Shown here piece after piece: positions 1-64,000 of a DNA stretch of 64,000 bases. The notes below the pieces were generated by a model. It saw nothing but the letters and a program-made list of their open reading frames with translations, made no database searches and was not told the origin of the DNA. Each line of letters begins with the position of its first letter. Positions within the stretch are counted from its first letter, which is position 1. The translations under genes and the position numbers were made by a program. Origin of the DNA: Terrabacter tumescens (lineage in GTDB: Bacteria; Actinomycetota; Actinomycetes; Actinomycetales; Dermatophilaceae); NCBI RefSeq assembly GCF_014646815.1, contig NZ_BMNZ01000003.1, forward strand, positions 186,001 through 250,000, read 5' to 3'.

Positions 1-1303
1 TGCCCTCACCGTGCTCGATGGCGTTGGCGACGAGGTTGCGCAGGATCCGCTCGATCCGACGAGAGTCCATGTCGGCGACCACGGGGCTCGACGGTGCGTT
101 GACGACGAGCTGGGTGCCCTTGCGCGCCGCGAGGGTGCGGTGGGCGTCGACCGCTCGCTCGACAGAGGCCCGCAGGTCGCTCGCCTCGACCTCGAGCACC
201 GCGGCGCCGGCGTCGAAGCGGGAGATCTCGAGCAGGTCGCTGAGGAGGGACTCGAAGCGGTCGAGCTCGCCGCGGAGCAGCTCGGCCGACCGCGCGACCG
301 TGGGCTCGAAGTCGCCGCGCGAGTCGTGGATGAGGTCGCCCGCCATGCGGATCGTCGTCAGCGGCGTGCGCAGCTCGTGCGAGACGTCGGAGACGAACCG
401 CTGCTGCACGCGGGAGAGGTTCTCGAGCTGGGCGATCTGCTGCTGGATCGAGGCTGCCATGCCGTTGAAGGACGTGCCGAGGCGGGCCAGGTCGTCCTCG
501 CCCTTGGCGCGCATGCGCTCGTTGAGGTTGCCCTCGGCGAAGCGCTCGGCCACGGCCGCGGCGCGCCGCACCGGGTCGGCGACGAGGCGGGTCACGACGA
601 AGGCGATGGCGCCGATGAGCAGGATGAGCGCGGCGCCGCCGAAGAGGAAGGTCTGCCCGATGAAGCTGATGATCTCCCGCTCGCGGTCCATCGGGTAGAT
701 GAAGTAGAGGCCGTAGAAGCCGGCCACCGGGAGCTCGACCTTCTGCCCGACGATGACGGCCGAGATGCTGTCGCCGCCCTCGTCGATGGTGGCCACCTGC
801 AGGTGCTGGCGGTCGGGCTGGGCGGCGACCTGCTTGCGCAGCTCGTCGGGGATGAAGCGCACGCCGACGCTGCCGCTCTCGATGGGGCCGACGATGAAGG
901 GCGAGGTGTTGTCGTCGAAGCGGGTCAGCACGACGTAGCGCGTCTCGTTGCCCGCGTCGCGCCGGTAGGACTTGATGAGGGTGGTGGCGAACTGGGTCAG
1001 CTTGGCCTGGGTGTCGGTCTGGTCCGTCGAGTCGAACTGGCCCTGGGCGTCGGTGGCGTCGCGCAGGCTGTCCTCGGACGCGATGCGCTGACGGCTGTCG
1101 ACGAGGCCCTGGGCGATCGAGCCGTAGAGGTAGGTGCCGACGGCGGTGAGCACGAGGATGCCGAGCAGCATCGTCACGATGACGACGCGGAAGCCGAGCG
1201 AGGCACGCCAGAGGTGCAGGACGCGCTGCCACGCGCGGCGCAGCACCGAACCGACCCGCGAGGCCAGCCCCGCGGGTCCGCTCCGGGCCGCGCGCTGCGT
1301 CAT
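1..1303 (-). CDS. mtrB: MtrB sensor histidine kinase (C-terminus cut off by the window edge)
   Basis: Membrane sensor kinase of the MtrAB two-component system, which links cell wall and division state to transcription. The visible part reads: a basic cytoplasmic start, a first membrane segment (about residues 36-55, VIVTMLLGILVLTAVGTYLY), an extracellular sensor region, a second membrane segment (FGGAALILLIGAIAFVVTRL), a HAMP linker, then HisKA with the phospho-acceptor H-box (VSDVSHELRTPLTTIR). The ATPase domain begins (NLVANAIEHGEG, the N-box) and runs off the left edge. ATG at 1303 lies one base after the mtrA stop, so the two are co-transcribed with mtrA first. In relatives lpqB follows; it would lie outside the window. 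Confidence 0.95.
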   Translation of the reverse strand, partial: MTQRAARSGPAGLASRVGSVLRRAWQRVLHLWRASLGFRVVIVTMLLGILVLTAVGTYLYGSIAQGLVDSRQRIASEDSLRDATDAQGQFDSTDQTDTQAKLTQFATTLIKSYRRDAGNETRYVVLTRFDDNTSPFIVGPIESGSVGVRFIPDELRKQVAAQPDRQHLQVATIDEGGDSISAVIVGQKVELPVAGFYGLYFIYPMDREREIISFIGQTFLFGGAALILLIGAIAFVVTRLVADPVRRAAAVAERFAEGNLNERMRAKGEDDLARLGTSFNGMAASIQQQIAQLENLSRVQQRFVSDVSHELRTPLTTIRMAGDLIHDSRGDFEPTVARSAELLRGELDRFESLLSDLLEISRFDAGAAVLEVEASDLRASVERAVDAHRTLAARKGTQLVVNAPSSPVVADMDSRRIERILRNLVANAIEHGEG

Positions 1304-1304
1304 G

Positions 1305-1976
1305 TCAGGACGGGCCGGCCTTGTAGCCGACCCCACGCACGGTCACGACGATCTCGGGCCGCTCGGGGTCGTGCTCGATCTTCGAGCGCAGCCGCTGCAC
1401 GTGGACGTTGACGAGGCGGGTGTCACCGGCGTGGCGGTAGCCCCAGACCTGCTCCAGCAGCACCTCGCGGGTGAAGACCTGCCACGGCTTGCGCGCGAGG
1501 GCGACGAGCAGGTCGAACTCGAGCGGCGTCAGCGACAGGGACTCCCCCGCCCGCTTGACGGAGTGGCCGGCCACATCGATCTCGAGGTCTCCGATGGCGA
1601 GGCGCTCGGGCGCGGGCTCGTCACCGCGACGGAGCCGGGCGCGGACGCGCGCGATGAGCTCCTGCGGCTTGAACGGCTTGACGACGTAGTCGTCCGCGCC
1701 GGACTCGAGGCCGACGACGACGGTGTCCGTGCGGGCCGTCAGCATGACGATGGGCACGCCGCTCTCGGCACGGATGCGGCGGCAGACCTCCATGCCGTCG
1801 AGGCCCGGGAGCATGACGTCGAGCAGCACGAGGTCGGGCCGCGACTCGCGGAACGCGCCCACCGCCTCGGAGCCGTCGGCCACGTGCGTGACCTCGAGCC
1901 CCTCGTTGCGCAGCACGATCCCCAGCATCTCGGCGAGTGCGAGGTCGTCGTCGACGACCAGTACCCGACCCTTCAC
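1305..1976 (-). CDS. mtrA: MtrA response regulator (OmpR/PhoB family)
   Basis: DNA-binding response regulator partnered with MtrB. The receiver domain starts with the acidic pocket (VLVVDDD), has the phospho-acceptor Asp in LVLLDVMLPG, and ends with the conserved Lys in VVKPFKP. The C-terminal winged helix is OmpR-type (ending LRSKIEHDPERPEIVVTVRGVGYK). I chose GTG at 1976 because AAGGAG lies 6 bases upstream and the 223-residue product fits the family; the frame stays open to 2036 but that extension is unlike MtrA. It is the first gene of the mtrA-mtrB operon. The only sequence between it and the upstream lipoprotein gene is about 260 bases with a strong hairpin. Confidence 0.96.
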   Translation of the reverse strand: MKGRVLVVDDDLALAEMLGIVLRNEGLEVTHVADGSEAVGAFRESRPDLVLLDVMLPGLDGMEVCRRIRAESGVPIVMLTARTDTVVVGLESGADDYVVKPFKPQELIARVRARLRRGDEPAPERLAIGDLEIDVAGHSVKRAGESLSLTPLEFDLLVALARKPWQVFTREVLLEQVWGYRHAGDTRLVNVHVQRLRSKIEHDPERPEIVVTVRGVGYKAGPS

Positions 1977-2114
1977 GACAGGCTCCTTCCCGGGACCGCG
2001 GATCACGCGCCCCGTATGTCCTGACCAAATCATCACACACGCCTGACCGACTGCTGACGCTCATCGGTCCCAGTCGGGTGCGCGGCGTCGTCCCTTCCGA
2101 GCGGGACGGAGGAG

Positions 2115-2159
2115 GTATGCCGTGTGCACACGTCCCCGGGACCGGTGCACACGGCATAC
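2115..2159 (-). terminator. Hairpin built from inverted GTATGCCG/CGGCATAC copies
   Basis: Perfect 15-bp arms (2115-2129 and 2145-2159) around a 15-base loop. It lies downstream of the lipoprotein gene (stop at 2238) and upstream of mtrA, both on the minus strand, so it probably terminates the lipoprotein transcript. There is no clear U-tract. The outer part of each arm is the octamer discussed under findings. Confidence 0.6.
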
Positions 2160-2237
2160 GTGCTCGGCCACCAACGCCACCTTGAAGGGTGCGAGGGCGG
2201 CGTCCGAGAACCGGGGGCGGGACCGGTCAGCGGGGGG

Positions 2238-2786
2238 TCACCCCTGCGTGACGTACCACTTGCCGCCGATCTTGACGGCCTTGAAGCTCGCGACCACGTC
2301 GGCGGCCAGGGCCGGCTCGGTCGTGACGCTCTCGAAGGTGGCGGTGTTACCGCTCACGGTGGCGCCGCTGATCTTGAGGCCCTTGAACGCCGCGCCGAGC
2401 TCCTTGATCTGGTCGAGCATCGGCGTGATCGTCTTGCCGCAGGCGGCGGCGGCGTTCGGGATGCTCGAGATCGCCTTGCCGCTCGTGGCCATGAGCGAGC
2501 ACACGGTGTTGCCGTCCCCGGCGACCATGGCGCCCAGCCACGAGGTCATGGCGGCCTCGGGGGTCGACTGGTCGACGGGTCCGGCCGTGGCCCCGGTGGC
2601 CCCGTCGGTGGCGTCGGTGCCCGTGTCGTCGGTCGTCGCGGACGACATCGTGTCGGTCGGGGTGGTCGCACTCGAGCTCGAGCCGGCCGGGGTGCTCGCG
2701 GCGGCCGACTGGTCGACGGACTTCGAGCAGGCTGCGAGCGAGACGGACAGCGCCAGTGCGAGTGCACCGGTCAGGAGCTTCTTCAT
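2238..2786 (-). CDS. Small secreted lipoprotein, function unknown
   Basis: 182 residues. The N-terminus is a lipoprotein signal peptide: MKK, a hydrophobic stretch, then the lipobox LAAC with the acylated Cys at about residue 21. A low-complexity Ser/Thr/Ala/Asp linker (about 23-70) would span the cell wall. The C-terminal part (about 75-182) has two Cys residues (in TVCSLM and AAACGKT) and ends with KIGGKWYVTQG, a pattern seen in DUF4878/NTF2-like lipoproteins that bind small ligands. It is upstream of mtrA but separated from it by a hairpin, so it is probably a separate transcript. It is not LpqB. The family is a guess; the lipoprotein call is solid. Confidence 0.85.
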   Translation of the reverse strand: MKKLLTGALALALSVSLAACSKSVDQSAAASTPAGSSSSATTPTDTMSSATTDDTGTDATDGATGATAGPVDQSTPEAAMTSWLGAMVAGDGNTVCSLMATSGKAISSIPNAAAACGKTITPMLDQIKELGAAFKGLKISGATVSGNTATFESVTTEPALAADVVASFKAVKIGGKWYVTQG

Positions 2787-2968
2787 GGAGGGTCCCTGCC
2801 AGACGGGGTGGTCGGTGAGCCCTTCGATCCTCCCACGGCAGGCGTCGCGGTTCAGGTCGAGCGACGGACCCGAGCGCGTCGGCCCGGCCGTGGCGGGGCG
2901 GGCGTGGCGGGGCGCGCCAATCGGCCCAAAAGCCCCCGGCTCCCCCACGCAACGGGGATGATCGCCCG

Positions 2969-4435
2969 GTGACGAGCGACACGCGCAGCGCCGCACCGGG
3001 GTCGACCTCTCGGTCGGCCTCGACCGCCGCGGCACCGGCGACCGGGCGGGCCTCGGGGCTGCCGCTGCTGCTCCGGCAGGCCCTGCCCGGGCTCGTCGTC
3101 CTCCTCGCCGTCCTGCGCACGGTCCAGCCGGTGCGCGACCCGGACACCTTCTGGCACCTCGCGGCCGGCGACCACCTGCGCGAGACGTGGTCGTTCGCGG
3201 GCGCCGACCCGTTCAGCACGATGTCGACGCAGCCGTGGCGCCTACACGAGTGGCTGCCGGAGCTGCTCATGAGCGTGACCCAGCAGGCCTTCGGGCTGGC
3301 CGGCGTCTCGTGGCTGCTGCCTCTCGGCGTCGCGGGGATCGCGCTCTGCCTGTGGGTGGTCCTGCGCCGCGAGGCCCCCCTGCTCGTGACGACGGTCGTG
3401 CTCGTCGTCGCCCTCGTCGCGATGAGCGGCAGCCTCTCGCTGCGGCCGCACCTCGTCTCGTTCGCCGGGGCCGTCGTGACGACCGGTGCCTGGCTGTCCA
3501 CGCGCCGTGACGGGAGGGTCCGCTGGTGGCTCGTCCCGCTGACCTGGGTCTGGGCGTGCAGCCACGGCATGTGGTTCGTCGGCGTCGTCATCGGGCTCGT
3601 GGCCGTGGTCGGGCTGCGCCTCGACGGCGTCTGCCGTGGGCGCGCCGCGCTGCGCCTCGCCCTCGTGCCGCTCGCATCGCTCGTCGCCGCTGCGCTGACC
3701 CCGGTCGGCCCCGAGCTGCTGACGGCGCCCTTCGCCGTGCGGGACTACGCCCAGTTCGTCACCGAGTGGCGCTCTCCGTCGCTGACCGACGTCCCGTTCG
3801 TCGCGTTCCTCGCCTGCGCCGCCGTGACCCTGCTCATCTGGTCACGCGAGGGCCGGCGCACGCCGTGGACGGAGATCCTCCTCGTCGGGCTCGCGATCGG
3901 CTTCGCCCTGCTCTACGTGCGCACCATCGCCGTCGGTGCCGCGATCCTCGCCCCGGTGGCGGCCCTGACCATCGCCCGCGTCGCCCGGCTCCCCCGCGAA
4001 CCCGTCGCCCGCCGCGAGGTCGTGCTGACCCTCGGGCTCGCCGCCGCGGCTCTCGCCGTCGCCGGCCTGCTCGCACCCGCCCGCGGCGCCCGGCCCGACT
4101 ACGGCCCCAACGACCTCGACCGCCAGATCGCCGCGCTGCCGGCGGGCACCGTGCTGTGCAACGACTACGACAGCGGTGGCTGGCTCATCTGGAAGCACCC
4201 GAACGTCCGCCCCGCCATCGACGGCCGCACGGAGGTCTACGCCGTGCCCTACGTCGAGGCGTACATGCGCTTCCAGGCGGCGGCCCCCGGGTGGGAGGCC
4301 GTCCCCCAGCGGACCGGCTGCCGCTGGGCCCTGCTCCCCGCGAGCATGTCCGTGTCGGACTCCCTCGTCCGGCAGGCCCGCTGGACCGTGTCCGCGCGTG
4401 GCTCCGACTACGTCCTGCTCCGCGCCCCGCGCTGA
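2969..4435 (+). CDS. Polytopic membrane protein, GT-C glycosyltransferase-like
   Basis: 488 residues with about nine or ten hydrophobic segments between residues 30 and 370, followed by a soluble C-terminal domain of about 110 residues. The first extracellular loop carries DPDTFWHLAAGDHL, an acidic motif like the first-loop motif of GT-C enzymes that use polyprenyl-phosphate sugars. The C-terminal domain contains CNDYDSGGWLIW and DGRTEVY, typical of this actinobacterial family of putative mannosyltransferases. GTG at 2969 is supported by the hexamer GATGAT ending exactly 6 bases upstream, a leaderless arrangement. It is divergent from the lipoprotein gene and convergent with ahcY. Sugar donor and acceptor are unknown. 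Confidence 0.8.
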   Translation: MTSDTRSAAPGSTSRSASTAAAPATGRASGLPLLLRQALPGLVVLLAVLRTVQPVRDPDTFWHLAAGDHLRETWSFAGADPFSTMSTQPWRLHEWLPELLMSVTQQAFGLAGVSWLLPLGVAGIALCLWVVLRREAPLLVTTVVLVVALVAMSGSLSLRPHLVSFAGAVVTTGAWLSTRRDGRVRWWLVPLTWVWACSHGMWFVGVVIGLVAVVGLRLDGVCRGRAALRLALVPLASLVAAALTPVGPELLTAPFAVRDYAQFVTEWRSPSLTDVPFVAFLACAAVTLLIWSREGRRTPWTEILLVGLAIGFALLYVRTIAVGAAILAPVAALTIARVARLPREPVARREVVLTLGLAAAALAVAGLLAPARGARPDYGPNDLDRQIAALPAGTVLCNDYDSGGWLIWKHPNVRPAIDGRTEVYAVPYVEAYMRFQAAAPGWEAVPQRTGCRWALLPASMSVSDSLVRQARWTVSARGSDYVLLRAPR

Positions 4436-4478
4436 GCCGGTCGACGCGCACCAGCGACGCGCACCAGCCCACAACGGA

Positions 4479-4514
4479 CGTATGCCGTCCCCCTCGCGAG
4501 GGGGACGGCATACG
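4479..4514. terminator. Perfect 36-bp palindrome between convergent genes
   Basis: 18-bp perfect arms meeting at CTCG|CGAG, with the octamer GTATGCCG/CGGCATAC at the outer ends. It lies between the ends of the membrane protein gene (plus) and ahcY (minus), so it probably serves as a bidirectional terminator. Confidence 0.75.
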
Positions 4515-4560
4515 TTCTCGTTCGGCCGGCGTCCGGCTGCGAGCCTGCTTGCGACAAGGC

Positions 4561-5997
4561 TCAGTAGCGGTAGTGCTCCGGCTTGTACGGGCCGGCGACG
4601 TCGACGCCGAGGTACTCGGCCTGGCCCTTGGTCAGCTCGGTGAGCCGGACGCCGAGGGCGTCGAGGTGCAGGCGGGCGACCTTCTCGTCGAGGTGCTTCG
4701 GCAGGGTGTAGACCTGCTTGGCGTAGTCACCGGTCTTGGTGAAGAGCTCGATCTGGGCGATCGTCTGGTTGCTGAAGCTGTTGCTCATGACGAAGCTCGG
4801 GTGACCGGTCGCGTTGCCGAGGTTCATCAGGCGACCCTCGGAGAGCACGATGATCGAGCTGCCCGACGTGAACGTCCACTCGTGGACCTGCGGCTTGATC
4901 TCGGTCTTCTGGATGCCGGGGACGCGGGCGAGGCCGGCCATGTCGATCTCGTTGTCGAAGTGGCCGATGTTGGCGACGATGGCCTTGTTCTTCATCTTCG
5001 TCATGTGCTCGGCGGTGATGACGTCGTAGCAGCCGGTCGTCGTGATGAAGATGTCGGCGGTCTCGACGACGTCCTCGAGGCGGGCGACCTGGAAGCCCTC
5101 CATCGCGGCCTGCAGCGCGCAGATCGGGTCGATCTCGGTGACGATGACGCGGGCGCCCTGGCCGCGGAGCGACTCGGCGCAGCCCTTGCCCACGTCGCCG
5201 TAGCCGGCGACGACGGCGACCTTGCCGCCGATGAGGACGTCGGTGGCGCGGTTGAGGCCGTCGATGAGCGAGTGGCGGCAGCCGTAGGTGTTGTCGAACT
5301 TGCTCTTGGTCACCGCGTCGTTGACGTTGATGGCCGGGAAGAGCAGCTCGCCGGCCTCGGCCAGCTGGTAGAGGCGGTGGACACCGGTCGTGGTCTCCTC
5401 GGTGACGCCCTTGATGCCGGCGGCGACCGTGGTCCACTTCTGCGGGTCGGTGGCCAGGGTCTGGCGCACGAGCTCCTTGAAGACGCCGAACTCCTCGGAG
5501 TCCTCCTCGGTGGTGGGCGGCACCTGGCCGGCCTGCTCCCACTCGCGGCCCTTGTGGACGAGCATCGTGGCGTCGCCGCCGTCGTCGAGGATCATGTTCG
5601 GGCCCTCGCCGCCGGGCCAGGTGAGGATCTGGTCGGTGCACCACCAGTACTCGGGGAGCGTCTCGCCCTTCCAGGCGAAGACGGGCACGCCCTGGAGGTC
5701 GTCGGCGCTGCCCTTGGGTCCGACGACGACGGCCGCGGCGGCCTCGTCCTGCGTCGAGTAGATGTTGCACGAGGCCCAGCGGACCTCGGCACCGAGCGCG
5801 GTGAGGGTCTCGATGAGCACGGCCGTCTGGACCGTCATGTGCAGCGAGCCGGCGATGCGGGCGCCCTTGAGGGGCTGGGCCGCGGCGTACTCCTCGCGGA
5901 TCGCCATGAGGCCGGGCATCTCGTGCTCGGCGAGTCGGAGCTGGTGTCGGCCGGCCTCGGCGAGGCTCAGGTCGGCAACCTTGTAGTCGAAGGACAT
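4561..5997 (-). CDS. ahcY: S-adenosylhomocysteine hydrolase
   Basis: NAD-dependent enzyme that splits S-adenosylhomocysteine into adenosine and homocysteine, relieving product inhibition of methyltransferases and feeding methionine regeneration. 478 residues, the usual length for the bacterial form with its insert. Visible landmarks: [18 protein letters not shown] near the N-terminus, [14 protein letters not shown], the NAD-binding [15 protein letters not shown], and the C-terminal tail ending YKPEHYRY, which completes the neighbouring subunit's NAD site. ATG at 5997 has AAAGGAAA upstream. It stands alone; in mycobacteria ahcY also lies close to mtrAB. Confidence 0.98.
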
Positions 5998-6045
5998 GAG
6001 TGATCGTTTCCTTTGATCGTCGGTGTGCAGACCCGGCGCGCCCCT

Positions 6046-6094
6046 CTGGGCTCATCTGGCGGGTCATCACCCACGCCGGCAGTCGCCCAGTCTA
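6046..6094 (-). promoter_or_regulatory. Putative ahcY promoter and hairpin leader
   Basis: On the minus strand a TAGACT hexamer (6089-6094) with TTCGAG 18 bases upstream could be the ahcY promoter, giving a leader of about 85 bases. Inside it, 6058-6077 can fold (GGCGTGGGT against ACCCGCC). The outer arms 6046-6051 and 6085-6090 also pair, but the second overlaps the -10. The rest of 5998-6267 holds no gene that I can see. Confidence 0.3.
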
Positions 6095-6267
6095 GCGGCG
6101 GGCCCGGTCCGCCTCGAATCGCGTGTCGAGCCCTACGCGCTCCCATGGGCGAGCCACGCGCATCGCGCCGAGCACCCACACGGCACGAAGCCACCCGCTG
6201 ACCGCGGGCTCGGCGCCGACAGGGTGGCTCCGGTCCGCGAAGGTGGCGCGGGTGCCCCGACCGTCCC

Positions 6268-6291
6268 GACCGTCCTGACGGTCCCGGACCG

Positions 6292-6293
<2 letters not shown>
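6268..6293 (-). terminator. Overlapping GACCGTC/GACGGTC hairpins after the DUF808 gene
   Basis: Alternating copies of GACCGTC and GACGGTC (6268-6283 and 6277-6293) form two mutually exclusive 7-bp stems right at the end of the DUF808 gene. A terminator role is likely. There is no U-tract. Confidence 0.45.
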
Positions 6294-7233
<940 letters not shown>

Positions 7234-7275
7234 GGCGTCATCCTAGGGTGGTCTGGGAGTCGGCTGGGAACGCGC

Positions 7276-8667
7276 TCAGGCGGGTGCGTCGAGCTTGAGC
7301 CCGAGCAGGGCGTTCTCGACGACCTCGGCGAGCGCCGGGTGGATCCAGTACTGCCCGCGCGCGAGGTCGTGGACCGTCGTGCCGAACGCCATCCCCTGGA
7401 TCAGCGGCTGGATGAGCGAGGTCGCCTGGGGTCCCATGAGGTGGGCGCCGAGCAGGAGGCCCGTCGCCGGGTCCGCGACGAGCTTGCAGACGCTCGTCGT
7501 GTTCTCCATCGCCCAGCCGTATGCCGTGTCGCCGAACGCCTGGACGTAGCTCACGTGGGCGCGTCCCTGCTCGACGCACTCCTGCTCGGTGAGCCCGACC
7601 GTCGCGATCTGCGGGTGGCTGAAGACGCCGGAGGGCACGTGCTCGAGGGGCAGCCGGCGCAGGTCGTCCGGGTGCACGAGGTTGTGCGCGATGGTGCGCG
7701 CCTCGGCGTTGGCGACGTGCTTGAGCTGGTAGGGGGCGCTGACGTCACCGAGGGCCCAGACCCCGGGCGCGCTGGTGCGACCGTGCTCGTCGACCTCGAT
7801 GCGACCGTCGTCGAGCAAGCGCAGGCCGCCGACGTCGGCGCCGAGGTGGGCCGTGTTGGGCTCTCGGCCGGTCGCCACGAGCAGCAGGTCGGCGTCGACG
7901 ACGGCCGTGCTGTCGAGGTGCAGCCGCACGCCCTCGCCCCCGGGGCCCGTCTCGACACGGACGACGTTGGCGCCGGTGCGCACGTCCCACTGCTCCCGGG
8001 CCAGGTCGGTGAAGCGCTGCGCGATGTCGGTGTCGAGGTGGCGCAGCAGCATCGAGGACCGGGCCACGACGGTCACGTGCACGCCGAACGAGGCGAAGAC
8101 GTGAGCCATCTCGGCGGCGATGAACCCACCGCCGATGATCGCGAGCCGCTCGGGCAGGGCGTCGATCCGCATCACCGTGTCGGAGGTGTGGAAGGGCACG
8201 CCGGACTCGGTGACGACGTCGGGCACGACGGGGTGGGCCCCCGCAGCGACGACCACCTGGTCGGCGGTCAGGGTCTCGGTGCCGCCGTCGTGGAGGTCGA
8301 CCGTGAGGGTGCGTTCGCCGGTGAAACGGGCGTGACCGAGGAACGCCGTCGTGTTGGGCCCGTCGACGCGGTAGCGCCGGCCGCCGTCCGAGATGGGGTC
8401 GATGCGCCCGAAGACGCGGTCGCGCACGTCGCTCCAGCGCACGCCGTCGAGCGTGGCGTCGACGCCGTAGCGCCCGGCCTCGCGCACCTCGCGGGCCCGG
8501 TCGGCGGCGTAGACGAACATCTTCGTCGGGATGCAGCCGACGTTGAGGCACGTGCCGCCGAACGTCCCGCCCTCGATGATCGCAACGCGCTTGTCGTCGA
8601 AGTCGGGCGTCACGAGCGAGTTGCCCGAGCCACTGCCGATGATGGCCAGGTCGAAGTGCTGGGTCAC
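7276..8667 (-). CDS. mtr: Mycothione reductase
   Basis: Flavoprotein disulfide reductase that reduces mycothiol disulfide with NADPH, keeping the actinobacterial thiol buffer reduced. 463 residues. N-terminal FAD-binding IIGSGSGNSL, the redox-active pair in GGTCLNVGCIPTKM, a second nucleotide-binding IIGGGFIAAEMAH (about 175-187), the FAD-contact WALGDV, and the C-terminal dimerisation domain with the catalytic HPALAEVVENALLG. The IPTKM block (rather than IPSK) is characteristic of mycothione reductases. GTG at 8667 has TAGGCT 6 bases upstream, suggesting a leaderless mRNA. It works with the mycoredoxin at 59.8 kb and the SigR regulon. Confidence 0.94.
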   Translation of the reverse strand: MTQHFDLAIIGSGSGNSLVTPDFDDKRVAIIEGGTFGGTCLNVGCIPTKMFVYAADRAREVREAGRYGVDATLDGVRWSDVRDRVFGRIDPISDGGRRYRVDGPNTTAFLGHARFTGERTLTVDLHDGGTETLTADQVVVAAGAHPVVPDVVTESGVPFHTSDTVMRIDALPERLAIIGGGFIAAEMAHVFASFGVHVTVVARSSMLLRHLDTDIAQRFTDLAREQWDVRTGANVVRVETGPGGEGVRLHLDSTAVVDADLLLVATGREPNTAHLGADVGGLRLLDDGRIEVDEHGRTSAPGVWALGDVSAPYQLKHVANAEARTIAHNLVHPDDLRRLPLEHVPSGVFSHPQIATVGLTEQECVEQGRAHVSYVQAFGDTAYGWAMENTTSVCKLVADPATGLLLGAHLMGPQATSLIQPLIQGMAFGTTVHDLARGQYWIHPALAEVVENALLGLKLDAPA

Positions 8668-8784
8668 CGTCGCAGCCTACGTGGAGCAACCCGGCCGACC
8701 CGGGACGGGCCGCTCCTGACGTGAGGCCACTGACGGCATACGCCATCGGTCCGCCCACGGGACTGCCGCGGGACCACCCGGGGA

Positions 8785-9933
8785 TCACACCTCGCGGGAG
8801 CCCCGCAGCAGGCGGACGTGCGGCGACGTGGCCGGGTCGAAGCCGAAGCCGAGCGCGAGGTAGGTCGCGGCGAAGTCGGTGAGCGAGACGTGGTGGGCGA
8901 GGCGGAGCAGCGGGTCGGTCGCGGGGGCGTCGACGAGCGAGACCCGCACGCCGGCGTCCTCGGCGACGGAGACGACGGTGTCGGCGAGGCCGTGCCCGTC
9001 GCCGGCGGAGGTGTCACGCATCATGATGAGGCGCAGCGGCGCCCGGCTCGGACCGTCGAGGAACGGGTCGGCGAAGATGTCGTCGCTGCCGCCGCCACCG
9101 GACTGGCCCGGGGCGAGCGGTCCGTCGAAGCAAGCGACGATCTGGCTCGCGGCATCGGGCAGGCAGCCGTGGGCCACGGGGACGCGTCCGGTGCGGCCGA
9201 ACATCGCCGCGGCCCGGCGAGCGGTGACGTCCCCGAACGGCCCCTCCCCCAGCACGATGGGCGTCGACTCGGCGAGCTCGGTCGCGAGGATCTTGGCCGG
9301 GTTGACGAACGACTCGGACGACGGGCGCGCGTCGGTGGCCGTGCGGTCGAGCAGGTCGGCGAGCTCGGCCAGCGTCTCGTGGCTCACCGAGGCGATGCCC
9401 AGGGCGTCGGCCGCGAGCAGGGCCGGGGTGGCCTGCGCCCACACCGACGTGCGCGACGACGAGCCGCCGACGGCGATCGGCACGTGCACCCCGTGGGCGC
9501 GGGCGCACACGTCGGCCAGCGGGGAGTCCGCGGCACCCACGGTGACGAGGAAGGCCCCGCGGCGGGCGGCCTCGGCGGCGAGGGCGAGCGTGCCGGCCGC
9601 CCGTCCGGACTGCGACACGGCGAGGACGACGTCGAGCGCGCCCACCCAGCCCGGCAGCGAGCCCGACGTGCAGCTCTGGACCGGAAGGGCGGCCGCGCCG
9701 CGGCTCACGGCCTCGAAGAGGTCGGCCACCGCGACCGAGCCGCCGGCGGCCGCGACGACGACGCCACGCGGCTCGACGTCACGCAGCCGGTCGAGACCGG
9801 CCTCCCCGGCGGCCGCCATGGTGCGCCGCACCTGGGCGCCGGCTCCGGCGAGGGCGCGCAGCGAGTCGCTGGAGTCGAGGGACGCCAGGGCGCCCTCGTC
9901 GTCGAGGCGGGCTTCGTCGAACACGGCGCCCAC
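8785..9933 (-). CDS. SIS-domain protein, phosphosugar isomerase-like
   Basis: 382 residues related to bifunctional phosphoglucose/phosphomannose isomerases. A sugar-binding SIS fold is visible around residues 60-160 (GGSVAVADLFEAVSRG, LDVVLAVSQSGRAAGTLALA), and a second half-domain follows. It sits immediately downstream of a Trm112-type gene and phosphomannomutase manB, the same order as in mycobacteria where it follows pmmA, so a role in mannose/GDP-mannose supply for envelope glycans is likely. GTG at 9933 lies 5 bases after the Trm112 stop. Catalysis is unproven for the actinobacterial clade. Confidence 0.8.
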   Translation of the reverse strand: MGAVFDEARLDDEGALASLDSSDSLRALAGAGAQVRRTMAAAGEAGLDRLRDVEPRGVVVAAAGGSVAVADLFEAVSRGAAALPVQSCTSGSLPGWVGALDVVLAVSQSGRAAGTLALAAEAARRGAFLVTVGAADSPLADVCARAHGVHVPIAVGGSSSRTSVWAQATPALLAADALGIASVSHETLAELADLLDRTATDARPSSESFVNPAKILATELAESTPIVLGEGPFGDVTARRAAAMFGRTGRVPVAHGCLPDAASQIVACFDGPLAPGQSGGGGSDDIFADPFLDGPSRAPLRLIMMRDTSAGDGHGLADTVVSVAEDAGVRVSLVDAPATDPLLRLAHHVSLTDFAATYLALGFGFDPATSPHVRLLRGSREV

Positions 9934-9938
9934 GGGGG

Positions 9939-10145
9939 TCAGCCGTCGGTGCGGCGGGCGAGGTCGACGAGGAGGACGGGGACGCCGCCCTCGACGGGGT
10001 AGGCGAGGTGGCAGGTGTCGCAGCGCAGCTCGGTCACGTCAGCGCCGCCGGTCGGGTCGACGCTGTCGACGACCTCGCCCTTGCACTGCGGGCAGCGGAT
10101 GATCCCGCGCAGCCACGGCTCGATGGTCTGCTGGCTCTGGTTCAC
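9939..10145 (-). CDS. Trm112-family small zinc-binding protein
   Basis: 68 residues with a two-CxxC zinc knuckle (CPQCKG and CDTCHLAYPVEGGVPVLL), the full Trm112/YcaR signature. In eukaryotes Trm112 activates methyltransferases; bacterial members are usually uncharacterised. It starts with GTG overlapping the manB stop (GTGA), so it is translationally coupled to manB and followed 5 bases later by the SIS gene. Its position inside a mannose-metabolism operon is conserved in actinobacteria, but the functional link is unknown. Confidence 0.9.
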   Translation of the reverse strand: MNQSQQTIEPWLRGIIRCPQCKGEVVDSVDPTGGADVTELRCDTCHLAYPVEGGVPVLLVDLARRTDG

Positions 10146-11632
10146 GAAGCGTCTCCTGCGTCCTGGGCGGGGGTCGACCCGCCCTCGTCGGGTGCGTGTG
10201 CTGCGTCGGCGCCCGACCGGATGAGGCTCAGCAGCTCGTCACGCACGTCCTGCATCGTCTCACGGTCGGCCGCCTCGACGTTGAGCCGCAGCAGCGGCTC
10301 GGTGTTGGAGGCCCGCACGTTGAACCACCACATCGGCGTCTGGCCCTCGGGGCTGCTGACGGTGAGCCCGTCCAGCACGTCGGTCGTGGCTCCGCGCACC
10401 TGCGCCCAGGCCCTGACCTGGTCGACGACGGCGGCCTGGTCGGTCACGGTCGAGTTGATCTCGCCCGAGGCGACGTAGCGTTCGTACTCGGCGCAGAGCT
10501 CGGACAGGGGCGCGTCCTGCTCGCCGAGCGCGGCGAGCACGTGCATGGCCGCGAGCATGCCGGTGTCGGCGAACCAGAAGTCGCGGAAGTAGTAGTGCGC
10601 CGAGTGCTCGCCGCCGAACACCGCTCCGGCACGGGCCATCTCGGCCTTGATGAACGAGTGCCCGACCCGGGTGCGCACCGGCGTCGCGCCGGCCTCGAGC
10701 ACGATCTCGCGGACCGCGGCGCTCGTGATGACGTTGTGCACGATCGACACCGACGTGTCGCCGCCGGCGCGGGCCCGCTCGATCTCCCGGACCGCGACGA
10801 GACCGGTGACCGCGCTCGGCGAGACCGGCTCGCCGTCGGCGTCGACGACGAAGCAGCGGTCGGCGTCGCCGTCGAAGGCGAGCCCGAGGTCGGCGCCGTG
10901 CTCGCGGACGGCGGCCTGGAGGTCGACGAGGTTGGCCGGGTCGAGCGGGTTGGCCTCGTGGTTGGGGAAGGTGCCGTCGAGCTCGAAGTAGAGCGGGACG
11001 ATCTCGAGGGGCAGCTCCGGCAGACCGGCTGCGGTGCCGAGCACGGCGGGGACCGTGTGGCCGCCCATGCCGTTGCCCGCGTCGACCACGACCTTGAGCG
11101 GACGCGACCCGGAGAGGTCGACGAGTCCGCGCAGGAAGGCGGCGTAGTCGCCGAGGAGGTCACGGGTGGTCACGGATCCCGGCCCACCGGCCGGGAGGGC
11201 GAGGCCCGTGCCGCCGCCGAGCATCCACTGCGCGAGGTCGCGGATCTCGGCGAGACCGGAGTCCTGGCCGACGGGACGCGCGGCGGAGCGGCACAGCTTG
11301 ATGCCGTTGTAGCGGGCCGGGTTGTGGCTCGCGGTGAACATCGCGCCGGGGAGGTCGAGCGCGCCGCTGGCGTAGTAGAGCCCGTCGGTCGAGCAGAGCC
11401 CGATCATGGTGACGTCGACGCCGCGCGATGTCACCCCCGCGGCGAAGGCGGCGGAGAGCTCGGGCGAGCTGGGTCGCATGTCGTGGCCGATGACGACGCC
11501 CTCGGACCCGTCCGGGACGGCGACGACCTCGGCGAACGCCGCGCCGATGGCGTGGGCCACCGCGGGCGAGAGCTGCTCCGGCACGAGTCCGCGCACGTCG
11601 TAGGCCTTGACGAAGTCTGCGAGGTGGGGCAC
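10142..11632 (-). CDS. manB: Phosphomannomutase/phosphoglucomutase
   Basis: Interconverts mannose-6-phosphate and mannose-1-phosphate, feeding GDP-mannose for envelope mannosides. Four-domain alpha-D-phosphohexomutase: catalytic phosphoserine loop FTASHNPARYNG (about residue 105), metal-binding DGDADRCF (about 245), sugar-binding GGEHSAHYYF (about 335) and a C-terminal phosphate-binding loop around VRASNTEPLLRLNVEA. The frame is open to GTG 11641, but that codon lies inside a TAGGGT hexamer. GTG at 11632, 7 bases after the hexamer, fits a leaderless start (VPHLADFVKAYDVRG). First gene of a manB/Trm112/SIS operon. Confidence 0.95.
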   Translation of the reverse strand: MPHLADFVKAYDVRGLVPEQLSPAVAHAIGAAFAEVVAVPDGSEGVVIGHDMRPSSPELSAAFAAGVTSRGVDVTMIGLCSTDGLYYASGALDLPGAMFTASHNPARYNGIKLCRSAARPVGQDSGLAEIRDLAQWMLGGGTGLALPAGGPGSVTTRDLLGDYAAFLRGLVDLSGSRPLKVVVDAGNGMGGHTVPAVLGTAAGLPELPLEIVPLYFELDGTFPNHEANPLDPANLVDLQAAVREHGADLGLAFDGDADRCFVVDADGEPVSPSAVTGLVAVREIERARAGGDTSVSIVHNVITSAAVREIVLEAGATPVRTRVGHSFIKAEMARAGAVFGGEHSAHYYFRDFWFADTGMLAAMHVLAALGEQDAPLSELCAEYERYVASGEINSTVTDQAAVVDQVRAWAQVRGATTDVLDGLTVSSPEGQTPMWWFNVRASNTEPLLRLNVEAADRETMQDVRDELLSLIRSGADAAHAPDEGGSTPAQDAGDAS

Positions 11633-11649
11633 GCCGAACACCCTAGTGG

Positions 11650-12042
11650 TCAGGAGTCCTTGAGGATGCGCAGGTGTCCGCGCCGGCCGGACTCGACGGC
11701 GCCCGAGTCGGCCTCGGCGTTGGCCTGCCCGCGCGAGGTCGTGCGCGGCTCGGCGGGTCGGCTCGTGCGCGGACGGCCGGCCTCACGGACGGCGTCAGCG
11801 AGGGCCAGCAGGTCGTCGGCGGCCAGCGCGGGCTCGGGGAACTCGCCGCCCACGCGCACGACCTCCCAGCCACGGGGGGCCGTCATGCGCTCGGCGTGCT
11901 CGAGGCACAGGTCGTAGGTGTGCGGCTCGGCGTAGGTCGCGAGCGGACCGACGACGACGGCACGGTCGGCATACGCGTAGGTCAGCGTCGCCACAGCAGG
12001 ACGGGCACATCCCGTCTTCGAGCAACCACGTGTCAGACCCAC
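11650..12042 (-). CDS. DUF3499 family protein
   Basis: About 130 residues. The N-terminal half has a Cys/His pattern (TRGCSKTGCARPAVATLTYAYAD and YDLCLEHAERM) that looks like a zinc site; the C-terminal third is polar and low complexity. The family is confined to actinobacteria and always lies near manB and the zincin-like gene; function unknown. GTG at 12042 is preceded by TAGAGT with an 8-base spacer. An in-frame start at 12108 would add residues unlike the family. It runs the same way as manB but probably has its own promoter, and is divergent from the next gene. Confidence 0.85.
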   Translation of the reverse strand: MGLTRGCSKTGCARPAVATLTYAYADRAVVVGPLATYAEPHTYDLCLEHAERMTAPRGWEVVRVGGEFPEPALAADDLLALADAVREAGRPRTSRPAEPRTTSRGQANAEADSGAVESGRRGHLRILKDS

Positions 12043-12169
12043 GATCCGGGACTCTAGCCCGCCCTCCCGGGCAGGACGAATCACCACGCCGTCGCGGCGC
12101 GAGATCACTGCGGTCGTATGCCGTCCGGCGCGTCGCCGTGAGCGGTGGCCGTCGATCTAGAGTGGGGTC

Positions 12170-12604
12170 GTGGACACCGCCTCGCCCCGCTCTCCCGGGC
12201 GCCGCCGACGACGCGACCGGCACGGTCGCGGACGGCGCGGCCCCCTGGCCTGGCCCCCGGTCCCGGCGATGGTCTCGCGCCGCGACGAGTTCGACGACTT
12301 CGTCCTCGACGCGGCCGCCCGTCTCGAGGCGACGTGCGGGCGCGCTTTCCCCGCAGTTGAGTTCGCGGTCGAGGACGTGCCCCGCGGCCCCGCCCCCTGG
12401 GACCACCGGGAGGTGCCGCTCGGACGCCTCTTCCCCGCGACGAGCGCCCGTCCGGCCCGGATCGTCGTCTACCGGCGTCCCGTCGAGACGCGCGTCAGCG
12501 ACCGTCGTGACGTCGCCGCGCTCGTCGCCGACATCGTGACCGAGCAGGTGGCCGGACTGCTCGGCGTGGCCCCCGAGGAGCTGGACCCCGGTTTCGGGGA
12601 GTGA
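12170..12604 (+). CDS. Zincin-like metallopeptidase family protein without a HExxH motif
   Basis: 144 residues. After a very basic start (RRRRRDRHGRGRR), the domain from about 35 to 140 resembles the minimal zincin family (PF06262), with the block RIVVYRRPVE and the end LLGVAPEELDPGFG. Where the active helix should read HExxH it reads IVTEQVAGLLG, so zinc catalysis is unlikely. I believe this is shared by actinobacterial homologues, which would make them a non-enzymatic branch. GTG at 12170 has TAGAGT exactly 6 bases upstream. Its place beside DUF3499 and manB is conserved. Confidence 0.8.
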   Translation: MDTASPRSPGRRRRRDRHGRGRRGPLAWPPVPAMVSRRDEFDDFVLDAAARLEATCGRAFPAVEFAVEDVPRGPAPWDHREVPLGRLFPATSARPARIVVYRRPVETRVSDRRDVAALVADIVTEQVAGLLGVAPEELDPGFGE

Positions 12605-12677
12605 CGCGAGCGGCCGACCGGGGCCGGCCGCGTCTGAGCACGGCTGACCGGCCGGTCGGACGGGTCACCGGGCCGAC

Positions 12678-12980
12678 CTACGAGGCGAGGTCGCTGACGC
12701 GCGACCCGCCCGGGCCGTCGGCCTCGGCACCCTTGGGCGGCTGGTTGACCTCGGCCCACACGGCGTCGAGGGACAGGCCGAGGACGTCGGCGATCGCCGC
12801 GATGGTCGGGAACGCCGGCGTGGCGACGCGGCCCGACTCGATCTTGCGCAGGGTCTCGGGCGAGACACGCGCGTCGAGGGCCGTCTCGAGCATCGAGCGC
12901 TCCCCCCGGGCACGACGCAGCAGGGCGCCGAGACGCTGTCCGCGCGCGAGCTCGGCAGGAGTGAGCGGAAGCCTGACCAT
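12678..12980 (-). CDS. XRE-type helix-turn-helix regulator
   Basis: 100 residues with a Cro/C1-type HTH at about 15-70 (LGALLRRARGERSMLETALDARVSPETLRKIESGR, then IAAIADVLGLSLDAVWAEV). The recognition helix lies in VSPETLRKIESG. There is no extra effector domain. It is divergent from a methionine aminopeptidase gene with only 63 bases between the starts. TAGGAT lies 7 bases before its ATG, so its own promoter overlaps the shared repeats. It most likely represses itself and/or the aminopeptidase. Confidence 0.9.
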   Translation of the reverse strand: MVRLPLTPAELARGQRLGALLRRARGERSMLETALDARVSPETLRKIESGRVATPAFPTIAAIADVLGLSLDAVWAEVNQPPKGAEADGPGGSRVSDLAS

Positions 12981-12998
12981 GCACCGAATCCTAGCCGA

Positions 12999-13026
12999 CC
13001 GGGATAACATTGCCGGGATAGTTATT
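12999..13026. promoter_or_regulatory. Putative XRE operator between the regulator and aminopeptidase genes
   Basis: Direct repeats CCGGGATA at 12999-13006 and 13013-13020 (14-base period) overlap an inverted pair ATAAC (13004-13008)/GTTAT (13021-13025). The AT-rich patch stands out from its surroundings, lies where both divergent promoters must be, and is the obvious candidate binding site for the XRE protein. Confidence 0.5.
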
Positions 13027-13043
13027 GGACGAGAGAGGCACGC

Positions 13044-13826
13044 ATGATCGAGATCCTGACCCCGGCCGAGCTGGACCGGGCCCGCCGGGCCGGCGCCGTC
13101 GTTGCGGACACCCTGCAGACGCTGCGCAGCCGCAGCACGATCGGGACGAGCCTGCTCGAGATCGACCGGTGGGCCAGGGAGATGATCGAGGACGCCGGGG
13201 CCCAGTCCTGCTACGTCGACTACGCGCCGTCCTTCGGCCGTGGGCCGTTCGGCCACTACGTCTGCACGTCCGTCAATGACGCCGTGCTCCACGGCCTCCC
13301 CCGAGACTACGCCCTGGCCGACGGCGACCTGCTGTCGCTCGACCTCGCGGTCTCGCACGGCGGCGTCGTCGCGGACTCCGCCATCAGCTTCGTCGTCGGC
13401 GAGTCGCGCCCGCCGGGGAGCACCGAGCTGATCGACGCGACGGAGCGGGCGCTCGCGGCCGGGATCACCGCCGCCGGGCCGGGCGCGCACCTCGGGGACG
13501 TCTCGCACGCGATCGGTGAGGTCCTCTCCGCGGCCGGCTACGCCATCAACACCGAGTTCGGCGGTCACGGAGTCGGCTCGACCATGCACCAGGACCCGCA
13601 CGTGTCCAACACGGGCCGTCCCGGCCGCGGCTACCGGCTGCGACCGGGCCTGCTGCTCGCCCTCGAGCCCTGGGTCATGGCGGACACCGCAGAGCTCGTC
13701 ACGGACGCGGACGGGTGGACCCTGCGCAGCGCGACCGGCTGCCGGACTGCGCACAGCGAGCACACCGTCGCCATCACCGACGGCGGTGCCGAGATCATGA
13801 CCCTGCCGACCGCGGCGGCCCGCTGA
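13044..13826 (+). CDS. map: Type I methionine aminopeptidase
   Basis: Removes the initiator Met from nascent proteins. 260 residues, M24 pita-bread fold. Metal and catalytic residues are visible: the His in CTSVNDAVLHGLP, Asp in LLSLDLAVSHGGVVADSA (two Asp), His in GGHGVGSTMHQDPHV, and Glu in LALEPWVM and SEHTVAIT. ATG at 13044 follows GAGAGAGG by about 6 bases. No zinc-finger N-terminal extension. Actinobacteria usually have another map in the ribosomal protein cluster, so this copy, under a divergent XRE regulator, is probably an accessory or regulated enzyme. Confidence 0.93.
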   Translation: MIEILTPAELDRARRAGAVVADTLQTLRSRSTIGTSLLEIDRWAREMIEDAGAQSCYVDYAPSFGRGPFGHYVCTSVNDAVLHGLPRDYALADGDLLSLDLAVSHGGVVADSAISFVVGESRPPGSTELIDATERALAAGITAAGPGAHLGDVSHAIGEVLSAAGYAINTEFGGHGVGSTMHQDPHVSNTGRPGRGYRLRPGLLLALEPWVMADTAELVTDADGWTLRSATGCRTAHSEHTVAITDGGAEIMTLPTAAAR

Positions 13827-13846
13827 CGGCGTCAGGCCGCCGTCAG
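13823..13846. terminator. Hairpin shared by two convergent gene ends
   Basis: CTGACGGC (13823-13830) and GCCGTCAG (13839-13846) pair around an 8-base loop. The stem overlaps the stop codons of map (plus) and the DUF5719 gene (minus). Confidence 0.5.
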
Positions 13847-15309
13847 TTGCGCACCTGACGCACCGGGACAGACAGGGCCCGGACCGGCGCGTCGGTGAGC
13901 GAGGCCACCGAGAAGAACGGCACGCCCCCGTCGACGCCGGCGACCGAGACCGCGGCGCGCACCGCCCCGGTCGTCGGGACGACCCACACGCTGTCGGCGT
14001 CACCCGCGGCCACGGCCACGGTCGAGTCCGCTGGCACGTCGACGGTCGAGACCTTGGCGCCGTCGCCGGTGCCGAAGCGGGCCTCGACGGTGGCAGCAGC
14101 CGGACCAGCCGTCAGGAGAAGGCGTTTCGTCGTGCCGTCGAGGCCCGGCAGGAGCACACCGGCCACACCGCGCAGCGCCGGCGTCGCGGGCGTCCACGCG
14201 AAGTCGCCCATCTGGTCCGCGGTGGTCGCGCGTCGCTCGGCCCAGGCCGCGGCGACGAGGGGCTGGTCGGAGCGGATGCCGAGTCCCAGCGCTGCAGCGT
14301 TGGCCGGCAGCGGGACGTCGAGCGTCGAGTCGGCGGGGACCCGGACGGCCCGGAGGTCGTCGGGCTGCACCGGGCCCTTGTCGGTGAGGAGCCGCACCTG
14401 GGCCAGGGCCTCGGAGTCGCCGGGGTTCGCGAGCCGCAACGACGTGGCGCCGCCGGTCCCGACGCCGGGGACGACGAGGTCGGTGCCCGGTGAGGCGGCG
14501 CGGGTCGCGTCGTCGATGCCGCGGCCGGTGGCGCCGAGGATCCACTGGTCGTCGAGCACCGCGGAGATGACGCCGCCCGTGGCGGTGACGTGGACGACGG
14601 GGGCCGTCTCGGCGGGTGCGATGGCGTCGAGCGAGACGACCTCACGCGAGAGCGGCGGGATCGAGACGCTGCGGTCGGCTGCCGCGTCGATGCGTCCCGA
14701 GGTCCCGAGGACCTCGAACGACACCGAGACGGCATTTGCTCCGGGGTTGCTGACGATGACGCGTTCGGTGCGCGACGGACCGGCGCCGCCACCGACGAGC
14801 CACACGTCGGACGACGGCGGCTGGCACGGCGTCACGGCGAGACCGCGGTCGTCGTCGCCGGTGTGGCGCCAGACCTGGGTGGCCACGAGCCCCGGAGCGA
14901 GCGCGCCGTTCGCCGTGGCGACGACCACGTCGGGGCCCCGGACCCCGGCAGAGGCGACCGCGCCGCGGTCGCCGGTCCGGGCCAGACCGGTCGAGGCCGT
15001 CCCGCCGAGCAGCTGGACTCCTCCGGTGCCCCCGGCCGGTGCGCCCGTCACGACTCCGGAGTCGGGCGATGCTGCAGCAACCGTGACGGTGCCCGCCACG
15101 TCGCGCAGTCCCGTGGCGCCGAGGCGCTGCTGGCCGGGGCACACGAGCGACGAGGCGTCGACGAGCACGCTGGACGACTCGGGCAGCCCCACGCGCTCGC
15201 CTGCGGTGGCGAGCTGCACGGAGCCGCTGACGCGGGTCGCCCCCACGGCGAGACCGGCCGCGACGAGCGCCACCGCTCCCGCCCGGACGATGCCGGACAC
15301 GTTCCTCAT
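13843..15309 (-). CDS. DUF5719 family secreted/envelope protein
   Basis: 488 residues. One N-terminal hydrophobic segment (about 8-27, GIVRAGAVALVAAGLAVGAT) acts as a signal anchor; the rest is an extracytoplasmic beta-rich protein with repeated motifs such as VSNPGANAVSVSFEVLG, LANPGDSEALAQVRLL and VPADSTLDVPLP, reminiscent of immunoglobulin-like repeats. The ATG overlaps the stop of the upstream glycosyltransferase (ATGA), so the two are coupled and presumably act together. The pairing of DUF5719 with this giant GT2 next to whiB is common in actinobacteria; function unknown. Confidence 0.87.
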   Translation of the reverse strand: MRNVSGIVRAGAVALVAAGLAVGATRVSGSVQLATAGERVGLPESSSVLVDASSLVCPGQQRLGATGLRDVAGTVTVAAASPDSGVVTGAPAGGTGGVQLLGGTASTGLARTGDRGAVASAGVRGPDVVVATANGALAPGLVATQVWRHTGDDDRGLAVTPCQPPSSDVWLVGGGAGPSRTERVIVSNPGANAVSVSFEVLGTSGRIDAAADRSVSIPPLSREVVSLDAIAPAETAPVVHVTATGGVISAVLDDQWILGATGRGIDDATRAASPGTDLVVPGVGTGGATSLRLANPGDSEALAQVRLLTDKGPVQPDDLRAVRVPADSTLDVPLPANAAALGLGIRSDQPLVAAAWAERRATTADQMGDFAWTPATPALRGVAGVLLPGLDGTTKRLLLTAGPAAATVEARFGTGDGAKVSTVDVPADSTVAVAAGDADSVWVVPTTGAVRAAVSVAGVDGGVPFFSVASLTDAPVRALSVPVRQVRN

Positions 15310-18300
15310 GAGCGCCTCCTCGAGCGACGGTTGCCGAAGGGCACGGCCATGAAGACGACGAAGGCGAGGAGCACGGCCTGGCCGAGGCGCCACCACGGCT
15401 GGGCGGCGGCGAGGTCGACCTCGAGCGTGCCCGCGGTGGGTGGCACGGCATACGTCGGCTGCGCCGCACCCGCGACGGGCTGCAGCTGCGCGCCGTCGAA
15501 GGTGACGACCGCCTGGCGCGACCACTCGGTGGGCTCGGCGAGCACGACGAATCGTGCGCCGGTGCCGGCCGGCAGGGTCGTGTCGACCGCTGCGTGCGGG
15601 CCGACCGTGGGCACGACCTGCAGCACCGCACCGTCCGCGTCGACGAGCCGTGCGCGGGACGGTGCCGTGCCGGCCTCGGCGCCGGCGCCGGCGGCCGGGA
15701 GCGGCTGCACCTTCCAGAGGATGCCGCGCTCGCTCGAACCGAGGCGGCTCAGGCCCTGCGAGGAGTCCAGTCGCCGGGCGAGGCCGGAGTCGGCCGTCGC
15801 CCGCACCTGGACGAAGCCGATGCCGAGACGGGCAAGCGCCTTGGAGTCGAGCGAGTCGGCGCCGCGGCCGCCGACGATGTTGGCGACGGCGTCGACGAGG
15901 GCGGCGTCGTCGGCGTCGGGAGCGCGGTCGAGGTCGCGCAGCAGCTCACCCGGCTCCTGGCCGGCGAGGACGAAGTCCACGACGTCGTCGGACGGGCGCA
16001 GCAGCAGCAGCCGGTTGCCGAGGGGGCCGCCGCCCTGCTCGGTCGCGATGGCGGGCAGCGTGGCCTGGCCGACGGACAGCGTGCGGCCGATGCCCTGCAC
16101 GCCCCAGACGGTGGCGGCGGCGAGGACGGGCCCGACCGCGAGGGCCGCGGCGCAGACTGCGGCGACGAAGCCCCAGCGTCGGCCCGGTCGACCGAGCGAG
16201 GCGAGCACCGGGCGACTGCCGGCCAGCACCCCGACGAGCAGGCCCGCCCACCAGAGCTGGACCCCGAGCCCCGCCCAGAGGTGGGCCGGGGCCGACCGGC
16301 CCACGCCGGTCTCGGCCGAGCCGAGGACGACGTGCTCCGAGCCGAGCGCGACGGCGAGCCCGAGCACGGCCAGCACGGCGCCGACGACGAGGCCGACGGA
16401 CTCAGCACGGGTGCGGCCGCGCGTGGCGAGCCCGACGACGCCGAGCACGACGAGCGGGGCCGCGAGCCAGGCGACCCACGTCGTCGCGCTCGTCCCGCCG
16501 AGGACGTGCGTGAGCACGCCCCACGTGGTGCGGTCGGACGACGTCGCGACGAGGCCGGGCCCCGACAGGAGCAGGCGCGGGTCCTCCACGAAACGAGCCG
16601 TCCACGGGCCGAGGAGTGCGGCCGGGACGACGAGGAGCACGAGGGCGCGGGCCCGCCGCAGCCCCGGCCCCAGGACGAGGAGCAGGAGAGCCGCGAGCGC
16701 GGCGAGGGCGAGCAGCGGCGGCGCGAACGCACCGAGGACCGCGGTCGCGAGCGCGGTGGCGAAGGTGGCGGTGAAGGTGCCGTCGCGCCGGGCGGCCAGG
16801 CAGAAGCCGGCGAGCACGAACGGCAGCAGCACGTGCACGACCGCCACCCCGACCCGGCCCTGGGCGAGCCCGGTCGCAGCGACGCCGGCCGTGCCCCACG
16901 CCAGGGCGGCCAGGGCGCGGGCGACGCGCGAGGAGGTGACGACGCGCGCTGCGAGGTAGGTGGACCACGCGGCGAGGACCGGGGTCAGGAACAGCAGCCA
17001 GGCGATGGTGACGCCCGCGCTCGAACGGCTCTCGGCGACACCGGGCACGCGCTCGGCCAGCCAGGTCAGCGCGGAGAGCACGGCGAGGTGCGGTCCGGAC
17101 TCGGCCCCGGTGCCCAGTCCGGCGCCGTGCCAGGCGTCGCGGAAGGCGTGCCAGAGGCCCGAGGAGTCGGTGGTCACGGGACGCAGCTCGCCGCCGGCGA
17201 CGCCGGCGTTCGTCGGGGACAGCGCGCCCGCGCGGATCGTGTCGCGCCAGGCCGCGACCGTGGCGACGAGCACGGCGACGACGGCGAGGAAGCCGGGGTG
17301 GGTCACGACCCTGCGGGGCAGCGACGCGGGGAGGTGGTCGAGCGACTCGGAGTCGTCGGCCACGGGGCCGGTCTCGGTCGTCGCGGCCGCCTCGCGCCGG
17401 GCGCGGGCGCGCTCGGGCGTGATGGCGTCCTGGATGTGGTCGACGGTGGTGCGGGCGGCGACGGCCGGGGCCACGAAGAGGGTGCCGAGGTGGTCGCGGC
17501 GCAGGCGCTTGGTCCGGCGCCCGCGCCAGCGGGCGCCGAGCGTCGCGAACGGGTGCATCAGCGCGGTGACGTCCGTCAGCTCACGCCAGGCCTGCCTCGG
17601 GCGCTTCGCCACGAGCAGGGTGAGCGAGGCGAGCACCGCGGAGAGCGCCATCCAGATCGCGAGGAACGGAGCGGCGAAGGGCGAGCAGCGGGCGAGCGTG
17701 ACCTGGCGCGCGGCGCGTCGGCCGCGGCGTTCGAGCTCACGCGGGGTGGGACCGCCGGGGCGGGCGCCGTCGAGGCTCGCCGAGGCGTCGCGGACGACCG
17801 CTGCCGGCACGACGATGACGCGGTGGCCGGCGAGCTGGGCCCGCCAGCCGAAGTCGAGGTCGGCTCCGTGGTCGAGGAACGCGGGGTCGAAACCGCCGAG
17901 GTCGTCGTGGACGGAGCGCCGCACGAGCATGCCGCTCGTGCTCACCGCGAGGACGTCGGCGCGGTGGTCGCGTACTGGCCCTGGTCGGCCTCGCCGCGCA
18001 CCGGTGAGCCGAGGCGGCGTCCCGTGCGGGTGATCTGGATGCCCATCTCGACGAGGCGTCGCGGGTCGTCCCAGCTGACGAGCTTGGGCCCGGCGACCCC
18101 GACGGACTTCGAGCGCAGGCCGGCCTGGAGCAGCTGGGCCAGGGCGTTGGCCCGTGGAACGGAGTCGTCGTGCAGCACCCAGACCCAGCTCGACGCGGGG
18201 TCGGCCGGGACAGGGAGTGCCTCGATGGCACGCTCGACAGCACGCCCGATGGGGACGCGGGCGTCGAGGCGTACGACCTCGACGGACCCGATCGCCCGGC

Positions 18301-18577
18301 GCACCCGGGAGTGGGCCTGCGCGATGGCGACCGACGTGTCGCTGCTCGCGACGTCGACGATGACGAGCCGGGCCGGCGGCAGCGTCTGGGCGGCCAGGCC
18401 GTCGAGACACTCCGCCAGCCACGTGGCTCCGTTGTGCACGACGACGATCGCCTCGACGGTGACGTCCGGTCGTTGCCCGGTGGAGGGAGGGGCAGACAAC
18501 GACGCGGACGAACCCCCCGCGGCTGCGGGGGCACCTGGGACTTCGGCGAGCTCTTCGGGCACAGCGGCGACCTTCAC
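15306..18577 (-). pseudogene. Giant membrane glycosyltransferase family 2 protein, interrupted by one frameshift
   Basis: Two frames together encode one protein of about 1,090 residues. The first part (18577 to about 17960) is the GT2 catalytic domain: EAIVVVHNGATWLAECLDGL, LVIVDVASSDTS, WVWVLHDDSVP. It continues in another frame with VLAVSTSGMLVRR and LDHGADLDFGWRAQLAGHRV, the acceptor-side motifs, then about 12 membrane segments and a C-terminal domain. Frames join at about 17958-17962, where one missing base would restore TTAADVLAVST. Both halves are otherwise intact, so this is either a recent mutation or a sequence error. GTG at 18577. It is coupled to the DUF5719 gene and is probably an envelope polysaccharide transferase. 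Confidence 0.8.
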
Positions 18578-18614
18578 CCGGACACCTGCGGGGTACCGGG
18601 TTCGGACCTCACGA

Positions 18615-18881
18615 TCAGACCGCGCGCTTCTTCAGCTTGCGGCGCTCTCGCTCGGACAGTCCGCCCCAGATGCCGAACCTCTCGTCATTGGACAGGGCGT
18701 ACTCGAGGCACTCGGAACGCACCTCGCAACCCACGCAGACCTTCTTGGCCTCGCGCGTGGAGCCGCCCTTCTCCGGGAAGAACGCCTCCGGGTCGGTCTG
18801 GGCGCAGAGCGAGCGCTCCTGCCAGGAGAGCTCACCCTCCTGCTCACCCGTGTCCGACCAAACCACCATCAACTCGTGCAT
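18615..18881 (-). CDS. whiB2: WhiB-family iron-sulfur regulator (WhiB2/WhmD type)
   Basis: 88 residues. Four cluster-binding Cys in the order C-(about 29)-CxxC-(5)-C (SLCAQTDPEAFFPEKGG, then VCVGCEVRSECLEYAL), the GIWGG turn and a basic C-terminal tail (SERERRKLKKRAV). The location beside fbiA matches mycobacterial whiB2 and Streptomyces whiB, which control septation and are essential or developmental. ATG at 18881 is set by GAGGAGG 6 bases upstream; the open frame continues upstream to 19007 without protein-like character. The leader of about 125 bases holds repeats listed separately. Confidence 0.95.
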   Translation of the reverse strand: MHELMVVWSDTGEQEGELSWQERSLCAQTDPEAFFPEKGGSTREAKKVCVGCEVRSECLEYALSNDERFGIWGGLSERERRKLKKRAV

Positions 18882-18902
18882 GACCCCTCCTCGACCCTGA
18901 CG

Positions 18903-19041
18903 TGCACTGTGTGGATGCACTGTCGCACCGAGCGAGTTCGTTCTCCGGAGGTTCTGGACAAAAAGGTCCATTCGTTCCAGAAGCACGGCCCCGACCGAAT
19001 ACAACAATGAAATTACATGCGTGTCATACGCCCCACGTCAA
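18903..19041 (-). promoter_or_regulatory. whiB2 promoter and repeat-rich leader
   Basis: On the minus strand TTGACG (19036-19041), an 18-base spacer and TGTAAT (19012-19017) make a good housekeeping promoter for whiB2. The leader contains a nested inverted repeat (TTCTGGA 18952-18958 with TCCAGAA 18976-18982; inner TGGAC/GTCCA) and two direct copies of TGCACTGT (18904-18911 and 18917-18924). These are plausible regulator sites. The rest of 18882-19126 holds no gene. Confidence 0.5.
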
Positions 19042-19126
19042 GCCCGTTGGTGATATTCGCAGGATCCAGATGCCGGGGCCCACCCCGCACGACCGGCCGG
19101 GGACGGCCTGCTGAGAGGATCGGCGC

Positions 19127-20122
19127 ATGCGCATCACCGCTCTGGCCGGAGGAGTCGGCGGCGCCCGGTTCCTCCGGGGCCTGCTCCACCACGCCCGACA
19201 CACCTACCCCCTGACACCGGATTCCGATCCACTCGAGCTGACCGTCATCGGCAACACCGGTGACGACATCACGCTCTTCGGGCTGCGGGTGTGTCCCGAC
19301 ATCGACACGCTGCTCTACACGCTGGGCGGCGGCATCCACGAGGGGCAGGGCTGGGGACGCGCGGACGAGACGCACAGCGTCGCCGGCGAGCTCGCCGCCC
19401 TCGGCGCCGAGCCGCAGTGGTTCACCCTCGGCGACAAGGACTTCGGCACCCACGTCTACCGCTCGCAGCTGCTCGGGCAAGGTATGCCGCTCAGCGCGGT
19501 CGTCAACCGCCTCTCCGCCCGCTGGGGGCTGGGCGAGCTCGGGGTCCGGCTGCTGCCCATGACCGACACCCCGGTCGAGACCCACGTCGTCGTCGATGAG
19601 GGCGGGCAGCAGCGCGCCATCCACTTCCAGGAGTGGTGGGTGCGCCACCGTGCCGAGCTGCCCGCCGAGCGGTTCGTCGTCGCCGGGCTCGACAAGGCGA
19701 CCCCGGCGCCGGGCGTGCTCGACGCGATCCGCGAGGCCGACGTCGTCCTCCTCCCCCCGAGCAACCCGGTCGTCTCGATCGGCATCATCCTCGGGGTGCC
19801 GGGCGTGCGGGACGCGCTGCGCGGCACCCGGGCCCCCGTCGTCGGGGTCTCCCCGCTCGTCGGCGGCCGGCCGGTGCGCGGGCACGCCGACGTCTGCCTG
19901 CGCACGATCGGTGTGGAGGAGTCCAGCGCCGGCGTGGCGGGCCTCTACTCCGACTTCCTCGACGGCTGGCTCGTCGACGAGGAGGACCCGATGCCGGACC
20001 GCCGCGGCCTCGAGGTCCAGCGACGCCCGCTGCTCATGAGCTCGGTGGACGCGGCGGCCGAGATGGCGGGCGCGGCCCTCGACCTCGGTCTGCGGCTGCG
20101 CGCGGAGCGAGCCCCGGCGTGA
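19127..20122 (+). CDS. fbiA: Phospho-lactate/enolpyruvate transferase of F420 synthesis
   Basis: CofD/FbiA family enzyme that joins the deazaflavin Fo to a three-carbon phosphoester unit, giving F420-0 or, in actinobacteria, dehydro-F420-0. 331 residues. N-terminal nucleotide-binding block ALAGGVGGARFLRGL, then IGNTGDDITLFGLRVCPDIDTLLYTL and FTLGDKDFGTHVYRS, all strongly family-specific. ATG at 19127 is preceded by GAGGAT with a 6-base spacer. It overlaps fbiB by four bases (GTGA). The fbiA-fbiB pair beside whiB matches mycobacterial gene order. Confidence 0.95.
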   Translation: MRITALAGGVGGARFLRGLLHHARHTYPLTPDSDPLELTVIGNTGDDITLFGLRVCPDIDTLLYTLGGGIHEGQGWGRADETHSVAGELAALGAEPQWFTLGDKDFGTHVYRSQLLGQGMPLSAVVNRLSARWGLGELGVRLLPMTDTPVETHVVVDEGGQQRAIHFQEWWVRHRAELPAERFVVAGLDKATPAPGVLDAIREADVVLLPPSNPVVSIGIILGVPGVRDALRGTRAPVVGVSPLVGGRPVRGHADVCLRTIGVEESSAGVAGLYSDFLDGWLVDEEDPMPDRRGLEVQRRPLLMSSVDAAAEMAGAALDLGLRLRAERAPA

Positions 20123-21177
20123 CCGCGCCCGTCACGGTCACGCCGCTCACCGGCATACCCGAGGTGTGCGAGGGCGACGACCTCGCCGACGTCGTCCAGG
20201 TCGGGCTCGACCACGCGGGCGTGCGGCTGGCCGACGGTGACGTCGTCGTCATCTCGAGCAAGGTCGCGAGCAAGGCGCTCGGCCTCGTCACGCACGACCC
20301 CGACAAGGACCGCGTCGTGCGCGGCGAGACCGAGCACGTCGTGGCCGAGCGCGCCGTCGGTGACCGCGTCACGCGCATCGTGCGCGCCAAGGCGGGGCCG
20401 GTCATGGCGGCGGCGGGCGTCGACGGCTCCAACACCGGCGAGCGCGGCGGGTGGCTGCTGCTGCCCCACGACCCCGACGGCGTCTGCGAGCAGGTCCACG
20501 ACGCCCTCGTGGCGCGGCACGGCGTGCGGGTGGGGGTCGTGCTCAGCGACACCGCCGGTCGCGCCTGGCGCGTGGGCCAGGTCGACTTCGCCCTCGGCGC
20601 CCACGGGCTCCGCGTCCTCGACGACCTGCGTGGGGGCACCGACGCGGACGGCAAGCCTCTCGAGGTGACCACCCGCGCCGTCGCCGACGAGATCGCGGCG
20701 GCCGCCGACCTCGTCAAGGGCAAGGTCGCCGCCGTCCCCGCTGCCGTGCTCCGCGGACTGCCCGGCATCCTCGTCGACGAGCCGCTCGAGGCACACCCCC
20801 GCGGACGCGATCTCGTGCGCACCGGGCCGGGCGACTGGTTCGGCCACGGGCGCGTGGAGGCGGTCCGGGCGGCGCTCGGCATCGAGCCCGGCAGCCCGGA
20901 GGCCGCCGCCGTCGGCGTCGCCCCGGCGGCCGGCGACACGCGCCTCGACGCGGTCTCGCGTGCCGTGCGTGCTGCGCTGCACGGCGTCGAGTCCGGCACC
21001 GCCGACGTGGGTCGCCTCTCGGTGACGCTGGGAGCCGAAACCTCCTACGAGCTGGGCCGCCTGGTCTCGCGCCTGACGACCGCGCTGTGGTGCGAGTGGC
21101 TCGTCGGCGAGGCGGGGCCCCCGTCGGCCGACGGCCTCTCGGCGGTCGTCCACGTGGCCGGCGCGCCCACGACCTGA
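20119..21177 (+). CDS. fbiB: F420-0:gamma-glutamyl ligase, FbiB without the full reductase domain
   Basis: Adds glutamate residues to F420-0. 352 residues. The CofE ligase domain fills about 1-245: LADGDVVVISSKVASKALG, ERAVGDRVTRIVRAKAGPVMAAAGVDGSN, VVLSDTAGRAWRVGQVDFALG. Mycobacterial FbiB is about 448 residues because it adds an FMN-binding nitroreductase-like domain that reduces dehydro-F420-0. Here only about 100 residues follow the ligase (from VEAVRAALGIEPGSP), too few for that domain and without its usual arginine-rich start. GTG at 20119 overlaps the fbiA stop. Confidence 0.92.
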   Translation: MTAPVTVTPLTGIPEVCEGDDLADVVQVGLDHAGVRLADGDVVVISSKVASKALGLVTHDPDKDRVVRGETEHVVAERAVGDRVTRIVRAKAGPVMAAAGVDGSNTGERGGWLLLPHDPDGVCEQVHDALVARHGVRVGVVLSDTAGRAWRVGQVDFALGAHGLRVLDDLRGGTDADGKPLEVTTRAVADEIAAAADLVKGKVAAVPAAVLRGLPGILVDEPLEAHPRGRDLVRTGPGDWFGHGRVEAVRAALGIEPGSPEAAAVGVAPAAGDTRLDAVSRAVRAALHGVESGTADVGRLSVTLGAETSYELGRLVSRLTTALWCEWLVGEAGPPSADGLSAVVHVAGAPTT

Positions 21178-21182
21178 CGGCG

Positions 21183-21202
21183 CCCGTCGGTGCACCGACG
21201 GG
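21183..21202. terminator. Hairpin between fbiB and the oxidoreductase gene
   Basis: CCCGTCGGT (21183-21191) and ACCGACGGG (21194-21202) form a 9-bp stem in the 51-base gap between two convergent genes. Confidence 0.55.
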
Positions 21203-21228
21203 GCGCACCGACGGCACTTGCTCGCTCG

Positions 21229-22200
21229 TCAGCCGACGGTGAAGACGACCTTGCCGAAGACGTCGCCGTCGACCATCCGGGCGAAGCCGTCCCGGGCGTC
21301 GGCCAGCGGCATCACCGAGTCGACGGCGGGCTCGATGCCGCGCTGCTCGACGAGGCGGGCGAGGTGTGCCAGCTCCTCACGGGTGCCCATCGTCGAGCCG
21401 ACGACGCGCAGCTGCTTGAAGAAGATCTTCGTCAGCTCCGCCTTGGCCGGGGCGTCACCCGACGTCGCGCCGGAGATGACGATCGTGCCGCCGGGGCGCA
21501 GGGAGTTGACGGAGTGCGACCACGTGGCGGCGCCCACGGTCTCCATCACGGCGTCGACGCGGTCCGGGAGCCGCTCCCCCGAGCCGAAGACGCGGTCCGC
21601 GCCGATCTCGAGCGCACGCTGTCCCCGCGCCTCGTCGCGCGAGGTGGCCCACATGCGGTAGCCCGCCGCCGAGCCGAGCTGGATGAGGGCCGTGGCCACG
21701 CCGCCCCCGGCGCCCTGGACGAGCACGGTGCCGCCCGGCTGCACGCCGGAGTTGGTGAAGAGCATGCGGTAGGCCGTCAGCCACGCCGTCGAGAGGCACG
21801 CCGCGGTCTGCCACGACATCGACTCGGGCTTGGGAACGACGTTGCCGGTGGGCACGAGCACCTTCTCGGCGAGCGTGCCGTCGTGCAGCTCCGACAGGAG
21901 GGTGCGCCGCGGGTCGAGGGTCTCGTCCCCACGCCAGCCGTCCGAGGGGACGACGGCGTGGACGATGACCTCGTTGCCGTCCGCGTCGACGCCGGCGCCG
22001 TCGCACCCGAGGACCATGGGCAGGCGGTCCGGCGACAGCCCCACGCCGCGGAGCGACCACACGTCGTGGTGGTTGAGCGCGGCGGTCCGCAGGTCGACCA
22101 CGGTCCAACCCGGCCTGGCCTCGGGATCCGGGCGCTCACCGACGACGAGGCCGGAGAGCGGGTCGGACGCGGACTGACTGACGGCGTAGGCAGCGAGCAT
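21229..22200 (-). CDS. Zinc-type alcohol dehydrogenase-like quinone oxidoreductase
   Basis: 323 residues, medium-chain dehydrogenase/reductase superfamily. GroES-like N-terminal half with ALNHHDVWSLRGVG and LGCDGAGVDADG, then a Rossmann fold with VLVQGAGGGVATALIQLG. The usual four structural-zinc Cys are absent, so it is closer to quinone oxidoreductase/crotonyl-CoA-reductase-like members. ATG at 22200 has TATGGT 6 bases upstream; an earlier start at 22335 would run through the divergent bioY promoter. Substrate unknown; the location gives no clue. Confidence 0.88.
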   Translation of the reverse strand: MLAAYAVSQSASDPLSGLVVGERPDPEARPGWTVVDLRTAALNHHDVWSLRGVGLSPDRLPMVLGCDGAGVDADGNEVIVHAVVPSDGWRGDETLDPRRTLLSELHDGTLAEKVLVPTGNVVPKPESMSWQTAACLSTAWLTAYRMLFTNSGVQPGGTVLVQGAGGGVATALIQLGSAAGYRMWATSRDEARGQRALEIGADRVFGSGERLPDRVDAVMETVGAATWSHSVNSLRPGGTIVISGATSGDAPAKAELTKIFFKQLRVVGSTMGTREELAHLARLVEQRGIEPAVDSVMPLADARDGFARMVDGDVFGKVVFTVG

Positions 22201-22252
22201 CCCAGCACCATAGTGACCAGCCGGGGTCGTGCGCCCCGGTAGGGTCCTGCCC

Positions 22253-22960
22253 GTGACCGACAACACGCCCGTGCGCAGCGCGCCCCAGCCGGCGCCGTCG
22301 GCGTCCCTGAACACCTCTGCGACCGGCTCCGACATCCGTCGCGAATCCTCGCCGAGCCACGGCGGTCATCCCGGCCGCCCGGCTCCCCGCGGTGTCGACG
22401 CGCAGTCCGTCGCCCTCGTGGCCGTCTTCACGGCCCTCCTCGTGGCGGCCGCCGTCGTGCCCGGCATCCCGGTCGGTGGCCTCGGTGTGCCGATCACGCT
22501 GCAGACCCTCGCCGTCATGCTCACGGGTCTGGTGCTCGGTCCGGTCCGCGGCGGCCTCGCCGTCCTGCTCTACCTGGTGCTGGGCTTCGTCGGGCTGCCC
22601 GTCTTCAGCCGCGGGCAGTCCGGGCTGCAGGTGCTGAGTGGCCCGACGGCCGGCTACCTCGTCTCGTTCGTCGTGGCCGCCCTGGTCGTGGGGCTCGCGG
22701 CCCGTGTCGTCCTCCGGCGCACGCGCCGGTCGCTGTGGGTGGCGCTGCTGCTCGCCGCCTCGTTCGTCACGACTGTCGCCGTCGTGCACGTGCTGGGGGT
22801 CCTGGGCCTCATGGTCAACCTCCGGCTGCCGCTCTCGGCCGCCGTCAGCGCCGACCTGCCGTTCCTGCCCGGCGACCTCGTCAAGGACGTCGTCGCGGTC
22901 GTGGCCGCGGTCTCCGTGCACCGCGCCTTCCCCGACGTGCTCGCCCGTCCTCGCGCGTGA
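22253..22960 (+). CDS. bioY: BioY biotin-binding membrane component
   Basis: Substrate-binding (S) component of an energy-coupling-factor biotin transporter. 235 residues with a long polar N-terminus of about 45, then six membrane helices with the family landmarks VPITLQTLAVMLTGLVLGPVRG, YLVLGFVGLPVFS and FLPGDLVKDVVAVV. GTG at 22253 lies 7 bases after TAGGGT. It is followed 7 bases later by bioM, giving the three-gene order bioY-bioM-bioN. Confidence 0.95.
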   Translation: MTDNTPVRSAPQPAPSASLNTSATGSDIRRESSPSHGGHPGRPAPRGVDAQSVALVAVFTALLVAAAVVPGIPVGGLGVPITLQTLAVMLTGLVLGPVRGGLAVLLYLVLGFVGLPVFSRGQSGLQVLSGPTAGYLVSFVVAALVVGLAARVVLRRTRRSLWVALLLAASFVTTVAVVHVLGVLGLMVNLRLPLSAAVSADLPFLPGDLVKDVVAVVAAVSVHRAFPDVLARPRA

Positions 22961-22967
22961 CCTGTCC

Positions 22968-23678
22968 GTGACGGAGGTCCGCCTCGACGGTGCCACGGTC
23001 ACCGTGCCCGTCGACGGCTCGGCGGACCGGCGCACGCGCACCATCCTCGGCCCCGTCGACCTCGTCCTGACCGAGCGCCGGGTCAGCGTCGTCGGGGCCA
23101 ACGGTTCGGGCAAGTCGACCCTCCTGCGGCTGCTCAACGGACTGGTCAGCCCTACGTCGGGAGCGGTCACGGTCGACGGCCACGACACCGTGCGCGACGG
23201 GGCCAGAGTGCGCCGACGGGTCGCCTTCGCCTTCACCGACCCGATCTCGCAGCTCGTCATGCCGACCGGCCGGGAGGACGTCGAGCTCTCGCTCCGTCGG
23301 CTGCACCGCTCCCGCAGCGACCGTCGCGCAGCTGCCGACGAGGTCCTCGAGCGCTTCGGCCTCACCCACCTCGCCGACCAGAGCGTCTACGACCTGTCCG
23401 GTGGTGAGCGCCAGCTCATGGCGCTCGCGGTCGTCCTCGCGACCGACCCCGTGCTGCTCGTCCTCGACGAGCCGACGACGCTCCTCGACCGACGCAACAC
23501 CCTGCGGCTGCGCGCCCTGCTCGACGCCCTCCCCCAGACCGTCGTGCTCGCGACCCACGACCTCGACCTCGCCGCCGCTGCCGACCGCACCCTCGTCGTG
23601 GACGAGGGACGCGTCGTCTTCGACGGTGACCCGGCAGGCGGCGTGGAGCACTACGTGCGGCTGGTCGACGGGCCGTGA
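22968..23678 (+). CDS. bioM: BioM ATPase of the biotin ECF transporter
   Basis: ABC ATPase that powers BioYMN biotin uptake. 236 residues: Walker A GANGSGKST (about 40), Q-loop in FTDPISQLVMP, signature LSGGERQLMALA, Walker B VLLVLDEPT, and switch His in LATHDLD. GTG at 22968 follows the bioY stop by 7 bases; the stop overlaps the bioN start (GTGA). Confidence 0.95.
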   Translation: MTEVRLDGATVTVPVDGSADRRTRTILGPVDLVLTERRVSVVGANGSGKSTLLRLLNGLVSPTSGAVTVDGHDTVRDGARVRRRVAFAFTDPISQLVMPTGREDVELSLRRLHRSRSDRRAAADEVLERFGLTHLADQSVYDLSGGERQLMALAVVLATDPVLLVLDEPTTLLDRRNTLRLRALLDALPQTVVLATHDLDLAAAADRTLVVDEGRVVFDGDPAGGVEHYVRLVDGP

Positions 23679-24361
23679 GAGGACCTGGACTCTTCACGGC
23701 CCACGTGCCGGGCACGTCGTTCGTGCACCGGATGCCCTTGTGGCTCAAGCTCGTCGGCGTGCTCGCCGTCGGGGCGATGCCCTGGGTCGCGCCCTCCGTC
23801 TGGTCACTCGCACTCGTGACGGTCGCGCTCGCCGGGGTCGTGCTCCTGGCCCGGCTCCCGGTGCGCCGCCTCCTGCGTTCGATGCGCGGCCTGCTGCCCG
23901 TGCTCGTCCTGCTGCTGGCCTTCCAGTGGTGGTCGCACGACCTGGCGTATGCCGTCCGCGTCGTCCTCGGCATCGTCAACGCCTTCGTCGCGGCCGGCGT
24001 CCTCACCGCCACCACGCCGGTCTCCGACCTGCTCGACGGCGCGGTGCGCGCCGCGCACCCCCTGCGCCGCGTCGTCGACCCCGAGGTCGTGGCCCTGACC
24101 CTCGGCGTCGTCGTGCGCTCCGTGCCGTGGGTGGCCGGGTCCTTCGCGAGCGTGCGCGAGTCGGCCCGGGCCCGGGGGCTCGAACGGGACGCGCGAGCCG
24201 TCGTCGTGCCCACGGTCGTGCACGTCGTCGCGTTCGCCAGGGCGACCGGCGAGGCACTCGCCGCCCGGGGCCTCACCGATCCAGCGGAACCTGCCGACCC
24301 GGACGGCCCGGACGACCCGGCCGACGACGCTCCCGGCCCGGGACGGACCGGGAGCGCCTGA
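23675..24361 (+). CDS. bioN: BioN transmembrane coupling component (EcfT)
   Basis: 228 residues. EcfT-type membrane protein that couples the ATPase to BioY. It shows LWLKLVGVLAVGAMPW near the start, membrane segments to about residue 125, and the two coupling helices with Ala-Arg-Gly motifs (SARARGLERDAR and ALAARGLTD) that contact BioM. The last 30 residues are Asp/Pro-rich. GTG at 23675 overlaps the bioM stop. It ends 5 bases before the convergent malic enzyme stop. Confidence 0.93.
   Translation: MRGPGLFTAHVPGTSFVHRMPLWLKLVGVLAVGAMPWVAPSVWSLALVTVALAGVVLLARLPVRRLLRSMRGLLPVLVLLLAFQWWSHDLAYAVRVVLGIVNAFVAAGVLTATTPVSDLLDGAVRAAHPLRRVVDPEVVALTLGVVVRSVPWVAGSFASVRESARARGLERDARAVVVPTVVHVVAFARATGEALAARGLTDPAEPADPDGPDDPADDAPGPGRTGSA
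24329..24355. terminator. Hairpin inside the 3' end of bioN
   Basis: GCTCCCGG (24329-24336) pairs with CCGGGAGC (24348-24355). It overlaps the last bioN codons and would also stop transcripts of the convergent malic enzyme. Confidence 0.5.
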
Positions 24362-24365
24362 GCCC

Positions 24366-25538
<1,173 letters not shown>

Positions 25539-25699
25539 GCTGGGACACCTCGTTCGCATGGAGAAGACGAGGGCAGGGACGCCCTCACTGGTGAGACAGC
25601 GCCGGGGGTCTGGCCTGCAAGCTCGTTCTCGCGACGGGGGTTGCCCGAAGTCGCCATCATGGCACGCCGGCGTCGGCCGCCCAAGGGTCAGGCCCCTGT

Positions 25700-25729
25700 G
25701 ACGCCCCTCTCAGCGACGCCCCTCTCAGC
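25700..25729. repeat. Tandem 15-bp direct repeat upstream of malic enzyme
   Basis: GACGCCCCTCTCAGC occurs twice back to back in the 217-base gap between the HD-domain gene and malic enzyme. It could be an operator or simply a duplication. I see no gene in this gap. Confidence 0.6.
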
Positions 25730-25755
25730 CCGGCACGGCCGGGGCTCAGCCGGGC

Positions 25756-27051
25756 TCAGGACTGGTCGGAGCCGGGCCCGATGGCGGTGAGCAGGGCGTC
25801 GACCACCCGGGGGTCGTACTCGTAGCCGAGACCGAGGTAGATCCGCTCGATGGCGGCCTCGCGCGCCCGCACGCTGCGGGCGCCCGCCGTGAGGTCCTCG
25901 TAGGCGTTGACGACCTTGACGATGCGGCTCGTCAGCGGGATCTCCTCCCCGAGCTCGCGCACCTGGCGGTAGGGCGTTGTCTGGTGCTCGAGGATCCGGG
26001 CCGCACCCTCGAAGACGCCGGTCTCGCGGACGATCGCCACGGTGTCGGCCTCGATGCGGCGCTGGTCGGCCGGGGCGGCGAGCACCGTGGCGCCGCCCGG
26101 GATCGGCTCGATGAGGGCCACCTGGCCGATGTCGTGGAGCAGCGCGGCGTACTCGAGGTCGAGCAGCTCACGCTCGGACAGGCCGAGCTCGCGGCCGACC
26201 CGGACCGCGAGGGCTGCCACGCGCTCGGAGTGGCCGGCTGGGGTGTAGCCGGCCGCGTCGGTCAGGCGCGAGAGGGTCCGGATGCTCTGGAGGTAGGTGG
26301 CGCGGATGCTGACGTAGCGGCGGAAGGCGAAGAGCGTCAGCACGAGCGGCATGAGGAAGAGCGGGAGGGCCGCGATCCCCATGGGCGGGGCGGCGAGCGC
26401 GATGAGCACGCCGGTGACGGCGACCGCCATGGACATCGCGAACGACGAGCGGACCTCCTCGACAAAGGTGCGGCGCAGGTTTCCCGACGCCGACAGCGCA
26501 CGCAGCACCGACGTGAAGAGCGTGTCGGCGACGAGGCCCAGCATCGTGATGCCCAGCATCAGCGCCGCCCGCTGCCACGGCACGAGGCCGTCGGAGGGTG
26601 CGGCCTCTCCCGGCTGCTGACCGAGGTGCACCCCCCGGTAGAGGACGGTCACGACGATGATCGCCACGAGTCGCCCGGTCGTCTCGACGATGCTCACGTC
26701 GCGACCGGACAGAACCCTCGTGACGGTACCGACCGCCATGGCGAGTGAGGTGACGGCGACGACGAAGGCGGTGCCGTACGCGACGAACTGGCCGCCGGGC
26801 ACCTCCGTGGTCAGGGCCAGGCCGAAGGCCGCCGCCATGGCGATGGGCGCGGAGCCACGGAACCCGGGCGCCGACAGGTGGAACCACTCGCCGAGCACGA
26901 TCGTGACGGCGAAGACGGCGGCGACGAGCAGGCCCGCCTCCGTGCCCGGCTGCGGGACGTCACCGATGACGAGCGCGACCACGACCGAGACCACGAGGCC
27001 GACCAGTCCGATGAGCAGGGCCACCGGCTCGCGACGCACTGCGCCCTTCAT
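25756..27051 (-). CDS. Membrane HD-domain protein (HD-GYP-like), second of a pair
   Basis: 431 residues. About eight membrane segments fill residues 10-250 and an HD phosphohydrolase domain follows (about 265-425): HSERVAALAVRVGRELG, the metal pair in LLHDIGQVALIEP and LEHQTTPYRQVRELGEEIP, where the GYP loop is missing. A c-di-GMP phosphodiesterase role is possible but the degenerate loop makes it uncertain. ATG at 27051 overlaps the stop of the preceding paralogue (ATGA), so the pair is made together. Confidence 0.85.
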   Translation of the reverse strand: MKGAVRREPVALLIGLVGLVVSVVVALVIGDVPQPGTEAGLLVAAVFAVTIVLGEWFHLSAPGFRGSAPIAMAAAFGLALTTEVPGGQFVAYGTAFVVAVTSLAMAVGTVTRVLSGRDVSIVETTGRLVAIIVVTVLYRGVHLGQQPGEAAPSDGLVPWQRAALMLGITMLGLVADTLFTSVLRALSASGNLRRTFVEEVRSSFAMSMAVAVTGVLIALAAPPMGIAALPLFLMPLVLTLFAFRRYVSIRATYLQSIRTLSRLTDAAGYTPAGHSERVAALAVRVGRELGLSERELLDLEYAALLHDIGQVALIEPIPGGATVLAAPADQRRIEADTVAIVRETGVFEGAARILEHQTTPYRQVRELGEEIPLTSRIVKVVNAYEDLTAGARSVRAREAAIERIYLGLGYEYDPRVVDALLTAIGPGSDQS

Positions 27052-28361
27052 GTGCCGGCCCCCGTCGACACTCCGGACGGCCACCCGTGCTTGTCGAGCG
27101 CCACGAGCACGGCGCTGACGATCGTCGGGTCGAAGCATCCCTCGTCGGACTGGAGGGCACGTCCGACCTCCGCCAGGTAGGGCTGTCTGCCCTCGTCGAC
27201 CGCGGCGGCGGTCAGCTCCTCGACCCGGGACGTGACGGCGAGGATGCGAGCCGCGATGGGGATCTCCTGACCGGCGACACCGTCGGGACGGCCGCCGCCG
27301 TCGTAGCGCTCGTGCTGGTGGCGGATCCCGGACCGGGCGTCCTCGAGGAAGTCGATGCCCTCGATCATGCGGGCGCCCATGACGCAGTGCCGGTCGATGA
27401 TGCGCCGCTCCGACACGCTGAGCGCCTCGGGGGCACGGCGCAGGAGGCGGGTCGGGACACCGAGGTGGCCGATCTCGTGGAGCGTGGCGGCATACCGGAC
27501 CGTCCCGATCTGGTGCGGTCCGAGGCCGAGCTCCTCGGCGACGGACTCGGCGAGCCGCGCCGCACGCCGACTGCGGTCCACCGCGGGTGGCTCCTTGGTG
27601 CCGAGCGCCGTGACCAGGGTCTCGACGACACGTTCGTGGGAGCGCAGCTCCTCGCCGAACTGGACGAAGGCCCACCGCGCCGCGAGCAGCGGCGCCATGA
27701 CGAGCAGCGCGCTGAACGCGCCGAGCCCGGCAGGGAACCAGAGGATGACGAAGAGGAAGCCGATGACGCCGTAACCGATGTAGGCCACCCCGGAGCTGAC
27801 GAGGATGCGCCGGACGAAGACCCAGAAGGGCACCCGCTGGTCGAGGCTGACGGCACCGGCCACGAGGACGGCGTTGGTGATGCACTGGACGACGTCGGCC
27901 ACGATGAGTGGGAGTCCCACCTGCACGACGAGGTCGGAGAAGCCACTGATCGACTCGAGCGACGCGGCGCCACCGCACACGATGTAGGCCATGGCCCCGG
28001 CGACGCCGATGATGCTCATCATCGCGATGTTGAAGGCCCGCTGGAACCACTTCATGCGCGGCTCGCGCTCGATGCTCTGCGACACGAGCCCGACGAACCA
28101 GGCGCCGAACGGGCCGAGGAGGGCGCCTGAGGCGAGCAGGATGATCGACAGGAACGAGAAGCCGATCCGCGAGGTCACGGTCGGCTCGCGGAGGGTGTAG
28201 CTGAGCACTCCCATCGCGGACAGGAGCAGGAGCGGGCCGACCTCAGGGTGTCGGCCGTAGGCCCAGGACATCGCTCCGAGTGCCAGCGACCCGAGGCTCA
28301 CGAGGGCGATGTAGTAGGGCAGCAGCCGCGACGAGGTGGGCTGTTCGGGTGCGCTTCTCAC
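27048..28361 (-). CDS. Membrane HD-GYP-like protein, first of a pair
   Basis: 437 residues. About eight membrane segments up to residue 235 resemble a MASE-type sensor; a cytoplasmic HD-GYP-type domain follows (about 250-425). The HD motif reads LHEIGHLGVP (HD changed to HE), then IDRHCVMGARM and HQHERYDGGGRPDGVAGQEIPIAARILAV, which keeps the GYP-region pattern HxxxYDGxGxPDG. It may hydrolyse a cyclic dinucleotide or only bind it. GTG at 28361. It is coupled to a paralogue, and a short ORF with a strong ribosome binding site lies just upstream. Confidence 0.87.
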   Translation of the reverse strand: MRSAPEQPTSSRLLPYYIALVSLGSLALGAMSWAYGRHPEVGPLLLLSAMGVLSYTLREPTVTSRIGFSFLSIILLASGALLGPFGAWFVGLVSQSIEREPRMKWFQRAFNIAMMSIIGVAGAMAYIVCGGAASLESISGFSDLVVQVGLPLIVADVVQCITNAVLVAGAVSLDQRVPFWVFVRRILVSSGVAYIGYGVIGFLFVILWFPAGLGAFSALLVMAPLLAARWAFVQFGEELRSHERVVETLVTALGTKEPPAVDRSRRAARLAESVAEELGLGPHQIGTVRYAATLHEIGHLGVPTRLLRRAPEALSVSERRIIDRHCVMGARMIEGIDFLEDARSGIRHQHERYDGGGRPDGVAGQEIPIAARILAVTSRVEELTAAAVDEGRQPYLAEVGRALQSDEGCFDPTIVSAVLVALDKHGWPSGVSTGAGT

Positions 28362-28383
28362 GGACTAGAGGTAAGTCACGACA

Positions 28384-28421
28384 GTTCGGTCCCGCAACCG
28401 CCAGCGGAAGCAGGACCGAAC
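28384..28421 (-). terminator. Hairpin between the 30-codon ORF and the HD-GYP gene
   Basis: GTTCGGTCC (28384-28392) and GGACCGAAC (28413-28421), a perfect 9-bp stem with a 20-base loop, 24 bases after the small ORF. It may terminate that transcript or fold in the leader of the HD-GYP gene. Confidence 0.5.
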
Positions 28422-28444
28422 CGAGGTGATGGGAGCAAGATGGC

Positions 28445-28537
28445 TCAGGGACCCCAGGACCACGTGTTGGCGAGCGATGCCATCGCTCGGGTCATGAAGT
28501 CGTTGGAGGCAAGGGCGGCAAGCAGGGCAGCGAACAT
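28445..28537 (-). CDS. Possible 30-residue peptide
   Basis: ATG at 28537 is preceded by AAGGAG with a 7-base spacer, an excellent ribosome binding site, and the frame closes after 30 codons. The peptide begins MFAALLAALASNDF and ends LANTWSWGP: a short hydrophobic or amphipathic helix with two Trp near the end and no Cys. A second ATG just upstream opens an overlapping 62-codon frame with poor composition. No family recognised. Upstream of two membrane sensor-like HD proteins; a link is only a guess. Confidence 0.45.
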   Translation of the reverse strand: MFAALLAALASNDFMTRAMASLANTWSWGP

Positions 28538-28659
28538 TTGGGGGCTCCTTCATTGCATTGATGTTCCGGATGCGTGCGCCATGGAGGGGCGTTGCTCGCG
28601 GCAGCACAGAACAACTGAGGTTTCCCTCGAGTCACAGCGTCCCAGCGCGAGCGCGCGCA

Positions 28660-28691
28660 CAAAAGCAGATCCGGCCGTTACGGCCGGATCT
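28660..28691 (-). terminator. Strong hairpin with T-rich tail in the 28.5-28.8 kb gap
   Basis: AGATCCGGCC (28667-28676) and GGCCGGATCT (28682-28691) form a perfect 10-bp stem with a 5-base loop. On the minus strand it is followed by GCTTTTG, an intrinsic terminator pattern. No minus-strand gene lies directly upstream, so it may end a small RNA or act as an attenuator. The AT-rich patch beside it (28690-28710) is unusual here. The rest of 28538-28818 shows only a near-palindrome at about 28770-28791. Confidence 0.5.
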
Positions 28692-28818
28692 ATACCAAGA
28701 TTTTAAGGTCTGCCGGGGAACCCTGCAGCCGAATTGGGTGAGTGCGCAGGCATGTGGAAGACTCGGGTCCTCGTGCCCGTACGGACACGAGAATCCGCAG
28801 GACCAAGGAGAGCCGACG

Positions 28819-28893
28819 ATGAGCAAGCGCGCCCGCAAGCGCCGCTCCCGCAAGGGCAACGCCGCCAACCACGGCCGCAAGCCCAACGCCTGA
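28819..28893 (+). CDS. 50S ribosomal protein bL37
   Basis: 24 residues, more than a third Arg or Lys, starting MSKRARKRRSRKG and ending NHGRKPNA. This matches the tiny actinobacterial large-subunit protein found in mycobacterial ribosome structures. ATG at 28819 follows AAGGAG by 9 bases. A good terminator follows. It is easily missed because of its size. It lies beside the rsrA/sigR genes, an arrangement I also recall from mycobacteria. Confidence 0.9.
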   Translation: MSKRARKRRSRKGNAANHGRKPNA

Positions 28894-28906
28894 GCCGCAG
28901 ACGTCA

Positions 28907-28939
28907 AAGGCCCGCACCCGATCATTCGGGGCGGGCCTT
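28907..28939 (+). terminator. Intrinsic terminator of bL37
   Basis: AAGGCCCGC (28907-28915) and GCGGGCCTT (28931-28939) with an inner CCCG/CGGG pair form a stable stem 13 bases after the bL37 stop. Confidence 0.75.
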
Positions 28940-29035
28940 CGTCGTGCCCGGCGCCGGACGGGCCGGCATCGAGCGGGCCTGCGTCGTGCCGGGCCTGCGT
29001 CGTGCCGGGCCAGGCGTCGTGCCGGTGCGGTCGTC

Positions 29036-29335
29036 TCAGCCGCGGTCGACCTGGATGACGGTCATCGAGATGCGGGACATGATCGTCATCCGCAGCGCCT
29101 CGGGGGCCTGCTCGCACTCGCAGGACCGCTTGATGAGCGACTTGAGCGTCGTGTCGAGGTCGTACTCCTTCAGGCACGGTCCGCACTCGTCGAGGTGCGC
29201 CTGGATCTTCGCGCACTCGTCGGGCCCGAGCTCGCCGTCGAGGTACTCGTAGACGCGCAGCAGCGCCTCCGAGCAGTCGGTGCGGGCTCCCGCGCCGTCT
29301 GCGTTCGGAGCACCAGCCGTGGTGTGCTCGCTCAT
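29036..29335 (-). CDS. rsrA: Mycothiol-system zinc anti-sigma factor (RsrA/RshA)
   Basis: Redox-sensing anti-sigma factor that holds SigR inactive until disulfide stress oxidises it and releases zinc. 99 residues. The zinc/redox motif HxxxCxxC is present as HLDECGPC (about 55-62), with upstream Cys in [18 protein letters not shown] and two more in [13 protein letters not shown] at 29335 overlaps the sigR stop (ATGA), so sigma and anti-sigma are made in proportion. The C-terminal [11 protein letters not shown] is unremarkable. Confidence 0.94.
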
Positions 29336-30090
29336 GACCGACCTCCTTCGGTGCCCACGCCCTCGGAGCTGCCGGCGGCGGCGAAACCGCGGTCGGCGGC
29401 ATACTCCGAGAGCAGCTCTCGCAGCTGGCGCCGGCCACGGTGCAGGCGGCTCATGACGGTACCGATGGGCGTGTCCATGATCTCGGCGATCTCCTTGTAG
29501 GAGTAGCCCTCGACGTCGGCGAAGTAGACCGCGAGGCGGAACTCCTCCGGGATCGCCTGCAGGGCCCGCTTGACGTCGCTGTCGGGCAGGTGGTCGAGCG
29601 CCTCCGCCTCGGCGGAGCGCAGACCGACCGACGTGTGCGACTCGGCACGCGCCAGCTGGTAGTCCTCGATCTGGGCCGAGTCGGACTCGAGCGGCTGACG
29701 CTGCTTCTTGCGGTAGGTGTTGATGTAGGTGTTGGTGAGGATGCGGTACATCCACGCCTTGAGGTTGGTCCCCGGCTTGTACTGGTGGAAGGCCGCGTAG
29801 GCCTTGGCGAACGTCTCCTGGACGAGGTCCTCGGCGTCGCTCGGGTTGCGCGTCGTGCGCAGGGCGGCGCTGTAGAGCTGGTCGAGCAGGGGCATCGCCT
29901 CGCGCTCGAAGCGCGCACGGCGCTCCCGCTCGCTCTCGCTCGCGACGTCGACGCTCGCGTCGGCGCGCGCCAGCTCCTCGGGGTCGGCCCCCAGGGCCGG
30001 GACGGACGTCGTGACTGCCGGCGTGCTGTCGGTGCTGGGGTCCGCGAGGCGCACGGCGGCGCTCGGATCGGTCTTCTTGTCCTTTGCCAT
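29332..30090 (-). CDS. sigR: SigR/SigH-type ECF sigma factor
   Basis: Oxidative and heat stress sigma factor that switches on thioredoxin, mycothiol and protein-quality genes. 252 residues. A 70-residue acidic, variable N-terminus is followed by region 2 ([27 protein letters not shown], then [22 protein letters not shown]) and region 4 ([45 protein letters not shown]). ATG at 30090 has GGGAGG 2 bases upstream and TAGGCT 8 bases upstream; the frame is open beyond but loses protein character. It is coupled to rsrA. I could not identify an autoregulatory SigR-type promoter with confidence. Confidence 0.95.
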
Positions 30091-30203
30091 CGCCTCCCAG
30101 CCTAGACCGGCGGGCTGTGGCAACAGACCGCGCGCGACGGCGGCGGTCGTGATGCTCTCGGGCTCACGGGTGGGGCAGGTGACCATGCCCGGTGCAACGA
30201 CGC

Positions 30204-30845
30204 CTAGGCGGGGAGCATTCCCGCGATCCTCGTCAGCGCGTCGGTGAGGGCGCCGCGCGAACCCTTGGGGTAGCTGTGCGCGCCCGGGACCTCGAGGAGG
30301 GTCGTGCCCGGCGGGAGGTGCGGGCGCAGCTCCTCCGGCGTGCCGAAGGTGTCCCGGGTGCCCTGCACGACCCATGACGGGTCGGGCGCCAGCGCGAGCT
30401 CGTGGGCCCTCAGCTTGTCGGGCTGCCCGGGCAGGTGCAGAGGGAAGCTGAGCAGCAGCCCGGCGTCCGCCTCGAGCGTGCCGGCGGTGCGACAGGCGAC
30501 GCGGGCGCCGGCGCTGCGGCCCCCGACGACGAGCGGCCGCGGCAGCCGTCCGCGCCCGGTGAGCAGGGCCTCGACCATCGGCACCCACGCGGCGTCGAGC
30601 GTCGGCGGCCGTCCGGCGACCCGGCGGCCGGCGACGAGCCACGGCTGCTCGATCAGCACGACGGCCCAGCCGGCCCCGAGCAGCACCTCGCGGGCGACGG
30701 CCAGGTCGATCGCGCCGAGCCCTCCCCCGGCGCCGTGGCCGAGCACCACGGTGCCGTGGGCCCGCTGCGGCCGCTGCACGTGGGCGCGCCCGGGACCACC
30801 CGGGGTCTCGATCTCGCGGACCGTCTCGCGCGTCTGGGCGCTCAT
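30204..30845 (-). CDS. Alpha/beta hydrolase (Tex30/KANL3-like)
   Basis: 213 residues. [19 protein letters not shown] holds the oxyanion segment, [16 protein letters not shown] the nucleophile elbow with Ser, and the end holds [14 protein letters not shown] (Asp) and [11 protein letters not shown] (His). This is a compact dienelactone-hydrolase-like fold. ATG at 30845 overlaps the stop of the SRAP gene (ATGA), so the two are coupled. Substrate unknown. Confidence 0.9.
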
Positions 30846-31699
30846 GCGCCGATGACCTCGCCGGTCATCGGGTCGACGACGCCCTCGAGCTCGGACTCGG
30901 GGACGGGCTCGACCAGCGCCGGGCCGTTGTTGCGGGTGGCCCCGAGGGCGCGGCTGACGGGGTGGGCCTCGAAGCGACCGGGCTGGGCGAAGTCGAGCAC
31001 GCCCTGGACGTAGCCGGGGTCCTTCTCCTCCGGGTCCAGCCACTGCTCCCACTGCCCCGGCTCGAGCACGAGCGGCTGTCGGTCGTGGATGCGGTCCATG
31101 CCCGGGTCGGCGGCGGTCGTGATGATCGTGAACGTCGTGAGCCACGCGTCCGGGTCCCCGTCGGGCAGCTCCCGGTCGCGCCAGAACTCGTAGAGGCCGG
31201 CGAACGCGACGGGCGCGCCGTCGGCGCGGTGGACGAAGAAGGGCTGCTTGCGCGGCTTGCCCTTGGCGTCGACCGCGGTCGGCGAGACCTGCCACTCGTA
31301 CCAGCCCTCCGCCGGCACGATGCAGCGGCGCGAGAGCGCGGCCTTGGCGAAGGCTCCCTTGCCGAGGACCGACTCGGCCCGGGCGTTCGTCATGCGCAGG
31401 CCCATCTTGACGTCCTTGGACCACGCCGGCACGAGCCCCCAGGTGAGCAGCCGCAGCTGTCGCGTGGGCTCGGCAGCCGCGTCGGCACCGGCGTCCCCGC
31501 TCCCCTCGCCACGCGGGCGGCGGGTCAGCACGACGGGTGCCTGCTTCGAGGGCGCCATGTTCCAGTCGGGCTCGCCGGCGGGCGGGCTCTGGGGGTTCTT
31601 CAGGACGCTGCGCGCGGGGTCGCCGGTGTGGTCCTCGTCGACGTCGAACGCCTCGATGAGCTCGTCGGGCCGCGCGCTCGCGGCATACCTCCCGCACAT
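30842..31699 (-). CDS. SRAP-family protein (YedK/HMCES)
   Basis: Protects abasic sites in single-stranded DNA by forming a thiazolidine crosslink through Cys2. 285 residues. The start MCGRYAAS puts the catalytic Cys at position 2 after Met removal; [10 protein letters not shown] and [15 protein letters not shown] follow, NARAESV with the conserved Asn/Glu, [13 protein letters not shown] and the active His in [11 protein letters not shown] at 31699 is fixed by the MCGRY requirement and has TACGCT 7 bases upstream, part of which is a CGGCATAC copy. Divergent from the DoxX gene; coupled to the hydrolase. Confidence 0.95.
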
Positions 31700-31871
31700 G
31701 CGCCACAGCGTATGCCGCATGGTCGGGCGGGGCGGGCGTCGCGCGGCCGTCGGGACGCCTGCGGTGTGGGCGTCGCCCCGTGGCCTGCGGGTATGTCGAT
31801 ACCGTAGGTGTCCACACGTCCACGATGGCCACGGCACGCTCCGGCGGGCTGCGGCCAGAGGAGGAAATCGT

Positions 31872-32402
31872 ATGATCGTCCGCCGTCTCGCCCGTCCGCT
31901 GCTCGCGTCCGTCTTCGTCGCCGCAGGGGTCGAGGCGCTGCGCAACCCCGCCGCGCGCACCGACCAGGCCGCCCACCTGCTCCAGAAGGTGCCGGACCAG
32001 GTCCCCGGGGCCGAGGTCGCCGCGAAGGACCCCGACCTCTTCGTCCGGGTGAACGGCGCCGCGCTGCTCGGCGGTGGCCTCCTCCTCGCCACGGGTCGTA
32101 TGCCGCGTCTGGCCTCGACCGTGCTCGCGGCGTCCATCGTCCCGACCACGGCCATCGAGCACGCCTTCTGGGAGGAGACCGACCTGACCCGCAAGGCCCA
32201 GAGCCGCAGCCTCTTCCTCAAGAACGTCGGCCTGCTCGGCGGCCTGCTGCTGGCCGCCGTCGACACCGAGGGCCGTCCCGGCCTCGCCTGGCGCGCCCAG
32301 CACGCGACGAAGACGACGCGCCGCGAGGCGCGCCACGCCCAGCGGACCGCCAAGCGCGAGGCGCGTCTGCTCGCCCACCGAGCACAGGACGTCGTGAGCT
32401 GA
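31872..32402 (+). CDS. DoxX-family membrane protein
   Basis: 176 residues with about four membrane segments ([77 protein letters not shown]) and a highly basic C-terminal tail. The DoxX pattern with [10 protein letters not shown] is clear. Actinobacterial members have been linked to thiol/oxidant defence with thiosulfate sulfurtransferase. ATG at 31872 has GAGGAAA 6 bases upstream. aroA follows without a clear terminator. Confidence 0.87.
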
Positions 32403-32439
32403 GTTGAGTCCCGCTGATCCATCGCCTCACCCCACGTCC

Positions 32440-33798
32440 GTGACGACCGGCACCACAGCGCACGACGCTGTCACCTCGGTGCCGGACTGGGCGGCTCCGG
32501 TCGCGTCCGGCCCGCTCGACGCGACGGTCGTGCTGCCGGGCAGCAAGTCCCTGACCAACCGCTACCTCGTCCTCGCGGCGCTGGCGACCGAGCGCTCGCG
32601 CCTGCGGGCGCCCCTGCGGTCGCGCGACACGCTCCTCATGGCCGACGCCCTGCGGTCGCTGGGGGTGCGCATCGACGACGTGGCCCCGGAGGGTGAGGCG
32701 GTGGGCGGTGACGTCCCCGACTGGGTCGTCACCCCGCCCGAGACGCTGACGGGTGACGTCAGCATCGACTGCGGGCTCGCCGGGACCGTCATGCGCTTCC
32801 TGCCCGCGGTCGCCGCCCTCGCCGACGGGCCGGTCCGCCTCGACGGCGACCCGCAGGCCAGGGTGCGTCCGATGGGGCCGGTCATCGACGCGCTCCGGGC
32901 GCTCGGCGTCGACGTGGACGACGGCGGCGGCCACCTGCCCGTCACGGTCGGCGGACGCGGTCGGGTCCGGGGCGGGTCGGTGACGATGGATGCCTCCGCC
33001 TCGTCGCAGTTCGTGTCGGCCCTGCTGCTGGCCGGCGCGCGCTACGACGAGGGCATCACCGTGCACCACGACGGCAAGCCGGTGCCGAGCGAGCCGCACA
33101 TCCTCATGACCGTCGAGACGCTCCGCGACGCGGGCGCCATCGTCGACGACAGCGAGCCCAACACCTGGCGGGTCGAGCCGTCCGAGATCAACGCCCTCGA
33201 CGTGTCGGTCGAGCCGGACCTGTCCAACGCCGGGCCGTTCGTCGCGGCAGCCCTCGTGGTCGGTGGCACGGTCCGCGTGCCGGGGTGGCCGCAGCACACG
33301 ACCCAGGCCGGCGACCTGCTCCGCGAGATCCTCGACACGATGGGCGCCGACGTGCGCCTCGACCGCTCGGGCCTCACCGTCGTCGGCAGCGGCGAGCTCG
33401 TCGGCATCGACATCGACCTGCACGACGCGGCGGAGCTGACGCCCACGGTCGCCGCCCTCGCCGCCCTCGCCTCGACCCCCACGTGGATCCGCGGCGTGGC
33501 CCACATCCGCGGCCACGAGACCGACCGTCTCGCGGCCCTGACCGCCGAGCTGGGCGGCGTCGGCGCGCACGTGACCGAGACCGAGGACGGTCTGCGGATC
33601 ACGCCGGCGCCCTTGCACGGCGGGCGGTTCCGCACCTACCACGACCACCGCATGGCGACCGCCGGCGCGATCATCGGCCTGCGCGTGCCCGGCGTGCACG
33701 TCGAGGACATCGACACGACGCGCAAGACGCTCCCCGACTTCGTCGGCCTGTGGCAGGGCATGCTCGAAGGCACCGGTCCGGTCGTGCTCGCGCGATGA
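32440..33798 (+). CDS. aroA: 5-enolpyruvylshikimate-3-phosphate synthase
   Basis: Sixth step of the shikimate pathway, joining phosphoenolpyruvate to shikimate-3-phosphate. About 452 residues from GTG 32440 (an in-frame TTG at 32404 is possible; neither has a good ribosome binding site). Motifs: [89 protein letters not shown] and [13 protein letters not shown]. It overlaps rsgA by ATGA. The aroA-rsgA order matches mycobacteria. Confidence 0.95.
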
Positions 33799-34841
33799 GC
33801 TGGCGGGACCTCGACGAGGGCGACATCCGGGTCCGGCCGAGCCGCAAGGGGTCCCGGCCCCGCACCAAGGAGCGCCCGGCCCACGCCGATGCCGTCGTGG
33901 CCATGGTCATCGGCGTCGACCGGGGCCGCTACACCTGCCTCATCCCCAAGGGCGTCCTCGGCAAGAAGGAGCCCGAGCGCGTCGTCACCGCGATGAAGGC
34001 CCGCGAGATCGGTCGCACCCGGGTCGTGGTCGGCGACGACGTCGCCCTCGTCGGCGACCTCGCGGGAGGCCCCGACGCGCTGGCCCGCATCGTGCGCATC
34101 GAGGAGCGTCGCTCGGTGCTGCGCCGCACGGCGGACGACACCGACCCCTACGAGCGCATCATCGTCGCCAACGCCGACCAGCTCGTCATCGTCACGGCGC
34201 TCGCGGACCCCGAGCCGCGACCGCGCATGGTCGACCGGTGCCTCGTCGCGGCGTACGACGCCGACCTCGAGCCGCTGCTCGCCCTCACCAAGGCCGACCT
34301 CGTCGACCCCGCCGAGTTCCTGGCCAGCTACACGCCGCTCGAGGTCGAGCACGTCGTCACCTCGTGGAAGGACGGCGACTTCACCGGACTCGACGCCTTG
34401 CGGGCCAAGCTGTCCGGCAAGGTGTCGGTCCTCGTCGGCCACTCGGGGGTCGGCAAGAGCACCCTCGTCAACGGCCTCGTGCCGGGGGCCCTGCGCGCCA
34501 CGGGCATCGTCAACGACACGACCGGCCGGGGTCGTCACACCTCGACCAACGCCGTGGCCCTGCGCCTGCGTGGCGCCGACGGCTCCGACGACGGCTGGGT
34601 CATCGACACCCCCGGCATCCGCTCGTTCGGGCTCGCCCACATCGACGTCGACCGCATCATCGACCACTTCCCCGACCTCGCCGCCGGCACGGACGGCTGC
34701 CCCCGCGGCTGCACCCACGACGAGGAGGAGTGCGCGCTCGACGCCTGGGTGGAGCACGGACACGCCGGACCTGCCGGCGCGTCGCGGCTCGAGTCGCTGC
34801 GCCGGCTGCTCAGCAGCCGCAGCACCACCGAGGAGCACTGA
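33795..34841 (+). CDS. rsgA: Ribosome small-subunit-dependent GTPase A
   Basis: Circularly permuted GTPase that checks late 30S assembly. 348 residues: N-terminal OB-fold (about 40-115), then G4 LTKADLV before G1 [12 protein letters not shown], and G3 DTPGIRSF; the C-terminal zinc knuckle is [12 protein letters not shown]. The order G4-G1-G2-G3 is the permutation typical of RsgA. The first 30 residues are basic. ATG at 33795 overlaps the aroA stop. Confidence 0.96.
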
Positions 34842-34911
34842 GCCGCAGCGGCATACGACTCCGCTCCCCCGGCCTGCCCTCCCCGACGTCGGTTGCCGCT
34901 AGGTTGACCCG

Positions 34912-35703
34912 GTGACCTCCTACGACGACGACCTCCGTCTGGCCCACGTCCTCGCGGATGCCGTCGAGCGGGTGACGATGGCACGCTTCCGTGCCGCCGA
35001 CCTCGTCGTCGAGAGCAAGCCCGACCTCACGCCCGTCACCGACGCCGACCGCGCCGCCGAGGAGCTCGTCCGGCACCAGCTGAAGCGCACCCGACCGCGT
35101 GACGCCGTCGAGGGCGAGGAGTTCGAGGCGACCGGGCACGGCCCGCGACGGTGGATCATCGACCCCATCGACGGCACGAAGAACTTCGTGCGCGGCGTCC
35201 CGGTCTGGGCCACCCTCATCGGGCTCGTCGTCGACAACGTGCCCGTGCTCGGCCTCGTCGCCGCGCCGGCCCTCCAGCGGCGCTGGTGGGCGGCCACCGG
35301 GTCCGGCGCGTGGACGGGCCGGTCCCTGTCGTCGGCGCGCCGCCTCTCCGTGTCGCAGGTCGGGCGTCTCGGCGACGCGTCGCTGTCGTACTCCTCCCTC
35401 GCCGGGTGGCGCGTGCGCGGACGGCGCGACGACTTCCTCGACCTCATGGACGACTGCTGGCGCACCCGCGCCTATGGCGACTTCTGGTCCTACATGCTCG
35501 TCGCCGAGGGGGCCGCGGACATCGCAGCCGAGCCGGAGCTCGCCGTCCACGACATGGCGGCCCTCGTCGCCATCGTGCAGGAGGCCGGCGGTCGCTTCAC
35601 CGGCCTCGACGGACGCGAGGGCTGCTGGAGCGGCAACGCCCTGGCCACGAACGGCCTGCTGCACGACGAGGTGCTCTCGCGGATCGGCATGCCCTCCGCC
35701 TGA
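34912..35703 (+). CDS. hisN: Histidinol-phosphatase, inositol monophosphatase type
   Basis: 263 residues. IMPase fold with metal-binding residues in EGEEFEATG (Glu), IIDPIDGTKNF (Asp/Asp) and AVHDMAALVAIVQEAGG (Asp near the C-terminus). Members of this clade next to rsgA in actinobacteria act as histidinol-phosphate phosphatase, the penultimate histidine step. GTG at 34912 is preceded by TAGGTT with exactly 6 bases, so it starts a new leaderless transcript 70 bases after rsgA. Confidence 0.9.
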   Translation: MTSYDDDLRLAHVLADAVERVTMARFRAADLVVESKPDLTPVTDADRAAEELVRHQLKRTRPRDAVEGEEFEATGHGPRRWIIDPIDGTKNFVRGVPVWATLIGLVVDNVPVLGLVAAPALQRRWWAATGSGAWTGRSLSSARRLSVSQVGRLGDASLSYSSLAGWRVRGRRDDFLDLMDDCWRTRAYGDFWSYMLVAEGAADIAAEPELAVHDMAALVAIVQEAGGRFTGLDGREGCWSGNALATNGLLHDEVLSRIGMPSA

Positions 35704-35767
35704 CCTGTCCGAGCCCACGGGTTGAGCGGCGTTGGGTGGATCGCCCTGCGCGGCCTAGCCTTTCGGC

Positions 35768-36382
35768 ATGAGCAGCCACTCGGGCACACCGTCCGACGCG
35801 TCCGACGCGTCCGACCCGAAGGACCGCCCCGCGCCGACCGCGACGGTCCGCCCCGCCGATGCCGCCGACGTCGGCGCCCTTGCCGAGGTCGCCGCGGCGA
35901 CGTTCGGGCTGGCGTGCCCGCCGTCGATGACGCGGGAGCGGGTCGAGGCCTTCATCTCCGAGGTGCTCTCGCCCGAGCGCTTTGCCGGCTACCTGGCCGA
36001 CCCGGCTCGCCACGTCCTCCTCGCCGAGGTCGCGGGCACGCCGCTGGGCTACGCCATGCTCGTCGACGGTGAGCCCTCCGACGGCGACGTCAGGGCCGCG
36101 ATCCGGCTGCGGCCGACGGTCGAGCTGTCGAAGATCTACGTGCTGCCGCAGGCGCACGGCACCGGCGCCGCAGCACTGCTCATGGCCGCGGCGCTGCAGT
36201 GGGCCACTGACGCCGGCGCCGCCGGGGTCTGGCTCGGGGTCAACCAGCAGAACGAGCGGGCGCAGCGCTTCTACGCCAAGAGCGGCTTCGAGCGCGTCGG
36301 CACCAAACAGTTCCTCGTCGGCGGGGTCCTCGAGGACGACTTCGTCATGGAGCGCGCCCTCACCCCCGCACCCCGGCCCTGA
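35768..36382 (+). CDS. GNAT-family N-acetyltransferase
   Basis: 204 residues. A Ser/Asp-rich start (with a small DASDASD repeat) precedes the GNAT domain (about 25-195): VRPADAADVGALAEVAAATF, LGYAMLVDGE, then the CoA-binding region LSKIYVLPQAHGTGAAALLM and NERAQRFYAKSGFERVGTKQF. Substrate unknown; the overall pattern is similar to RimI-like and PaiA-like acetyltransferases. ATG at 35768 has TAGCCT 6 bases upstream. Confidence 0.88.
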   Translation: MSSHSGTPSDASDASDPKDRPAPTATVRPADAADVGALAEVAAATFGLACPPSMTRERVEAFISEVLSPERFAGYLADPARHVLLAEVAGTPLGYAMLVDGEPSDGDVRAAIRLRPTVELSKIYVLPQAHGTGAAALLMAAALQWATDAGAAGVWLGVNQQNERAQRFYAKSGFERVGTKQFLVGGVLEDDFVMERALTPAPRP

Positions 36383-36431
36383 CCCGCTCGTCCGGCACAC
36401 GCCGCGGCCACCCTCCGCGGCCACACCCCGG

Positions 36432-36450
36432 ACCGAACGCTGCGTTCGGT
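36432..36450. terminator. Hairpin between the GNAT and M16 genes
   Basis: ACCGAACGC (36432-36440) and GCGTTCGGT (36442-36450), nearly a perfect palindrome, in the 82-base gap between convergent genes. Confidence 0.6.
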
Positions 36451-36464
36451 GGGGGAAGCGGGGG

Positions 36465-37853
36465 TCAGGCGTCGGTGACGACCGTGACCTCTCCCAGACC
36501 GAGGGCACGGATCGCCTCGAGGTGGGCGTCGGCATCGCCGACCATGACGATCGTCCAGCCTGCGCCCGGACCACCCGACCCGATCCCCGCCTCCTCGGCG
36601 AAGCGGGCGTATGCCGCCTCGACCCTCGCGCGGTCGACGGTGGCGAGGTCGCGCAGGTTGGCCGTCGTGAAGGCCGTCGTCCGGCCGTCGAGCGCCATGC
36701 CGACCGCCTCGTCGGCGATGGCGTCGGCCGTGGCGTAGCGACCGGGCGCGGTCTTGGAGATGAAGTCGACGCCCGAGCGGATCTCCTTGTCGGTGAAGCC
36801 GTCCCGGCCACCCTCGAGGATCTCGACGAGCAGGCTCAGCGACTCGGCCGTCGAGTCGGCGCGCACCGAGCCCGAGGTGAGGAAGACCCCTCCCCGCCGT
36901 CGCGGACGGAAGCTCGACCGGATGCCGTACGTGTAGCCCTTCTCCTCGCGCAGCACCGCGTCGATGCGGGCGTTGGGCGAGCCGCCGAGGACGAAGCCGA
37001 GCACCGGGTAGGGAGCCCATCCGCCCTCGACGGACCGGTCGGGACCGGGTGCGCCGATGACGAACTCGGTCTGCACCGAGCCGGGGCGGGAGACGAGCAC
37101 GATCCGGCCGCGGTCGGGCGCGAGGGCTGCGGCGTGCTGGAGGTGGCGCTCGCGCTGTCGCGGTCCCTTGGCCCACCCGCCGAGGGCTGCCTCGACGAGC
37201 ACCGGCACGTCGAGGCCGGCCAGGTCGCCCGCGACGACCACGGTCACGCCGGAGGCGACGACGTGCTCGGCGTGGAAGGCCGCGACGTCCTCGCGGGTGA
37301 TGGACGACACCGTGTCGCGCGTGCCACCGGTCGGCCGGGACGAGCGGTCGTCGGGCGCGTAGTAGGTGCGGACGAACTCGAGCCCGGCGCGGTGGGCCGC
37401 GACCGAGCGCTCCTGCTCGATCTCGGCGATCCGGGTGCGCACCTGGCGAGCCACCTCGGCCTGCGGGAAGGCGGGCTCGGTCAGGATCTGGCGCAGCAGG
37501 TCGAGCGCCGGCTCGAGGTTGCCCTTGACGACGTCGAGGTCGATCGAGAGTCCTGCGTCGGCCATGCCCGCGCCGAAGCTGACGCCCTTGCGCTCGAGCA
37601 GTCGCGCGAACTCCTCGGCGCTGTGCTGCTCGGTGCCCTCGTCGAGGGTGCGCGCCATGATCGACGCGACGCCCTCGAGGTGACGCGGCTCGTCGCGCAG
37701 CGACACGGGCAGTCCGAGGCGGACCGAGATGACGTACTGGCCCGGCACGTCGTAGGTGAGCAGGCGCAGTCCGTTGGGCAGGTCGAAGCTGCTGCCCTCG
37801 GGGAACTCCCACGGCTCGGGCGGCGCGACGACGGGGCGGGCGACGGTGGTCAT
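36465..37853 (-). CDS. M16 peptidase-family protein, non-catalytic partner
   Basis: 462 residues. M16 fold in two halves: LPNGLRLLTYDVPGQYVISVRL near the start, a central YYAPDDRSSRPTGGT and EHVVASGVTVVVAGDL, and a C-terminal half. Where active members have HxxEH, it reads IMARTLDEGTEQHSAEEFA, with no zinc ligands. It overlaps the catalytic M16 gene by ATGA. The pair probably forms a heterodimer, as in mitochondrial processing peptidase and other bacterial M16B pairs, with this subunit binding substrate. Confidence 0.9.
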   Translation of the reverse strand: MTTVARPVVAPPEPWEFPEGSSFDLPNGLRLLTYDVPGQYVISVRLGLPVSLRDEPRHLEGVASIMARTLDEGTEQHSAEEFARLLERKGVSFGAGMADAGLSIDLDVVKGNLEPALDLLRQILTEPAFPQAEVARQVRTRIAEIEQERSVAAHRAGLEFVRTYYAPDDRSSRPTGGTRDTVSSITREDVAAFHAEHVVASGVTVVVAGDLAGLDVPVLVEAALGGWAKGPRQRERHLQHAAALAPDRGRIVLVSRPGSVQTEFVIGAPGPDRSVEGGWAPYPVLGFVLGGSPNARIDAVLREEKGYTYGIRSSFRPRRRGGVFLTSGSVRADSTAESLSLLVEILEGGRDGFTDKEIRSGVDFISKTAPGRYATADAIADEAVGMALDGRTTAFTTANLRDLATVDRARVEAAYARFAEEAGIGSGGPGAGWTIVMVGDADAHLEAIRALGLGEVTVVTDA

Positions 37854-39169
37854 GAGGCCTCCTCCGAGAGGTGGTGGTCAGAGCCGTTCTGGTCGACGTC
37901 GTCCTCGGCGAGGTAGCGCACGACGGCCCGCGAGCTCGGGTCCAGCCAGGCCGCTGCCGCCGCGCGCGCCTGCTCGGCGGTGACGGAGCGGATGCGGTCG
38001 ACGAAGGTGTTGACGTAGGCCGGGTCGCCGGTCAGCAGCGCGTGGTGGCTGATGTGGTCGGCACGCTCCTCGATGCTGGCGAGCGCGCTGAGCCACGAGC
38101 GTTCGGTGTCGGCGATGACGGACTCGAGCTCCGCGGCGTCCGGGCCCTCGTCGACGAAACGGCGGATCTCCTCGCACACGGCCTCCTCGACCGCGTCGAC
38201 GTCGGCACCGGCGGAGACGTCCACGGTGATCGTGCCGAGGCCCGAGCCGTCGACGAGGCCCATCGTCCAGCCACCCACGGCGACGGCGGTCTCGTCCTTG
38301 CGCACGAGCCGGCGCACGAGGCGCGAGCTGGAGAGGCCGCCGAGGACGTCGACGGCGACCTGGCAGGCGAGGTAGTCGGGGGTGGTGTCGACCGGGAGCC
38401 GGAAGGAGACGTAGATGCGGTCGTTGGGCACGTCCCCGACGCGGTCGAGCCGCACCGGCTCGGCCAGCGGCGCCAGCTGCGGGTGTCGTGGCCGCGGGGT
38501 CAGCTCGATCGCCGGCAGCGGCCCGAAGTACTTCTCGGCGGCTGCGAAGCCGTCCTCGGGGGTGACGTCTCCGACGAGGGTCAGGACGGTGTTGTTGGGC
38601 CCGTAGTGGGCGCGGAAGAAGGCGTGGACGTCCTCGAGCGTCGCGGCGTCGAGGTCCTCCATCGAACCGATGGTCGGGTGGTGGTAGGGGTGGTCCTCGG
38701 GGAAGACGGTCGCGTAGATGTCGATGAGCGCCGAGCCGTAGGGCACGTTGTCGTAGCGCTGGCGCTTCTCCTCCTTGACGACGTCTCGCTGGTTGTCGAG
38801 GTTCTCCTGCGTCAGCGCGTCGAGCAGATGGCCGTGGCGGTCGGCCTCGAGCCACAGGGCGAGCTCGAGCGCCCCGGTGGGCACCGTCTCGAAGTAGTTC
38901 GTGCGGTCGAACCACGTCGTCGCGTTGAGCCGGGCGCCCTCGTCCATGAGCGCCGAGAAGTGCTCGCCCGAGGCGACGTTGCGACTCCCCTGGAACATCA
39001 GGTGCTCGAAGAGGTGGGCGAAGCCGGTGCGTCCGGGGGTCTCGTGCCGGGAGCCGACGCCGACCCAGAGGTTCACCGCGACGTTGGGCACCGTGTGGTC
39101 CTCGCTGACGATGACGCGCAGGCCGTTGGCCAGGGTGCGCTCCGCGAGCGGGTAGGAGATCGCTGTCAC
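37850..39169 (-). CDS. M16 zinc peptidase, catalytic subunit
   Basis: 439 residues. The inverted zinc motif is intact as HLFEH in GFAHLFEHLMFQGSRNV (about 48-52), followed by ARLNATTWFDRTNYFETVP. The second Glu ligand is expected near ENLDNQRDVVKEEKRQ. GTG at 39169 has TAGGGT 7 bases upstream; the frame is open to 39235 but that part lies before the promoter. First gene of the pair. Substrate unknown; possibly peptides or presequence-like fragments. Confidence 0.93.
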   Translation of the reverse strand: MTAISYPLAERTLANGLRVIVSEDHTVPNVAVNLWVGVGSRHETPGRTGFAHLFEHLMFQGSRNVASGEHFSALMDEGARLNATTWFDRTNYFETVPTGALELALWLEADRHGHLLDALTQENLDNQRDVVKEEKRQRYDNVPYGSALIDIYATVFPEDHPYHHPTIGSMEDLDAATLEDVHAFFRAHYGPNNTVLTLVGDVTPEDGFAAAEKYFGPLPAIELTPRPRHPQLAPLAEPVRLDRVGDVPNDRIYVSFRLPVDTTPDYLACQVAVDVLGGLSSSRLVRRLVRKDETAVAVGGWTMGLVDGSGLGTITVDVSAGADVDAVEEAVCEEIRRFVDEGPDAAELESVIADTERSWLSALASIEERADHISHHALLTGDPAYVNTFVDRIRSVTAEQARAAAAAWLDPSSRAVVRYLAEDDVDQNGSDHHLSEEAS

Positions 39170-39298
39170 GGGCTCGACCCTATGCGACGGAGCGGCGAAG
39201 ATGAGGCGTCGCCGTCGCGTACGGTGGCCCCGCACGCGGCCCGTCGCGCAGGGGCCGACCCGGCAGACCTGCCACCGAACCGCCAGGAGCCAGCCCGC

Positions 39299-39736
39299 AT
39301 GTCCACCCCTGACTCCACCCCTCCCTCCACCCCTCCCTCCACCCCTCCCTCCACCCCTCCCTCCACCCCTCCCTCCACCCCTGAGCCGGTCGGTCCCACC
39401 GCGGGCACCTCGAGGGCCGCCGTCCTGCGCCGCTTCGGACCGCTGCTGCTCGCCGTCCTAGCCTTCCTCGTCTACCGCGCCGTCACCTACGACGACGGCA
39501 CCCGGGACATCACGATCGGTCGGTGCGTCACGGCGAGCGAGGCCGGCGACGTGCGGACGGTGGACTGCGCGGACGCCTCGTCGCTCGGGACGGTCGTCTT
39601 CGTGCAGCGCAACGCCTTCACGGACGAGTTTTCGGTGCGTCGCCTGTGCGCACAGCACGGGTCGGGCCGCGCGTTCACGAGCGCTCTGGCGCAGGGCGGG
39701 ACGGGCACGGTCGTATGCGTGGTGCCGGGCCCGTGA
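39299..39736 (+). CDS. Small membrane-anchored protein with a Ser-Thr-Pro-Pro repeat
   Basis: 145 residues. Residues 5-30 are a tandem STPP repeat, then a single membrane segment (about 47-62, FGPLLLAVLAFLVYRAV) and an extracellular domain of about 80 residues with four Cys (GRCVTAS, TVDCADA, RLCAQHG, VVCVVPGP) that could form two disulfides. Such domains occur in actinobacterial LppU/SCO3897-like proteins. ATG at 39299 has AGGAG about 10 bases upstream. Function unknown; divergent from the M16 pair. Confidence 0.78.
   Translation: MSTPDSTPPSTPPSTPPSTPPSTPPSTPEPVGPTAGTSRAAVLRRFGPLLLAVLAFLVYRAVTYDDGTRDITIGRCVTASEAGDVRTVDCADASSLGTVVFVQRNAFTDEFSVRRLCAQHGSGRAFTSALAQGGTGTVVCVVPGP
39313..39382 (+). 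repeat. 12-bp minisatellite inside the STPP protein gene
   Basis: About six tandem copies of a CTCCACCCCTCC unit. Perfect copies in frame encode STPP. Copy number could change by slippage without breaking the frame. Confidence 0.85.
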
Positions 39737-39822
39737 CCGAGGCGGGCTCCGAGCCCCTCATCTGTGCATAACGCTCACTTATGCTACTCACCGCGTGCAT
39801 CACCAACGGCTATGCTGGGGCC

Positions 39823-41523
39823 ATGGGAGCACCATCGACGCAGACCCTGCTCGACACGATCCGCTCGAGCGTCATCGGAGACGACCAGGTGATGCACGGC
39901 CCCTACGGGCCGCGCCGCGTCACCTACGCCGACTACACCGCCTCGGGCCGTGGCCTCACCTTCATCGAGGACTTCATCCGCGACGAGGTGCTCCCCCGCT
40001 ACGCCAACACGCACACCGAGAGCTCCGGCACCGGCCTGCAGACGACCCGGCTGCGCGAGGACGCCCGCCGCACCATCCGCGACGCCGTCGGAGGCGACGA
40101 CGAGACGGTGGTCGTCTTCGCCGGCTCCGGCTGCACCGGGGCCATCGACAAGCTCGTCGGGATCCTCGGCCTGCGCATCCCCTCGAACTTCGAGGACCGT
40201 TGGCACGCAAGCGAGCTCGTGCCCGCCGACCAGCGCCCCGTCGTCTTCATCGGCCCGTACGAACACCACTCCAACGAGGTCATGTGGCGCGAGTGCGTCG
40301 CCGACGTCGTCGTCATCCCGCAGGACCTCGACGGGCACGTCGACATCGAGGTGCTGCGTGCGCGCCTCGTCGAGCACGCGGACCGCCCGCTGCTCATCGG
40401 CTCGTTCTCGGCAGCGAGCAACGTCACCGGCATCGTCACCGACACCGACGCGATCTCCTCCCTGCTCCACGAGCACGGTGCGCTCGCGTTCTGGGACTAC
40501 GCCGCGGCGGCGCCCTACGTCGACATCGAGATGTACGGCCGCGGCGGCCGCGGCGTGGCCGGCCCCACGGCATACAAGGACGCCGTCTTCCTCAGCCCGC
40601 ACAAGTTCATCGGCGGCCCGAGCACGCCCGGCGTGCTCGTCGTGCGGCGCGAGCTCATGACCAACCGCGTGCCCGACGTCCCCGGTGGCGGGACCGTGGC
40701 CTACGTCAACCCCGACGACCACGACTACCTCACCGACCCCGCGCACCGCGAGGAGGGCGGCACCCCGGCCATCATCGAGTCGATCCGCGCCGGCCTCGTC
40801 TTTAAGCTCAAGGAGGCAGTGGGCACCGAGACGATCCGCGCCCGCGAGGACCGCTTCCTCCGACGCGCGGTCGAGGCCTGGCAGCAGGAGCCGGCGATCG
40901 AGATCCTCGGCAACCTCGACGCCGAGCGCCTGTCCATCGTCTCGTTCGTCGTGCGGGCGCACGGCGAGCGCTACCTGCACCACAACTTCGTCGTCGCCGT
41001 CCTCAACGACCTCTTCGGCATCCAGGCCCGAGGCGGCTGCTCGTGCGCCGGCCCCTACGGCCACTACCTGCTCGGCATCGACCTCGAGCGGTCGCACGAG
41101 TTCGAGCGCGAGATCGGTCGCGGCTGCGAGGGCATCAAGCCAGGCTGGGTGCGGGTCAACTTCAACTACTTCATCTCCGACGTCGTCGCCGACTACGTCA
41201 TCGACGCAGTCCGCCTCGTGGCGCGCGAGGGCTGGCGCCTGCTCGGGGACTACGTCTTCGAGCCGGCGACGGGGCTGTGGAAGCACAAGGACGGCCCGGT
41301 CGAGCCACCCCTCCGACTGCACCAGGTCAGCTTCGAGGAGGGTCACCTCACCTACCCCGCGCAGCACGAGCGGGCGGGTGAGGACGCACTCGCCGGCCAC
41401 CTCGAGGACGCGCGTGCGATCCTCGCCGCGGCCACGCCCGAGCGGTGCGACGAGGCCCACGTCAACGTCGACTTCGACCACCTGCGCTGGTTCGAGCTGC
41501 CCGTCCGCAGCCTGTCCCACTGA
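39823..41523 (+). CDS. Class V aminotransferase / cysteine desulfurase-like PLP enzyme
   Basis: 566 residues, longer than SufS (about 410). PLP-fold landmarks: VFAGSGCTGAIDKLVGIL, EHHSNEVMWRE, IGSFSAASNVTG, AFWDYAAAAPYVDI (Asp) and LSPHKFIGGPSTPGVLVV with the Schiff-base Lys. RGGCSCAGPYGHYLLG near residue 410 has two Cys where a persulfide Cys might sit. The last 100 residues are an extra domain. The start is ATG 39823, because TATGCT ends 6 bases before it; the open frame from 39781 would place the promoter inside the gene. Substrate unknown. Confidence 0.88.
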   Translation: MGAPSTQTLLDTIRSSVIGDDQVMHGPYGPRRVTYADYTASGRGLTFIEDFIRDEVLPRYANTHTESSGTGLQTTRLREDARRTIRDAVGGDDETVVVFAGSGCTGAIDKLVGILGLRIPSNFEDRWHASELVPADQRPVVFIGPYEHHSNEVMWRECVADVVVIPQDLDGHVDIEVLRARLVEHADRPLLIGSFSAASNVTGIVTDTDAISSLLHEHGALAFWDYAAAAPYVDIEMYGRGGRGVAGPTAYKDAVFLSPHKFIGGPSTPGVLVVRRELMTNRVPDVPGGGTVAYVNPDDHDYLTDPAHREEGGTPAIIESIRAGLVFKLKEAVGTETIRAREDRFLRRAVEAWQQEPAIEILGNLDAERLSIVSFVVRAHGERYLHHNFVVAVLNDLFGIQARGGCSCAGPYGHYLLGIDLERSHEFEREIGRGCEGIKPGWVRVNFNYFISDVVADYVIDAVRLVAREGWRLLGDYVFEPATGLWKHKDGPVEPPLRLHQVSFEEGHLTYPAQHERAGEDALAGHLEDARAILAAATPERCDEAHVNVDFDHLRWFELPVRSLSH

Positions 41524-41583
41524 CCGCGCCCCACCTGCGGTCCGCTCCCCCATCCGGCTCCCTGCGCACGTGCACCGGCGCCG

Positions 41584-42540
41584 TCACGGAGCCATCGCGG
41601 CATACCCCGTGAAGTCGTGGACGGCGATGCCGACGTAGGTCGCGTAGGTCCTGGCGCCCGAATCCACCTGTGCGAGCTGGTCGTTCATCCGCGTCAGGGT
41701 CTGCCCGTAGAAGGTCTGCTTGACCTCGGTCGGGTCCGGCCCGAGGTAGTTCGTCTCCTGGCCGATGCGGACCGGCTTGCCCAGTGAGGCCGCCGAGGCG
41801 AGCTCCGCCGCGGCGACCGCCAGCGTGCCGTCGGCGCCCGCAGCGGTGTTGCGGTAGGCCATGATCGTCACGGCCGATACGCGGCGCATCGTCTCCCTGT
41901 CGAGCGTCGACTTCTTGCCCGCCTTGACCTGGTCGAACCAGAACGGGATGTCGGCCTCGACCGGCCGGGTGCCGCTCGCCGTGACGAGCCGGTCGAGCAG
42001 GGTGAGGTACTTCGAGACGGTCGTCGCCTGTCGCGTCGTCCACGCCGTCGTCGTCCACGGCTCGACGTCGACGTGCAGGCCGGTGAACAGGCCTGTCGCG
42101 ATGGTTGGCCGGACCCAGTGGTCGACGGCCCATGTCGGGTTGTCGACCCACCCCGGGTCACCGCCGAGCGCGTCGACCCGCAGCCCCGCGCCGCGGGCCT
42201 GCGTCACGAGGTCGCGCACCCTGGGCAGGCTCGGGCTCGTCGTCAGGTCCGGCGGCACGGCGACGAAGAGCGTGTCGACGCCGCGCGACTGGGCCAGCTG
42301 GACGACCGACCCGGCGTCGGACCACGACCACACCCACATCGCGCGGCCCGGCGTCGTGGCGGCGGACGCGGCCTGCGACGAGAGGACGAGCGACCCCAGC
42401 ACGATCACGATCATCGCAGCCGCGGCCGCCCAACGGGCGCGCACCCGGGCGGACCGCCCCGGCCCGTGCCCGCGCGGACGGCCGGCTCGTGGGCCGGGTC
42501 GTGTACCGCGTGACGGGCCGGTTCGTGGGCTCGACGTCAT
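41584..42540 (-). CDS. Secreted barrel-type protein of unknown function, possibly a glycoside hydrolase
   Basis: 318 residues. A 35-residue basic start and a hydrophobic segment (AAAAMIVIVLGSLVLSSQAASAA) form a long signal peptide with cleavage likely after ASA. The mature part looks like a TIM barrel: MWVWSWSDAGSVVQLAQSRGVDTLFVAV, LRVDALGGDPGW, GLHVDVEPW (acidic pair at a strand end), ADIPFWFD, VTIMAYRNTA and YVGIAVHDF. Acidic residues at strand ends are as in GH18/GH25-type hydrolases, but I cannot assign a family. ATG at 42540. Confidence 0.78.
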   Translation of the reverse strand: MTSSPRTGPSRGTRPGPRAGRPRGHGPGRSARVRARWAAAAAMIVIVLGSLVLSSQAASAATTPGRAMWVWSWSDAGSVVQLAQSRGVDTLFVAVPPDLTTSPSLPRVRDLVTQARGAGLRVDALGGDPGWVDNPTWAVDHWVRPTIATGLFTGLHVDVEPWTTTAWTTRQATTVSKYLTLLDRLVTASGTRPVEADIPFWFDQVKAGKKSTLDRETMRRVSAVTIMAYRNTAAGADGTLAVAAAELASAASLGKPVRIGQETNYLGPDPTEVKQTFYGQTLTRMNDQLAQVDSGARTYATYVGIAVHDFTGYAAMAP

Positions 42541-42636
42541 GACGCACCTCCTGCGTGCCAGACCCGAGGAGGCGAATGTCTCAGACGGGGGCGGCGCGTG
42601 ACAGGCGAATGGGCCAGAGACGCTCGGGCACCCTGC

Positions 42637-43206
42637 TCAGTGCAGGAAGGTCTTGGCCAGCACCATGACGAGGCCGAGCAGGGCCGCGGCAAGCGACTCG
42701 CCGAAGGCCGCCCTCCGGCTGGCGCCGACGTGCCGAGCAGCGAGGTAGCCGACGGCTCCGAGCTCGACGGCCGTCAGCCAAAGCGCGAGGCTGACCGCCA
42801 GCGCGGTGTCGGCGCCGAGCAGAGAGGCCACGAGCACCACGACGATGGCGGGCACGCCGCCTGCCAGCACCCGCGACTCGTGTCGCGCCGCCCGCGCGAG
42901 CCGGCCGGGCAGGGACGAACGGCCGTTGTGGAACTGGTCGGCGAACGCCCGCACGTAGACGTCGGCGAGCCAGTAGACGGCGAGCACGAAGACGGCCGCG
43001 ATGACGACCCGGGCCGTCGACGGTGCGTGGTTCGCCGTGGCGCTCATGACCGCGCCGGTGATGATCGCTCCGTAGAGCAGCCCCGCAGGGTTGCCCTGCG
43101 CGATGATCCGTGCGGCTCGCTCCCGCACCTTCTCCGTCGGCACGGCCACCCCCTCGTCCGCGTCGCCGGTCGCGACGTCCTGAGGGACAGCCTGCCGCGA
43201 CCCCAT
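42637..43206 (-). CDS. Hypothetical membrane protein
   Basis: 189 residues. An acidic start and KVRERAARIIAQGNPAGLLYGAIITGAVMSAT are followed by about five membrane segments (IAAVFVLAVYWLADVYVRAFADQF, LAGGVPAIVVVLVASLLGAD, ALAVSLALWLTAVELGAVGYLA, ALLGLVMVLAKTFL). I do not recognise a named family. ATG at 43206 is the first start in frame and no clear ribosome binding site marks it. It lies right after the terminator of the initiator tRNA gene. Confidence 0.75.
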   Translation of the reverse strand: MGSRQAVPQDVATGDADEGVAVPTEKVRERAARIIAQGNPAGLLYGAIITGAVMSATANHAPSTARVVIAAVFVLAVYWLADVYVRAFADQFHNGRSSLPGRLARAARHESRVLAGGVPAIVVVLVASLLGADTALAVSLALWLTAVELGAVGYLAARHVGASRRAAFGESLAAALLGLVMVLAKTFLH

Positions 43207-43234
43207 GCGGATGCGCCAGAGGGGGGGCGAACAT

Positions 43235-43268
43235 GACGAAGGGCCCGGATCTCTCCGGGCCCTTCGTC
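43235..43268 (-). terminator. Terminator of the initiator tRNA gene
   Basis: Perfect 15-bp arms (43235-43249, 43254-43268) around TCTC, 17 bases after the tRNA 3' end on the minus strand. Confidence 0.85.
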
Positions 43269-43285
43269 TTCGCTGACGCGATCAG

Positions 43286-43359
43286 TAGCGGGGGCAGGAT
43301 TTGAACCTGCGACCTCCGGGTTATGAGCCCGGCGAGCTACCGAGCTGCTCCACCCCGCG
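43286..43359 (-). tRNA. Initiator tRNA-fMet (CAT anticodon)
   Basis: 74 bases fold into a standard cloverleaf. The anticodon arm reads CCGGG-CTCATAA-CCCGG, with three consecutive G:C pairs that mark initiators. The first acceptor position is C facing T at position 72, the unpaired end typical of initiators. The T arm is GCAGG-TTCAAAT-CCTGC. The CCA end is not encoded. It has its own promoter and terminator. Confidence 0.95.
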
Positions 43360-43371
43360 TCGGCAAGAGCA

Positions 43372-43400
43372 ACGTTACGCGAAACCTCCCGCAGGACCAA
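43372..43400 (-). promoter_or_regulatory. Promoter of the initiator tRNA gene
   Basis: On the minus strand TTGGTC (43395-43400), a 17-base spacer and TAACGT (43372-43377), ending 12 bases before the mature tRNA. Confidence 0.8.
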
Positions 43401-43446
43401 ATCGAGGTGCCCCATCCGCTCGGATCGGGGCTCCGGATGCCGGAAC

Positions 43447-43485
43447 GACCTGTGGCAGCACGCGATTCGCGTGCTGCCACAGGTC
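43447..43485 (-). terminator. 19-bp-arm hairpin after the UPF0182 gene
   Basis: GACCTGTGGCAGCACGCGA (43447-43465) and its exact complement (43467-43485), one of the longest perfect stems in the window, 20 bases after the UPF0182 stop and just before the tRNA promoter. Confidence 0.8.
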
Positions 43486-43504
43486 GTCCACGAGGGTGCT
43501 GCGA

Positions 43505-46500
43505 TCAGGGCTTCGTCGTCGGCACCGACTGCGGTGAGGCGTCCACGGCCCGCTTGAGGGCGTCCTTGAGCTTGGTCTGCGCCTGGCCGTAGGCTGCGAA
43601 GTCGCCGCGCTTGAGGGCCGCCTCGCCGTCGGCGTAGGCCGTCTCCGCGTCCTTGAGCGCCTGGGACAGCGCCGCGGCGTTCGGGGTGCCGGAGGGCGCC
43701 GGCGTCGCCGTACCCGACGGCGTCGGGGTCGGTGTCGCCGTGCTCCCCGGCGTGGGCGTCGTGCCGGGGTTCGACGGCGTGCCCGTGCCGTTGTCGCCGG
43801 CCGATGCGCCCGACGAGCCGCCGAAGAGGTCGTTGAGCGCGAGGTCGAGCGAGCCCGCCCACGCGATCTTGTTGCCGAACGACACCGCAACCGCCACGAG
43901 TCGGGGGTAGGAGCCGGACTGCGACCGCGCCTGCGAGTAGATCGGCTGCACGTAGAGCAGGCCCCCACCCACCGGCAGGGTCAGCTGGTTGCCGAAGATC
44001 ACCGCGTTGCCATTGGAGTTCGTCGTGCCGATGTACTGCGCGAGCGTCGTCGGCAGCTCGGGGTCCTTCGACGAGACCGCCGAGCTGCGCATGTCGTTGT
44101 AGACCTGGCCCGGACCGTTGACCGTGCCCCCCGTCGTCTCGAGGAGGCGCAGGGTGCCGTAGTTCGGCGACTTCTTGCCGTCCTCCGACCCCGCGTCGCC
44201 GTCGACGGCGAGGAAGCCCGAGAGCACGTTGCGGTCACCGGTCGGCATGAACGTCGAGGTCAGCGAGAAGGCCGGGCTCTGCTGGCCGGGCATGGCGAGC
44301 GAGAGGTAGTAGGGCGGCTGCGGCAGGGCGTCGGCCTGCGTCGGGTCGTCGGGCACGCGCCAGAAGTTCTGGCCGCCGTAGAAGGAGGCCGCGTCCTTGT
44401 CGTGGTACTTCTCGAGCAGCTTGCGCTGGACCTTGAAGAGGTCCTCCGGGTAGCGCAGGTGCGACATGAGCGAGCCCTTGATGTCGCTGAGCGGCTTGAC
44501 CGTGCCGGGGAAGATCGACATCCACGCCTTGAGCACGGGGTCCTTCTCGTCCCACTGGTAGAGCGTCACCGTGCCGTCGTAGGCGTCGACCGTCGCCTTG
44601 ACGGAGTTGCGGACGTAGTTGACCTGGCCGGCCTGGACCGCCCGCACCGACGTGCGGGTGCTGGTCACGGCGTCCTCGGTGACGCTGTCGAGCGTCGTGT
44701 TCTCCGAGTACGGGTAGTTCGCCGACGTGGTGTAGCCGTCGAGGATCCACTGCACCCGACCGTCGACGACGGCGGGGTACGCGTTGCCGTCGAGCGTCAG
44801 CCACGGGGCGACACGCTGCACGCGCTCACGCGGCGTGCGGTGGTCTAGCACGCGCGAGTCGTTGGTCACCGCGTCGGAGAGGAGGAAGTTGATCTCGCGG
44901 TACTTCACGGCATACGCGATCCGCTTGATGGCGTCGAGCTGCACCCCACCCGTGCCGGCGTAGGTGTAGTTGATCTGCCCGGTGCCCTTGGGGTCCGGGT
45001 AGTCGAACTCCTGCTTGTTGCCACCGACGATGGAGTACTCCGGGGAGCTCTCGCCGAAGTAGATGCGCGGCTCGTACTTGCCCAGCGCGCCCTCGGTGCC
45101 GATCTGCGACTCGAAGAAGGACGGGCGCCCGTCGCTCTCACGGGTGTTGCCCTTGGCCGCGACGACGCCGTAGCCGTGGGTGTAGACGGTGTGGTCGTTG
45201 AGCCAGTTGCGCTGCGCGTCGGGCACACCGTTGAGGTCGAGCTCGCGCGCGGCGATGACGGTGTCCTGGGACTTGCCGTCGATCTGGTAGCGGTCGACGT
45301 CGAGCACGTCGGCGAACTGGTAGTAGCCCTTGCTCGCCTCGAGCTGCTTGAAGGTCGGGCTGACGACGTTGGGGTCGATGAGCCGGATCCCGGGCACCGT
45401 GGCAGCGTCGTCGCGCAGGGCGTTCTGTGTGGCCACGGTCTTCGTGTCGTAGGGGTCGACCTTGATCTGGTCGACACCATAGGCCGCGCGCGTTGCGTCG
45501 ATGTTGCGCTGGATGTAGGGCACCTCGAGAGACTTCTCCGACGGGCGCACCTTGAGCGACTGCACGAGGGCCGGGTAGATGCCGCCGACCGCGACGACGA
45601 TGACGGCGAGCACCGCGACCCCGACGAGCGGGAGACGCCACGAGCGCGTCCAGATCGTCGTGAGGAACATGACGGCGCACATGACCGCGGCGATCGCCAG
45701 GATCCCCTTGGTCGGGATGATCGCGTGCGACTCGGTGTACTGGATGCCGGTGATCTTGCTCGACTGCGCGGTCGCGAGGTTGTAGCGGTCGACCCAGAAG
45801 GCGACGGCGCGCACGAGCACGAGGACGGCGGCGATGACCGACAGGTGGACGCGCGCGGCCTGCGTCGAGCGCATCTTGGTGCCGGCGACGATGCCCCCGT
45901 AGAGGTAGTGCGTGAAGGCGGCGGTGATGAAGCCGATGACGAGGATCATCGTCAGGAACGCCACGACGAAGTTGATCCACGGCAGGTCGAAGACGAAGAA
46001 GCCGATGTCGAGACCGAACTCGGGGTCGTTGGTGCCGAACGCGCTGCCGTTGCGCCACAGCAGGAAGGTGTCCCACTGGGTCGCGGCCGACAGCCCGGCG
46101 AAGAGTCCGACCGCGAGCGGCGCCGCGACGGTGGCCGTGCGCCGCATCGGCTCGACGAGCTGGCGGTAGTGCTCCATCGCCTGCGTGTCGGGCGACGGCG
46201 CGTAGATCGGGCGGTTGCGGAAGGCGAAGTGGATGCTCGACCAGACCATCGCGGCGGTGAGCAGGCCTCCGACGAGACCGAGCAGGACCTTCGTGACGAT
46301 CTGGGTGCTGAAGACGCCGGAGAAGCCGACCGACTCGTACCAGAGCACCTCGGTCCAGAACTGCGCTGCGATCGCGATCACCACGAGCAGCACGGCTGCC
46401 ACGACGAGCGCCGTGACGAGCGGGCGTCGGGGCGGGGGCACGGTGGCGGTGTCACGGTGTCGGGGCGCACCCGACTCGTCGTCGTTGAAGTTGCCCGGCG

Positions 46501-46525
46501 GGGGGCCGAAGTTGCTGTCGCTCAC
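43505..46525 (-). CDS. UPF0182 family large membrane protein
   Basis: 1,006 residues. A short cytoplasmic start (SDSNFGPPPGNFNDDESG), seven membrane segments up to about residue 335, then a large extracytoplasmic domain with family blocks TQIVTKVLLGLVGGL, NDPEFGLDIGFFVFDLPW, VPYIQRNIDATRAAYG, YGVVAAKGNTRESDGRPSFFES, YFGESSPEYSIVG and LRYPEDLFKVQRKLLEKYH. The C-terminus has a Thr/Pro/Ser-rich linker and a helical tail (ALKDAETAYADGEAALKRGDFAAYGQAQ). Function unknown though the family is near-universal in actinobacteria. GTG at 46525. Orthologue of mycobacterial Rv3193c. Confidence 0.95.
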   Translation of the reverse strand: MSDSNFGPPPGNFNDDESGAPRHRDTATVPPPRRPLVTALVVAAVLLVVIAIAAQFWTEVLWYESVGFSGVFSTQIVTKVLLGLVGGLLTAAMVWSSIHFAFRNRPIYAPSPDTQAMEHYRQLVEPMRRTATVAAPLAVGLFAGLSAATQWDTFLLWRNGSAFGTNDPEFGLDIGFFVFDLPWINFVVAFLTMILVIGFITAAFTHYLYGGIVAGTKMRSTQAARVHLSVIAAVLVLVRAVAFWVDRYNLATAQSSKITGIQYTESHAIIPTKGILAIAAVMCAVMFLTTIWTRSWRLPLVGVAVLAVIVVAVGGIYPALVQSLKVRPSEKSLEVPYIQRNIDATRAAYGVDQIKVDPYDTKTVATQNALRDDAATVPGIRLIDPNVVSPTFKQLEASKGYYQFADVLDVDRYQIDGKSQDTVIAARELDLNGVPDAQRNWLNDHTVYTHGYGVVAAKGNTRESDGRPSFFESQIGTEGALGKYEPRIYFGESSPEYSIVGGNKQEFDYPDPKGTGQINYTYAGTGGVQLDAIKRIAYAVKYREINFLLSDAVTNDSRVLDHRTPRERVQRVAPWLTLDGNAYPAVVDGRVQWILDGYTTSANYPYSENTTLDSVTEDAVTSTRTSVRAVQAGQVNYVRNSVKATVDAYDGTVTLYQWDEKDPVLKAWMSIFPGTVKPLSDIKGSLMSHLRYPEDLFKVQRKLLEKYHDKDAASFYGGQNFWRVPDDPTQADALPQPPYYLSLAMPGQQSPAFSLTSTFMPTGDRNVLSGFLAVDGDAGSEDGKKSPNYGTLRLLETTGGTVNGPGQVYNDMRSSAVSSKDPELPTTLAQYIGTTNSNGNAVIFGNQLTLPVGGGLLYVQPIYSQARSQSGSYPRLVAVAVSFGNKIAWAGSLDLALNDLFGGSSGASAGDNGTGTPSNPGTTPTPGSTATPTPTPSGTATPAPSGTPNAAALSQALKDAETAYADGEAALKRGDFAAYGQAQTKLKDALKRAVDASPQSVPTTKP

Positions 46526-46711
46526 GTGGAGTGCCTTGGGTGCTGGGGCGGGCAGGTGGTCGGGCGGACCCGTGGGCGGCCTCCTCCGGCCGCCTGCGGC
46601 AACCATAACCCGCGCTCCGCACGCTCCTGCGGGGTGACGAGGCAACGTGACCGGCACGAGACCACACGGGTCCGTGGTGGCCTGCCGGTCGGCATACGGC
46701 AGCATGGTCAC

Positions 46712-47242
46712 GTGAATCCTCAGCCCGTCATCGACCCCCTGGCCATCGCCGCCCTCGACACCGAGCGCCACGTCGCCGCCGCCGGCTGGGACCAGCCCGC
46801 CAGGCTCTTCGCCCTCGTGCGCACCGCCGACCTGCTGGAGCGCGAGCCGCAGCTGCGCGAGCAGATGGGCCCCTCCGACCTCGCCGAGGGTGCGCTGACG
46901 GCCATCGAGCAGGAGGGCCTGCCGACGACGAGCTCGCTCGAGACCCTCCTCGGCCGGCTCGCCTGGCCCGACGAGGTCGACGGCTGCGCCTTCGCCATCG
47001 AGCGGATGGTCGTGCCGCCCGAGGCCGAGCGCGAGCTGCCCTCACGCGGCGACGACGCCGTCGACCACCTCGCCGCGCACCCGGACCGCAAGGACGTCCG
47101 CCTCGTCGTCGCGGTCCTGCGCAGCGGCGCCTCGATCTGCCTGCTGCGCCAGCGCGACCACGACTCCGACGACGCCGTGGCGACCGGCAAGGACATCGCG
47201 CCCGGCCTCGTCGAGGCGCTCAAGGCGACGTTCGAGGACTGA
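46712..47242 (+). CDS. PPA1309 family protein
   Basis: 176 residues, soluble, all actinobacterial. Family blocks: LAIAALDTERHVAAAGWDQPARLFALV, LPTTSSLETLLGRLAWPDEVDGCAFAIERMVVPP and DVRLVVAVLRSGASICLLRQRDHDSD. No catalytic motif is obvious. GTG at 46712 with no clear ribosome binding site. It is divergent from UPF0182 and convergent with the PDZ protease, a conserved neighbourhood; function unknown. Confidence 0.9.
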   Translation: MNPQPVIDPLAIAALDTERHVAAAGWDQPARLFALVRTADLLEREPQLREQMGPSDLAEGALTAIEQEGLPTTSSLETLLGRLAWPDEVDGCAFAIERMVVPPEAERELPSRGDDAVDHLAAHPDRKDVRLVVAVLRSGASICLLRQRDHDSDDAVATGKDIAPGLVEALKATFED

Positions 47243-47272
47243 GCCCTCGGCCAGCTCGTCAGCAGCGGCTCC

Positions 47273-48414
47273 TCAGCAGCGCGGCAGCGAGCCCGTCTGG
47301 CCCTTAGCGATCGCCTCGACGGCCGCGCGGCCCTCGTCGAACGTGCCGACCTTGAAGACGTCGAGGTGGTCGGGCACGTGCCCGACCACCTCGTCGCAGT
47401 TGCCGGCCGGGGCGAGGAAGTACTCGGCCCCGTCGGAGCGAGCACCGGCGAGCTTCTGGCGGATGCCGCCGATCGGCCCGACGTCGCCCTGGTCGTCGAT
47501 GGTGCCGGTCCCGGCGATCTGGCGGCCGCCCGCCAGCGGCCCGGGCGTCAGCTTGTCGTAGATGCCGAGCGAGAACATCAGGCCCGCGGACGGTCCCCCG
47601 ATGGCGCCGGCGTCGATGGTGACCTTGGCCGGGAAGTCGTGGTCTAGCCCGAGGAGGACGCCGAGGGCGGTGCGCCCACCCTGCCCGGCGATGGTCGGCA
47701 CGTCGACCGTCTGCTCCTTGCCCTTGCGGGTGACGGTCATCGAGACGGACTGACCGGGCTTGGTCTTCTGGAGCACGTCACGCACGGCCTGGGTCGTGGT
47801 GATCGGCTCGCCGCCGATGCTCTCGAGACGGTCGCCCACCACGAGCAGGCCCTTGGCCTTGGACGACTCGGTGATGCCGGCGATCGCGACGTGGGTCGGC
47901 ACGTCCTTGCCGATCGCCCGGAGCGCGACCGCGGTGGCCTCCTCCTGCGAGCCCTCCATCTGGATGGCGTTCTCCTCGGCGACCTGCTCTCCTGCGTCAC
48001 CTGCGGGTCGAAGACGTCGTCGACCGGCAGGACGTCGCGCCCCGGGTCGATCCACGCCTGGAGGATGTCCCACGCGTCGACGGGGTAGCCGGGGCCGCCC
48101 TCGACCCGGACCGTCGTGAAGCGCAGGGCGCCGTCGGTCGGGTAGGTCGGCAGACCGGAGATCGAGATGATCGGCGTGCGCTTGCCGTCGGCCGACGTGC
48201 CGAGGGTGTCCTGCGTCGGGCCGGGACTCATGACGGCGTACGGCAGGTGCACGACCGAGCCGATCACCATGATGACGAGGAAGGCGAAGAAGGCGGCGAG
48301 GACGGCCTTGTTGCCACGGGTCAGGCGCCCACGGCCCTCCCCCTCGAGCACGTCGGCGCGCGTCGGCAGCTCGGTGCCGGCGGGCTGCTCCGGCACGCGC
48401 TTGATCGTCCTCAC
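47273..48414 (-). pseudogene. Membrane PDZ/Lon-type (S16) serine protease, interrupted by one frameshift
   Basis: Together two frames encode about 380 residues. First frame: GTG 48414, a membrane anchor (AVLAAFFAFLVIMVIGSVVHL), MSPGPTQDTLG and IISISGLPTYPTDGALRFTTV. It continues in another frame from EQVAEENAIQMEGSQEEAT through a PDZ domain (GLLVVGDRLESIGGEPITT) and the S16 catalytic region: Ser in GGPSAGLMFSLGIYD and Lys in GGIRQKLAGA. The join is at about 47985-47992, where an extra CT on the plus strand (AG on the coding strand) breaks DPQVTQE-QVAEENA. It is coupled to moaE (GTGA) and corresponds to mycobacterial Rv3194c. Confidence 0.85.
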
Positions 48415-48881
48415 GGCAGCCCGACCCACTCGTCGGCGCCGTCGGCGAACTGCTGGTGCTTCCAGATCGGGACGGTGGCCTTGAACTCGTCGATGAGCTC
48501 GCGGCAGACGTCGAACGCCTCGCCGCGGTGCTCGGCGCTGACGCCGACGACGACGGCGATGTCGCCGATCTCGAGGTGTCCGACGCGGTGCACGACGGCG
48601 ATCTGCACGGCTCGGCCGTCGGCGGCGAGTCGCTCGGCGAGCGCCCGGGCCGTCTCGGCGGCCTGGGGGTGCGCGGAGTAGTCGAGGGCGGCCACCGCCG
48701 CGTCGGCGGAGGCGTCGCGGTCGTCGCCGCGCGTGCCGTGGGCGGGCCCGTCGTGGTCGCGGACCGTGCCGACGAAGAGGCACACCCCACCGGCTCGGGG
48801 CGAGGAGACGCTCGCGAGCACCTCGTCGACAGACAGAGGTGTCTCACGGATCTCGGCAAGGGTGACCGTCACGCCCGCCAT
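48411..48881 (-). CDS. moaE: Molybdopterin synthase catalytic subunit MoaE
   Basis: Adds dithiolene sulfur to precursor Z, with thiocarboxylated MoaD as donor. 156 residues: GVCLFVGTVRDHDGP with the conserved Gly/Arg, LDYSAHPQAAETARALAE, VVHRVGHLEIGDIAVVVGVSAEHRGEAFDVC and the active Lys region FKATVPIWKHQQF. ATG at 48881 is the first choice; however TACCAT sits 7 bases before an in-frame GTG at 48872, and the ATG is within that hexamer, so the shorter form may be the real one. No moaD is nearby. Confidence 0.93.
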   Translation of the reverse strand: MAGVTVTLAEIRETPLSVDEVLASVSSPRAGGVCLFVGTVRDHDGPAHGTRGDDRDASADAAVAALDYSAHPQAAETARALAERLAADGRAVQIAVVHRVGHLEIGDIAVVVGVSAEHRGEAFDVCRELIDEFKATVPIWKHQQFADGADEWVGLP

Positions 48882-49049
48882 GGTATGCCGCGTCGCCGAC
48901 GCCCGCGTGCCGTCCCGTCGCGCTGCTGCCGCCCGACCGCAGACCGACGGGGGAGCAACCGGGAACCAACGGAGTCGATCCGTGGTTGTCTTGAATGTGC
49001 GGCCGGACGGTCGCAGCAGATCCGTGATTTCGAGTGGGGATGAGCAGGC

Positions 49050-50831
49050 ATGGCCGACGACCGTGGACGCGGTGACGACAACCACAGCGACAAGGACGAC
49101 GAGCCCGGCACCGAGCCCGGCGAGCCGGCCGGTCAGGAGCCCAGAGACGTGCCGGCTGACGTCCCCGGTGACGAGCCCGGTGACGAGCCCGGTGACGAGC
49201 AGGGTGAAGGACTCGGTGACGTCCCCCGCGGCGAGTCGCCGTTCGGCCTGCCCCTGGGCCGTCCCGGCGGCGGGTCGCCCGGCAGCGGGACCGGACCGGC
49301 CGGCTTCGGCGCGGGTGGCTTCGCCGGTGGCGCCGGTGGTGGCGGCTTCCCGGGGCTGCCGGACCTCGGAGACGTCGACCCCTCCGACCTCGGCGCGATG
49401 CTCGAGAAGGTGCTCGGCGAGGCCGCCGACAACCCCGAGCTCGCCGAGGTCATGAAGAGCATGGGCGTCGATCCCACGGACCCCGCGACGCAGGCCGCGA
49501 TGCGGGCCCAGCTCGGCACCTTCATGGCGGCCCAGGAGTCGCCGACCGGCTCGCGCGACCTCGCCACCGAGGTCGCCCGACGTCACGTGATGACGGCCCA
49601 GGGCAACGACGTGCACGACGACGCGGCGGCTCGCGCCGTCGCCGACGCGGTCGCCGTGGCCACCCTGTGGCTCGACGAGCAGACGACGCTCGCCTCCCCC
49701 GCCTGGCGCGCGACCGGCCTGAGCCGCGCCGAGTGGGTCGAGGCGACGATGCCGCGATGGTTCGAGCTCATCGAGCCCGTCTCCGACGGCGTGACGGCCG
49801 CGACGTCCGCGGCCATGCGCAAGCAGATCGGCGAGCTCGGCCCCGACGCGTTCGGCGACGCGCTGCCCGAGGGCCTGCCCGAGGGCTTCGACCCGCGGCA
49901 GATGGTCGAGCAGTGGGCGCCCATGCTCGGCAACCTCAGCCGCCAGATGTTCTCCGCCCAGCTCGGCCAGGCCGTCGGCACGCTCGCGACGGAGGTGGTG
50001 AGCGGGACCGAGGTCGGCCTGCCGCTCACCGAGCCCGGCGTCGTCGCCCTGCTGCCCGGCAACGTCGCGGAGCTGGCCGAGTCGCTCGAGATCGACGTGG
50101 CACAGGTCCGCCTCTACCTCGCGGTGCGCGAGGCGGCACGCGTCCGGCTCTTCTCCGAGGTGCCGTGGCTCGGCCCTCAGCTGCTCTCGGCCGTGTCCGA
50201 CTACGCCCGCAACATCACCATCGACACCGAGGCCATCGAGTCCGCGCTGTCGACGATCGACCCGTCCGACCCCGAGGCGATGCGCTCGGCCCTGCAGGGC
50301 AACCTCTTCCGCCCGCAGCCGACCTCGGCCCAGCGTGCGGCGCTCGACCGTCTCGAGACCCTCCTCGCCCTCGCGGAGGGCTGGGTCGACCACGTCACCG
50401 ACCGCACGACCGCCCGGCACCTGCCGCAGTCGGCGGCCCTGGCCGAGACGATCCGCCGCCGTCGGGTCGGTGGCGCGGCGCAGAAGACCTTCGCCGGCCT
50501 CGTGGGGCTGGAGCTGCGTCCCCGCCGCCTGCGCGACGCCGCGAACCTGTGGGCCGCGCTCGAGAGCGCCGGCGGGACCGGCCTGCGCGACGGTCGCTGG
50601 GCCCACCCCGACCTCGCTCCGACCTCGGCCGACCTCGACGACCCGATCGGTTTCGTCGAGCGCGCCACCGGCGGCGGCTCGTCCGCGGAGGGGATCACCG
50701 ACGGCCTCGACGCCGAGGGGTCCGGTCTCGGCGCCGACCTCGACTCGGTGCTGCAGGGCATCCTCGAGGAGGCCGACCGTGAGCGCGGCACGGACACCGA
50801 CACCGACACCGACGGCGGTCCCGCACGGTGA
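49050..50831 (+). CDS. DUF2342 zinc-dependent metalloprotease-like protein
   Basis: 593 residues. The first 110 are acidic and then Gly/Pro-rich, including an in-frame GDEP repeat. The folded part (about 115-540) has QWAPMLGNLSRQMFSAQLGQAVGTLATEVVSGTEVGLPL, IDVAQVRLYLAVREAARVRLFSEVPWLGPQL and VEGWVDHVT-like segments typical of this actinobacterial family (annotated as metalloprotease/putative hydrolase; Rv3195). The presumed metal helix reads REAARVRLF rather than HExxH. ATG at 49050. It overlaps the Nudix gene (GTGA). Confidence 0.9.
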   Translation: MADDRGRGDDNHSDKDDEPGTEPGEPAGQEPRDVPADVPGDEPGDEPGDEQGEGLGDVPRGESPFGLPLGRPGGGSPGSGTGPAGFGAGGFAGGAGGGGFPGLPDLGDVDPSDLGAMLEKVLGEAADNPELAEVMKSMGVDPTDPATQAAMRAQLGTFMAAQESPTGSRDLATEVARRHVMTAQGNDVHDDAAARAVADAVAVATLWLDEQTTLASPAWRATGLSRAEWVEATMPRWFELIEPVSDGVTAATSAAMRKQIGELGPDAFGDALPEGLPEGFDPRQMVEQWAPMLGNLSRQMFSAQLGQAVGTLATEVVSGTEVGLPLTEPGVVALLPGNVAELAESLEIDVAQVRLYLAVREAARVRLFSEVPWLGPQLLSAVSDYARNITIDTEAIESALSTIDPSDPEAMRSALQGNLFRPQPTSAQRAALDRLETLLALAEGWVDHVTDRTTARHLPQSAALAETIRRRRVGGAAQKTFAGLVGLELRPRRLRDAANLWAALESAGGTGLRDGRWAHPDLAPTSADLDDPIGFVERATGGGSSAEGITDGLDAEGSGLGADLDSVLQGILEEADRERGTDTDTDTDGGPAR

Positions 50832-51382
50832 CGTGGTTCCGGCTGCACGACGACGCCGTGCACCGTCTGGAGACGTGGCAGGCGCCTGACGAGCGGCAGG
50901 AACGCCTGCGGCTCGACTTCCTGACCCACCTGCGCACGCATCCCGACGCCATGAGCAAGTCCGGCCCGCCAGCACACCTGACCGGCAGCGTCATCGTGCT
51001 CGACGAGGACGGCGGGTCGGCACTGCTCACGCTGCACCGCCGGGCGCGCGAGTGGTTCCAGTTCGGGGGTCACTTCGAGCCGGACGACCACTCGGTGTGG
51101 CACGCGGCGACGCGTGAGGCGCGTGAGGAGTCCGGCATAGCGGACATCTCGGCCCTTCCGGAGATCGTCCAGCTCGACCGCCACATGCTGGACGGTGATT
51201 TCGGCCGGTGTCGCGAGCACCTCGACATCCGCTTCGCGGCCGTCACGTCACACGCCACCGAGTCGGCCGTGAGCACCGAGTCGATCGACGTCCGGTGGTG
51301 GCCGGTGCACGCCCTGCCGGACGGCACCCGCGACGAGCTGCGCCCGCTCGTCGACGCCGGCCTGCGGCTGCTGCACCGCTGA
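50828..51382 (+). CDS. Nudix hydrolase
   Basis: 184 residues. The Nudix box is GGHFEPDDHSVWHAATREAREESGI; the REAREESG core is intact, while the first Glu position is Asp, as in several actinobacterial members. An N-terminal extension (about 1-50) precedes it. Substrate unknown, probably a nucleoside diphosphate derivative. GTG at 50828 overlaps the DUF2342 stop. Followed by a CGGCATAC-paired hairpin. Confidence 0.9.
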   Translation: MTWFRLHDDAVHRLETWQAPDERQERLRLDFLTHLRTHPDAMSKSGPPAHLTGSVIVLDEDGGSALLTLHRRAREWFQFGGHFEPDDHSVWHAATREAREESGIADISALPEIVQLDRHMLDGDFGRCREHLDIRFAAVTSHATESAVSTESIDVRWWPVHALPDGTRDELRPLVDAGLRLLHR

Positions 51383-51408
51383 CCGCGCACGTCCACGCGA
51401 CGTGGCGC

Positions 51409-51434
51409 GACGGCATACGACCGCGTATGCCGTC
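51409..51434. terminator. Hairpin built from inverted CGGCATACG/CGTATGCCG copies
   Basis: GACGGCATACG (51409-51419), four-base loop, CGTATGCCGTC (51424-51434). It lies between the convergent Nudix and YgjP-like genes. Third case of this octamer in an inverted pair at a gene end. Confidence 0.7.
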
Positions 51435-51455
51435 ACGTGCGGCGTGCGGGAGTGC

Positions 51456-52007
51456 TCACTCGTCGCTGAGGTCGAGTCCCGCGGCGGCCGAGACGCCCTG
51501 GAGGTAGCCGCGGGCCCGCTCGAGGCGGGGGTAGCCACCCAGCAGCTCCCAGAAGTCCGGCCCGTGACCGGGCTGCAGCAGGTGCGCCAGCTCGTGCAGC
51601 AGGACGTAGTCGACGACCCAGCCCGGCATGCCACGGAGCTTGTCGGACAAGCGAATCGAGCCCTCAGCCGGTGTGCACGACCCCCACCGGGAGTTCTGGT
51701 TGGACACCCATCGCACGCTCGCGGGAACGGCCCGGCCACCGAGGTGCTCGCGCGACAGCTCGAGTGCGCGCTGCTCGAGGTCGCCGTCGCTGCGCTGGCG
51801 GCGCTGCTCGGAGGCGGCGACGCGAGCCACCATGGTGCGCACCCACTCCCCCTCCTCGGCGCGACTCATCCGCGCGGGGACGAGGACGACGAGGCGCCCC
51901 TCCTGGCGGTAGGCCGAGACGGTGCGGCGACGCTTGGCGCTGCGGCGGACCTCGACGGTCACGCCGTCGACCACCGTGTGCACCACCTCGCGTCCCACCG
52001 TCGCCAT
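51456..52007 (-). CDS. YgjP-like M48-type metallopeptidase
   Basis: 183 residues. Family blocks: VEVRRSAKRRRTVSAYRQEGRLVVLVPARMS near the start, NSRWGSCTPAEGSIRLSDKLRGMP, and the zinc site VLLHELAHLLQPGHGPDFWELL (HExxH plus a downstream His). DUF45/YgjP domain. ATG at 52007 is preceded by TACCCT with exactly 6 bases; the open frame upstream to 52118 is excluded by that promoter. Role unknown. Confidence 0.92.
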   Translation of the reverse strand: MATVGREVVHTVVDGVTVEVRRSAKRRRTVSAYRQEGRLVVLVPARMSRAEEGEWVRTMVARVAASEQRRQRSDGDLEQRALELSREHLGGRAVPASVRWVSNQNSRWGSCTPAEGSIRLSDKLRGMPGWVVDYVLLHELAHLLQPGHGPDFWELLGGYPRLERARGYLQGVSAAAGLDLSDE

Positions 52008-52139
52008 GAGGGCAGGGTAGGTCAGGGTGGGGACAACGCACCGGAGCGTGGCCCCGACACGGCCACGCTCGCGCGTCATACCGCATCCCGCACGGGCGCG
52101 CCAAGCGGGGATGAGCATGATTTCGTGCTCAGCGTGCTC

Positions 52140-52178
52140 TAGGGTTGAACGAGTCGAGGCACCCGTCGGATGGGTGCC
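52140..52178 (+). promoter_or_regulatory. Promoter hexamer and 5' hairpin of the DUF5679 gene
   Basis: TAGGGT at 52140-52145 is a likely -10, giving a leader of about 45 bases. GGCACCC (52158-52164) and GGGTGCC (52172-52178) form a stem just before the AAGGAG ribosome binding site. Confidence 0.5.
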
Positions 52179-52196
52179 GTCTACAAGGAGACATCA

Positions 52197-52358
52197 ATGG
52201 CTGACGAGACCTACAAGGGCGAGTTCTACTGCGTGAAGTGCAAGGAGAAGCGCGAGGCCGAGGGCAAGGTTGTCGTTTCTGACAACGGTCGCCGCATGGC
52301 CAAGGGACAGTGCCCCGTCTGCGGTACCAACCTCAACCGCATTCTGGGCAAGGCCTGA
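52197..52358 (+). CDS. DUF5679 small zinc-ribbon protein
   Basis: 53 residues with two CxxC pairs (FYCVKCKEKREAEG and GQCPVCGTNLNRILG), so almost certainly a zinc ribbon. Lys-rich and highly conserved in actinobacteria; function unknown. ATG at 52197 follows AAGGAG by 6 bases, and a strong terminator follows, so it is a well-expressed single gene. Its sequence is similar in style to small ribosome- or polymerase-associated ribbons. Confidence 0.9.
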   Translation: MADETYKGEFYCVKCKEKREAEGKVVVSDNGRRMAKGQCPVCGTNLNRILGKA

Positions 52359-52392
52359 CCAGGTCGCGGCGGCGTCGCTGACGCCGCAGATC

Positions 52393-52424
52393 GAGGGGGC
52401 GGGACCACACGGTCCCGCCCCCTC
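52393..52424 (+). terminator. Terminator of the DUF5679 gene
   Basis: 14-bp perfect arms (52393-52406, 52411-52424) around ACAC, 34 bases after the stop. Confidence 0.8.
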
Positions 52425-52543
52425 GCGCGTACCCGGGGCGGCGGGACGGGCTGTGGACGACGCCCGCGCGCCCACCGGGGCGGCTGCGAGCCTGACGGAC
52501 GAGGGTGGCGACCGCTGGTGGGGCCACCGGGTCTGGAGGTCCG

Positions 52544-53506
52544 ATGTCCGCTGCTGCCGTGCCGTCCCATCCACGCCTGCCCACCTGGCTGCGACCGCTG
52601 ACCCGCCGACCCGGCGAGGTGCAGTTCGGGGTGCTGCCCGGTGGTCCCGTCGTCACGGGCGTCACCGACGTCGAGGTCGGTCTGCTGACGGGCCTCGACG
52701 GTGCCCTGCCTCTCGCGTCGACCGACCGTGTCGCAGCCGAGGCGGGCGTGCTCCCGGGCCGGTGGCGCGCCCTGCTCGAGCTGACGAGCGAGCTGGGCCT
52801 GCTCATCGACCGCGCGCCCGCCGACCGGCCCCGTCAGGAAGTGGCGCGGGGACGCGTCGTCGTCGACGGGTGCGGCGACGTCGCCTCCGGCATCGCGGGC
52901 GCCCTGGCGCGCACGGGCGCGACGGTCGTGCACGGCCGCGCCGCCGTCGACCGGGCCGTCGCCTCCCCGCTGCGTCCACGACCCGACCTCGTCGTCCTCG
53001 TCGGCTCGCCGGTCGTCGACCCCCGGCGAGGAGAGCTGTGGCGCCGACACGGCGTGCCACACCTGCCCGTGGCCCCGGCCGGACCGCGCACCGTCGTCGG
53101 CCCGCTCGTGGACGACTCCCCTACCGCTCCGTGCCTCTGGTGCCTCGAACGCCACCGGGCCGACCGCGACGAGGCGTGGCCGGCCGTGATGAGCCAGGCA
53201 ACGCCCGCTCGCGCCCTCGCCCTCGCTGCCCCACCGGAGGGCCGGCACGACGCCTTGAGCCCCGGCCTGTCGCACCTCGTCGTCGGCACCGTCACGCTCC
53301 TCGTCACGGGGCTCCTCGAAGGACACCCGCCGCCGCCCGGGGTCTCGGTCGAGGTGAGCCTGCCGTGGCCGCGGATGGACCATCGCCGCTGGCCGACGCA
53401 CCCGCTCTGCGCCGAGCACCGTCCTCGCTCCACGGCGGCCGGCGCCCCCGACGCGAGCGACCTCTCCGGTGCAGGCCTCAGCGGACCGCTGCAGCGAGGC
53501 GCCTGA
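52544..53506 (+). CDS. ThiF/cyclodehydratase-like protein (TOMM precursor-binding type)
   Basis: 320 residues. The N-terminal part (PTWLRPLTRRPGEVQFGVLPGGPVVTGVTDVEVGLLTGLDG) is the winged-helix peptide-clamp pattern of cyclodehydratase partner proteins. The middle has a Rossmann-like RVVVDGCGDVASGIAGALARTGATVVHG without a full ATP site, and PCLWCLERHRADRDEAWPAV supplies a CxxC-type zinc motif. The end has Trp/His-rich PWPRMDHRRWPTHPLC. ATG at 52544 follows GGAGG by 3-4 bases. It resembles mycobacterial Rv3196 in position. No obvious precursor peptide or azoline-forming YcaO gene is nearby. Confidence 0.75.
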   Translation: MSAAAVPSHPRLPTWLRPLTRRPGEVQFGVLPGGPVVTGVTDVEVGLLTGLDGALPLASTDRVAAEAGVLPGRWRALLELTSELGLLIDRAPADRPRQEVARGRVVVDGCGDVASGIAGALARTGATVVHGRAAVDRAVASPLRPRPDLVVLVGSPVVDPRRGELWRRHGVPHLPVAPAGPRTVVGPLVDDSPTAPCLWCLERHRADRDEAWPAVMSQATPARALALAAPPEGRHDALSPGLSHLVVGTVTLLVTGLLEGHPPPPGVSVEVSLPWPRMDHRRWPTHPLCAEHRPRSTAAGAPDASDLSGAGLSGPLQRGA

Positions 53507-53738
53507 CCTGCCCTGTGGCCCCGCTGCTCGCGCTGGCGCGCCGTGGCCGGCGCCGGGCCTGCTGGCCAAGGCTGGACAGAAGCGTGCGCCAGGTGCGCCT
53601 GCGCGAGCGGGTACACATAGAGTCGAGGGTGGGGCGCCGAACCGCCGCCGACGACGCTGACCCGTCGCGGCGAGGGACACGGCGCCCGCGTCCGCCCACT
53701 ACGCCCGAGACTGCAGATGACGCCCGAGGAGGTGCGAG

Positions 53739-55070
53739 GTGACCGACCTGCCCCGCAAGGCCGTCGTGCGTTCGGCCAAGCTCGCCTCGGTGCCGCTCGG
53801 CTTCGCCGGGCGCACCGCCCTCGGTCTCGGCAAGCGCCTCGGCGGCCGGCCGGCCGAGATGGTCGCCGCCGAGCTGCAGGCCCGCACCGCGCAGCAGCTC
53901 TTCCAGGTGCTCGGTGAGCTCAAGGGCGGCGCGATGAAGTTCGGGCAGGCCCTGTCGATCTTCGAGGCAGCCCTGCCGGAGGACCTCGCCGTCCACTACC
54001 GCGCGACGCTGACCAAGCTGCAGGACAGCGCCCCGCCGATGCCGACGAGCTCGGTGCACGGCGTGCTCCGCGCCGACCTCGGCACGAGGTGGCGCAGCAA
54101 GTTCACCTCGTTCGACGACCACCCGGTGGCATCGGCCTCGATCGGCCAGGTGCACCGCGCCGTCTGGAAGGACGGCCGCGACGTCGCGGTGAAGATCCAG
54201 TACCCCGGCGCCGGCGCCGCGCTCATGAGCGACATCCGCCAGATCAGCCGGGTCGCCAAGGTCGCGGCAGGCTGGGTGCCCGGCATCGAGCTCGGCCCGA
54301 TCCTCGACGAGCTGCGCGACCGGATGGCCGAGGAGCTCGACTACCGCCTCGAGGCCGAGTCACAGGCGACCTTCGCCGCAGCGTTCGAGGACGACCCCGA
54401 CTTCGCCGTGCCGCGCGTCGTGGAGGGCCGCGAGCACGTCATCGTGTCCGAGTGGCTCGACGGGCTGCCGCTCTCGCGGATCATCGCCGAGGGGACGCAG
54501 GAGCAGCGAGATACCGCCTCACAGCTCTACCTGCGCTTCCTCCTCGCCGGTCCGGCCCGCGCCGGGCTGCTCCACGCCGACCCGCACCCCGGCAACTTCC
54601 GGATCACCCCCGACGGGCGCCTCGGCGTCATCGACTTCGGCGCCGTCAACCGGCTCCCCGACGGAATGCCGCCCGAGATCGGGCCCTTGTTGACCACCGG
54701 GCTCGAGGGCAGCGCCGAGGACGTGCTCGAGGGACTGCGCGAGATCGGCTTCGTCAAGGAGCGCATCGAGCTCGACCCGCAGCGCCTGCTCGACTACCTC
54801 GAGCCGTTCATGGCGCCGTTCCGCACCGACACGTTCACCTTCAGCAGGGACTGGCTGCGAGGCGTCTTCGCCCACATCAACGACCCCCGGCAGCCCAACT
54901 ACGCCGTCGCGTACAAGCTCAACCTCCCGCCGGAGTACCTCCTGATCCACCGCGTGTGGGGTGGGGGCATCGGCGTGCTCAGCCAGCTCGGGGGCACGGT
55001 CCACGGCCGGGCCATCGTCGACGAGCTGCTTCCCGGTGCGGAGCTCCCGCCGGTCGACTCGAACGACTGA
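53739..55070 (+). CDS. ABC1/UbiB-family atypical kinase
   Basis: 443 residues. The ADCK hallmark KxGQ is seen in [47 protein letters not shown] holds the Ala-rich loop and the ATP Lys; EELDYRLEA, then [11 protein letters not shown] (catalytic Asp) and [14 protein letters not shown] (DFG). Orthologue of mycobacterial Rv3197, part of the WhiB7 regulon and linked to macrolide tolerance in that genus. GTG at 53739 has GAGGAGG 7 bases upstream. The 232 bases before it hold no gene; TACACAT near 53610 might be a -10. Confidence 0.93.
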
Positions 55071-55123
55071 CCGACCGACCTTCCGCCTGTCTCGCCGGAG
55101 GGGGCCGGAGGGGGCCGGACCCG

Positions 55124-55330
55124 TCACCACCAGGCGGGGTCGAGCTTGCCCTCGATCGAGCGGAGGTTCTCGCGGCTGCACCGCTCGCACGTCCAGGTCG
55201 TGCGACCACCCTCGGAGCCTCGACTCCACGTGAGCCGGGCCGCAGCCTGCTCCTCGACCGGTGGGGTCGCCCCGCAGCTGGAGCAGACGAGCTGCTGCTC
55301 GTGGGGCGACACGTCTGTAGGAGTGTCCAT
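55124..55330 (-). CDS. Small zinc-ribbon protein
   Basis: 68 residues. CSSCGATPPVEE and WTCERCSRENLRSIEGKLDP give a two-CxxC zinc ribbon with a conserved ending DPAWW. ATG at 55330 follows AAGGGAGA by 7 bases. It lies between the ABC1 kinase and whiB7. No function known. Confidence 0.8.
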   Translation of the reverse strand: MDTPTDVSPHEQQLVCSSCGATPPVEEQAAARLTWSRGSEGGRTTWTCERCSRENLRSIEGKLDPAWW

Positions 55331-55446
55331 GGGCGTCTCCCTTCTCCTGCATCGAGTATCCGCCTCGGGCCGGACGGGGCGTGGCGCCACGCGGTCGGGC
55401 GCGCGGCCGGGTCAGGCCCGGAGCGTCCGGCCCCGGACATGAGGAA

Positions 55447-55474
55447 CCGCGGGTGACGTGCGCGTCACCCGCGG
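55447..55474 (-). terminator. Terminator of the 44-codon gene
   Basis: CCGCGGGTGACG (55447-55458) and CGTCACCCGCGG (55463-55474) around TGCG, 50 bases after the small gene's stop on the minus strand. Confidence 0.75.
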
Positions 55475-55524
55475 CTCGCTCACTCGATTCAGTTGTCCTG
55501 CAGCGCGCCTCGTGGCGCGGTCGA

Positions 55525-55659
55525 TCACTTCTCTTTGTGGCGTCGACTGGCGCGGATCTCCAGTGCGATCAGCCGGGCGCTGCGGCGGACGCCGCGGCGC
55601 TCGTGGCGCTGACTGTGCTGGTTGATGCGCTCGCGAGCCAGCATCTCGAGCTGGTTCAT
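55525..55659 (-). CDS. 44-residue basic helical protein
   Basis: MNQLEMLARERINQHSQRHE followed by RRGVRRSARLIALEIRASRR and HKEK: a single Arg-rich amphipathic helix, 44 residues. ATG at 55659 has CAGGAG 6 bases upstream and a terminator follows, so it is a genuine small gene. Actinobacteria often carry similar short proteins with unknown role. It is next to whiB7, running the same way, 75 bases downstream. Confidence 0.75.
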   Translation of the reverse strand: MNQLEMLARERINQHSQRHERRGVRRSARLIALEIRASRRHKEK

Positions 55660-55733
55660 GACGATCTCCTGGTCTGTGAAAAAGGTTGGTGTTGTTGGCC
55701 GTTGGCGTCTGGGTCATGCGTGGTCACGCGTGC

Positions 55734-56021
55734 TCAGGCAGCCACGGGGTGCTTGCGCGGCCGGCCCCGGGGCCGCTTGCGAGCCACGATGGCGCCCTGG
55801 ACGAGCAGCTGCCCGCCCCAGACCCCCCACGGCTCCTGGCGCTCGAGGGCGCCGGCGAGGCACTGGACGCGTGCGGGGCAGAGCCCGCAGAGCGTCTTGG
55901 CGAACTCGACGTCCTCGGGTCGCTCGGCGAACCAGAGCTCCGCGTCGTAGTCGCGGCACGGAATGGTCTCGCCGACCTGCTCCGCCTCGGTCCTCATGTC
56001 GATCAACTCGCTCAGCTGCAT
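55734..56021 (-). CDS. whiB7: WhiB7 antibiotic-resistance regulator
   Basis: 95 residues. Four cluster Cys (TIPCRDYDAELWF, LCGLCPARVQCLAGAL), the turn EPWGVWGG and a C-terminal AT-hook RGRPRKH that binds DNA next to the -35 element. This set defines WhiB7, which turns on intrinsic resistance genes when ribosomes are inhibited. ATG at 56021 follows GGAGGTGAGAACG; the open frame upstream to 56171 is part of the leader. The long structured leader is listed separately. It sits with the ABC1 kinase and uvrD2 as in mycobacteria. Confidence 0.95.
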   Translation of the reverse strand: MQLSELIDMRTEAEQVGETIPCRDYDAELWFAERPEDVEFAKTLCGLCPARVQCLAGALERQEPWGVWGGQLLVQGAIVARKRPRGRPRKHPVAA

Positions 56022-56040
56022 CGTTCTCACCTCCGTCTCC

Positions 56041-56287
56041 GGAGCGCCTGTGCGGGGGCGCTCCTGCTCACTCGTGTCTGGTTTGGCTCGAAGACCGGCA
56101 CCGGTGGTGCGCGTCTCGGTCCTGCTGCTCGGCATCCGGGGAGTCATGTGTGTCCCTGATCTGTCAGGCACCCGGTGGGGTGCTCATCTGGCGGTGTCGG
56201 TGGTGCGGTGTGGAGCGGCATTCGACCGGGAGACTTCCCCGGAGAAACACGAAGGCCGCGGACCCGGTGATGTCGGGTTCGCGGCCT
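56041..56287 (-). promoter_or_regulatory. whiB7 leader: uORF, terminator hairpin and ribosome-site hairpin
   Basis: Three elements in order of transcription. A terminator-like stem (56253-56266 with 56274-56287, one mismatch) followed by TTCGTGTTT. A 7-codon uORF (56187 to 56164, MSTPPGA then TGA). A stem GGAGCGCC/GGCGCTCC (56041-56064) 7 bases before the whiB7 ribosome binding site. whiB7 is known to be controlled by uORF-dependent attenuation in Streptomyces and mycobacteria; the exact role here is inferred. Confidence 0.6.
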
Positions 56288-56309
56288 GGAGGTGAGGCTT
56301 CGGGTCTGG

Positions 56310-56573
56310 TCAGACCGGGGGCCTCCCAGAACGGGAGCGAACGACATCGATGGTCTTGCAGGAGGGGGCGAACGTGAGGTCGGCGACCGAGACGTCTCCC
56401 TGGATCGGGGCGCGGAAGTCAGCGACGCGGCTGCCCATGAGGGCGGCGATGGACACAGTGGTCCCCTGCTCCGGAGCGCGCGTGGCCGCCAGGCGGACAT
56501 CGCCGGTGGTCGGCCGCAGACGCACGGAAAGGACGCAGGAGACTGCGTGCATCGTCATCGTGGTGTTGTCCAT
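56310..56573 (-). CDS. Hypothetical protein upstream of whiB7
   Basis: 87 residues, starting MDNTTMTMHAVSCVLSVRLR and ending CKTIDVVRSRSGRPPV, beta-rich and without a motif I know. ATG at 56573 follows AGGAGG by 10 bases. It lies between uvrD2 and the whiB7 leader, so a promoter at 56644-56673 would read through it into whiB7; it may be part of the whiB7 transcript. Confidence 0.65.
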   Translation of the reverse strand: MDNTTMTMHAVSCVLSVRLRPTTGDVRLAATRAPEQGTTVSIAALMGSRVADFRAPIQGDVSVADLTFAPSCKTIDVVRSRSGRPPV

Positions 56574-56643
56574 CAGGCCGACCTCCTCACTTCTGCTCAC
56601 GGGCCCCAGCTGGCCACCGAGACCACTGGGCTTGACTTCGTCA

Positions 56644-56673
56644 AGGGTACGCGTGCGCCTCGCGGGCGAACAA
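56644..56673 (-). promoter_or_regulatory. Possible promoter for the hypothetical gene and whiB7
   Basis: On the minus strand TTGTTC (56668-56673), an 18-base spacer and TACCCT (56644-56649). An AT-rich run lies just upstream of the -35, as in WhiB7-dependent promoters. Confidence 0.4.
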
Positions 56674-56716
56674 CTGATTTAACGAAGTTTTCGGAACTTA
56701 TTTTTGCGGATGCGCC

Positions 56717-58867
56717 CTATTCGGCGGATTCCTTTGCGGCAGAACGGCTTTCGATGAGTTCTTCCGGGTCTGCGCCGCCGAGGATCGCCAGGATGTCGCT
56801 GCCGTACTGCTCGAGCTTGCGGGCCCCCACGCCGCTGATGACCGACAGAGCGCCCTCGTCGGAGGGCGAGCTCTCGGCGATCGCGGTCAGCGTCGCGTCG
56901 GTGAAGACGACGAAGGCCGGGACGCTCGCCTCGCGCGCGACGGCCAGCCGCCACGTGCGCAGCCGCTCGAAGGTCGCCTCGTCGTAGGTGGGACGACAGT
57001 CGTCGCAGCGGCCGGTCTTGCGCTGGGCCGCGGAGACCAGCTCGGCGCCGCAGCCGCGGCAGTGGGCGAGACGGGCCACCTTGGGAGCGGAGCGCTTGGA
57101 CCCGCCGGAGCGGGCCTCGCTGCGAGCGCCTTGCCCGAGGATGTCGGCCGCCGGCGCCAGGAAGCGCGAGACCCTCCGGGTGGCACGCGCCCCCGGGGTG
57201 CGGGCGCCGGACCACGACAGGAACAGCTGCTTGCGGGCGCGGGTCAGCCCGACGTAGAGCAGCCGCCGCTCCTCCTCGATGGCATCGGGACCCTCCGCCA
57301 TCGAGATCGGCATGAGGCCGTCGGATGCCCCGACGAGGAAGACGGTGTCCCACTCGAGGCCCTTGGCCGCGTGCAGGCTGGCCAGTGTCACTCCCTGCAC
57401 GGCAGGAGCGTGCTGCTCGGCGGCGCGCCGCTCGAGCTCGGCGACGAGCTCGGGCAACCGCGCCTCCGGGGCGGCGGACGCCATGTCGTCGGCGAGGGTG
57501 GCGAGGGCGGTCAGCGACTCCCACCGCTCCCTCGTCGCGCCCCCACCCGTCGGCGGCTCGTGCGACCAGCCGGCACCGGTGATGACGTCGCGGGTGATCT
57601 CACCCAAGGGCTTCTCACCGTCATCGCTGCGCGCTGCGCCGCGCAGGAGCAGGACGGCGTCACGGACCTCCTTGCGCGCGAAGAACCGGTCGCCGCCGCG
57701 CACGAGGTAGGGCACGCCAGCGTCGGTGAGGGCCGACTCGAAGGCCTCGGACTGGGCGTTGGTGCGGAAGAGGATGGCGATCTCGGCGGCCTGGTGGCCG
57801 CCGGCCACGAGGGCGCGGATGCGCTCGGCGACGGCCGCAGCCTCGGCCGGGTCGTCGGGGTAGCTCGTCAGCTCGGGAGCGGGGCCGGGCTCGGACTGCG
57901 CCAGCAGGCGCACGGCGCCGTCGCGCGCGGCCTGGGTGCCGGAGGCGACGATGGTGTTGGCGAGGCCGACGATCTGCGGCGTCGAGCGGTAGTTGCGCAC
58001 GAGTCGCACGACCTGCGCGCCGGGGAAGCGCTGGGGGAAGCCGACGAGGTGTCGGGGGCTGGCGCCGGTGAAGGAGTAGATCGTCTGGGCGGGGTCGCCG
58101 ACGACGCAGAGGTCCTTGCGCTCCCCCAGCCACTGGTCGAGCAGCCGCTGCTGGAGGTCGTTGACGTCCTGGTACTCGTCGACGACGAACTGGCGGTACT
58201 GCCCGCGCACGGTGCGGGCGATGTCCTCGCGCTCGTCGAGGATCCCGACCGTGAGGAGCAGGACGTCCTCGAAGTCGATGACCCCGCGACGCTGCTTGAC
58301 GTCCTCGTAGGCCTCGAAGAGCCGTGCCATCGCGGTGAGGTCGAGACCCGGGGGCTCACGACGCTGCTCACGGGCGCGGGCGGCATACGACTGCGGCGTC
58401 AGCAGGTTGACCTTGGCCCACTCGATCTCGGCGGCGAGGTCGCGCACCGTCGTGCGGTCGAACTGCATGCGCAGCCGGCTGGCGGCCTCCGCGACGGCCG
58501 GCGCCTTGTAGCTCATCACCTCGGGAGCGGCGCCCCCGATCGCCTGCGGCCAGAAGAAGTGCAGCTGGCGCAGGGCCGCTGCGTGGAAGGTGCGGGCCTG
58601 CACGCCCTGCACGCCGAGCCCGCGCAGGCGCGAGCGCATCTCCCCGGCCGCGCGGGCCGTGAACGTCAGCGCCAGCACGCGCTGCGGCTGCTGCGCACCC
58701 GAGTGGACGGCATACGCGATGCGGTGGGTGATGGCACGCGTCTTGCCGGTGCCGGCGCCCGCGAGGATGCACAGCGGCCCCGGCGGGGCCATCGCGACCT
58801 CGCGCTGCTCGGGGTCGAGCCCGTCGAGGATCTGGTCGGCGGAGGGTGCGGAGGGGACTGCGCTCAG
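56717..58867 (-). CDS. uvrD2: DNA helicase UvrD2, probably started at CTG
   Basis: SF1 helicase with a Cys-rich and HRDC tail. 716 residues from CTG 58867. Q-motif LDPEQREVAMAP, Walker A LAGAGTGKT, VVDEYQDVN, LVRNYRSTPQIV, VTLASLHAAKGLEWDTVFL and LLYVGLTRARKQLFLSW. After about 570, two CxxC pairs (CRGCG, CDDC) and an HRDC domain (TYDEATFERLRTWRLAVAREASVPAFVVF). The first ATG (58792) would cut off the Q-motif; the protein-like frame goes back to CTG 58867, which overlaps the ppk2 stop as CTGA and has AAGGG 9 bases upstream. Confidence 0.93.
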   Translation of the reverse strand: MSAVPSAPSADQILDGLDPEQREVAMAPPGPLCILAGAGTGKTRAITHRIAYAVHSGAQQPQRVLALTFTARAAGEMRSRLRGLGVQGVQARTFHAAALRQLHFFWPQAIGGAAPEVMSYKAPAVAEAASRLRMQFDRTTVRDLAAEIEWAKVNLLTPQSYAARAREQRREPPGLDLTAMARLFEAYEDVKQRRGVIDFEDVLLLTVGILDEREDIARTVRGQYRQFVVDEYQDVNDLQQRLLDQWLGERKDLCVVGDPAQTIYSFTGASPRHLVGFPQRFPGAQVVRLVRNYRSTPQIVGLANTIVASGTQAARDGAVRLLAQSEPGPAPELTSYPDDPAEAAAVAERIRALVAGGHQAAEIAILFRTNAQSEAFESALTDAGVPYLVRGGDRFFARKEVRDAVLLLRGAARSDDGEKPLGEITRDVITGAGWSHEPPTGGGATRERWESLTALATLADDMASAAPEARLPELVAELERRAAEQHAPAVQGVTLASLHAAKGLEWDTVFLVGASDGLMPISMAEGPDAIEEERRLLYVGLTRARKQLFLSWSGARTPGARATRRVSRFLAPAADILGQGARSEARSGGSKRSAPKVARLAHCRGCGAELVSAAQRKTGRCDDCRPTYDEATFERLRTWRLAVAREASVPAFVVFTDATLTAIAESSPSDEGALSVISGVGARKLEQYGSDILAILGGADPEELIESRSAAKESAE

Positions 58868-59703
58868 GAGTGATCACCCTTCGATGTGGCCAGCACGCTC
58901 GCGGCGTGGTCCGGCACGTAGTTCTGCTCGTGCTGCGGCGGGCGCTCGTAGCCGCGCGGGGCGGGGCGCTTGGGGATCGGGGGCACGTCGGGGTCGACCT
59001 CGGCGTGCGGGATGGAGCTGAGCAGGTGGTGCATGACGTTGACCCGCGAGCGTCGCTTGTCCTCGGACTCGACGACGTGCCACGGCGCGTGCTCGGTGCT
59101 CGTCTCGGCCATCATGATGTCCTTGGCCTCGGAGTAGTCCTCCCAGCGGGTGATCGACTCGAGGTCCATCGGCGAGAGCTTCCACTGGCGCATGGGGTCC
59201 TTGGCACGCGAGCGGAAACGGCGCTCCTGCTCGACGTCGGAGACGCTGAACCAGTACTTGCGCAGGATGATGCCGTCGTCGACGAGCATCTGCTCGAAGA
59301 CCGGCGCCTGCTGGAGGAAGCGGGCGTACTGCTCGTCGGTGCAGAAGCCCATGACGCGCTCGACGCCGGCGCGGTTGTACCAGGACCGGTCGAAGAGCAC
59401 GATCTCGCCGGCCGCGGGCAGGTGGGCGATGTAGCGCTGGAAGTACCACTGCGACTTCTCGCGGTCGGTCGGGGCCGGCAGCGCCGCGATGCGGGCGACG
59501 CGTGGGCTGAGGTACTCGGTGATCCGCTTGATGGCCGAGCCCTTGCCGGCGGCGTCGCGTCCCTCGAAGACGACGACCACGCGCTGGCCGGTGGCCCGCA
59601 CCCACTCCTGGAACGCGACGAGCTCGGCCTGCAGGCGACGGACCTCGGTCTCGTAGACGTGGAGGTCCATCTTCCGGGGTCGTTTTGCACCTCGCTTGGC
59701 CAT
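58864..59703 (-). CDS. ppk2: Polyphosphate kinase 2
   Basis: Uses polyphosphate to phosphorylate nucleotides, or the reverse. 279 residues, class I one-domain form. Walker A FEGRDAAGKGSAIKRI, lid region ALPAPTDREKSQWYFQRY, Walker B with IVLFDRSWYNRAGVERVMGF. ATG at 59703 has AAGGATG 4-5 bases upstream; the open frame extends to 59838 but overlaps the divergent mycoredoxin gene. Upstream of and coupled to uvrD2. Confidence 0.94.
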   Translation of the reverse strand: MAKRGAKRPRKMDLHVYETEVRRLQAELVAFQEWVRATGQRVVVVFEGRDAAGKGSAIKRITEYLSPRVARIAALPAPTDREKSQWYFQRYIAHLPAAGEIVLFDRSWYNRAGVERVMGFCTDEQYARFLQQAPVFEQMLVDDGIILRKYWFSVSDVEQERRFRSRAKDPMRQWKLSPMDLESITRWEDYSEAKDIMMAETSTEHAPWHVVESEDKRRSRVNVMHHLLSSIPHAEVDPDVPPIPKRPAPRGYERPPQHEQNYVPDHAASVLATSKGDHS

Positions 59704-59776
59704 GGGGTCATCCTTGCACCGAGGGGCGACGTCCGTGGCGGCCGTCCCCACCGACGAGCTGATGACGAGGAACTCC

Positions 59777-60055
59777 ATGCCCGAGGCCACGCAGGTCACC
59801 CAGGTCACGCCCGAGGCGGGCTCGATCACGATGTTCACGACGACGTGGTGCGGCTACTGCACGCGCCTCAAGGGCCAGCTGACCCGCGAGGGCGTGCCGT
59901 TCACCGAGATCGACCTCGAGGCCAACCCCGAGCACGTCGACTTCGTCGAGCACGTCAACGGTGGCAACCGCACGGTCCCGACGGTCGTCTTCCCCGACGG
60001 TTCCGCCGCGACCAACCCCTCGCTCGCCGAGGTGCGCTCCCGCCTCGCCGGCTGA
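59777..60055 (+). CDS. mrx1: Mycoredoxin (glutaredoxin-like)
   Basis: Reduces mycothiol-protein mixed disulfides. 92 residues: MFTTTWCGYCTRLKGQL with the CGYC active site typical of mycoredoxin-1, the cis-Pro in RTVPTVVFPDGSAATNPS and a C-terminal helix. ATG at 59777 has GAGGAA 6 bases upstream. The place beside uvrD2 and nudC equals that of mycobacterial Rv3198A. It uses mycothiol kept reduced by mtr at 7.3 kb. Confidence 0.93.
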   Translation: MPEATQVTQVTPEAGSITMFTTTWCGYCTRLKGQLTREGVPFTEIDLEANPEHVDFVEHVNGGNRTVPTVVFPDGSAATNPSLAEVRSRLAG

Positions 60056-60084
60056 GGACCGCCGCTCGACGGCCGACGGCCTCG

Positions 60085-61071
60085 TCAGAGAGCGCGGGCC
60101 GTTCCGGGCCTCATGGAGTCGCCAGGCTCGATGACGGACTCGACCGTCTGGCCGAGCCAGTGCTCGATGATCCGCTTGGCTATCGAGATGCCGCTCGGCG
60201 TGCGGATCGCGCCGCTGCGGAGCAGGTCGCGGTACTCCTCACGGCTCACCCAACGCGCCTCGGCCATCTCGACGGGGTCGATTGTCAGCTCCGTCTGCCG
60301 GGTCGTCGCCTCGAAGCCGATCATGACGGACGAAGGGAACGGCCACGGCTGGTTGCCGAGGTAGCGCGCGCCGTCGACCGCGACCCCGACCTCCTCGGCG
60401 ACCTCGCGCGCGACCGCGGCCTCGAACGACTCCCCGGGCTCGACGAAGCCGGCGAGCACCGAGAAGCGCCCCTCGGGCCAGTGCGCGCCGCGACCGAGCA
60501 GGAGTCGGCCGTCCGGGTCGACGACCGACATGATGACGGCCGGGTCGGTCCGCGGGTAGTGCTCGCTGCCCTCGCGCTCGCAACGACGCACCCAGCCGGC
60601 CTGGGTGGGCTGGGTCGGGGCGCCGCAACGCGGGCAGAAGCGGTGGGTGCCGTGCCAGTTGGCGAGCGCCAGAGCCGTCGTGAAGACGCCCGCGTCGCGC
60701 GTCGCGAGGGCCTCGCCGGCCTGACGCAGGGTGAGCCAGCCGTCGTCGGCCGGGTCGGGGCCGTCCCCGCCGGGCTCCGGGTCGTCCCACTGCGTCACGA
60801 CGCCGACGTATGCCGTCCCCTCGCCGTCGCGTCCGAGGTGCAGCCCCAGCCGGGTGTGGTCCTCGGGCTCGGGCGCTCGCAGCACGAGATGGAGCACGTC
60901 GTCGTCGGCCGCCGCTACCCGCATCCGGTCACCGCGCACCTCGGCCACCCGGGTGCGCGGGTCGTCGAGCAGCTCGGTGAGGACCTCGGGGCGACGGCGC
61001 TCGAGCGCCACGCGGTCGAGCGAGCTGCGTGAGAGTGCGAGGTCGGGCAGGGTCGTGTCGGTCGGTGCCAC
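60085..61071 (-). CDS. nudC: NADH pyrophosphatase / RNA-decapping NudC
   Basis: Splits NAD(H) and removes NAD caps from RNA. 328 residues: N-terminal domain to about 140, a four-Cys zinc site (FCPRCGAPT, then a Cys in RRCEREGSEHYPRTDPAVIM), the Nudix box GFVEPGESFEAAVAREVAEEVGV and the NudC-specific SQPWPFP-type motif here GNQPWPFPSSVMIGF. One zinc ligand seems replaced by His or lost. GTG at 61071 has TAGGGT 6 bases upstream. Matches mycobacterial Rv3199c. Confidence 0.95.
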   Translation of the reverse strand: MAPTDTTLPDLALSRSSLDRVALERRRPEVLTELLDDPRTRVAEVRGDRMRVAAADDDVLHLVLRAPEPEDHTRLGLHLGRDGEGTAYVGVVTQWDDPEPGGDGPDPADDGWLTLRQAGEALATRDAGVFTTALALANWHGTHRFCPRCGAPTQPTQAGWVRRCEREGSEHYPRTDPAVIMSVVDPDGRLLLGRGAHWPEGRFSVLAGFVEPGESFEAAVAREVAEEVGVAVDGARYLGNQPWPFPSSVMIGFEATTRQTELTIDPVEMAEARWVSREEYRDLLRSGAIRTPSGISIAKRIIEHWLGQTVESVIEPGDSMRPGTARAL

Positions 61072-61189
61072 AGGGCCACCCTAGGGTGGCCTGCTCGGCC
61101 CGCCCCACCGGTGTCGAGCCTCTGCGCGAACCCCTCCCTCCGGGCGTCGCCTCCCACGATCGACACGCCGGGCGACCTACGGTGGTGTC

Positions 61190-62734
61190 GTGACTCGAAG
61201 CCCTCTCTTCCTCGCCGCCCTGGCGAGCTCGGCCGTGCCGGGCCTCGACCCGGTGGCGGTGGAGGGCGTGTCCGGCGAGCCCGGCGACCTCTTCGAGATC
61301 GCCTACGTGCAGGACGGCCAGGACCGTCGGTGGGTCGTCAAGGCCCCGTGCACCCCGGCGGCCGGCGCCATGCTCGACGACATCTCCTCGCTCTCCGGTC
61401 TGCTCGCTCGCCGCCTCGACGTGGCGATGCCGATGGTGCGCGGCTTCGCACCCGTGCCGGAGGGTCGCGCAGCCGTCTACCTGCGGGTCCCCGGTCGTCC
61501 GCTCGACTTCGCCGGGCTCGAGCCCGGCGCCCTGAGCGCCGAGGTCGGCCGCACGCTCGCCCACATCCACAACGTCGAGCACCTGCTCTTCGAGGAGGCC
61601 GGGCGCCCGACCTACGACGCCGAGGCCCACCGCCGACGTCAGCTCTCCGAGCTCGACCGCGCAGCCGCCACCGGGCACGTGCCCACTGGTCTGCTGACGC
61701 GCTGGGAGCACGCGCTCGAGGACGTGTCGCTGTGGCGTTTCGCCCCGACCCCGGTGCACGGGACGTTCACCGGGCAGAACGTGCTGGCCTCCTTCGACGA
61801 CGATGACGACTCGTCGTCCGGACACGTCCGCGGCGTCCTGGCGTGGGAGGAGAGCCGGGTCGCCGACCCGGCCGACGACTTCGCCGAGCTCGCCAGCACC
61901 GCCCCGCCAGCGACCCTGGATGCGGTCCTCGAGGCGTATGCCGCATCGCGCATCGAGCGCCCCGACGGCCACCTCGTGCGCCGGGCCCGGCTCGCCGCCG
62001 AGATGGCGCCACTGCGCCGGCTGCTCCACGCGCTCGCCGCAGGACAGCTCGACGTCGTCGAGCGCACCGCCGACGAGCTGCGTTCGCTCGACGAGCAGGT
62101 GGAGGCCGACGACCGCCGGCACGCCGCCGAGGACGCCGAACGCACCGAGCGCACCCGCCGGGCCAGGGAGCGTGCGGTCGCGGCGCTCGACCCCGACGAC
62201 CCCGAGCAGCCCGAGCGCCCCGACCGACCCGAGCCCGAGTGGGACGCGACGCAGCCGCACGTGCCCTTTCCGATGCTCGGCGAGACCCAGGCCATCTCGA
62301 TGACGTCCGTCCTCGACGATGGCCAGACGTATGCCGCCCCCTCGGGCGAGCCGGCCGCCGCGCCGTCCAGCCCCGCCCACGTCGCACCATCGACCCCGGC
62401 ACAGGGCTTCGGAGTCGGCCAGGCGGATGACTGGGCCGGGACTGCAGACGACACGTCGCAAGGCACGGACCCGGTCGAGAACCCGGTCCAGCAGGCGTTC
62501 GAGAACCCGGTCCAGCAGCCGGTCCAGAACCCGGTCGAGAACCCGGTCCAGCAGCCGGTCGAGGAGTCACAGCCGGTGCCCGTCGTCGCGGTCGACTCCG
62601 ACGCGTCGCCGTTCGAGATCGACGAGGTCGAGGCGCTGCCCGAGCAGGCCGACGGGGTGCTCGACCTGCACGAGGGAGCCTCGGACTTCATCCCCGTCAC
62701 CGGCCACGGCCACCAGCACCACGAACGCGCCTGA
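61190..62734 (+). CDS. Phosphotransferase-like (APH fold) protein with a repeat-rich tail
   Basis: 514 residues. Residues 1-300 look like an aminoglycoside/macrolide phosphotransferase: RRWVVKAPCTPAAGAMLDD, RTLAHIHNVEH, then HGTFTGQNVLASF where enzymes have HGDxxxxN, and VLAWEESRVADPADDFAEL in the place of DWE...DPxxDLA. The catalytic Asp is Thr, so it may be inactive. A charged helix (330-355) and a 150-residue disordered tail with ENPVQQ repeats follow. GTG at 61190 has TACGGT exactly 6 bases upstream. It is between nudC and adnB. Confidence 0.8.
   Translation: MTRSPLFLAALASSAVPGLDPVAVEGVSGEPGDLFEIAYVQDGQDRRWVVKAPCTPAAGAMLDDISSLSGLLARRLDVAMPMVRGFAPVPEGRAAVYLRVPGRPLDFAGLEPGALSAEVGRTLAHIHNVEHLLFEEAGRPTYDAEAHRRRQLSELDRAAATGHVPTGLLTRWEHALEDVSLWRFAPTPVHGTFTGQNVLASFDDDDDSSSGHVRGVLAWEESRVADPADDFAELASTAPPATLDAVLEAYAASRIERPDGHLVRRARLAAEMAPLRRLLHALAAGQLDVVERTADELRSLDEQVEADDRRHAAEDAERTERTRRARERAVAALDPDDPEQPERPDRPEPEWDATQPHVPFPMLGETQAISMTSVLDDGQTYAAPSGEPAAAPSSPAHVAPSTPAQGFGVGQADDWAGTADDTSQGTDPVENPVQQAFENPVQQPVQNPVENPVQQPVEESQPVPVVAVDSDASPFEIDEVEALPEQADGVLDLHEGASDFIPVTGHGHQHHERA
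62469..62566 (+). repeat. Tandem repeat encoding ENPVQQ units
   Basis: Copies of GAGAACCCGGTCCAGCAG and shorter GTCGAGAACCCG/CAGCCGGTC variants, in frame in the tail of the phosphotransferase-like gene. Confidence 0.85.
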
Positions 62735-62753
62735 CCGACCCCGCGGCCCTCAA

Positions 62754-62908
62754 CCACTCGAGTGGCCCCGCCGCCCCGCCGGCCCCACCCTCCTTCACTC
62801 GAGTGGGCCTCGCGACCCCACCCGCCCCATGGCTCCCGGCCGAGCGGCCGGAGGGTTGTGACGACGGGGCCACTCGACTGGTGGGGTGTGACGGGGCCAC
62901 TCGACGGG
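62754..62908. repeat. Four copies of a CCACTCGA-based palindrome
   Basis: CCACTCGAGTGG (62754-62765), CACTCGAGTG (62796-62805), CCACTCGACTGG (62870-62881) and CCACTCGACGGG (62897-62908), in the 195-base gap between two convergent genes. The first two are perfect palindromes. No gene is seen in the gap. Confidence 0.75.
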
Positions 62909-62929
62909 GAGTGTCGGAGCCGGGCCGGG

Positions 62930-64000
62930 CTAGTCGGGCAGGGTGCGCAGCAGGTCGGCCAGGACGCGCTCGCCCGGCAGGTCGGGGCGCACCGTGACGC
63001 CCTCCCCCGCGTAGTAGAACGCCGCGTCGACGCGCGACGGGTCGACGCCGCGCAGGCGGGCGAACGCGACGGCATACGCCCCGAGCTGCAGGGCGCGGAC
63101 GGAGGCGTCGCGTCCTGTCGGCCGGGCACCGGTCTTCCAGTCGACGACCGTCCAGCCACCGTCGTCGCGGGGGAAGACGGCATCAACCCGGCCACGCACG
63201 GCGATACCGTCGATGATCGTCTCGATCGACAGCTCGATCTCCTCGGGGATGCGGTCGGCCCACTCGCTGGCGAGGAAGCGCTCCTTCATGGCGTCGAGGT
63301 CGCCGTCGTCAGCCGCCCCCTCGTCGGCGCTGCCGGGCAGGTCGAGCAGGTCGACGAAGGCGGCGCGTGAGTAGTGCTCCTCGATCCACGCGTGGAACGC
63401 GGTGCCCTGCCGGGCCGCAACGGCCGGCGGGCTCGGCATGGGGCGGCGCAGCGACATCGCGAAGGTTTCGGCGTCGCGGGCCAGCGACACGACGGCCGAC
63501 GCCGACAGGTGACGTGGGACGTCGACCACGGGCTCGCCTCGCGACCGGCGCGCGGCCTGCTCCGCGAGCAGGATGCGCAGGTCGTTGACCCGTGAATCAC
63601 CTTGCGGCACAGTCGGGCCCGCCTCAACCAGAGCCGCTATGCGGCGATGGGCGTCGAGCAGTCCGGCGCGACGTGCACCCATGGGGTCGTGGGGCCACAG
63701 CTGCGAGATCGGCACGGCGAGGTGCGGGTTGGTGGGTGCGCTGGCCTTGCCCTTGTCGTCGACGATGGGCTCGGGCGCGGCGACCCAGGTCGTGCGCACG
63801 ACGGCTGAGGGCAGCGTGTCCTCGACCTCCGTCATGAACCGCGACGGGACCGACATCGTCTTCTTCGCGGCACCCCAGAGATGCGTCGTCAGCAGCATCG
63901 AGGAACGCGCTCGGGTCAGGGCGACGTAGGCCAGCCGGCGCTCCTCGGCGACGGCGTGGTGCCCGCCATCGAGGACGAACGCGTCGATGGCCGCGCTGAG
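62930..64000 (-). CDS. adnB: AdnB-type helicase-nuclease (N-terminal part beyond the window)
   Basis: Subunit of the actinobacterial AdnAB end-resection motor-nuclease. Only the last 357 codons are here, with the open frame running off the right edge. First seen is helicase motif VI (EERRLAYVALTRARSSMLLTTHLWG), then a linker and a RecB-type nuclease domain: ARQGTAFHAWIEEHYSRAAF, GRVDAVFPRDDGGWTVVDWKTG (catalytic Asp and Lys) and QLGAYAVAFARLRGVD. The order nudC-(one gene)-adnB resembles mycobacterial Rv3199c-Rv3201c, where adnA lies upstream of adnB. It could be AdnA, but position favours AdnB. Confidence 0.85.
   Translation of the reverse strand, partial: LSAAIDAFVLDGGHHAVAEERRLAYVALTRARSSMLLTTHLWGAAKKTMSVPSRFMTEVEDTLPSAVVRTTWVAAPEPIVDDKGKASAPTNPHLAVPISQLWPHDPMGARRAGLLDAHRRIAALVEAGPTVPQGDSRVNDLRILLAEQAARRSRGEPVVDVPRHLSASAVVSLARDAETFAMSLRRPMPSPPAVAARQGTAFHAWIEEHYSRAAFVDLLDLPGSADEGAADDGDLDAMKERFLASEWADRIPEEIELSIETIIDGIAVRGRVDAVFPRDDGGWTVVDWKTGARPTGRDASVRALQLGAYAVAFARLRGVDPSRVDAAFYYAGEGVTVRPDLPGERVLADLLRTLPD

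Follow-up and report, generated by a model that had tools for sequence, protein, structure and literature searches.

Why does a single octamer, CGGCATAC, recur so often in the window, the whole 64-kb stretch of Terrabacter tumescens DNA analyzed here? It is present in 32 exact copies (18 on the plus and 14 on the minus strand), compared with 0.71 copies expected from 100 dinucleotide shuffles (largest value, 3) and 1.6 expected from a third-order Markov model. The shorter word GGCATAC is found 33 times (19 plus, 14 minus), so that the counts by orientation and the 32 extensions to the octamer that the original prediction had obtained by eye are reproduced exactly. GCATAC occurs 35 times in all, and outside the GGCATAC context, where it had been described as nearly absent, it is seen only at positions 6913 (previously given as 6915) and 39713. 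The positions quoted at that stage are correct within two bases, and the assumed GC content of about 72% is close to the measured 72.7%. According to a home-made gene caller, 20 copies of CGGCATAC lie within predicted genes and 12 are intergenic (Table 1).

Table 1. Copies of CGGCATAC in the window and the structures that they form. Copies are exact octamer matches; gene or intergenic status and frame are from predicted genes.
Feature	Position	Strand	Context
Inverted CGGCATAC pair	2115..2122 and 2152..2159	-, +	intergenic, left and right arm
Long hairpin, inverted motif pair	2115..2159		between two genes; 2110-2165 folds at -38 kcal/mol, z -6.1
Inverted CGGCATAC pair	4480..4487 and 4506..4513	-, +	intergenic, left and right arm
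Perfect hairpin, motif at both stem ends	4480..4513		terminator-like; -39.1 kcal/mol, z -9.7
Convergent predicted genes around hairpin 4480..4513	2969-4435 and 4561-5997	+, -	
CGGCATAC	7519..7526	-	in gene, GCA-TAC frame
CGGCATAC	8734..8741	+	intergenic
CGGCATAC	11967..11974	+	in gene, TAT-GCC frame on coding strand
CGGCATAC	12116..12123	-	intergenic
CGGCATAC	15446..15453	+	in gene, TAT-GCC frame
CGGCATAC	19482..19489	-	in gene, other frame
CGGCATAC	20151..20158	+	in gene, other frame
CGGCATAC	23947..23954	-	in gene, TAT-GCC frame
GGCATAC, leading C missing (one-off copy)	24486..24492	+	
CGGCATAC	27488..27495	+	in gene, TAT-GCC frame
CGGCATAC	29397..29404	+	in gene, TAT-GCC frame
CGGCATAC	31681..31688	+	near start of predicted gene, TAT-GCC frame; forms inverted pair with 31710
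CGGCATAC	31710..31717	-	intergenic; inverted pair with 31681, weak hairpin (z -1.7)
CGGCATAC	32098..32105	-	in gene, other frame
CGGCATAC	34849..34856	+	intergenic, directly past stop codon
CGGCATAC	36609..36616	-	in gene, GCA-TAC frame
CGGCATAC	40568..40575	+	in gene, GCA-TAC frame
CGGCATAC	41598..41605	+	in gene, TAT-GCC frame
CGGCATAC	44908..44915	+	in gene, TAT-GCC frame
CGGCATAC	46690..46697	+	intergenic
CGGCATAC	48883..48890	-	intergenic
Inverted CGGCATAC pair	51411..51418 and 51425..51432	+, -	left and right arm
Hairpin, motif and complement	51411..51432		terminator-like; -23.3 kcal/mol, z -5.1
Convergent predicted genes around hairpin 51411..51432	50828-51382 and 51456-52079	+, -	
CGGCATAC	58381..58388	+	in gene, TAT-GCC frame
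CGGCATAC	58708..58715	+	in gene, TAT-GCC frame
CGGCATAC	60808..60815	-	in gene, GCA-TAC frame
CGGCATAC	61936..61943	-	in gene, TAT-GCC frame
CGGCATAC	62329..62336	-	in gene, TAT-GCC frame
CGGCATAC	63070..63077	+	in gene, TAT-GCC frame

The excess is genome-wide. The 4.7-Mb Terrabacter genome from which the window comes (G000) contains 2,358 copies of CGGCATAC and 199 copies of the reversed word. A 482-kb sample of it contains 233 copies versus 1.8 expected from a third-order model calculated after masking of the motif, the comparison that had been proposed for the complete genome. As in an uptake sequence, a short word thus has hundreds to thousands of copies, many more than expected; its core is GGCATAC, and its preferred context in Terrabacter is R-CGGCATAC-G-N-C. 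A pure codon-pair effect is contradicted by the 149 sampled copies that lie in coding sequence (mean of 7.8 and maximum of 11 in 20 synonymous-codon shuffles) and by the intergenic location of 80 of the 233. In another genome, G068, 298 of the 343 copies are inside genes, versus 27 in synonymous shuffles. The word supplies 95 of the 146 TAT codons of G000, where TAC occurs 2,462 times, and, more weakly, 151 of 926 in G068.

Both orientations are used, with no chromosome-wide bias, as is expected of an uptake sequence. Strand balance in 20-kb bins even exceeds chance, so the earlier argument against a polar chromosome-segregation motif holds; orientation counts by GC skew are weak evidence, since the skew itself is weak. 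Locally, orientation does matter, which the original prediction missed: copies in the same orientation show mutual repulsion up to about 1 kb apart, whereas those in opposite orientations do not. This repulsion is seen in G000, in G068, in Arsenicicoccus, and in a pool of 30 other loci, and same-strand spacing in G000 is more regular than chance (coefficient of variation [CV], 0.65; null, 0.98). Two control words show no repulsion. The C dialect shows the effect only weakly (94:71; P = 0.09) and a small G-dialect sample not at all (18:17), and adjacent copies in Arsenicicoccus, counting the usable ones among those listed, alternate only 49:30 (P = 0.04).

Close neighbors (within 100 bp) are inverted in 14 of 15 cases in the G000 sample, and in G068 there are 17 inverted and 9 same-orientation pairs (P = 0.17). 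The number of such pairs is roughly Poisson, with 15 versus 10.9 expected in G000 and 26 versus 28.3 in G068. Copy density in G000 reaches 3.41 per kb in convergent intergenic DNA versus about 1.3 elsewhere (P = 0.0005), and divergent promoters, at 1.26 per kb, are not enriched. G068 shows no excess in intergenic DNA or between convergent genes. Close inverted pairs in terminator hairpins, another mark of uptake sequences, are therefore found in G000 and are not significant in G068.

CGGCATAC is enriched in 30 of the 53 sampled genera of the GTDB family that includes Terrabacter. The comparison covers 63 genomes, namely, G000 and 62 from other genera; 8 further Terrabacter genomes, all motif-rich, were left out. 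With thresholds chosen after inspection of the data, 40 genomes are motif-bearing (32 with CGGCATAC and 8 with CGGCATCC, CGGCGTAC, or CCGCATAC) and 23, below every threshold, are motif-free. The latter three words are one-base variants that some sister lineages enrich in place of CGGCATAC, i.e., lineage dialects of the kind known for uptake sequences. G055, with 1,624 copies, has a GGCATACC-leaning dialect, and in 12 of 17 genomes of a further family (f19) CGGCATCC is at least 7 times as frequent as its control. Alignment of G000 motif sites with three other Terrabacter genomes, a small sample, shows 6 of 6, 7 of 7, and 6 of 7 intact, compared with 32 to 37% of background 8-mers. In the close relative Intrasporangium flavum, which is motif-free (66 copies, the background level), 0 of 2 to 0 of 6 aligned sites are intact, depending on the query species. 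Tetrasphaera phage TJE1 carries 2 copies in 49 kb versus 0.56 expected, which is weak evidence.

The host machinery expected for DNA uptake (ComEA, ComEC, and a pilus) is encoded in G000, where comEA adjoins comEC and the tad-1 type tadA is interrupted. ComEC is found in 111 of 117 genomes and is equally common in motif-free lineages, and it is therefore no predictor of the motif. In the Tad locus, an FtsK-family gene and tadA point away from each other, and tadA is followed by tadB, tadC, and a run of pilin genes ending with a tadG-like gene, which is the order described for Micrococcus luteus tad-1 and Mlut_07490; the likeness refers to gene order, and flp and tadF, which have no Pfam match, are named by position. 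An FHA-FtsK gene lies upstream on the opposite strand in 12 of the 15 Tad loci examined. According to passages of PMC8467076 and PMC4322843, tad-1 and Mlut_07490 are needed for transformation in M. luteus. A tad-1 type TadA, whole or in pieces, is present in 39 of 40 motif-bearing versus 13 of 23 motif-free genomes (Fisher test, 8e-5, kinship ignored) and, with one genome per genus, in 36 of 37 versus 9 of 16 (5e-4, kinship again ignored). On the ComEC tree, tad-1 changes about 5 times and the motif about 9 times; independent losses are few, and the independent-pair tests on this tree contain too few pairs for significance. G055 keeps the motif, with no tad-1 TadA found, and the motif-free G009, G016, G017, and G018 keep tadABC and four pilin-like genes.

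In G000 itself, the tad-1 type tadA is split in the Walker A region by a serine-recombinase element. Mobile elements inside competence genes are a known pattern, as noted in part of PMC4774983. Because of this interruption, the strain may not be transformable at present. A ComP-based system with a type IVa pilus, as for the DUS (DNA uptake sequence) of Neisseriaceae, was rejected for the Terrabacter family: PilT scores above the cut-off only in G033, with subthreshold pieces in G013, and the best G000 match (E value of 4.3e-17), at a TadA-like ATPase, is below it.

Several other roles could be envisaged for such a word. A Chi-like site for recombination or repair, specific in orientation and read from one side only by a DNA end-processing helicase-nuclease of the AdnAB or AddAB type (so that a copy would be needed on each strand every 1 to 4 kb), would account for the orientation-specific spacing and for copies scattered within and between genes. 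It is nevertheless unlikely, as it leaves the terminator-like inverted pairs, the repeated one-base dialect changes, and the Tad association unexplained, and the overbalanced 20-kb bins show no regional strand bias. RecBCD was rejected as the reader of CGGCATAC because RecC was not found in G000 or in 31 of the 40 motif-bearing genomes (found in 9, versus 14 of 23 motif-free ones). A binding site for a chromosome-organizing or global regulatory protein would fit a genome-wide word with about one copy per 2 kb and regular same-strand spacing but is quite improbable, given the lack of enrichment at divergent promoters, the mostly genic copies of G068, and the background level in I. flavum.

Very little also speaks for a target of a DNA methyltransferase or another self-marking site, overrepresented as a by-product or a defense. 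Thousands of exact copies and one-base changes between lineages, as would follow from changes in specificity, agree with it; however, it does not account for the repulsion on the same strand, the hairpin pairs, or the excess between convergent genes and predicts neither dialects, unbiased scatter, conservation, nor the Tad association. Moreover, restriction targets are usually avoided, not enriched 100-fold. Ordinary codon usage, a transcription terminator element, or mutational bias is scarcely credible: some copies do sit in terminator-like hairpins, but most are inside genes, synonymous shuffles recover only the few noted above in G000 and G068, most TAT codons of G000 come from the word while TAC is far more frequent, the reversed word has no excess, and the control words lack repulsion. 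Of the three roles initially proposed (uptake, methylation, and recombination), uptake is therefore the best fit, in view of the dialects, the hairpin pairs, the scattered and unbiased copies, their conservation, and the link to a Tad locus of the competence type; a recombination signal is less likely, RecC not having been found in G000 or in most motif-bearing genomes.

Thus, CGGCATAC is probably a DNA uptake sequence that tags the whole genome as self in natural transformation, with the Tad competence pilus as its orientation-dependent reader. A component of the tad-1 type Tad/Flp pilus that reads the sequence would bind free double-stranded DNA carrying the word and pass it to ComEA, and one strand would enter via ComEC and then recombine. 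With the word read at uptake, DNA of kin would enter preferentially; copies would be gained and kept through biased import and the benefit of exchange with kin, and a change of reader would lead to a one-base change of the word. As the word is asymmetric and exclusion over about 1 kb affects copies in the same but not the opposite orientation, we infer that a copy directs uptake in a polar manner and that each strand would therefore need its own array. The first candidates for a receptor are the TadE/F/G-like proteins encoded at the tad-1 type locus, in analogy to ComP, a minor pilin of Neisseria.

The best-known cases of sequence-tagged DNA uptake come from two Gram-negative families, Neisseriaceae and Pasteurellaceae. 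We know of no actinobacterial case, and a search of open-licence papers found none. The chances appear about even that the system arose separately in high-GC Gram-positive bacteria, is read by Tad instead of a type IVa pilus, has its own set of dialects in two or more families, and consists of polar copies with one import direction each, which form two independent, self-spacing strand arrays. If so, its dialects and the lineages that lost the word would allow a comparative test of the long-standing question of selfish drive versus selection for exchange with kin; transformable soil and wastewater actinobacteria would be predicted, along with the word to place in donor DNA, and the direction in which tagged DNA is drawn into the cell could be approached through the orientation-specific spacing.

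Among known systems, Chi, KOPS, and HIP1 are likewise abundant short words spread through genomes. However, KOPS and Chi are polar along the chromosome, which CGGCATAC is not, and HIP1, unlike CGGCATAC, is palindromic. The uptake signal sequence (USS) of Pasteurellaceae, which reportedly works with a type IV pilus system, differs in its word and belongs to unrelated bacteria. As portrayed in parts of PMC2346458 and PMC1852404, it is an overrepresented short word with terminator pairs and no general orientation bias, whose two orientations are used unequally within reading frames; CGGCATAC shares all of these features. The Neisseriaceae DUS, according to sections of PMC3630211, PMC1852404, PMC2397512, and PMC6370729 that make no mention of orientation-specific repulsion, is a short asymmetric word with thousands of copies, a mean spacing of 1 to 2 kb, inverted pairs at terminators, and family-wide one-base dialects. 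CGGCATAC resembles it in each of these respects but is a different word, in actinobacterial hosts, with a Tad/Flp pilus locus instead of the type IVa pilus and ComP. The term "uptake sequence" has no match in the M. luteus papers searched, PMC4322843 and PMC8467076. The Tad-dependent transformation of this species (tad-1, tad-2, and comEA/EC) is matched here by the order of the Tad genes, their FtsK-family neighbor, and the ComEA and ComEC of G000.

The octamer CGGCATAC has 32 exact copies in the window, 18 on the plus strand and 14 on the minus strand, versus 0.71 expected from dinucleotide shuffles or 1.6 from a third-order Markov model, in line with the strong over-representation originally predicted. 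This over-representation is real and genome-wide. The 4.71-Mb genome of Terrabacter tumescens (G000), in which the window spans C3:186001-250000, contains 1,200 forward and 1,158 reverse copies, and 88 and 111 copies of the reversed word. A 482-kb sample of this genome, consisting of the window and 21 other stretches, contains 233 copies versus 1.8 expected under a motif-masked third-order model; the genome count thus lies far above the Markov expectation that the original prediction proposed as a check. The top six octamers of the sample each overlap CGGCATAC. Among its 24 single-base variants, 18 have no more than 9 copies, and the remaining six are found at 0.5 to 2.5 times expectation. The flanks favor A or G on the 5′ side and G-N-C on the 3′ side. 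A separate word, CAAGGGCAA/TTGCCCTTG, is present in the window in 7 copies versus 0.1 expected and perhaps represents Lys-Gly-Lys codon runs. The sole Rfam match in the window at gathering scores is a tRNA gene (see the table).

A home-made gene caller places 149 of the 233 copies from the G000 sample in genes, 80 between genes, and 4 on gene edges (0.35 vs 1.52 per kb in genes and between them). In G068, another sampled genome, the respective numbers for 343 copies are 298, 38, and 7 (0.88 vs 0.62 per kb). Intergenic copies in G000 are densest between convergent genes (3.41 per kb, compared to 1.32 for tandem and 1.26 for divergent genes; p 0.0005); G068 shows no excess in intergenic or convergent DNA. 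Neighbors at most 100 bp apart in G000 are inverted in 14 of 15 cases, their number being near expectation (10.9), and close pairs in G068 comprise 17 inverted vs 9 in the same orientation (p 0.17). Three of the four inverted pairs in the window fold as strong hairpins (z from −5.1 to −9.7); the fourth does not (−1.7).

Several other explanations of this abundance can be weighed. One full published sequence with the letters of CGGCATAC has the octamer in an Illumina-type adaptor, but the flanks of the genomic copies vary, so these copies are not adaptor remains. Most in-gene copies read TAT-GCC or GCA-TAC, and the motif accounts for 95 of the 146 TAT codons in the G000 sample and 151 of 926 in G068. 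However, only 7.8 of 149 coding copies (G000) and 27 of 298 (G068) remain after 20 synonymous-codon shuffles, which rules out codon pairs, the cause that the original prediction had set against its own claim. Its case against a polar segregation motif is likewise upheld: strand balance in 20-kb bins is tighter than chance (chi2 of 8.6 on 23 df in G000 and 7.1 on 20 in G068), ruling out such a motif. The split of G068 copies by the sign of GC skew, 174:169, is poor evidence because the skew in those regions is weak. A RecBCD-Chi site is ruled out by the distribution of RecC, which is encoded in 9 of 40 motif-bearing vs 14 of 23 motif-free genomes of the family (Fisher 0.003, not corrected for kinship).

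Copies on the same strand repel each other. Neighboring copies separated by over 100 bp switch orientation more often than they repeat it, 137:77 in G000 (p 5e-5), 176:121 in G068 (p 0.0017), and, in the first 217 kb of Arsenicicoccus, 49 vs 30 (p 0.04; among the matches listed, using all 84 places up to the last minus-strand one). The alternation arises because same-orientation copies are depleted at short range. Relative to uniform random placement, same-orientation pairs at 0 to 100, 100 to 500, and 500 to 1000 bp are found at 0.18, 0.36, and 0.29 in G000 and at 0.58, 0.58, and 0.84 in G068, with recovery over 1 to 2 kb or more. Opposite-orientation pairs remain at 0.7 to 1.2, except for a 2.5-fold excess below 100 bp in G000. 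Among the matches listed for Arsenicicoccus, pairs 100 to 1000 bp apart include 16 opposite vs 3 same (p 0.004). Thirty loci from other CGGCATAC genera give 118 vs 67 (p 0.0002), and 101:100 at 1 to 2 kb. The C dialect, one of the one-base variants that replace CGGCATAC in other lineages, shows repulsion as a trend (94:71); the small sample of the G dialect shows none (18:17), nor do two control words (4:4 and 22:21). In-gene copies in G000 are mostly antisense (103:46), a preference that would act in the opposite direction, so that gene direction does not explain the repulsion. Such repulsion is the trace that an orientation-specific function with a reach of about 1 kb should leave.

Conservation of the copies was assessed in the 18-kb comEC region, with few sites per species. 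Where G000 motif sites could be aligned, the word is preserved in G005 (6 of 6), Terrabacter sp. Root85 (7 of 7), Ter38 (6 of 7), Humibacillus (4 of 5), and Intrasporangium oryzae (1 of 2), whereas the intact fraction of background 8-mers is 0.32, 0.37, 0.34, 0.22, and 0.21, respectively. In the motif-free I. flavum, no sites are intact (0 of 2 with G000 as the query, 0 of 6 with G005, and 0 of 5 with each of two further queries that have sites in common).

Of 30 named genomes, 16 are rich in CGGCATAC (841 to 3,277 copies): two of Terrabacter, Humibacillus xanthopallidus, I. oryzae, Arsenicicoccus bolidensis, four of Ornithinimicrobium, Knoellia remsis, Phycicoccus elongatus, and five MAGs. 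I. flavum (66), Janibacter indicus (18), an uncultured Phycicoccus (35), Dermacoccus abyssi (46), and all ten named genomes from outside the group (8 to 219) are poor in it. Among 117 genomes including G000, those rich in it by our own count thresholds are all 9 members of its genus and representatives of 29 of the 52 other genera of the family; in 46 genomes of other families, the count never exceeds 167. An unbiased ranking of octamers, covering 20 genomes of which 10 are CGGCATAC-poor, has CGGCATCC in first place for G034 and G024, CGGCGTAC in G048 and G031, CCGCATAC in G028, and GGCATACC in G055, the last two dialects being known from 40 and 78 kb of sequence, respectively; it finds no such word in seven CGGCATAC-poor genomes and the borderline G027. 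Genome-wide, CGGCATCC has 3,816 copies in G024 and 3,949 in G034 (controls, 392 and 289), and CGGCGTAC has 3,903 in G048, 2,618 in G056, and 2,216 in G031 (controls, 310, 161, and 143). Both CGGCATAC and CGGCATCC are abundant in G052. CGGCATCC is also abundant in another family, f19, where 12 of 17 genomes have at least 7 times the control and where it leads an unbiased octamer ranking in G106; the remaining families among the 248 genomes screened add one such genome, G164 from family f4 (8 times the control, 534 copies). Three genomes classed as motif-free, G009, G061, and G027, have raised CGGCATCC (4.3 times the control, G009) or CGGCGTAC (4.6 to 5.6 times) and may carry decaying or young dialects. 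Within genus g3, CGGCGTAC is at 2.4 times the control in G010 vs 6.6 times in G062, a difference that may reflect recent gain or loss. A quick tree of ComEC with many weakly supported forks (64 rows, 60 from the family, leaving out G010 and three genomes that lack a ComEC match) implies at least 9 changes of motif state and 15 of dialect, with "none," G052, and G055 each scored as separate states.

ComEC is found in 111 of 117 genomes and, being near-universal, does not discriminate motif states. Of the competence genes named in the original prediction, those for ComEA and ComEC are present side by side in G000 (79% identity of its ComEC to that of Root85). A type IVa pilus as the uptake machine is ruled out, as PilT scores above the cut-off in only one genome of the family (G033). 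A survey of T2SSE ATPases in 32 genomes led to 15 fetched loci of the tad-1 type, Tad pilus clusters arranged like the Micrococcus luteus transformation locus. These contain tadA and two tadB/C-like genes, with an FHA-FtsK/SpoIIIE gene upstream on the opposite strand in 12 and pilin-like genes in 14; Pfam gives one TadE and one Tad match, and "flp" and "tadF" are labeled from gene position. The tad-1 tadA, whole or in pieces, is present in 39 of 40 motif-bearing (the exception is G055) vs 13 of 23 motif-free genomes, and is unbroken in the motif-bearing Humibacillus xanthopallidus (G047); tad-1 state changes about 5 times on the ComEC tree, and a kinship-corrected test against the motif has no power because losses are so few. 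The idea that motif loss stems from the absence of a minor pilin is ruled out, as tblastn recovered genes absent from the gene-caller output. In G034, which has the CGGCATCC dialect, tadABC is kept; in its 20-kb stretch, genes like flp, tadE, and tadF are undetected by tblastn, which does pick up the end, but no more, of a tadG-like gene about 5 kb away.

An insert of some 5.4 kb, carrying a single motif copy, splits the tadA gene of G000; it encodes a large serine recombinase, an FkbM-type methyltransferase, and a STAND-like ATPase. Similar interruptions elsewhere suggest that mobile elements may target tad-1 tadA repeatedly; competence genes are described as targets of such elements in the accessible part of PMC4774983.

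Coordinates of tad-1 type loci, tadA interruptions, and the tRNA gene
Feature	Genome	Coordinates	Strand	Remark
Split tadA, tad-1 type locus	G000	L207:6597-13325 = G000:C6:341597-348325		Walker A region
Large serine recombinase	G000	L207:7234-8625		within the tadA insert
Split tadA	G015	C43:9233-21506		same place as in G000
Split tadA	G036	C23:365831-401822		same place as in G000
Split tadA	G111	C32 and C7		another family; apparently split at or near the place in G000
End of tadA match	G001	C13:116222		near position 304
End of tadA match	G006	C8:359450		near position 304
End of tadA match	G029	C93:2662		near position 304
tadABC	G034	L211:1602-10673		CGGCATCC dialect
tRNA gene	G000	window 43286-43359	−	

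The best reading of CGGCATAC is as an uptake sequence that serves a Tad-based competence system, varies by dialect, and acts in a polar way; we infer biased uptake through this word, the identity of its reader, and its polarity. No actinobacterial uptake sequence is found among the matches listed from the open-licence literature. Transformation of M. luteus requires tad genes (excerpts of PMC4322843). According to the sections seen of PMC8467076, the reverse-strand FtsK family gene Mlut_07490 lies next to Mlut_07500 (TadA1) to Mlut_07560 (TadG-like), and a point mutation in it lowers transformation at least 1000-fold. The tad-1 type loci described above are arranged in a similar way. Extracts of PMC2346458 and PMC2397512 make no mention of same-strand repulsion for the uptake words of Neisseriaceae (DUS) and Pasteurellaceae (USS). 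As far as the accessible portions of PMC3630211, PMC1852404, and PMC2346458 indicate, both words share copy number and terminator pairs with CGGCATAC, and DUS also has dialects. Neisserial DUS are spaced at 1.1 to 1.5 kb, matching the length of gene conversion tracts (PMC2397512, in part); CGGCATAC spacing comes close to this, at 1.1 kb (G068) and 2.1 kb (G000).
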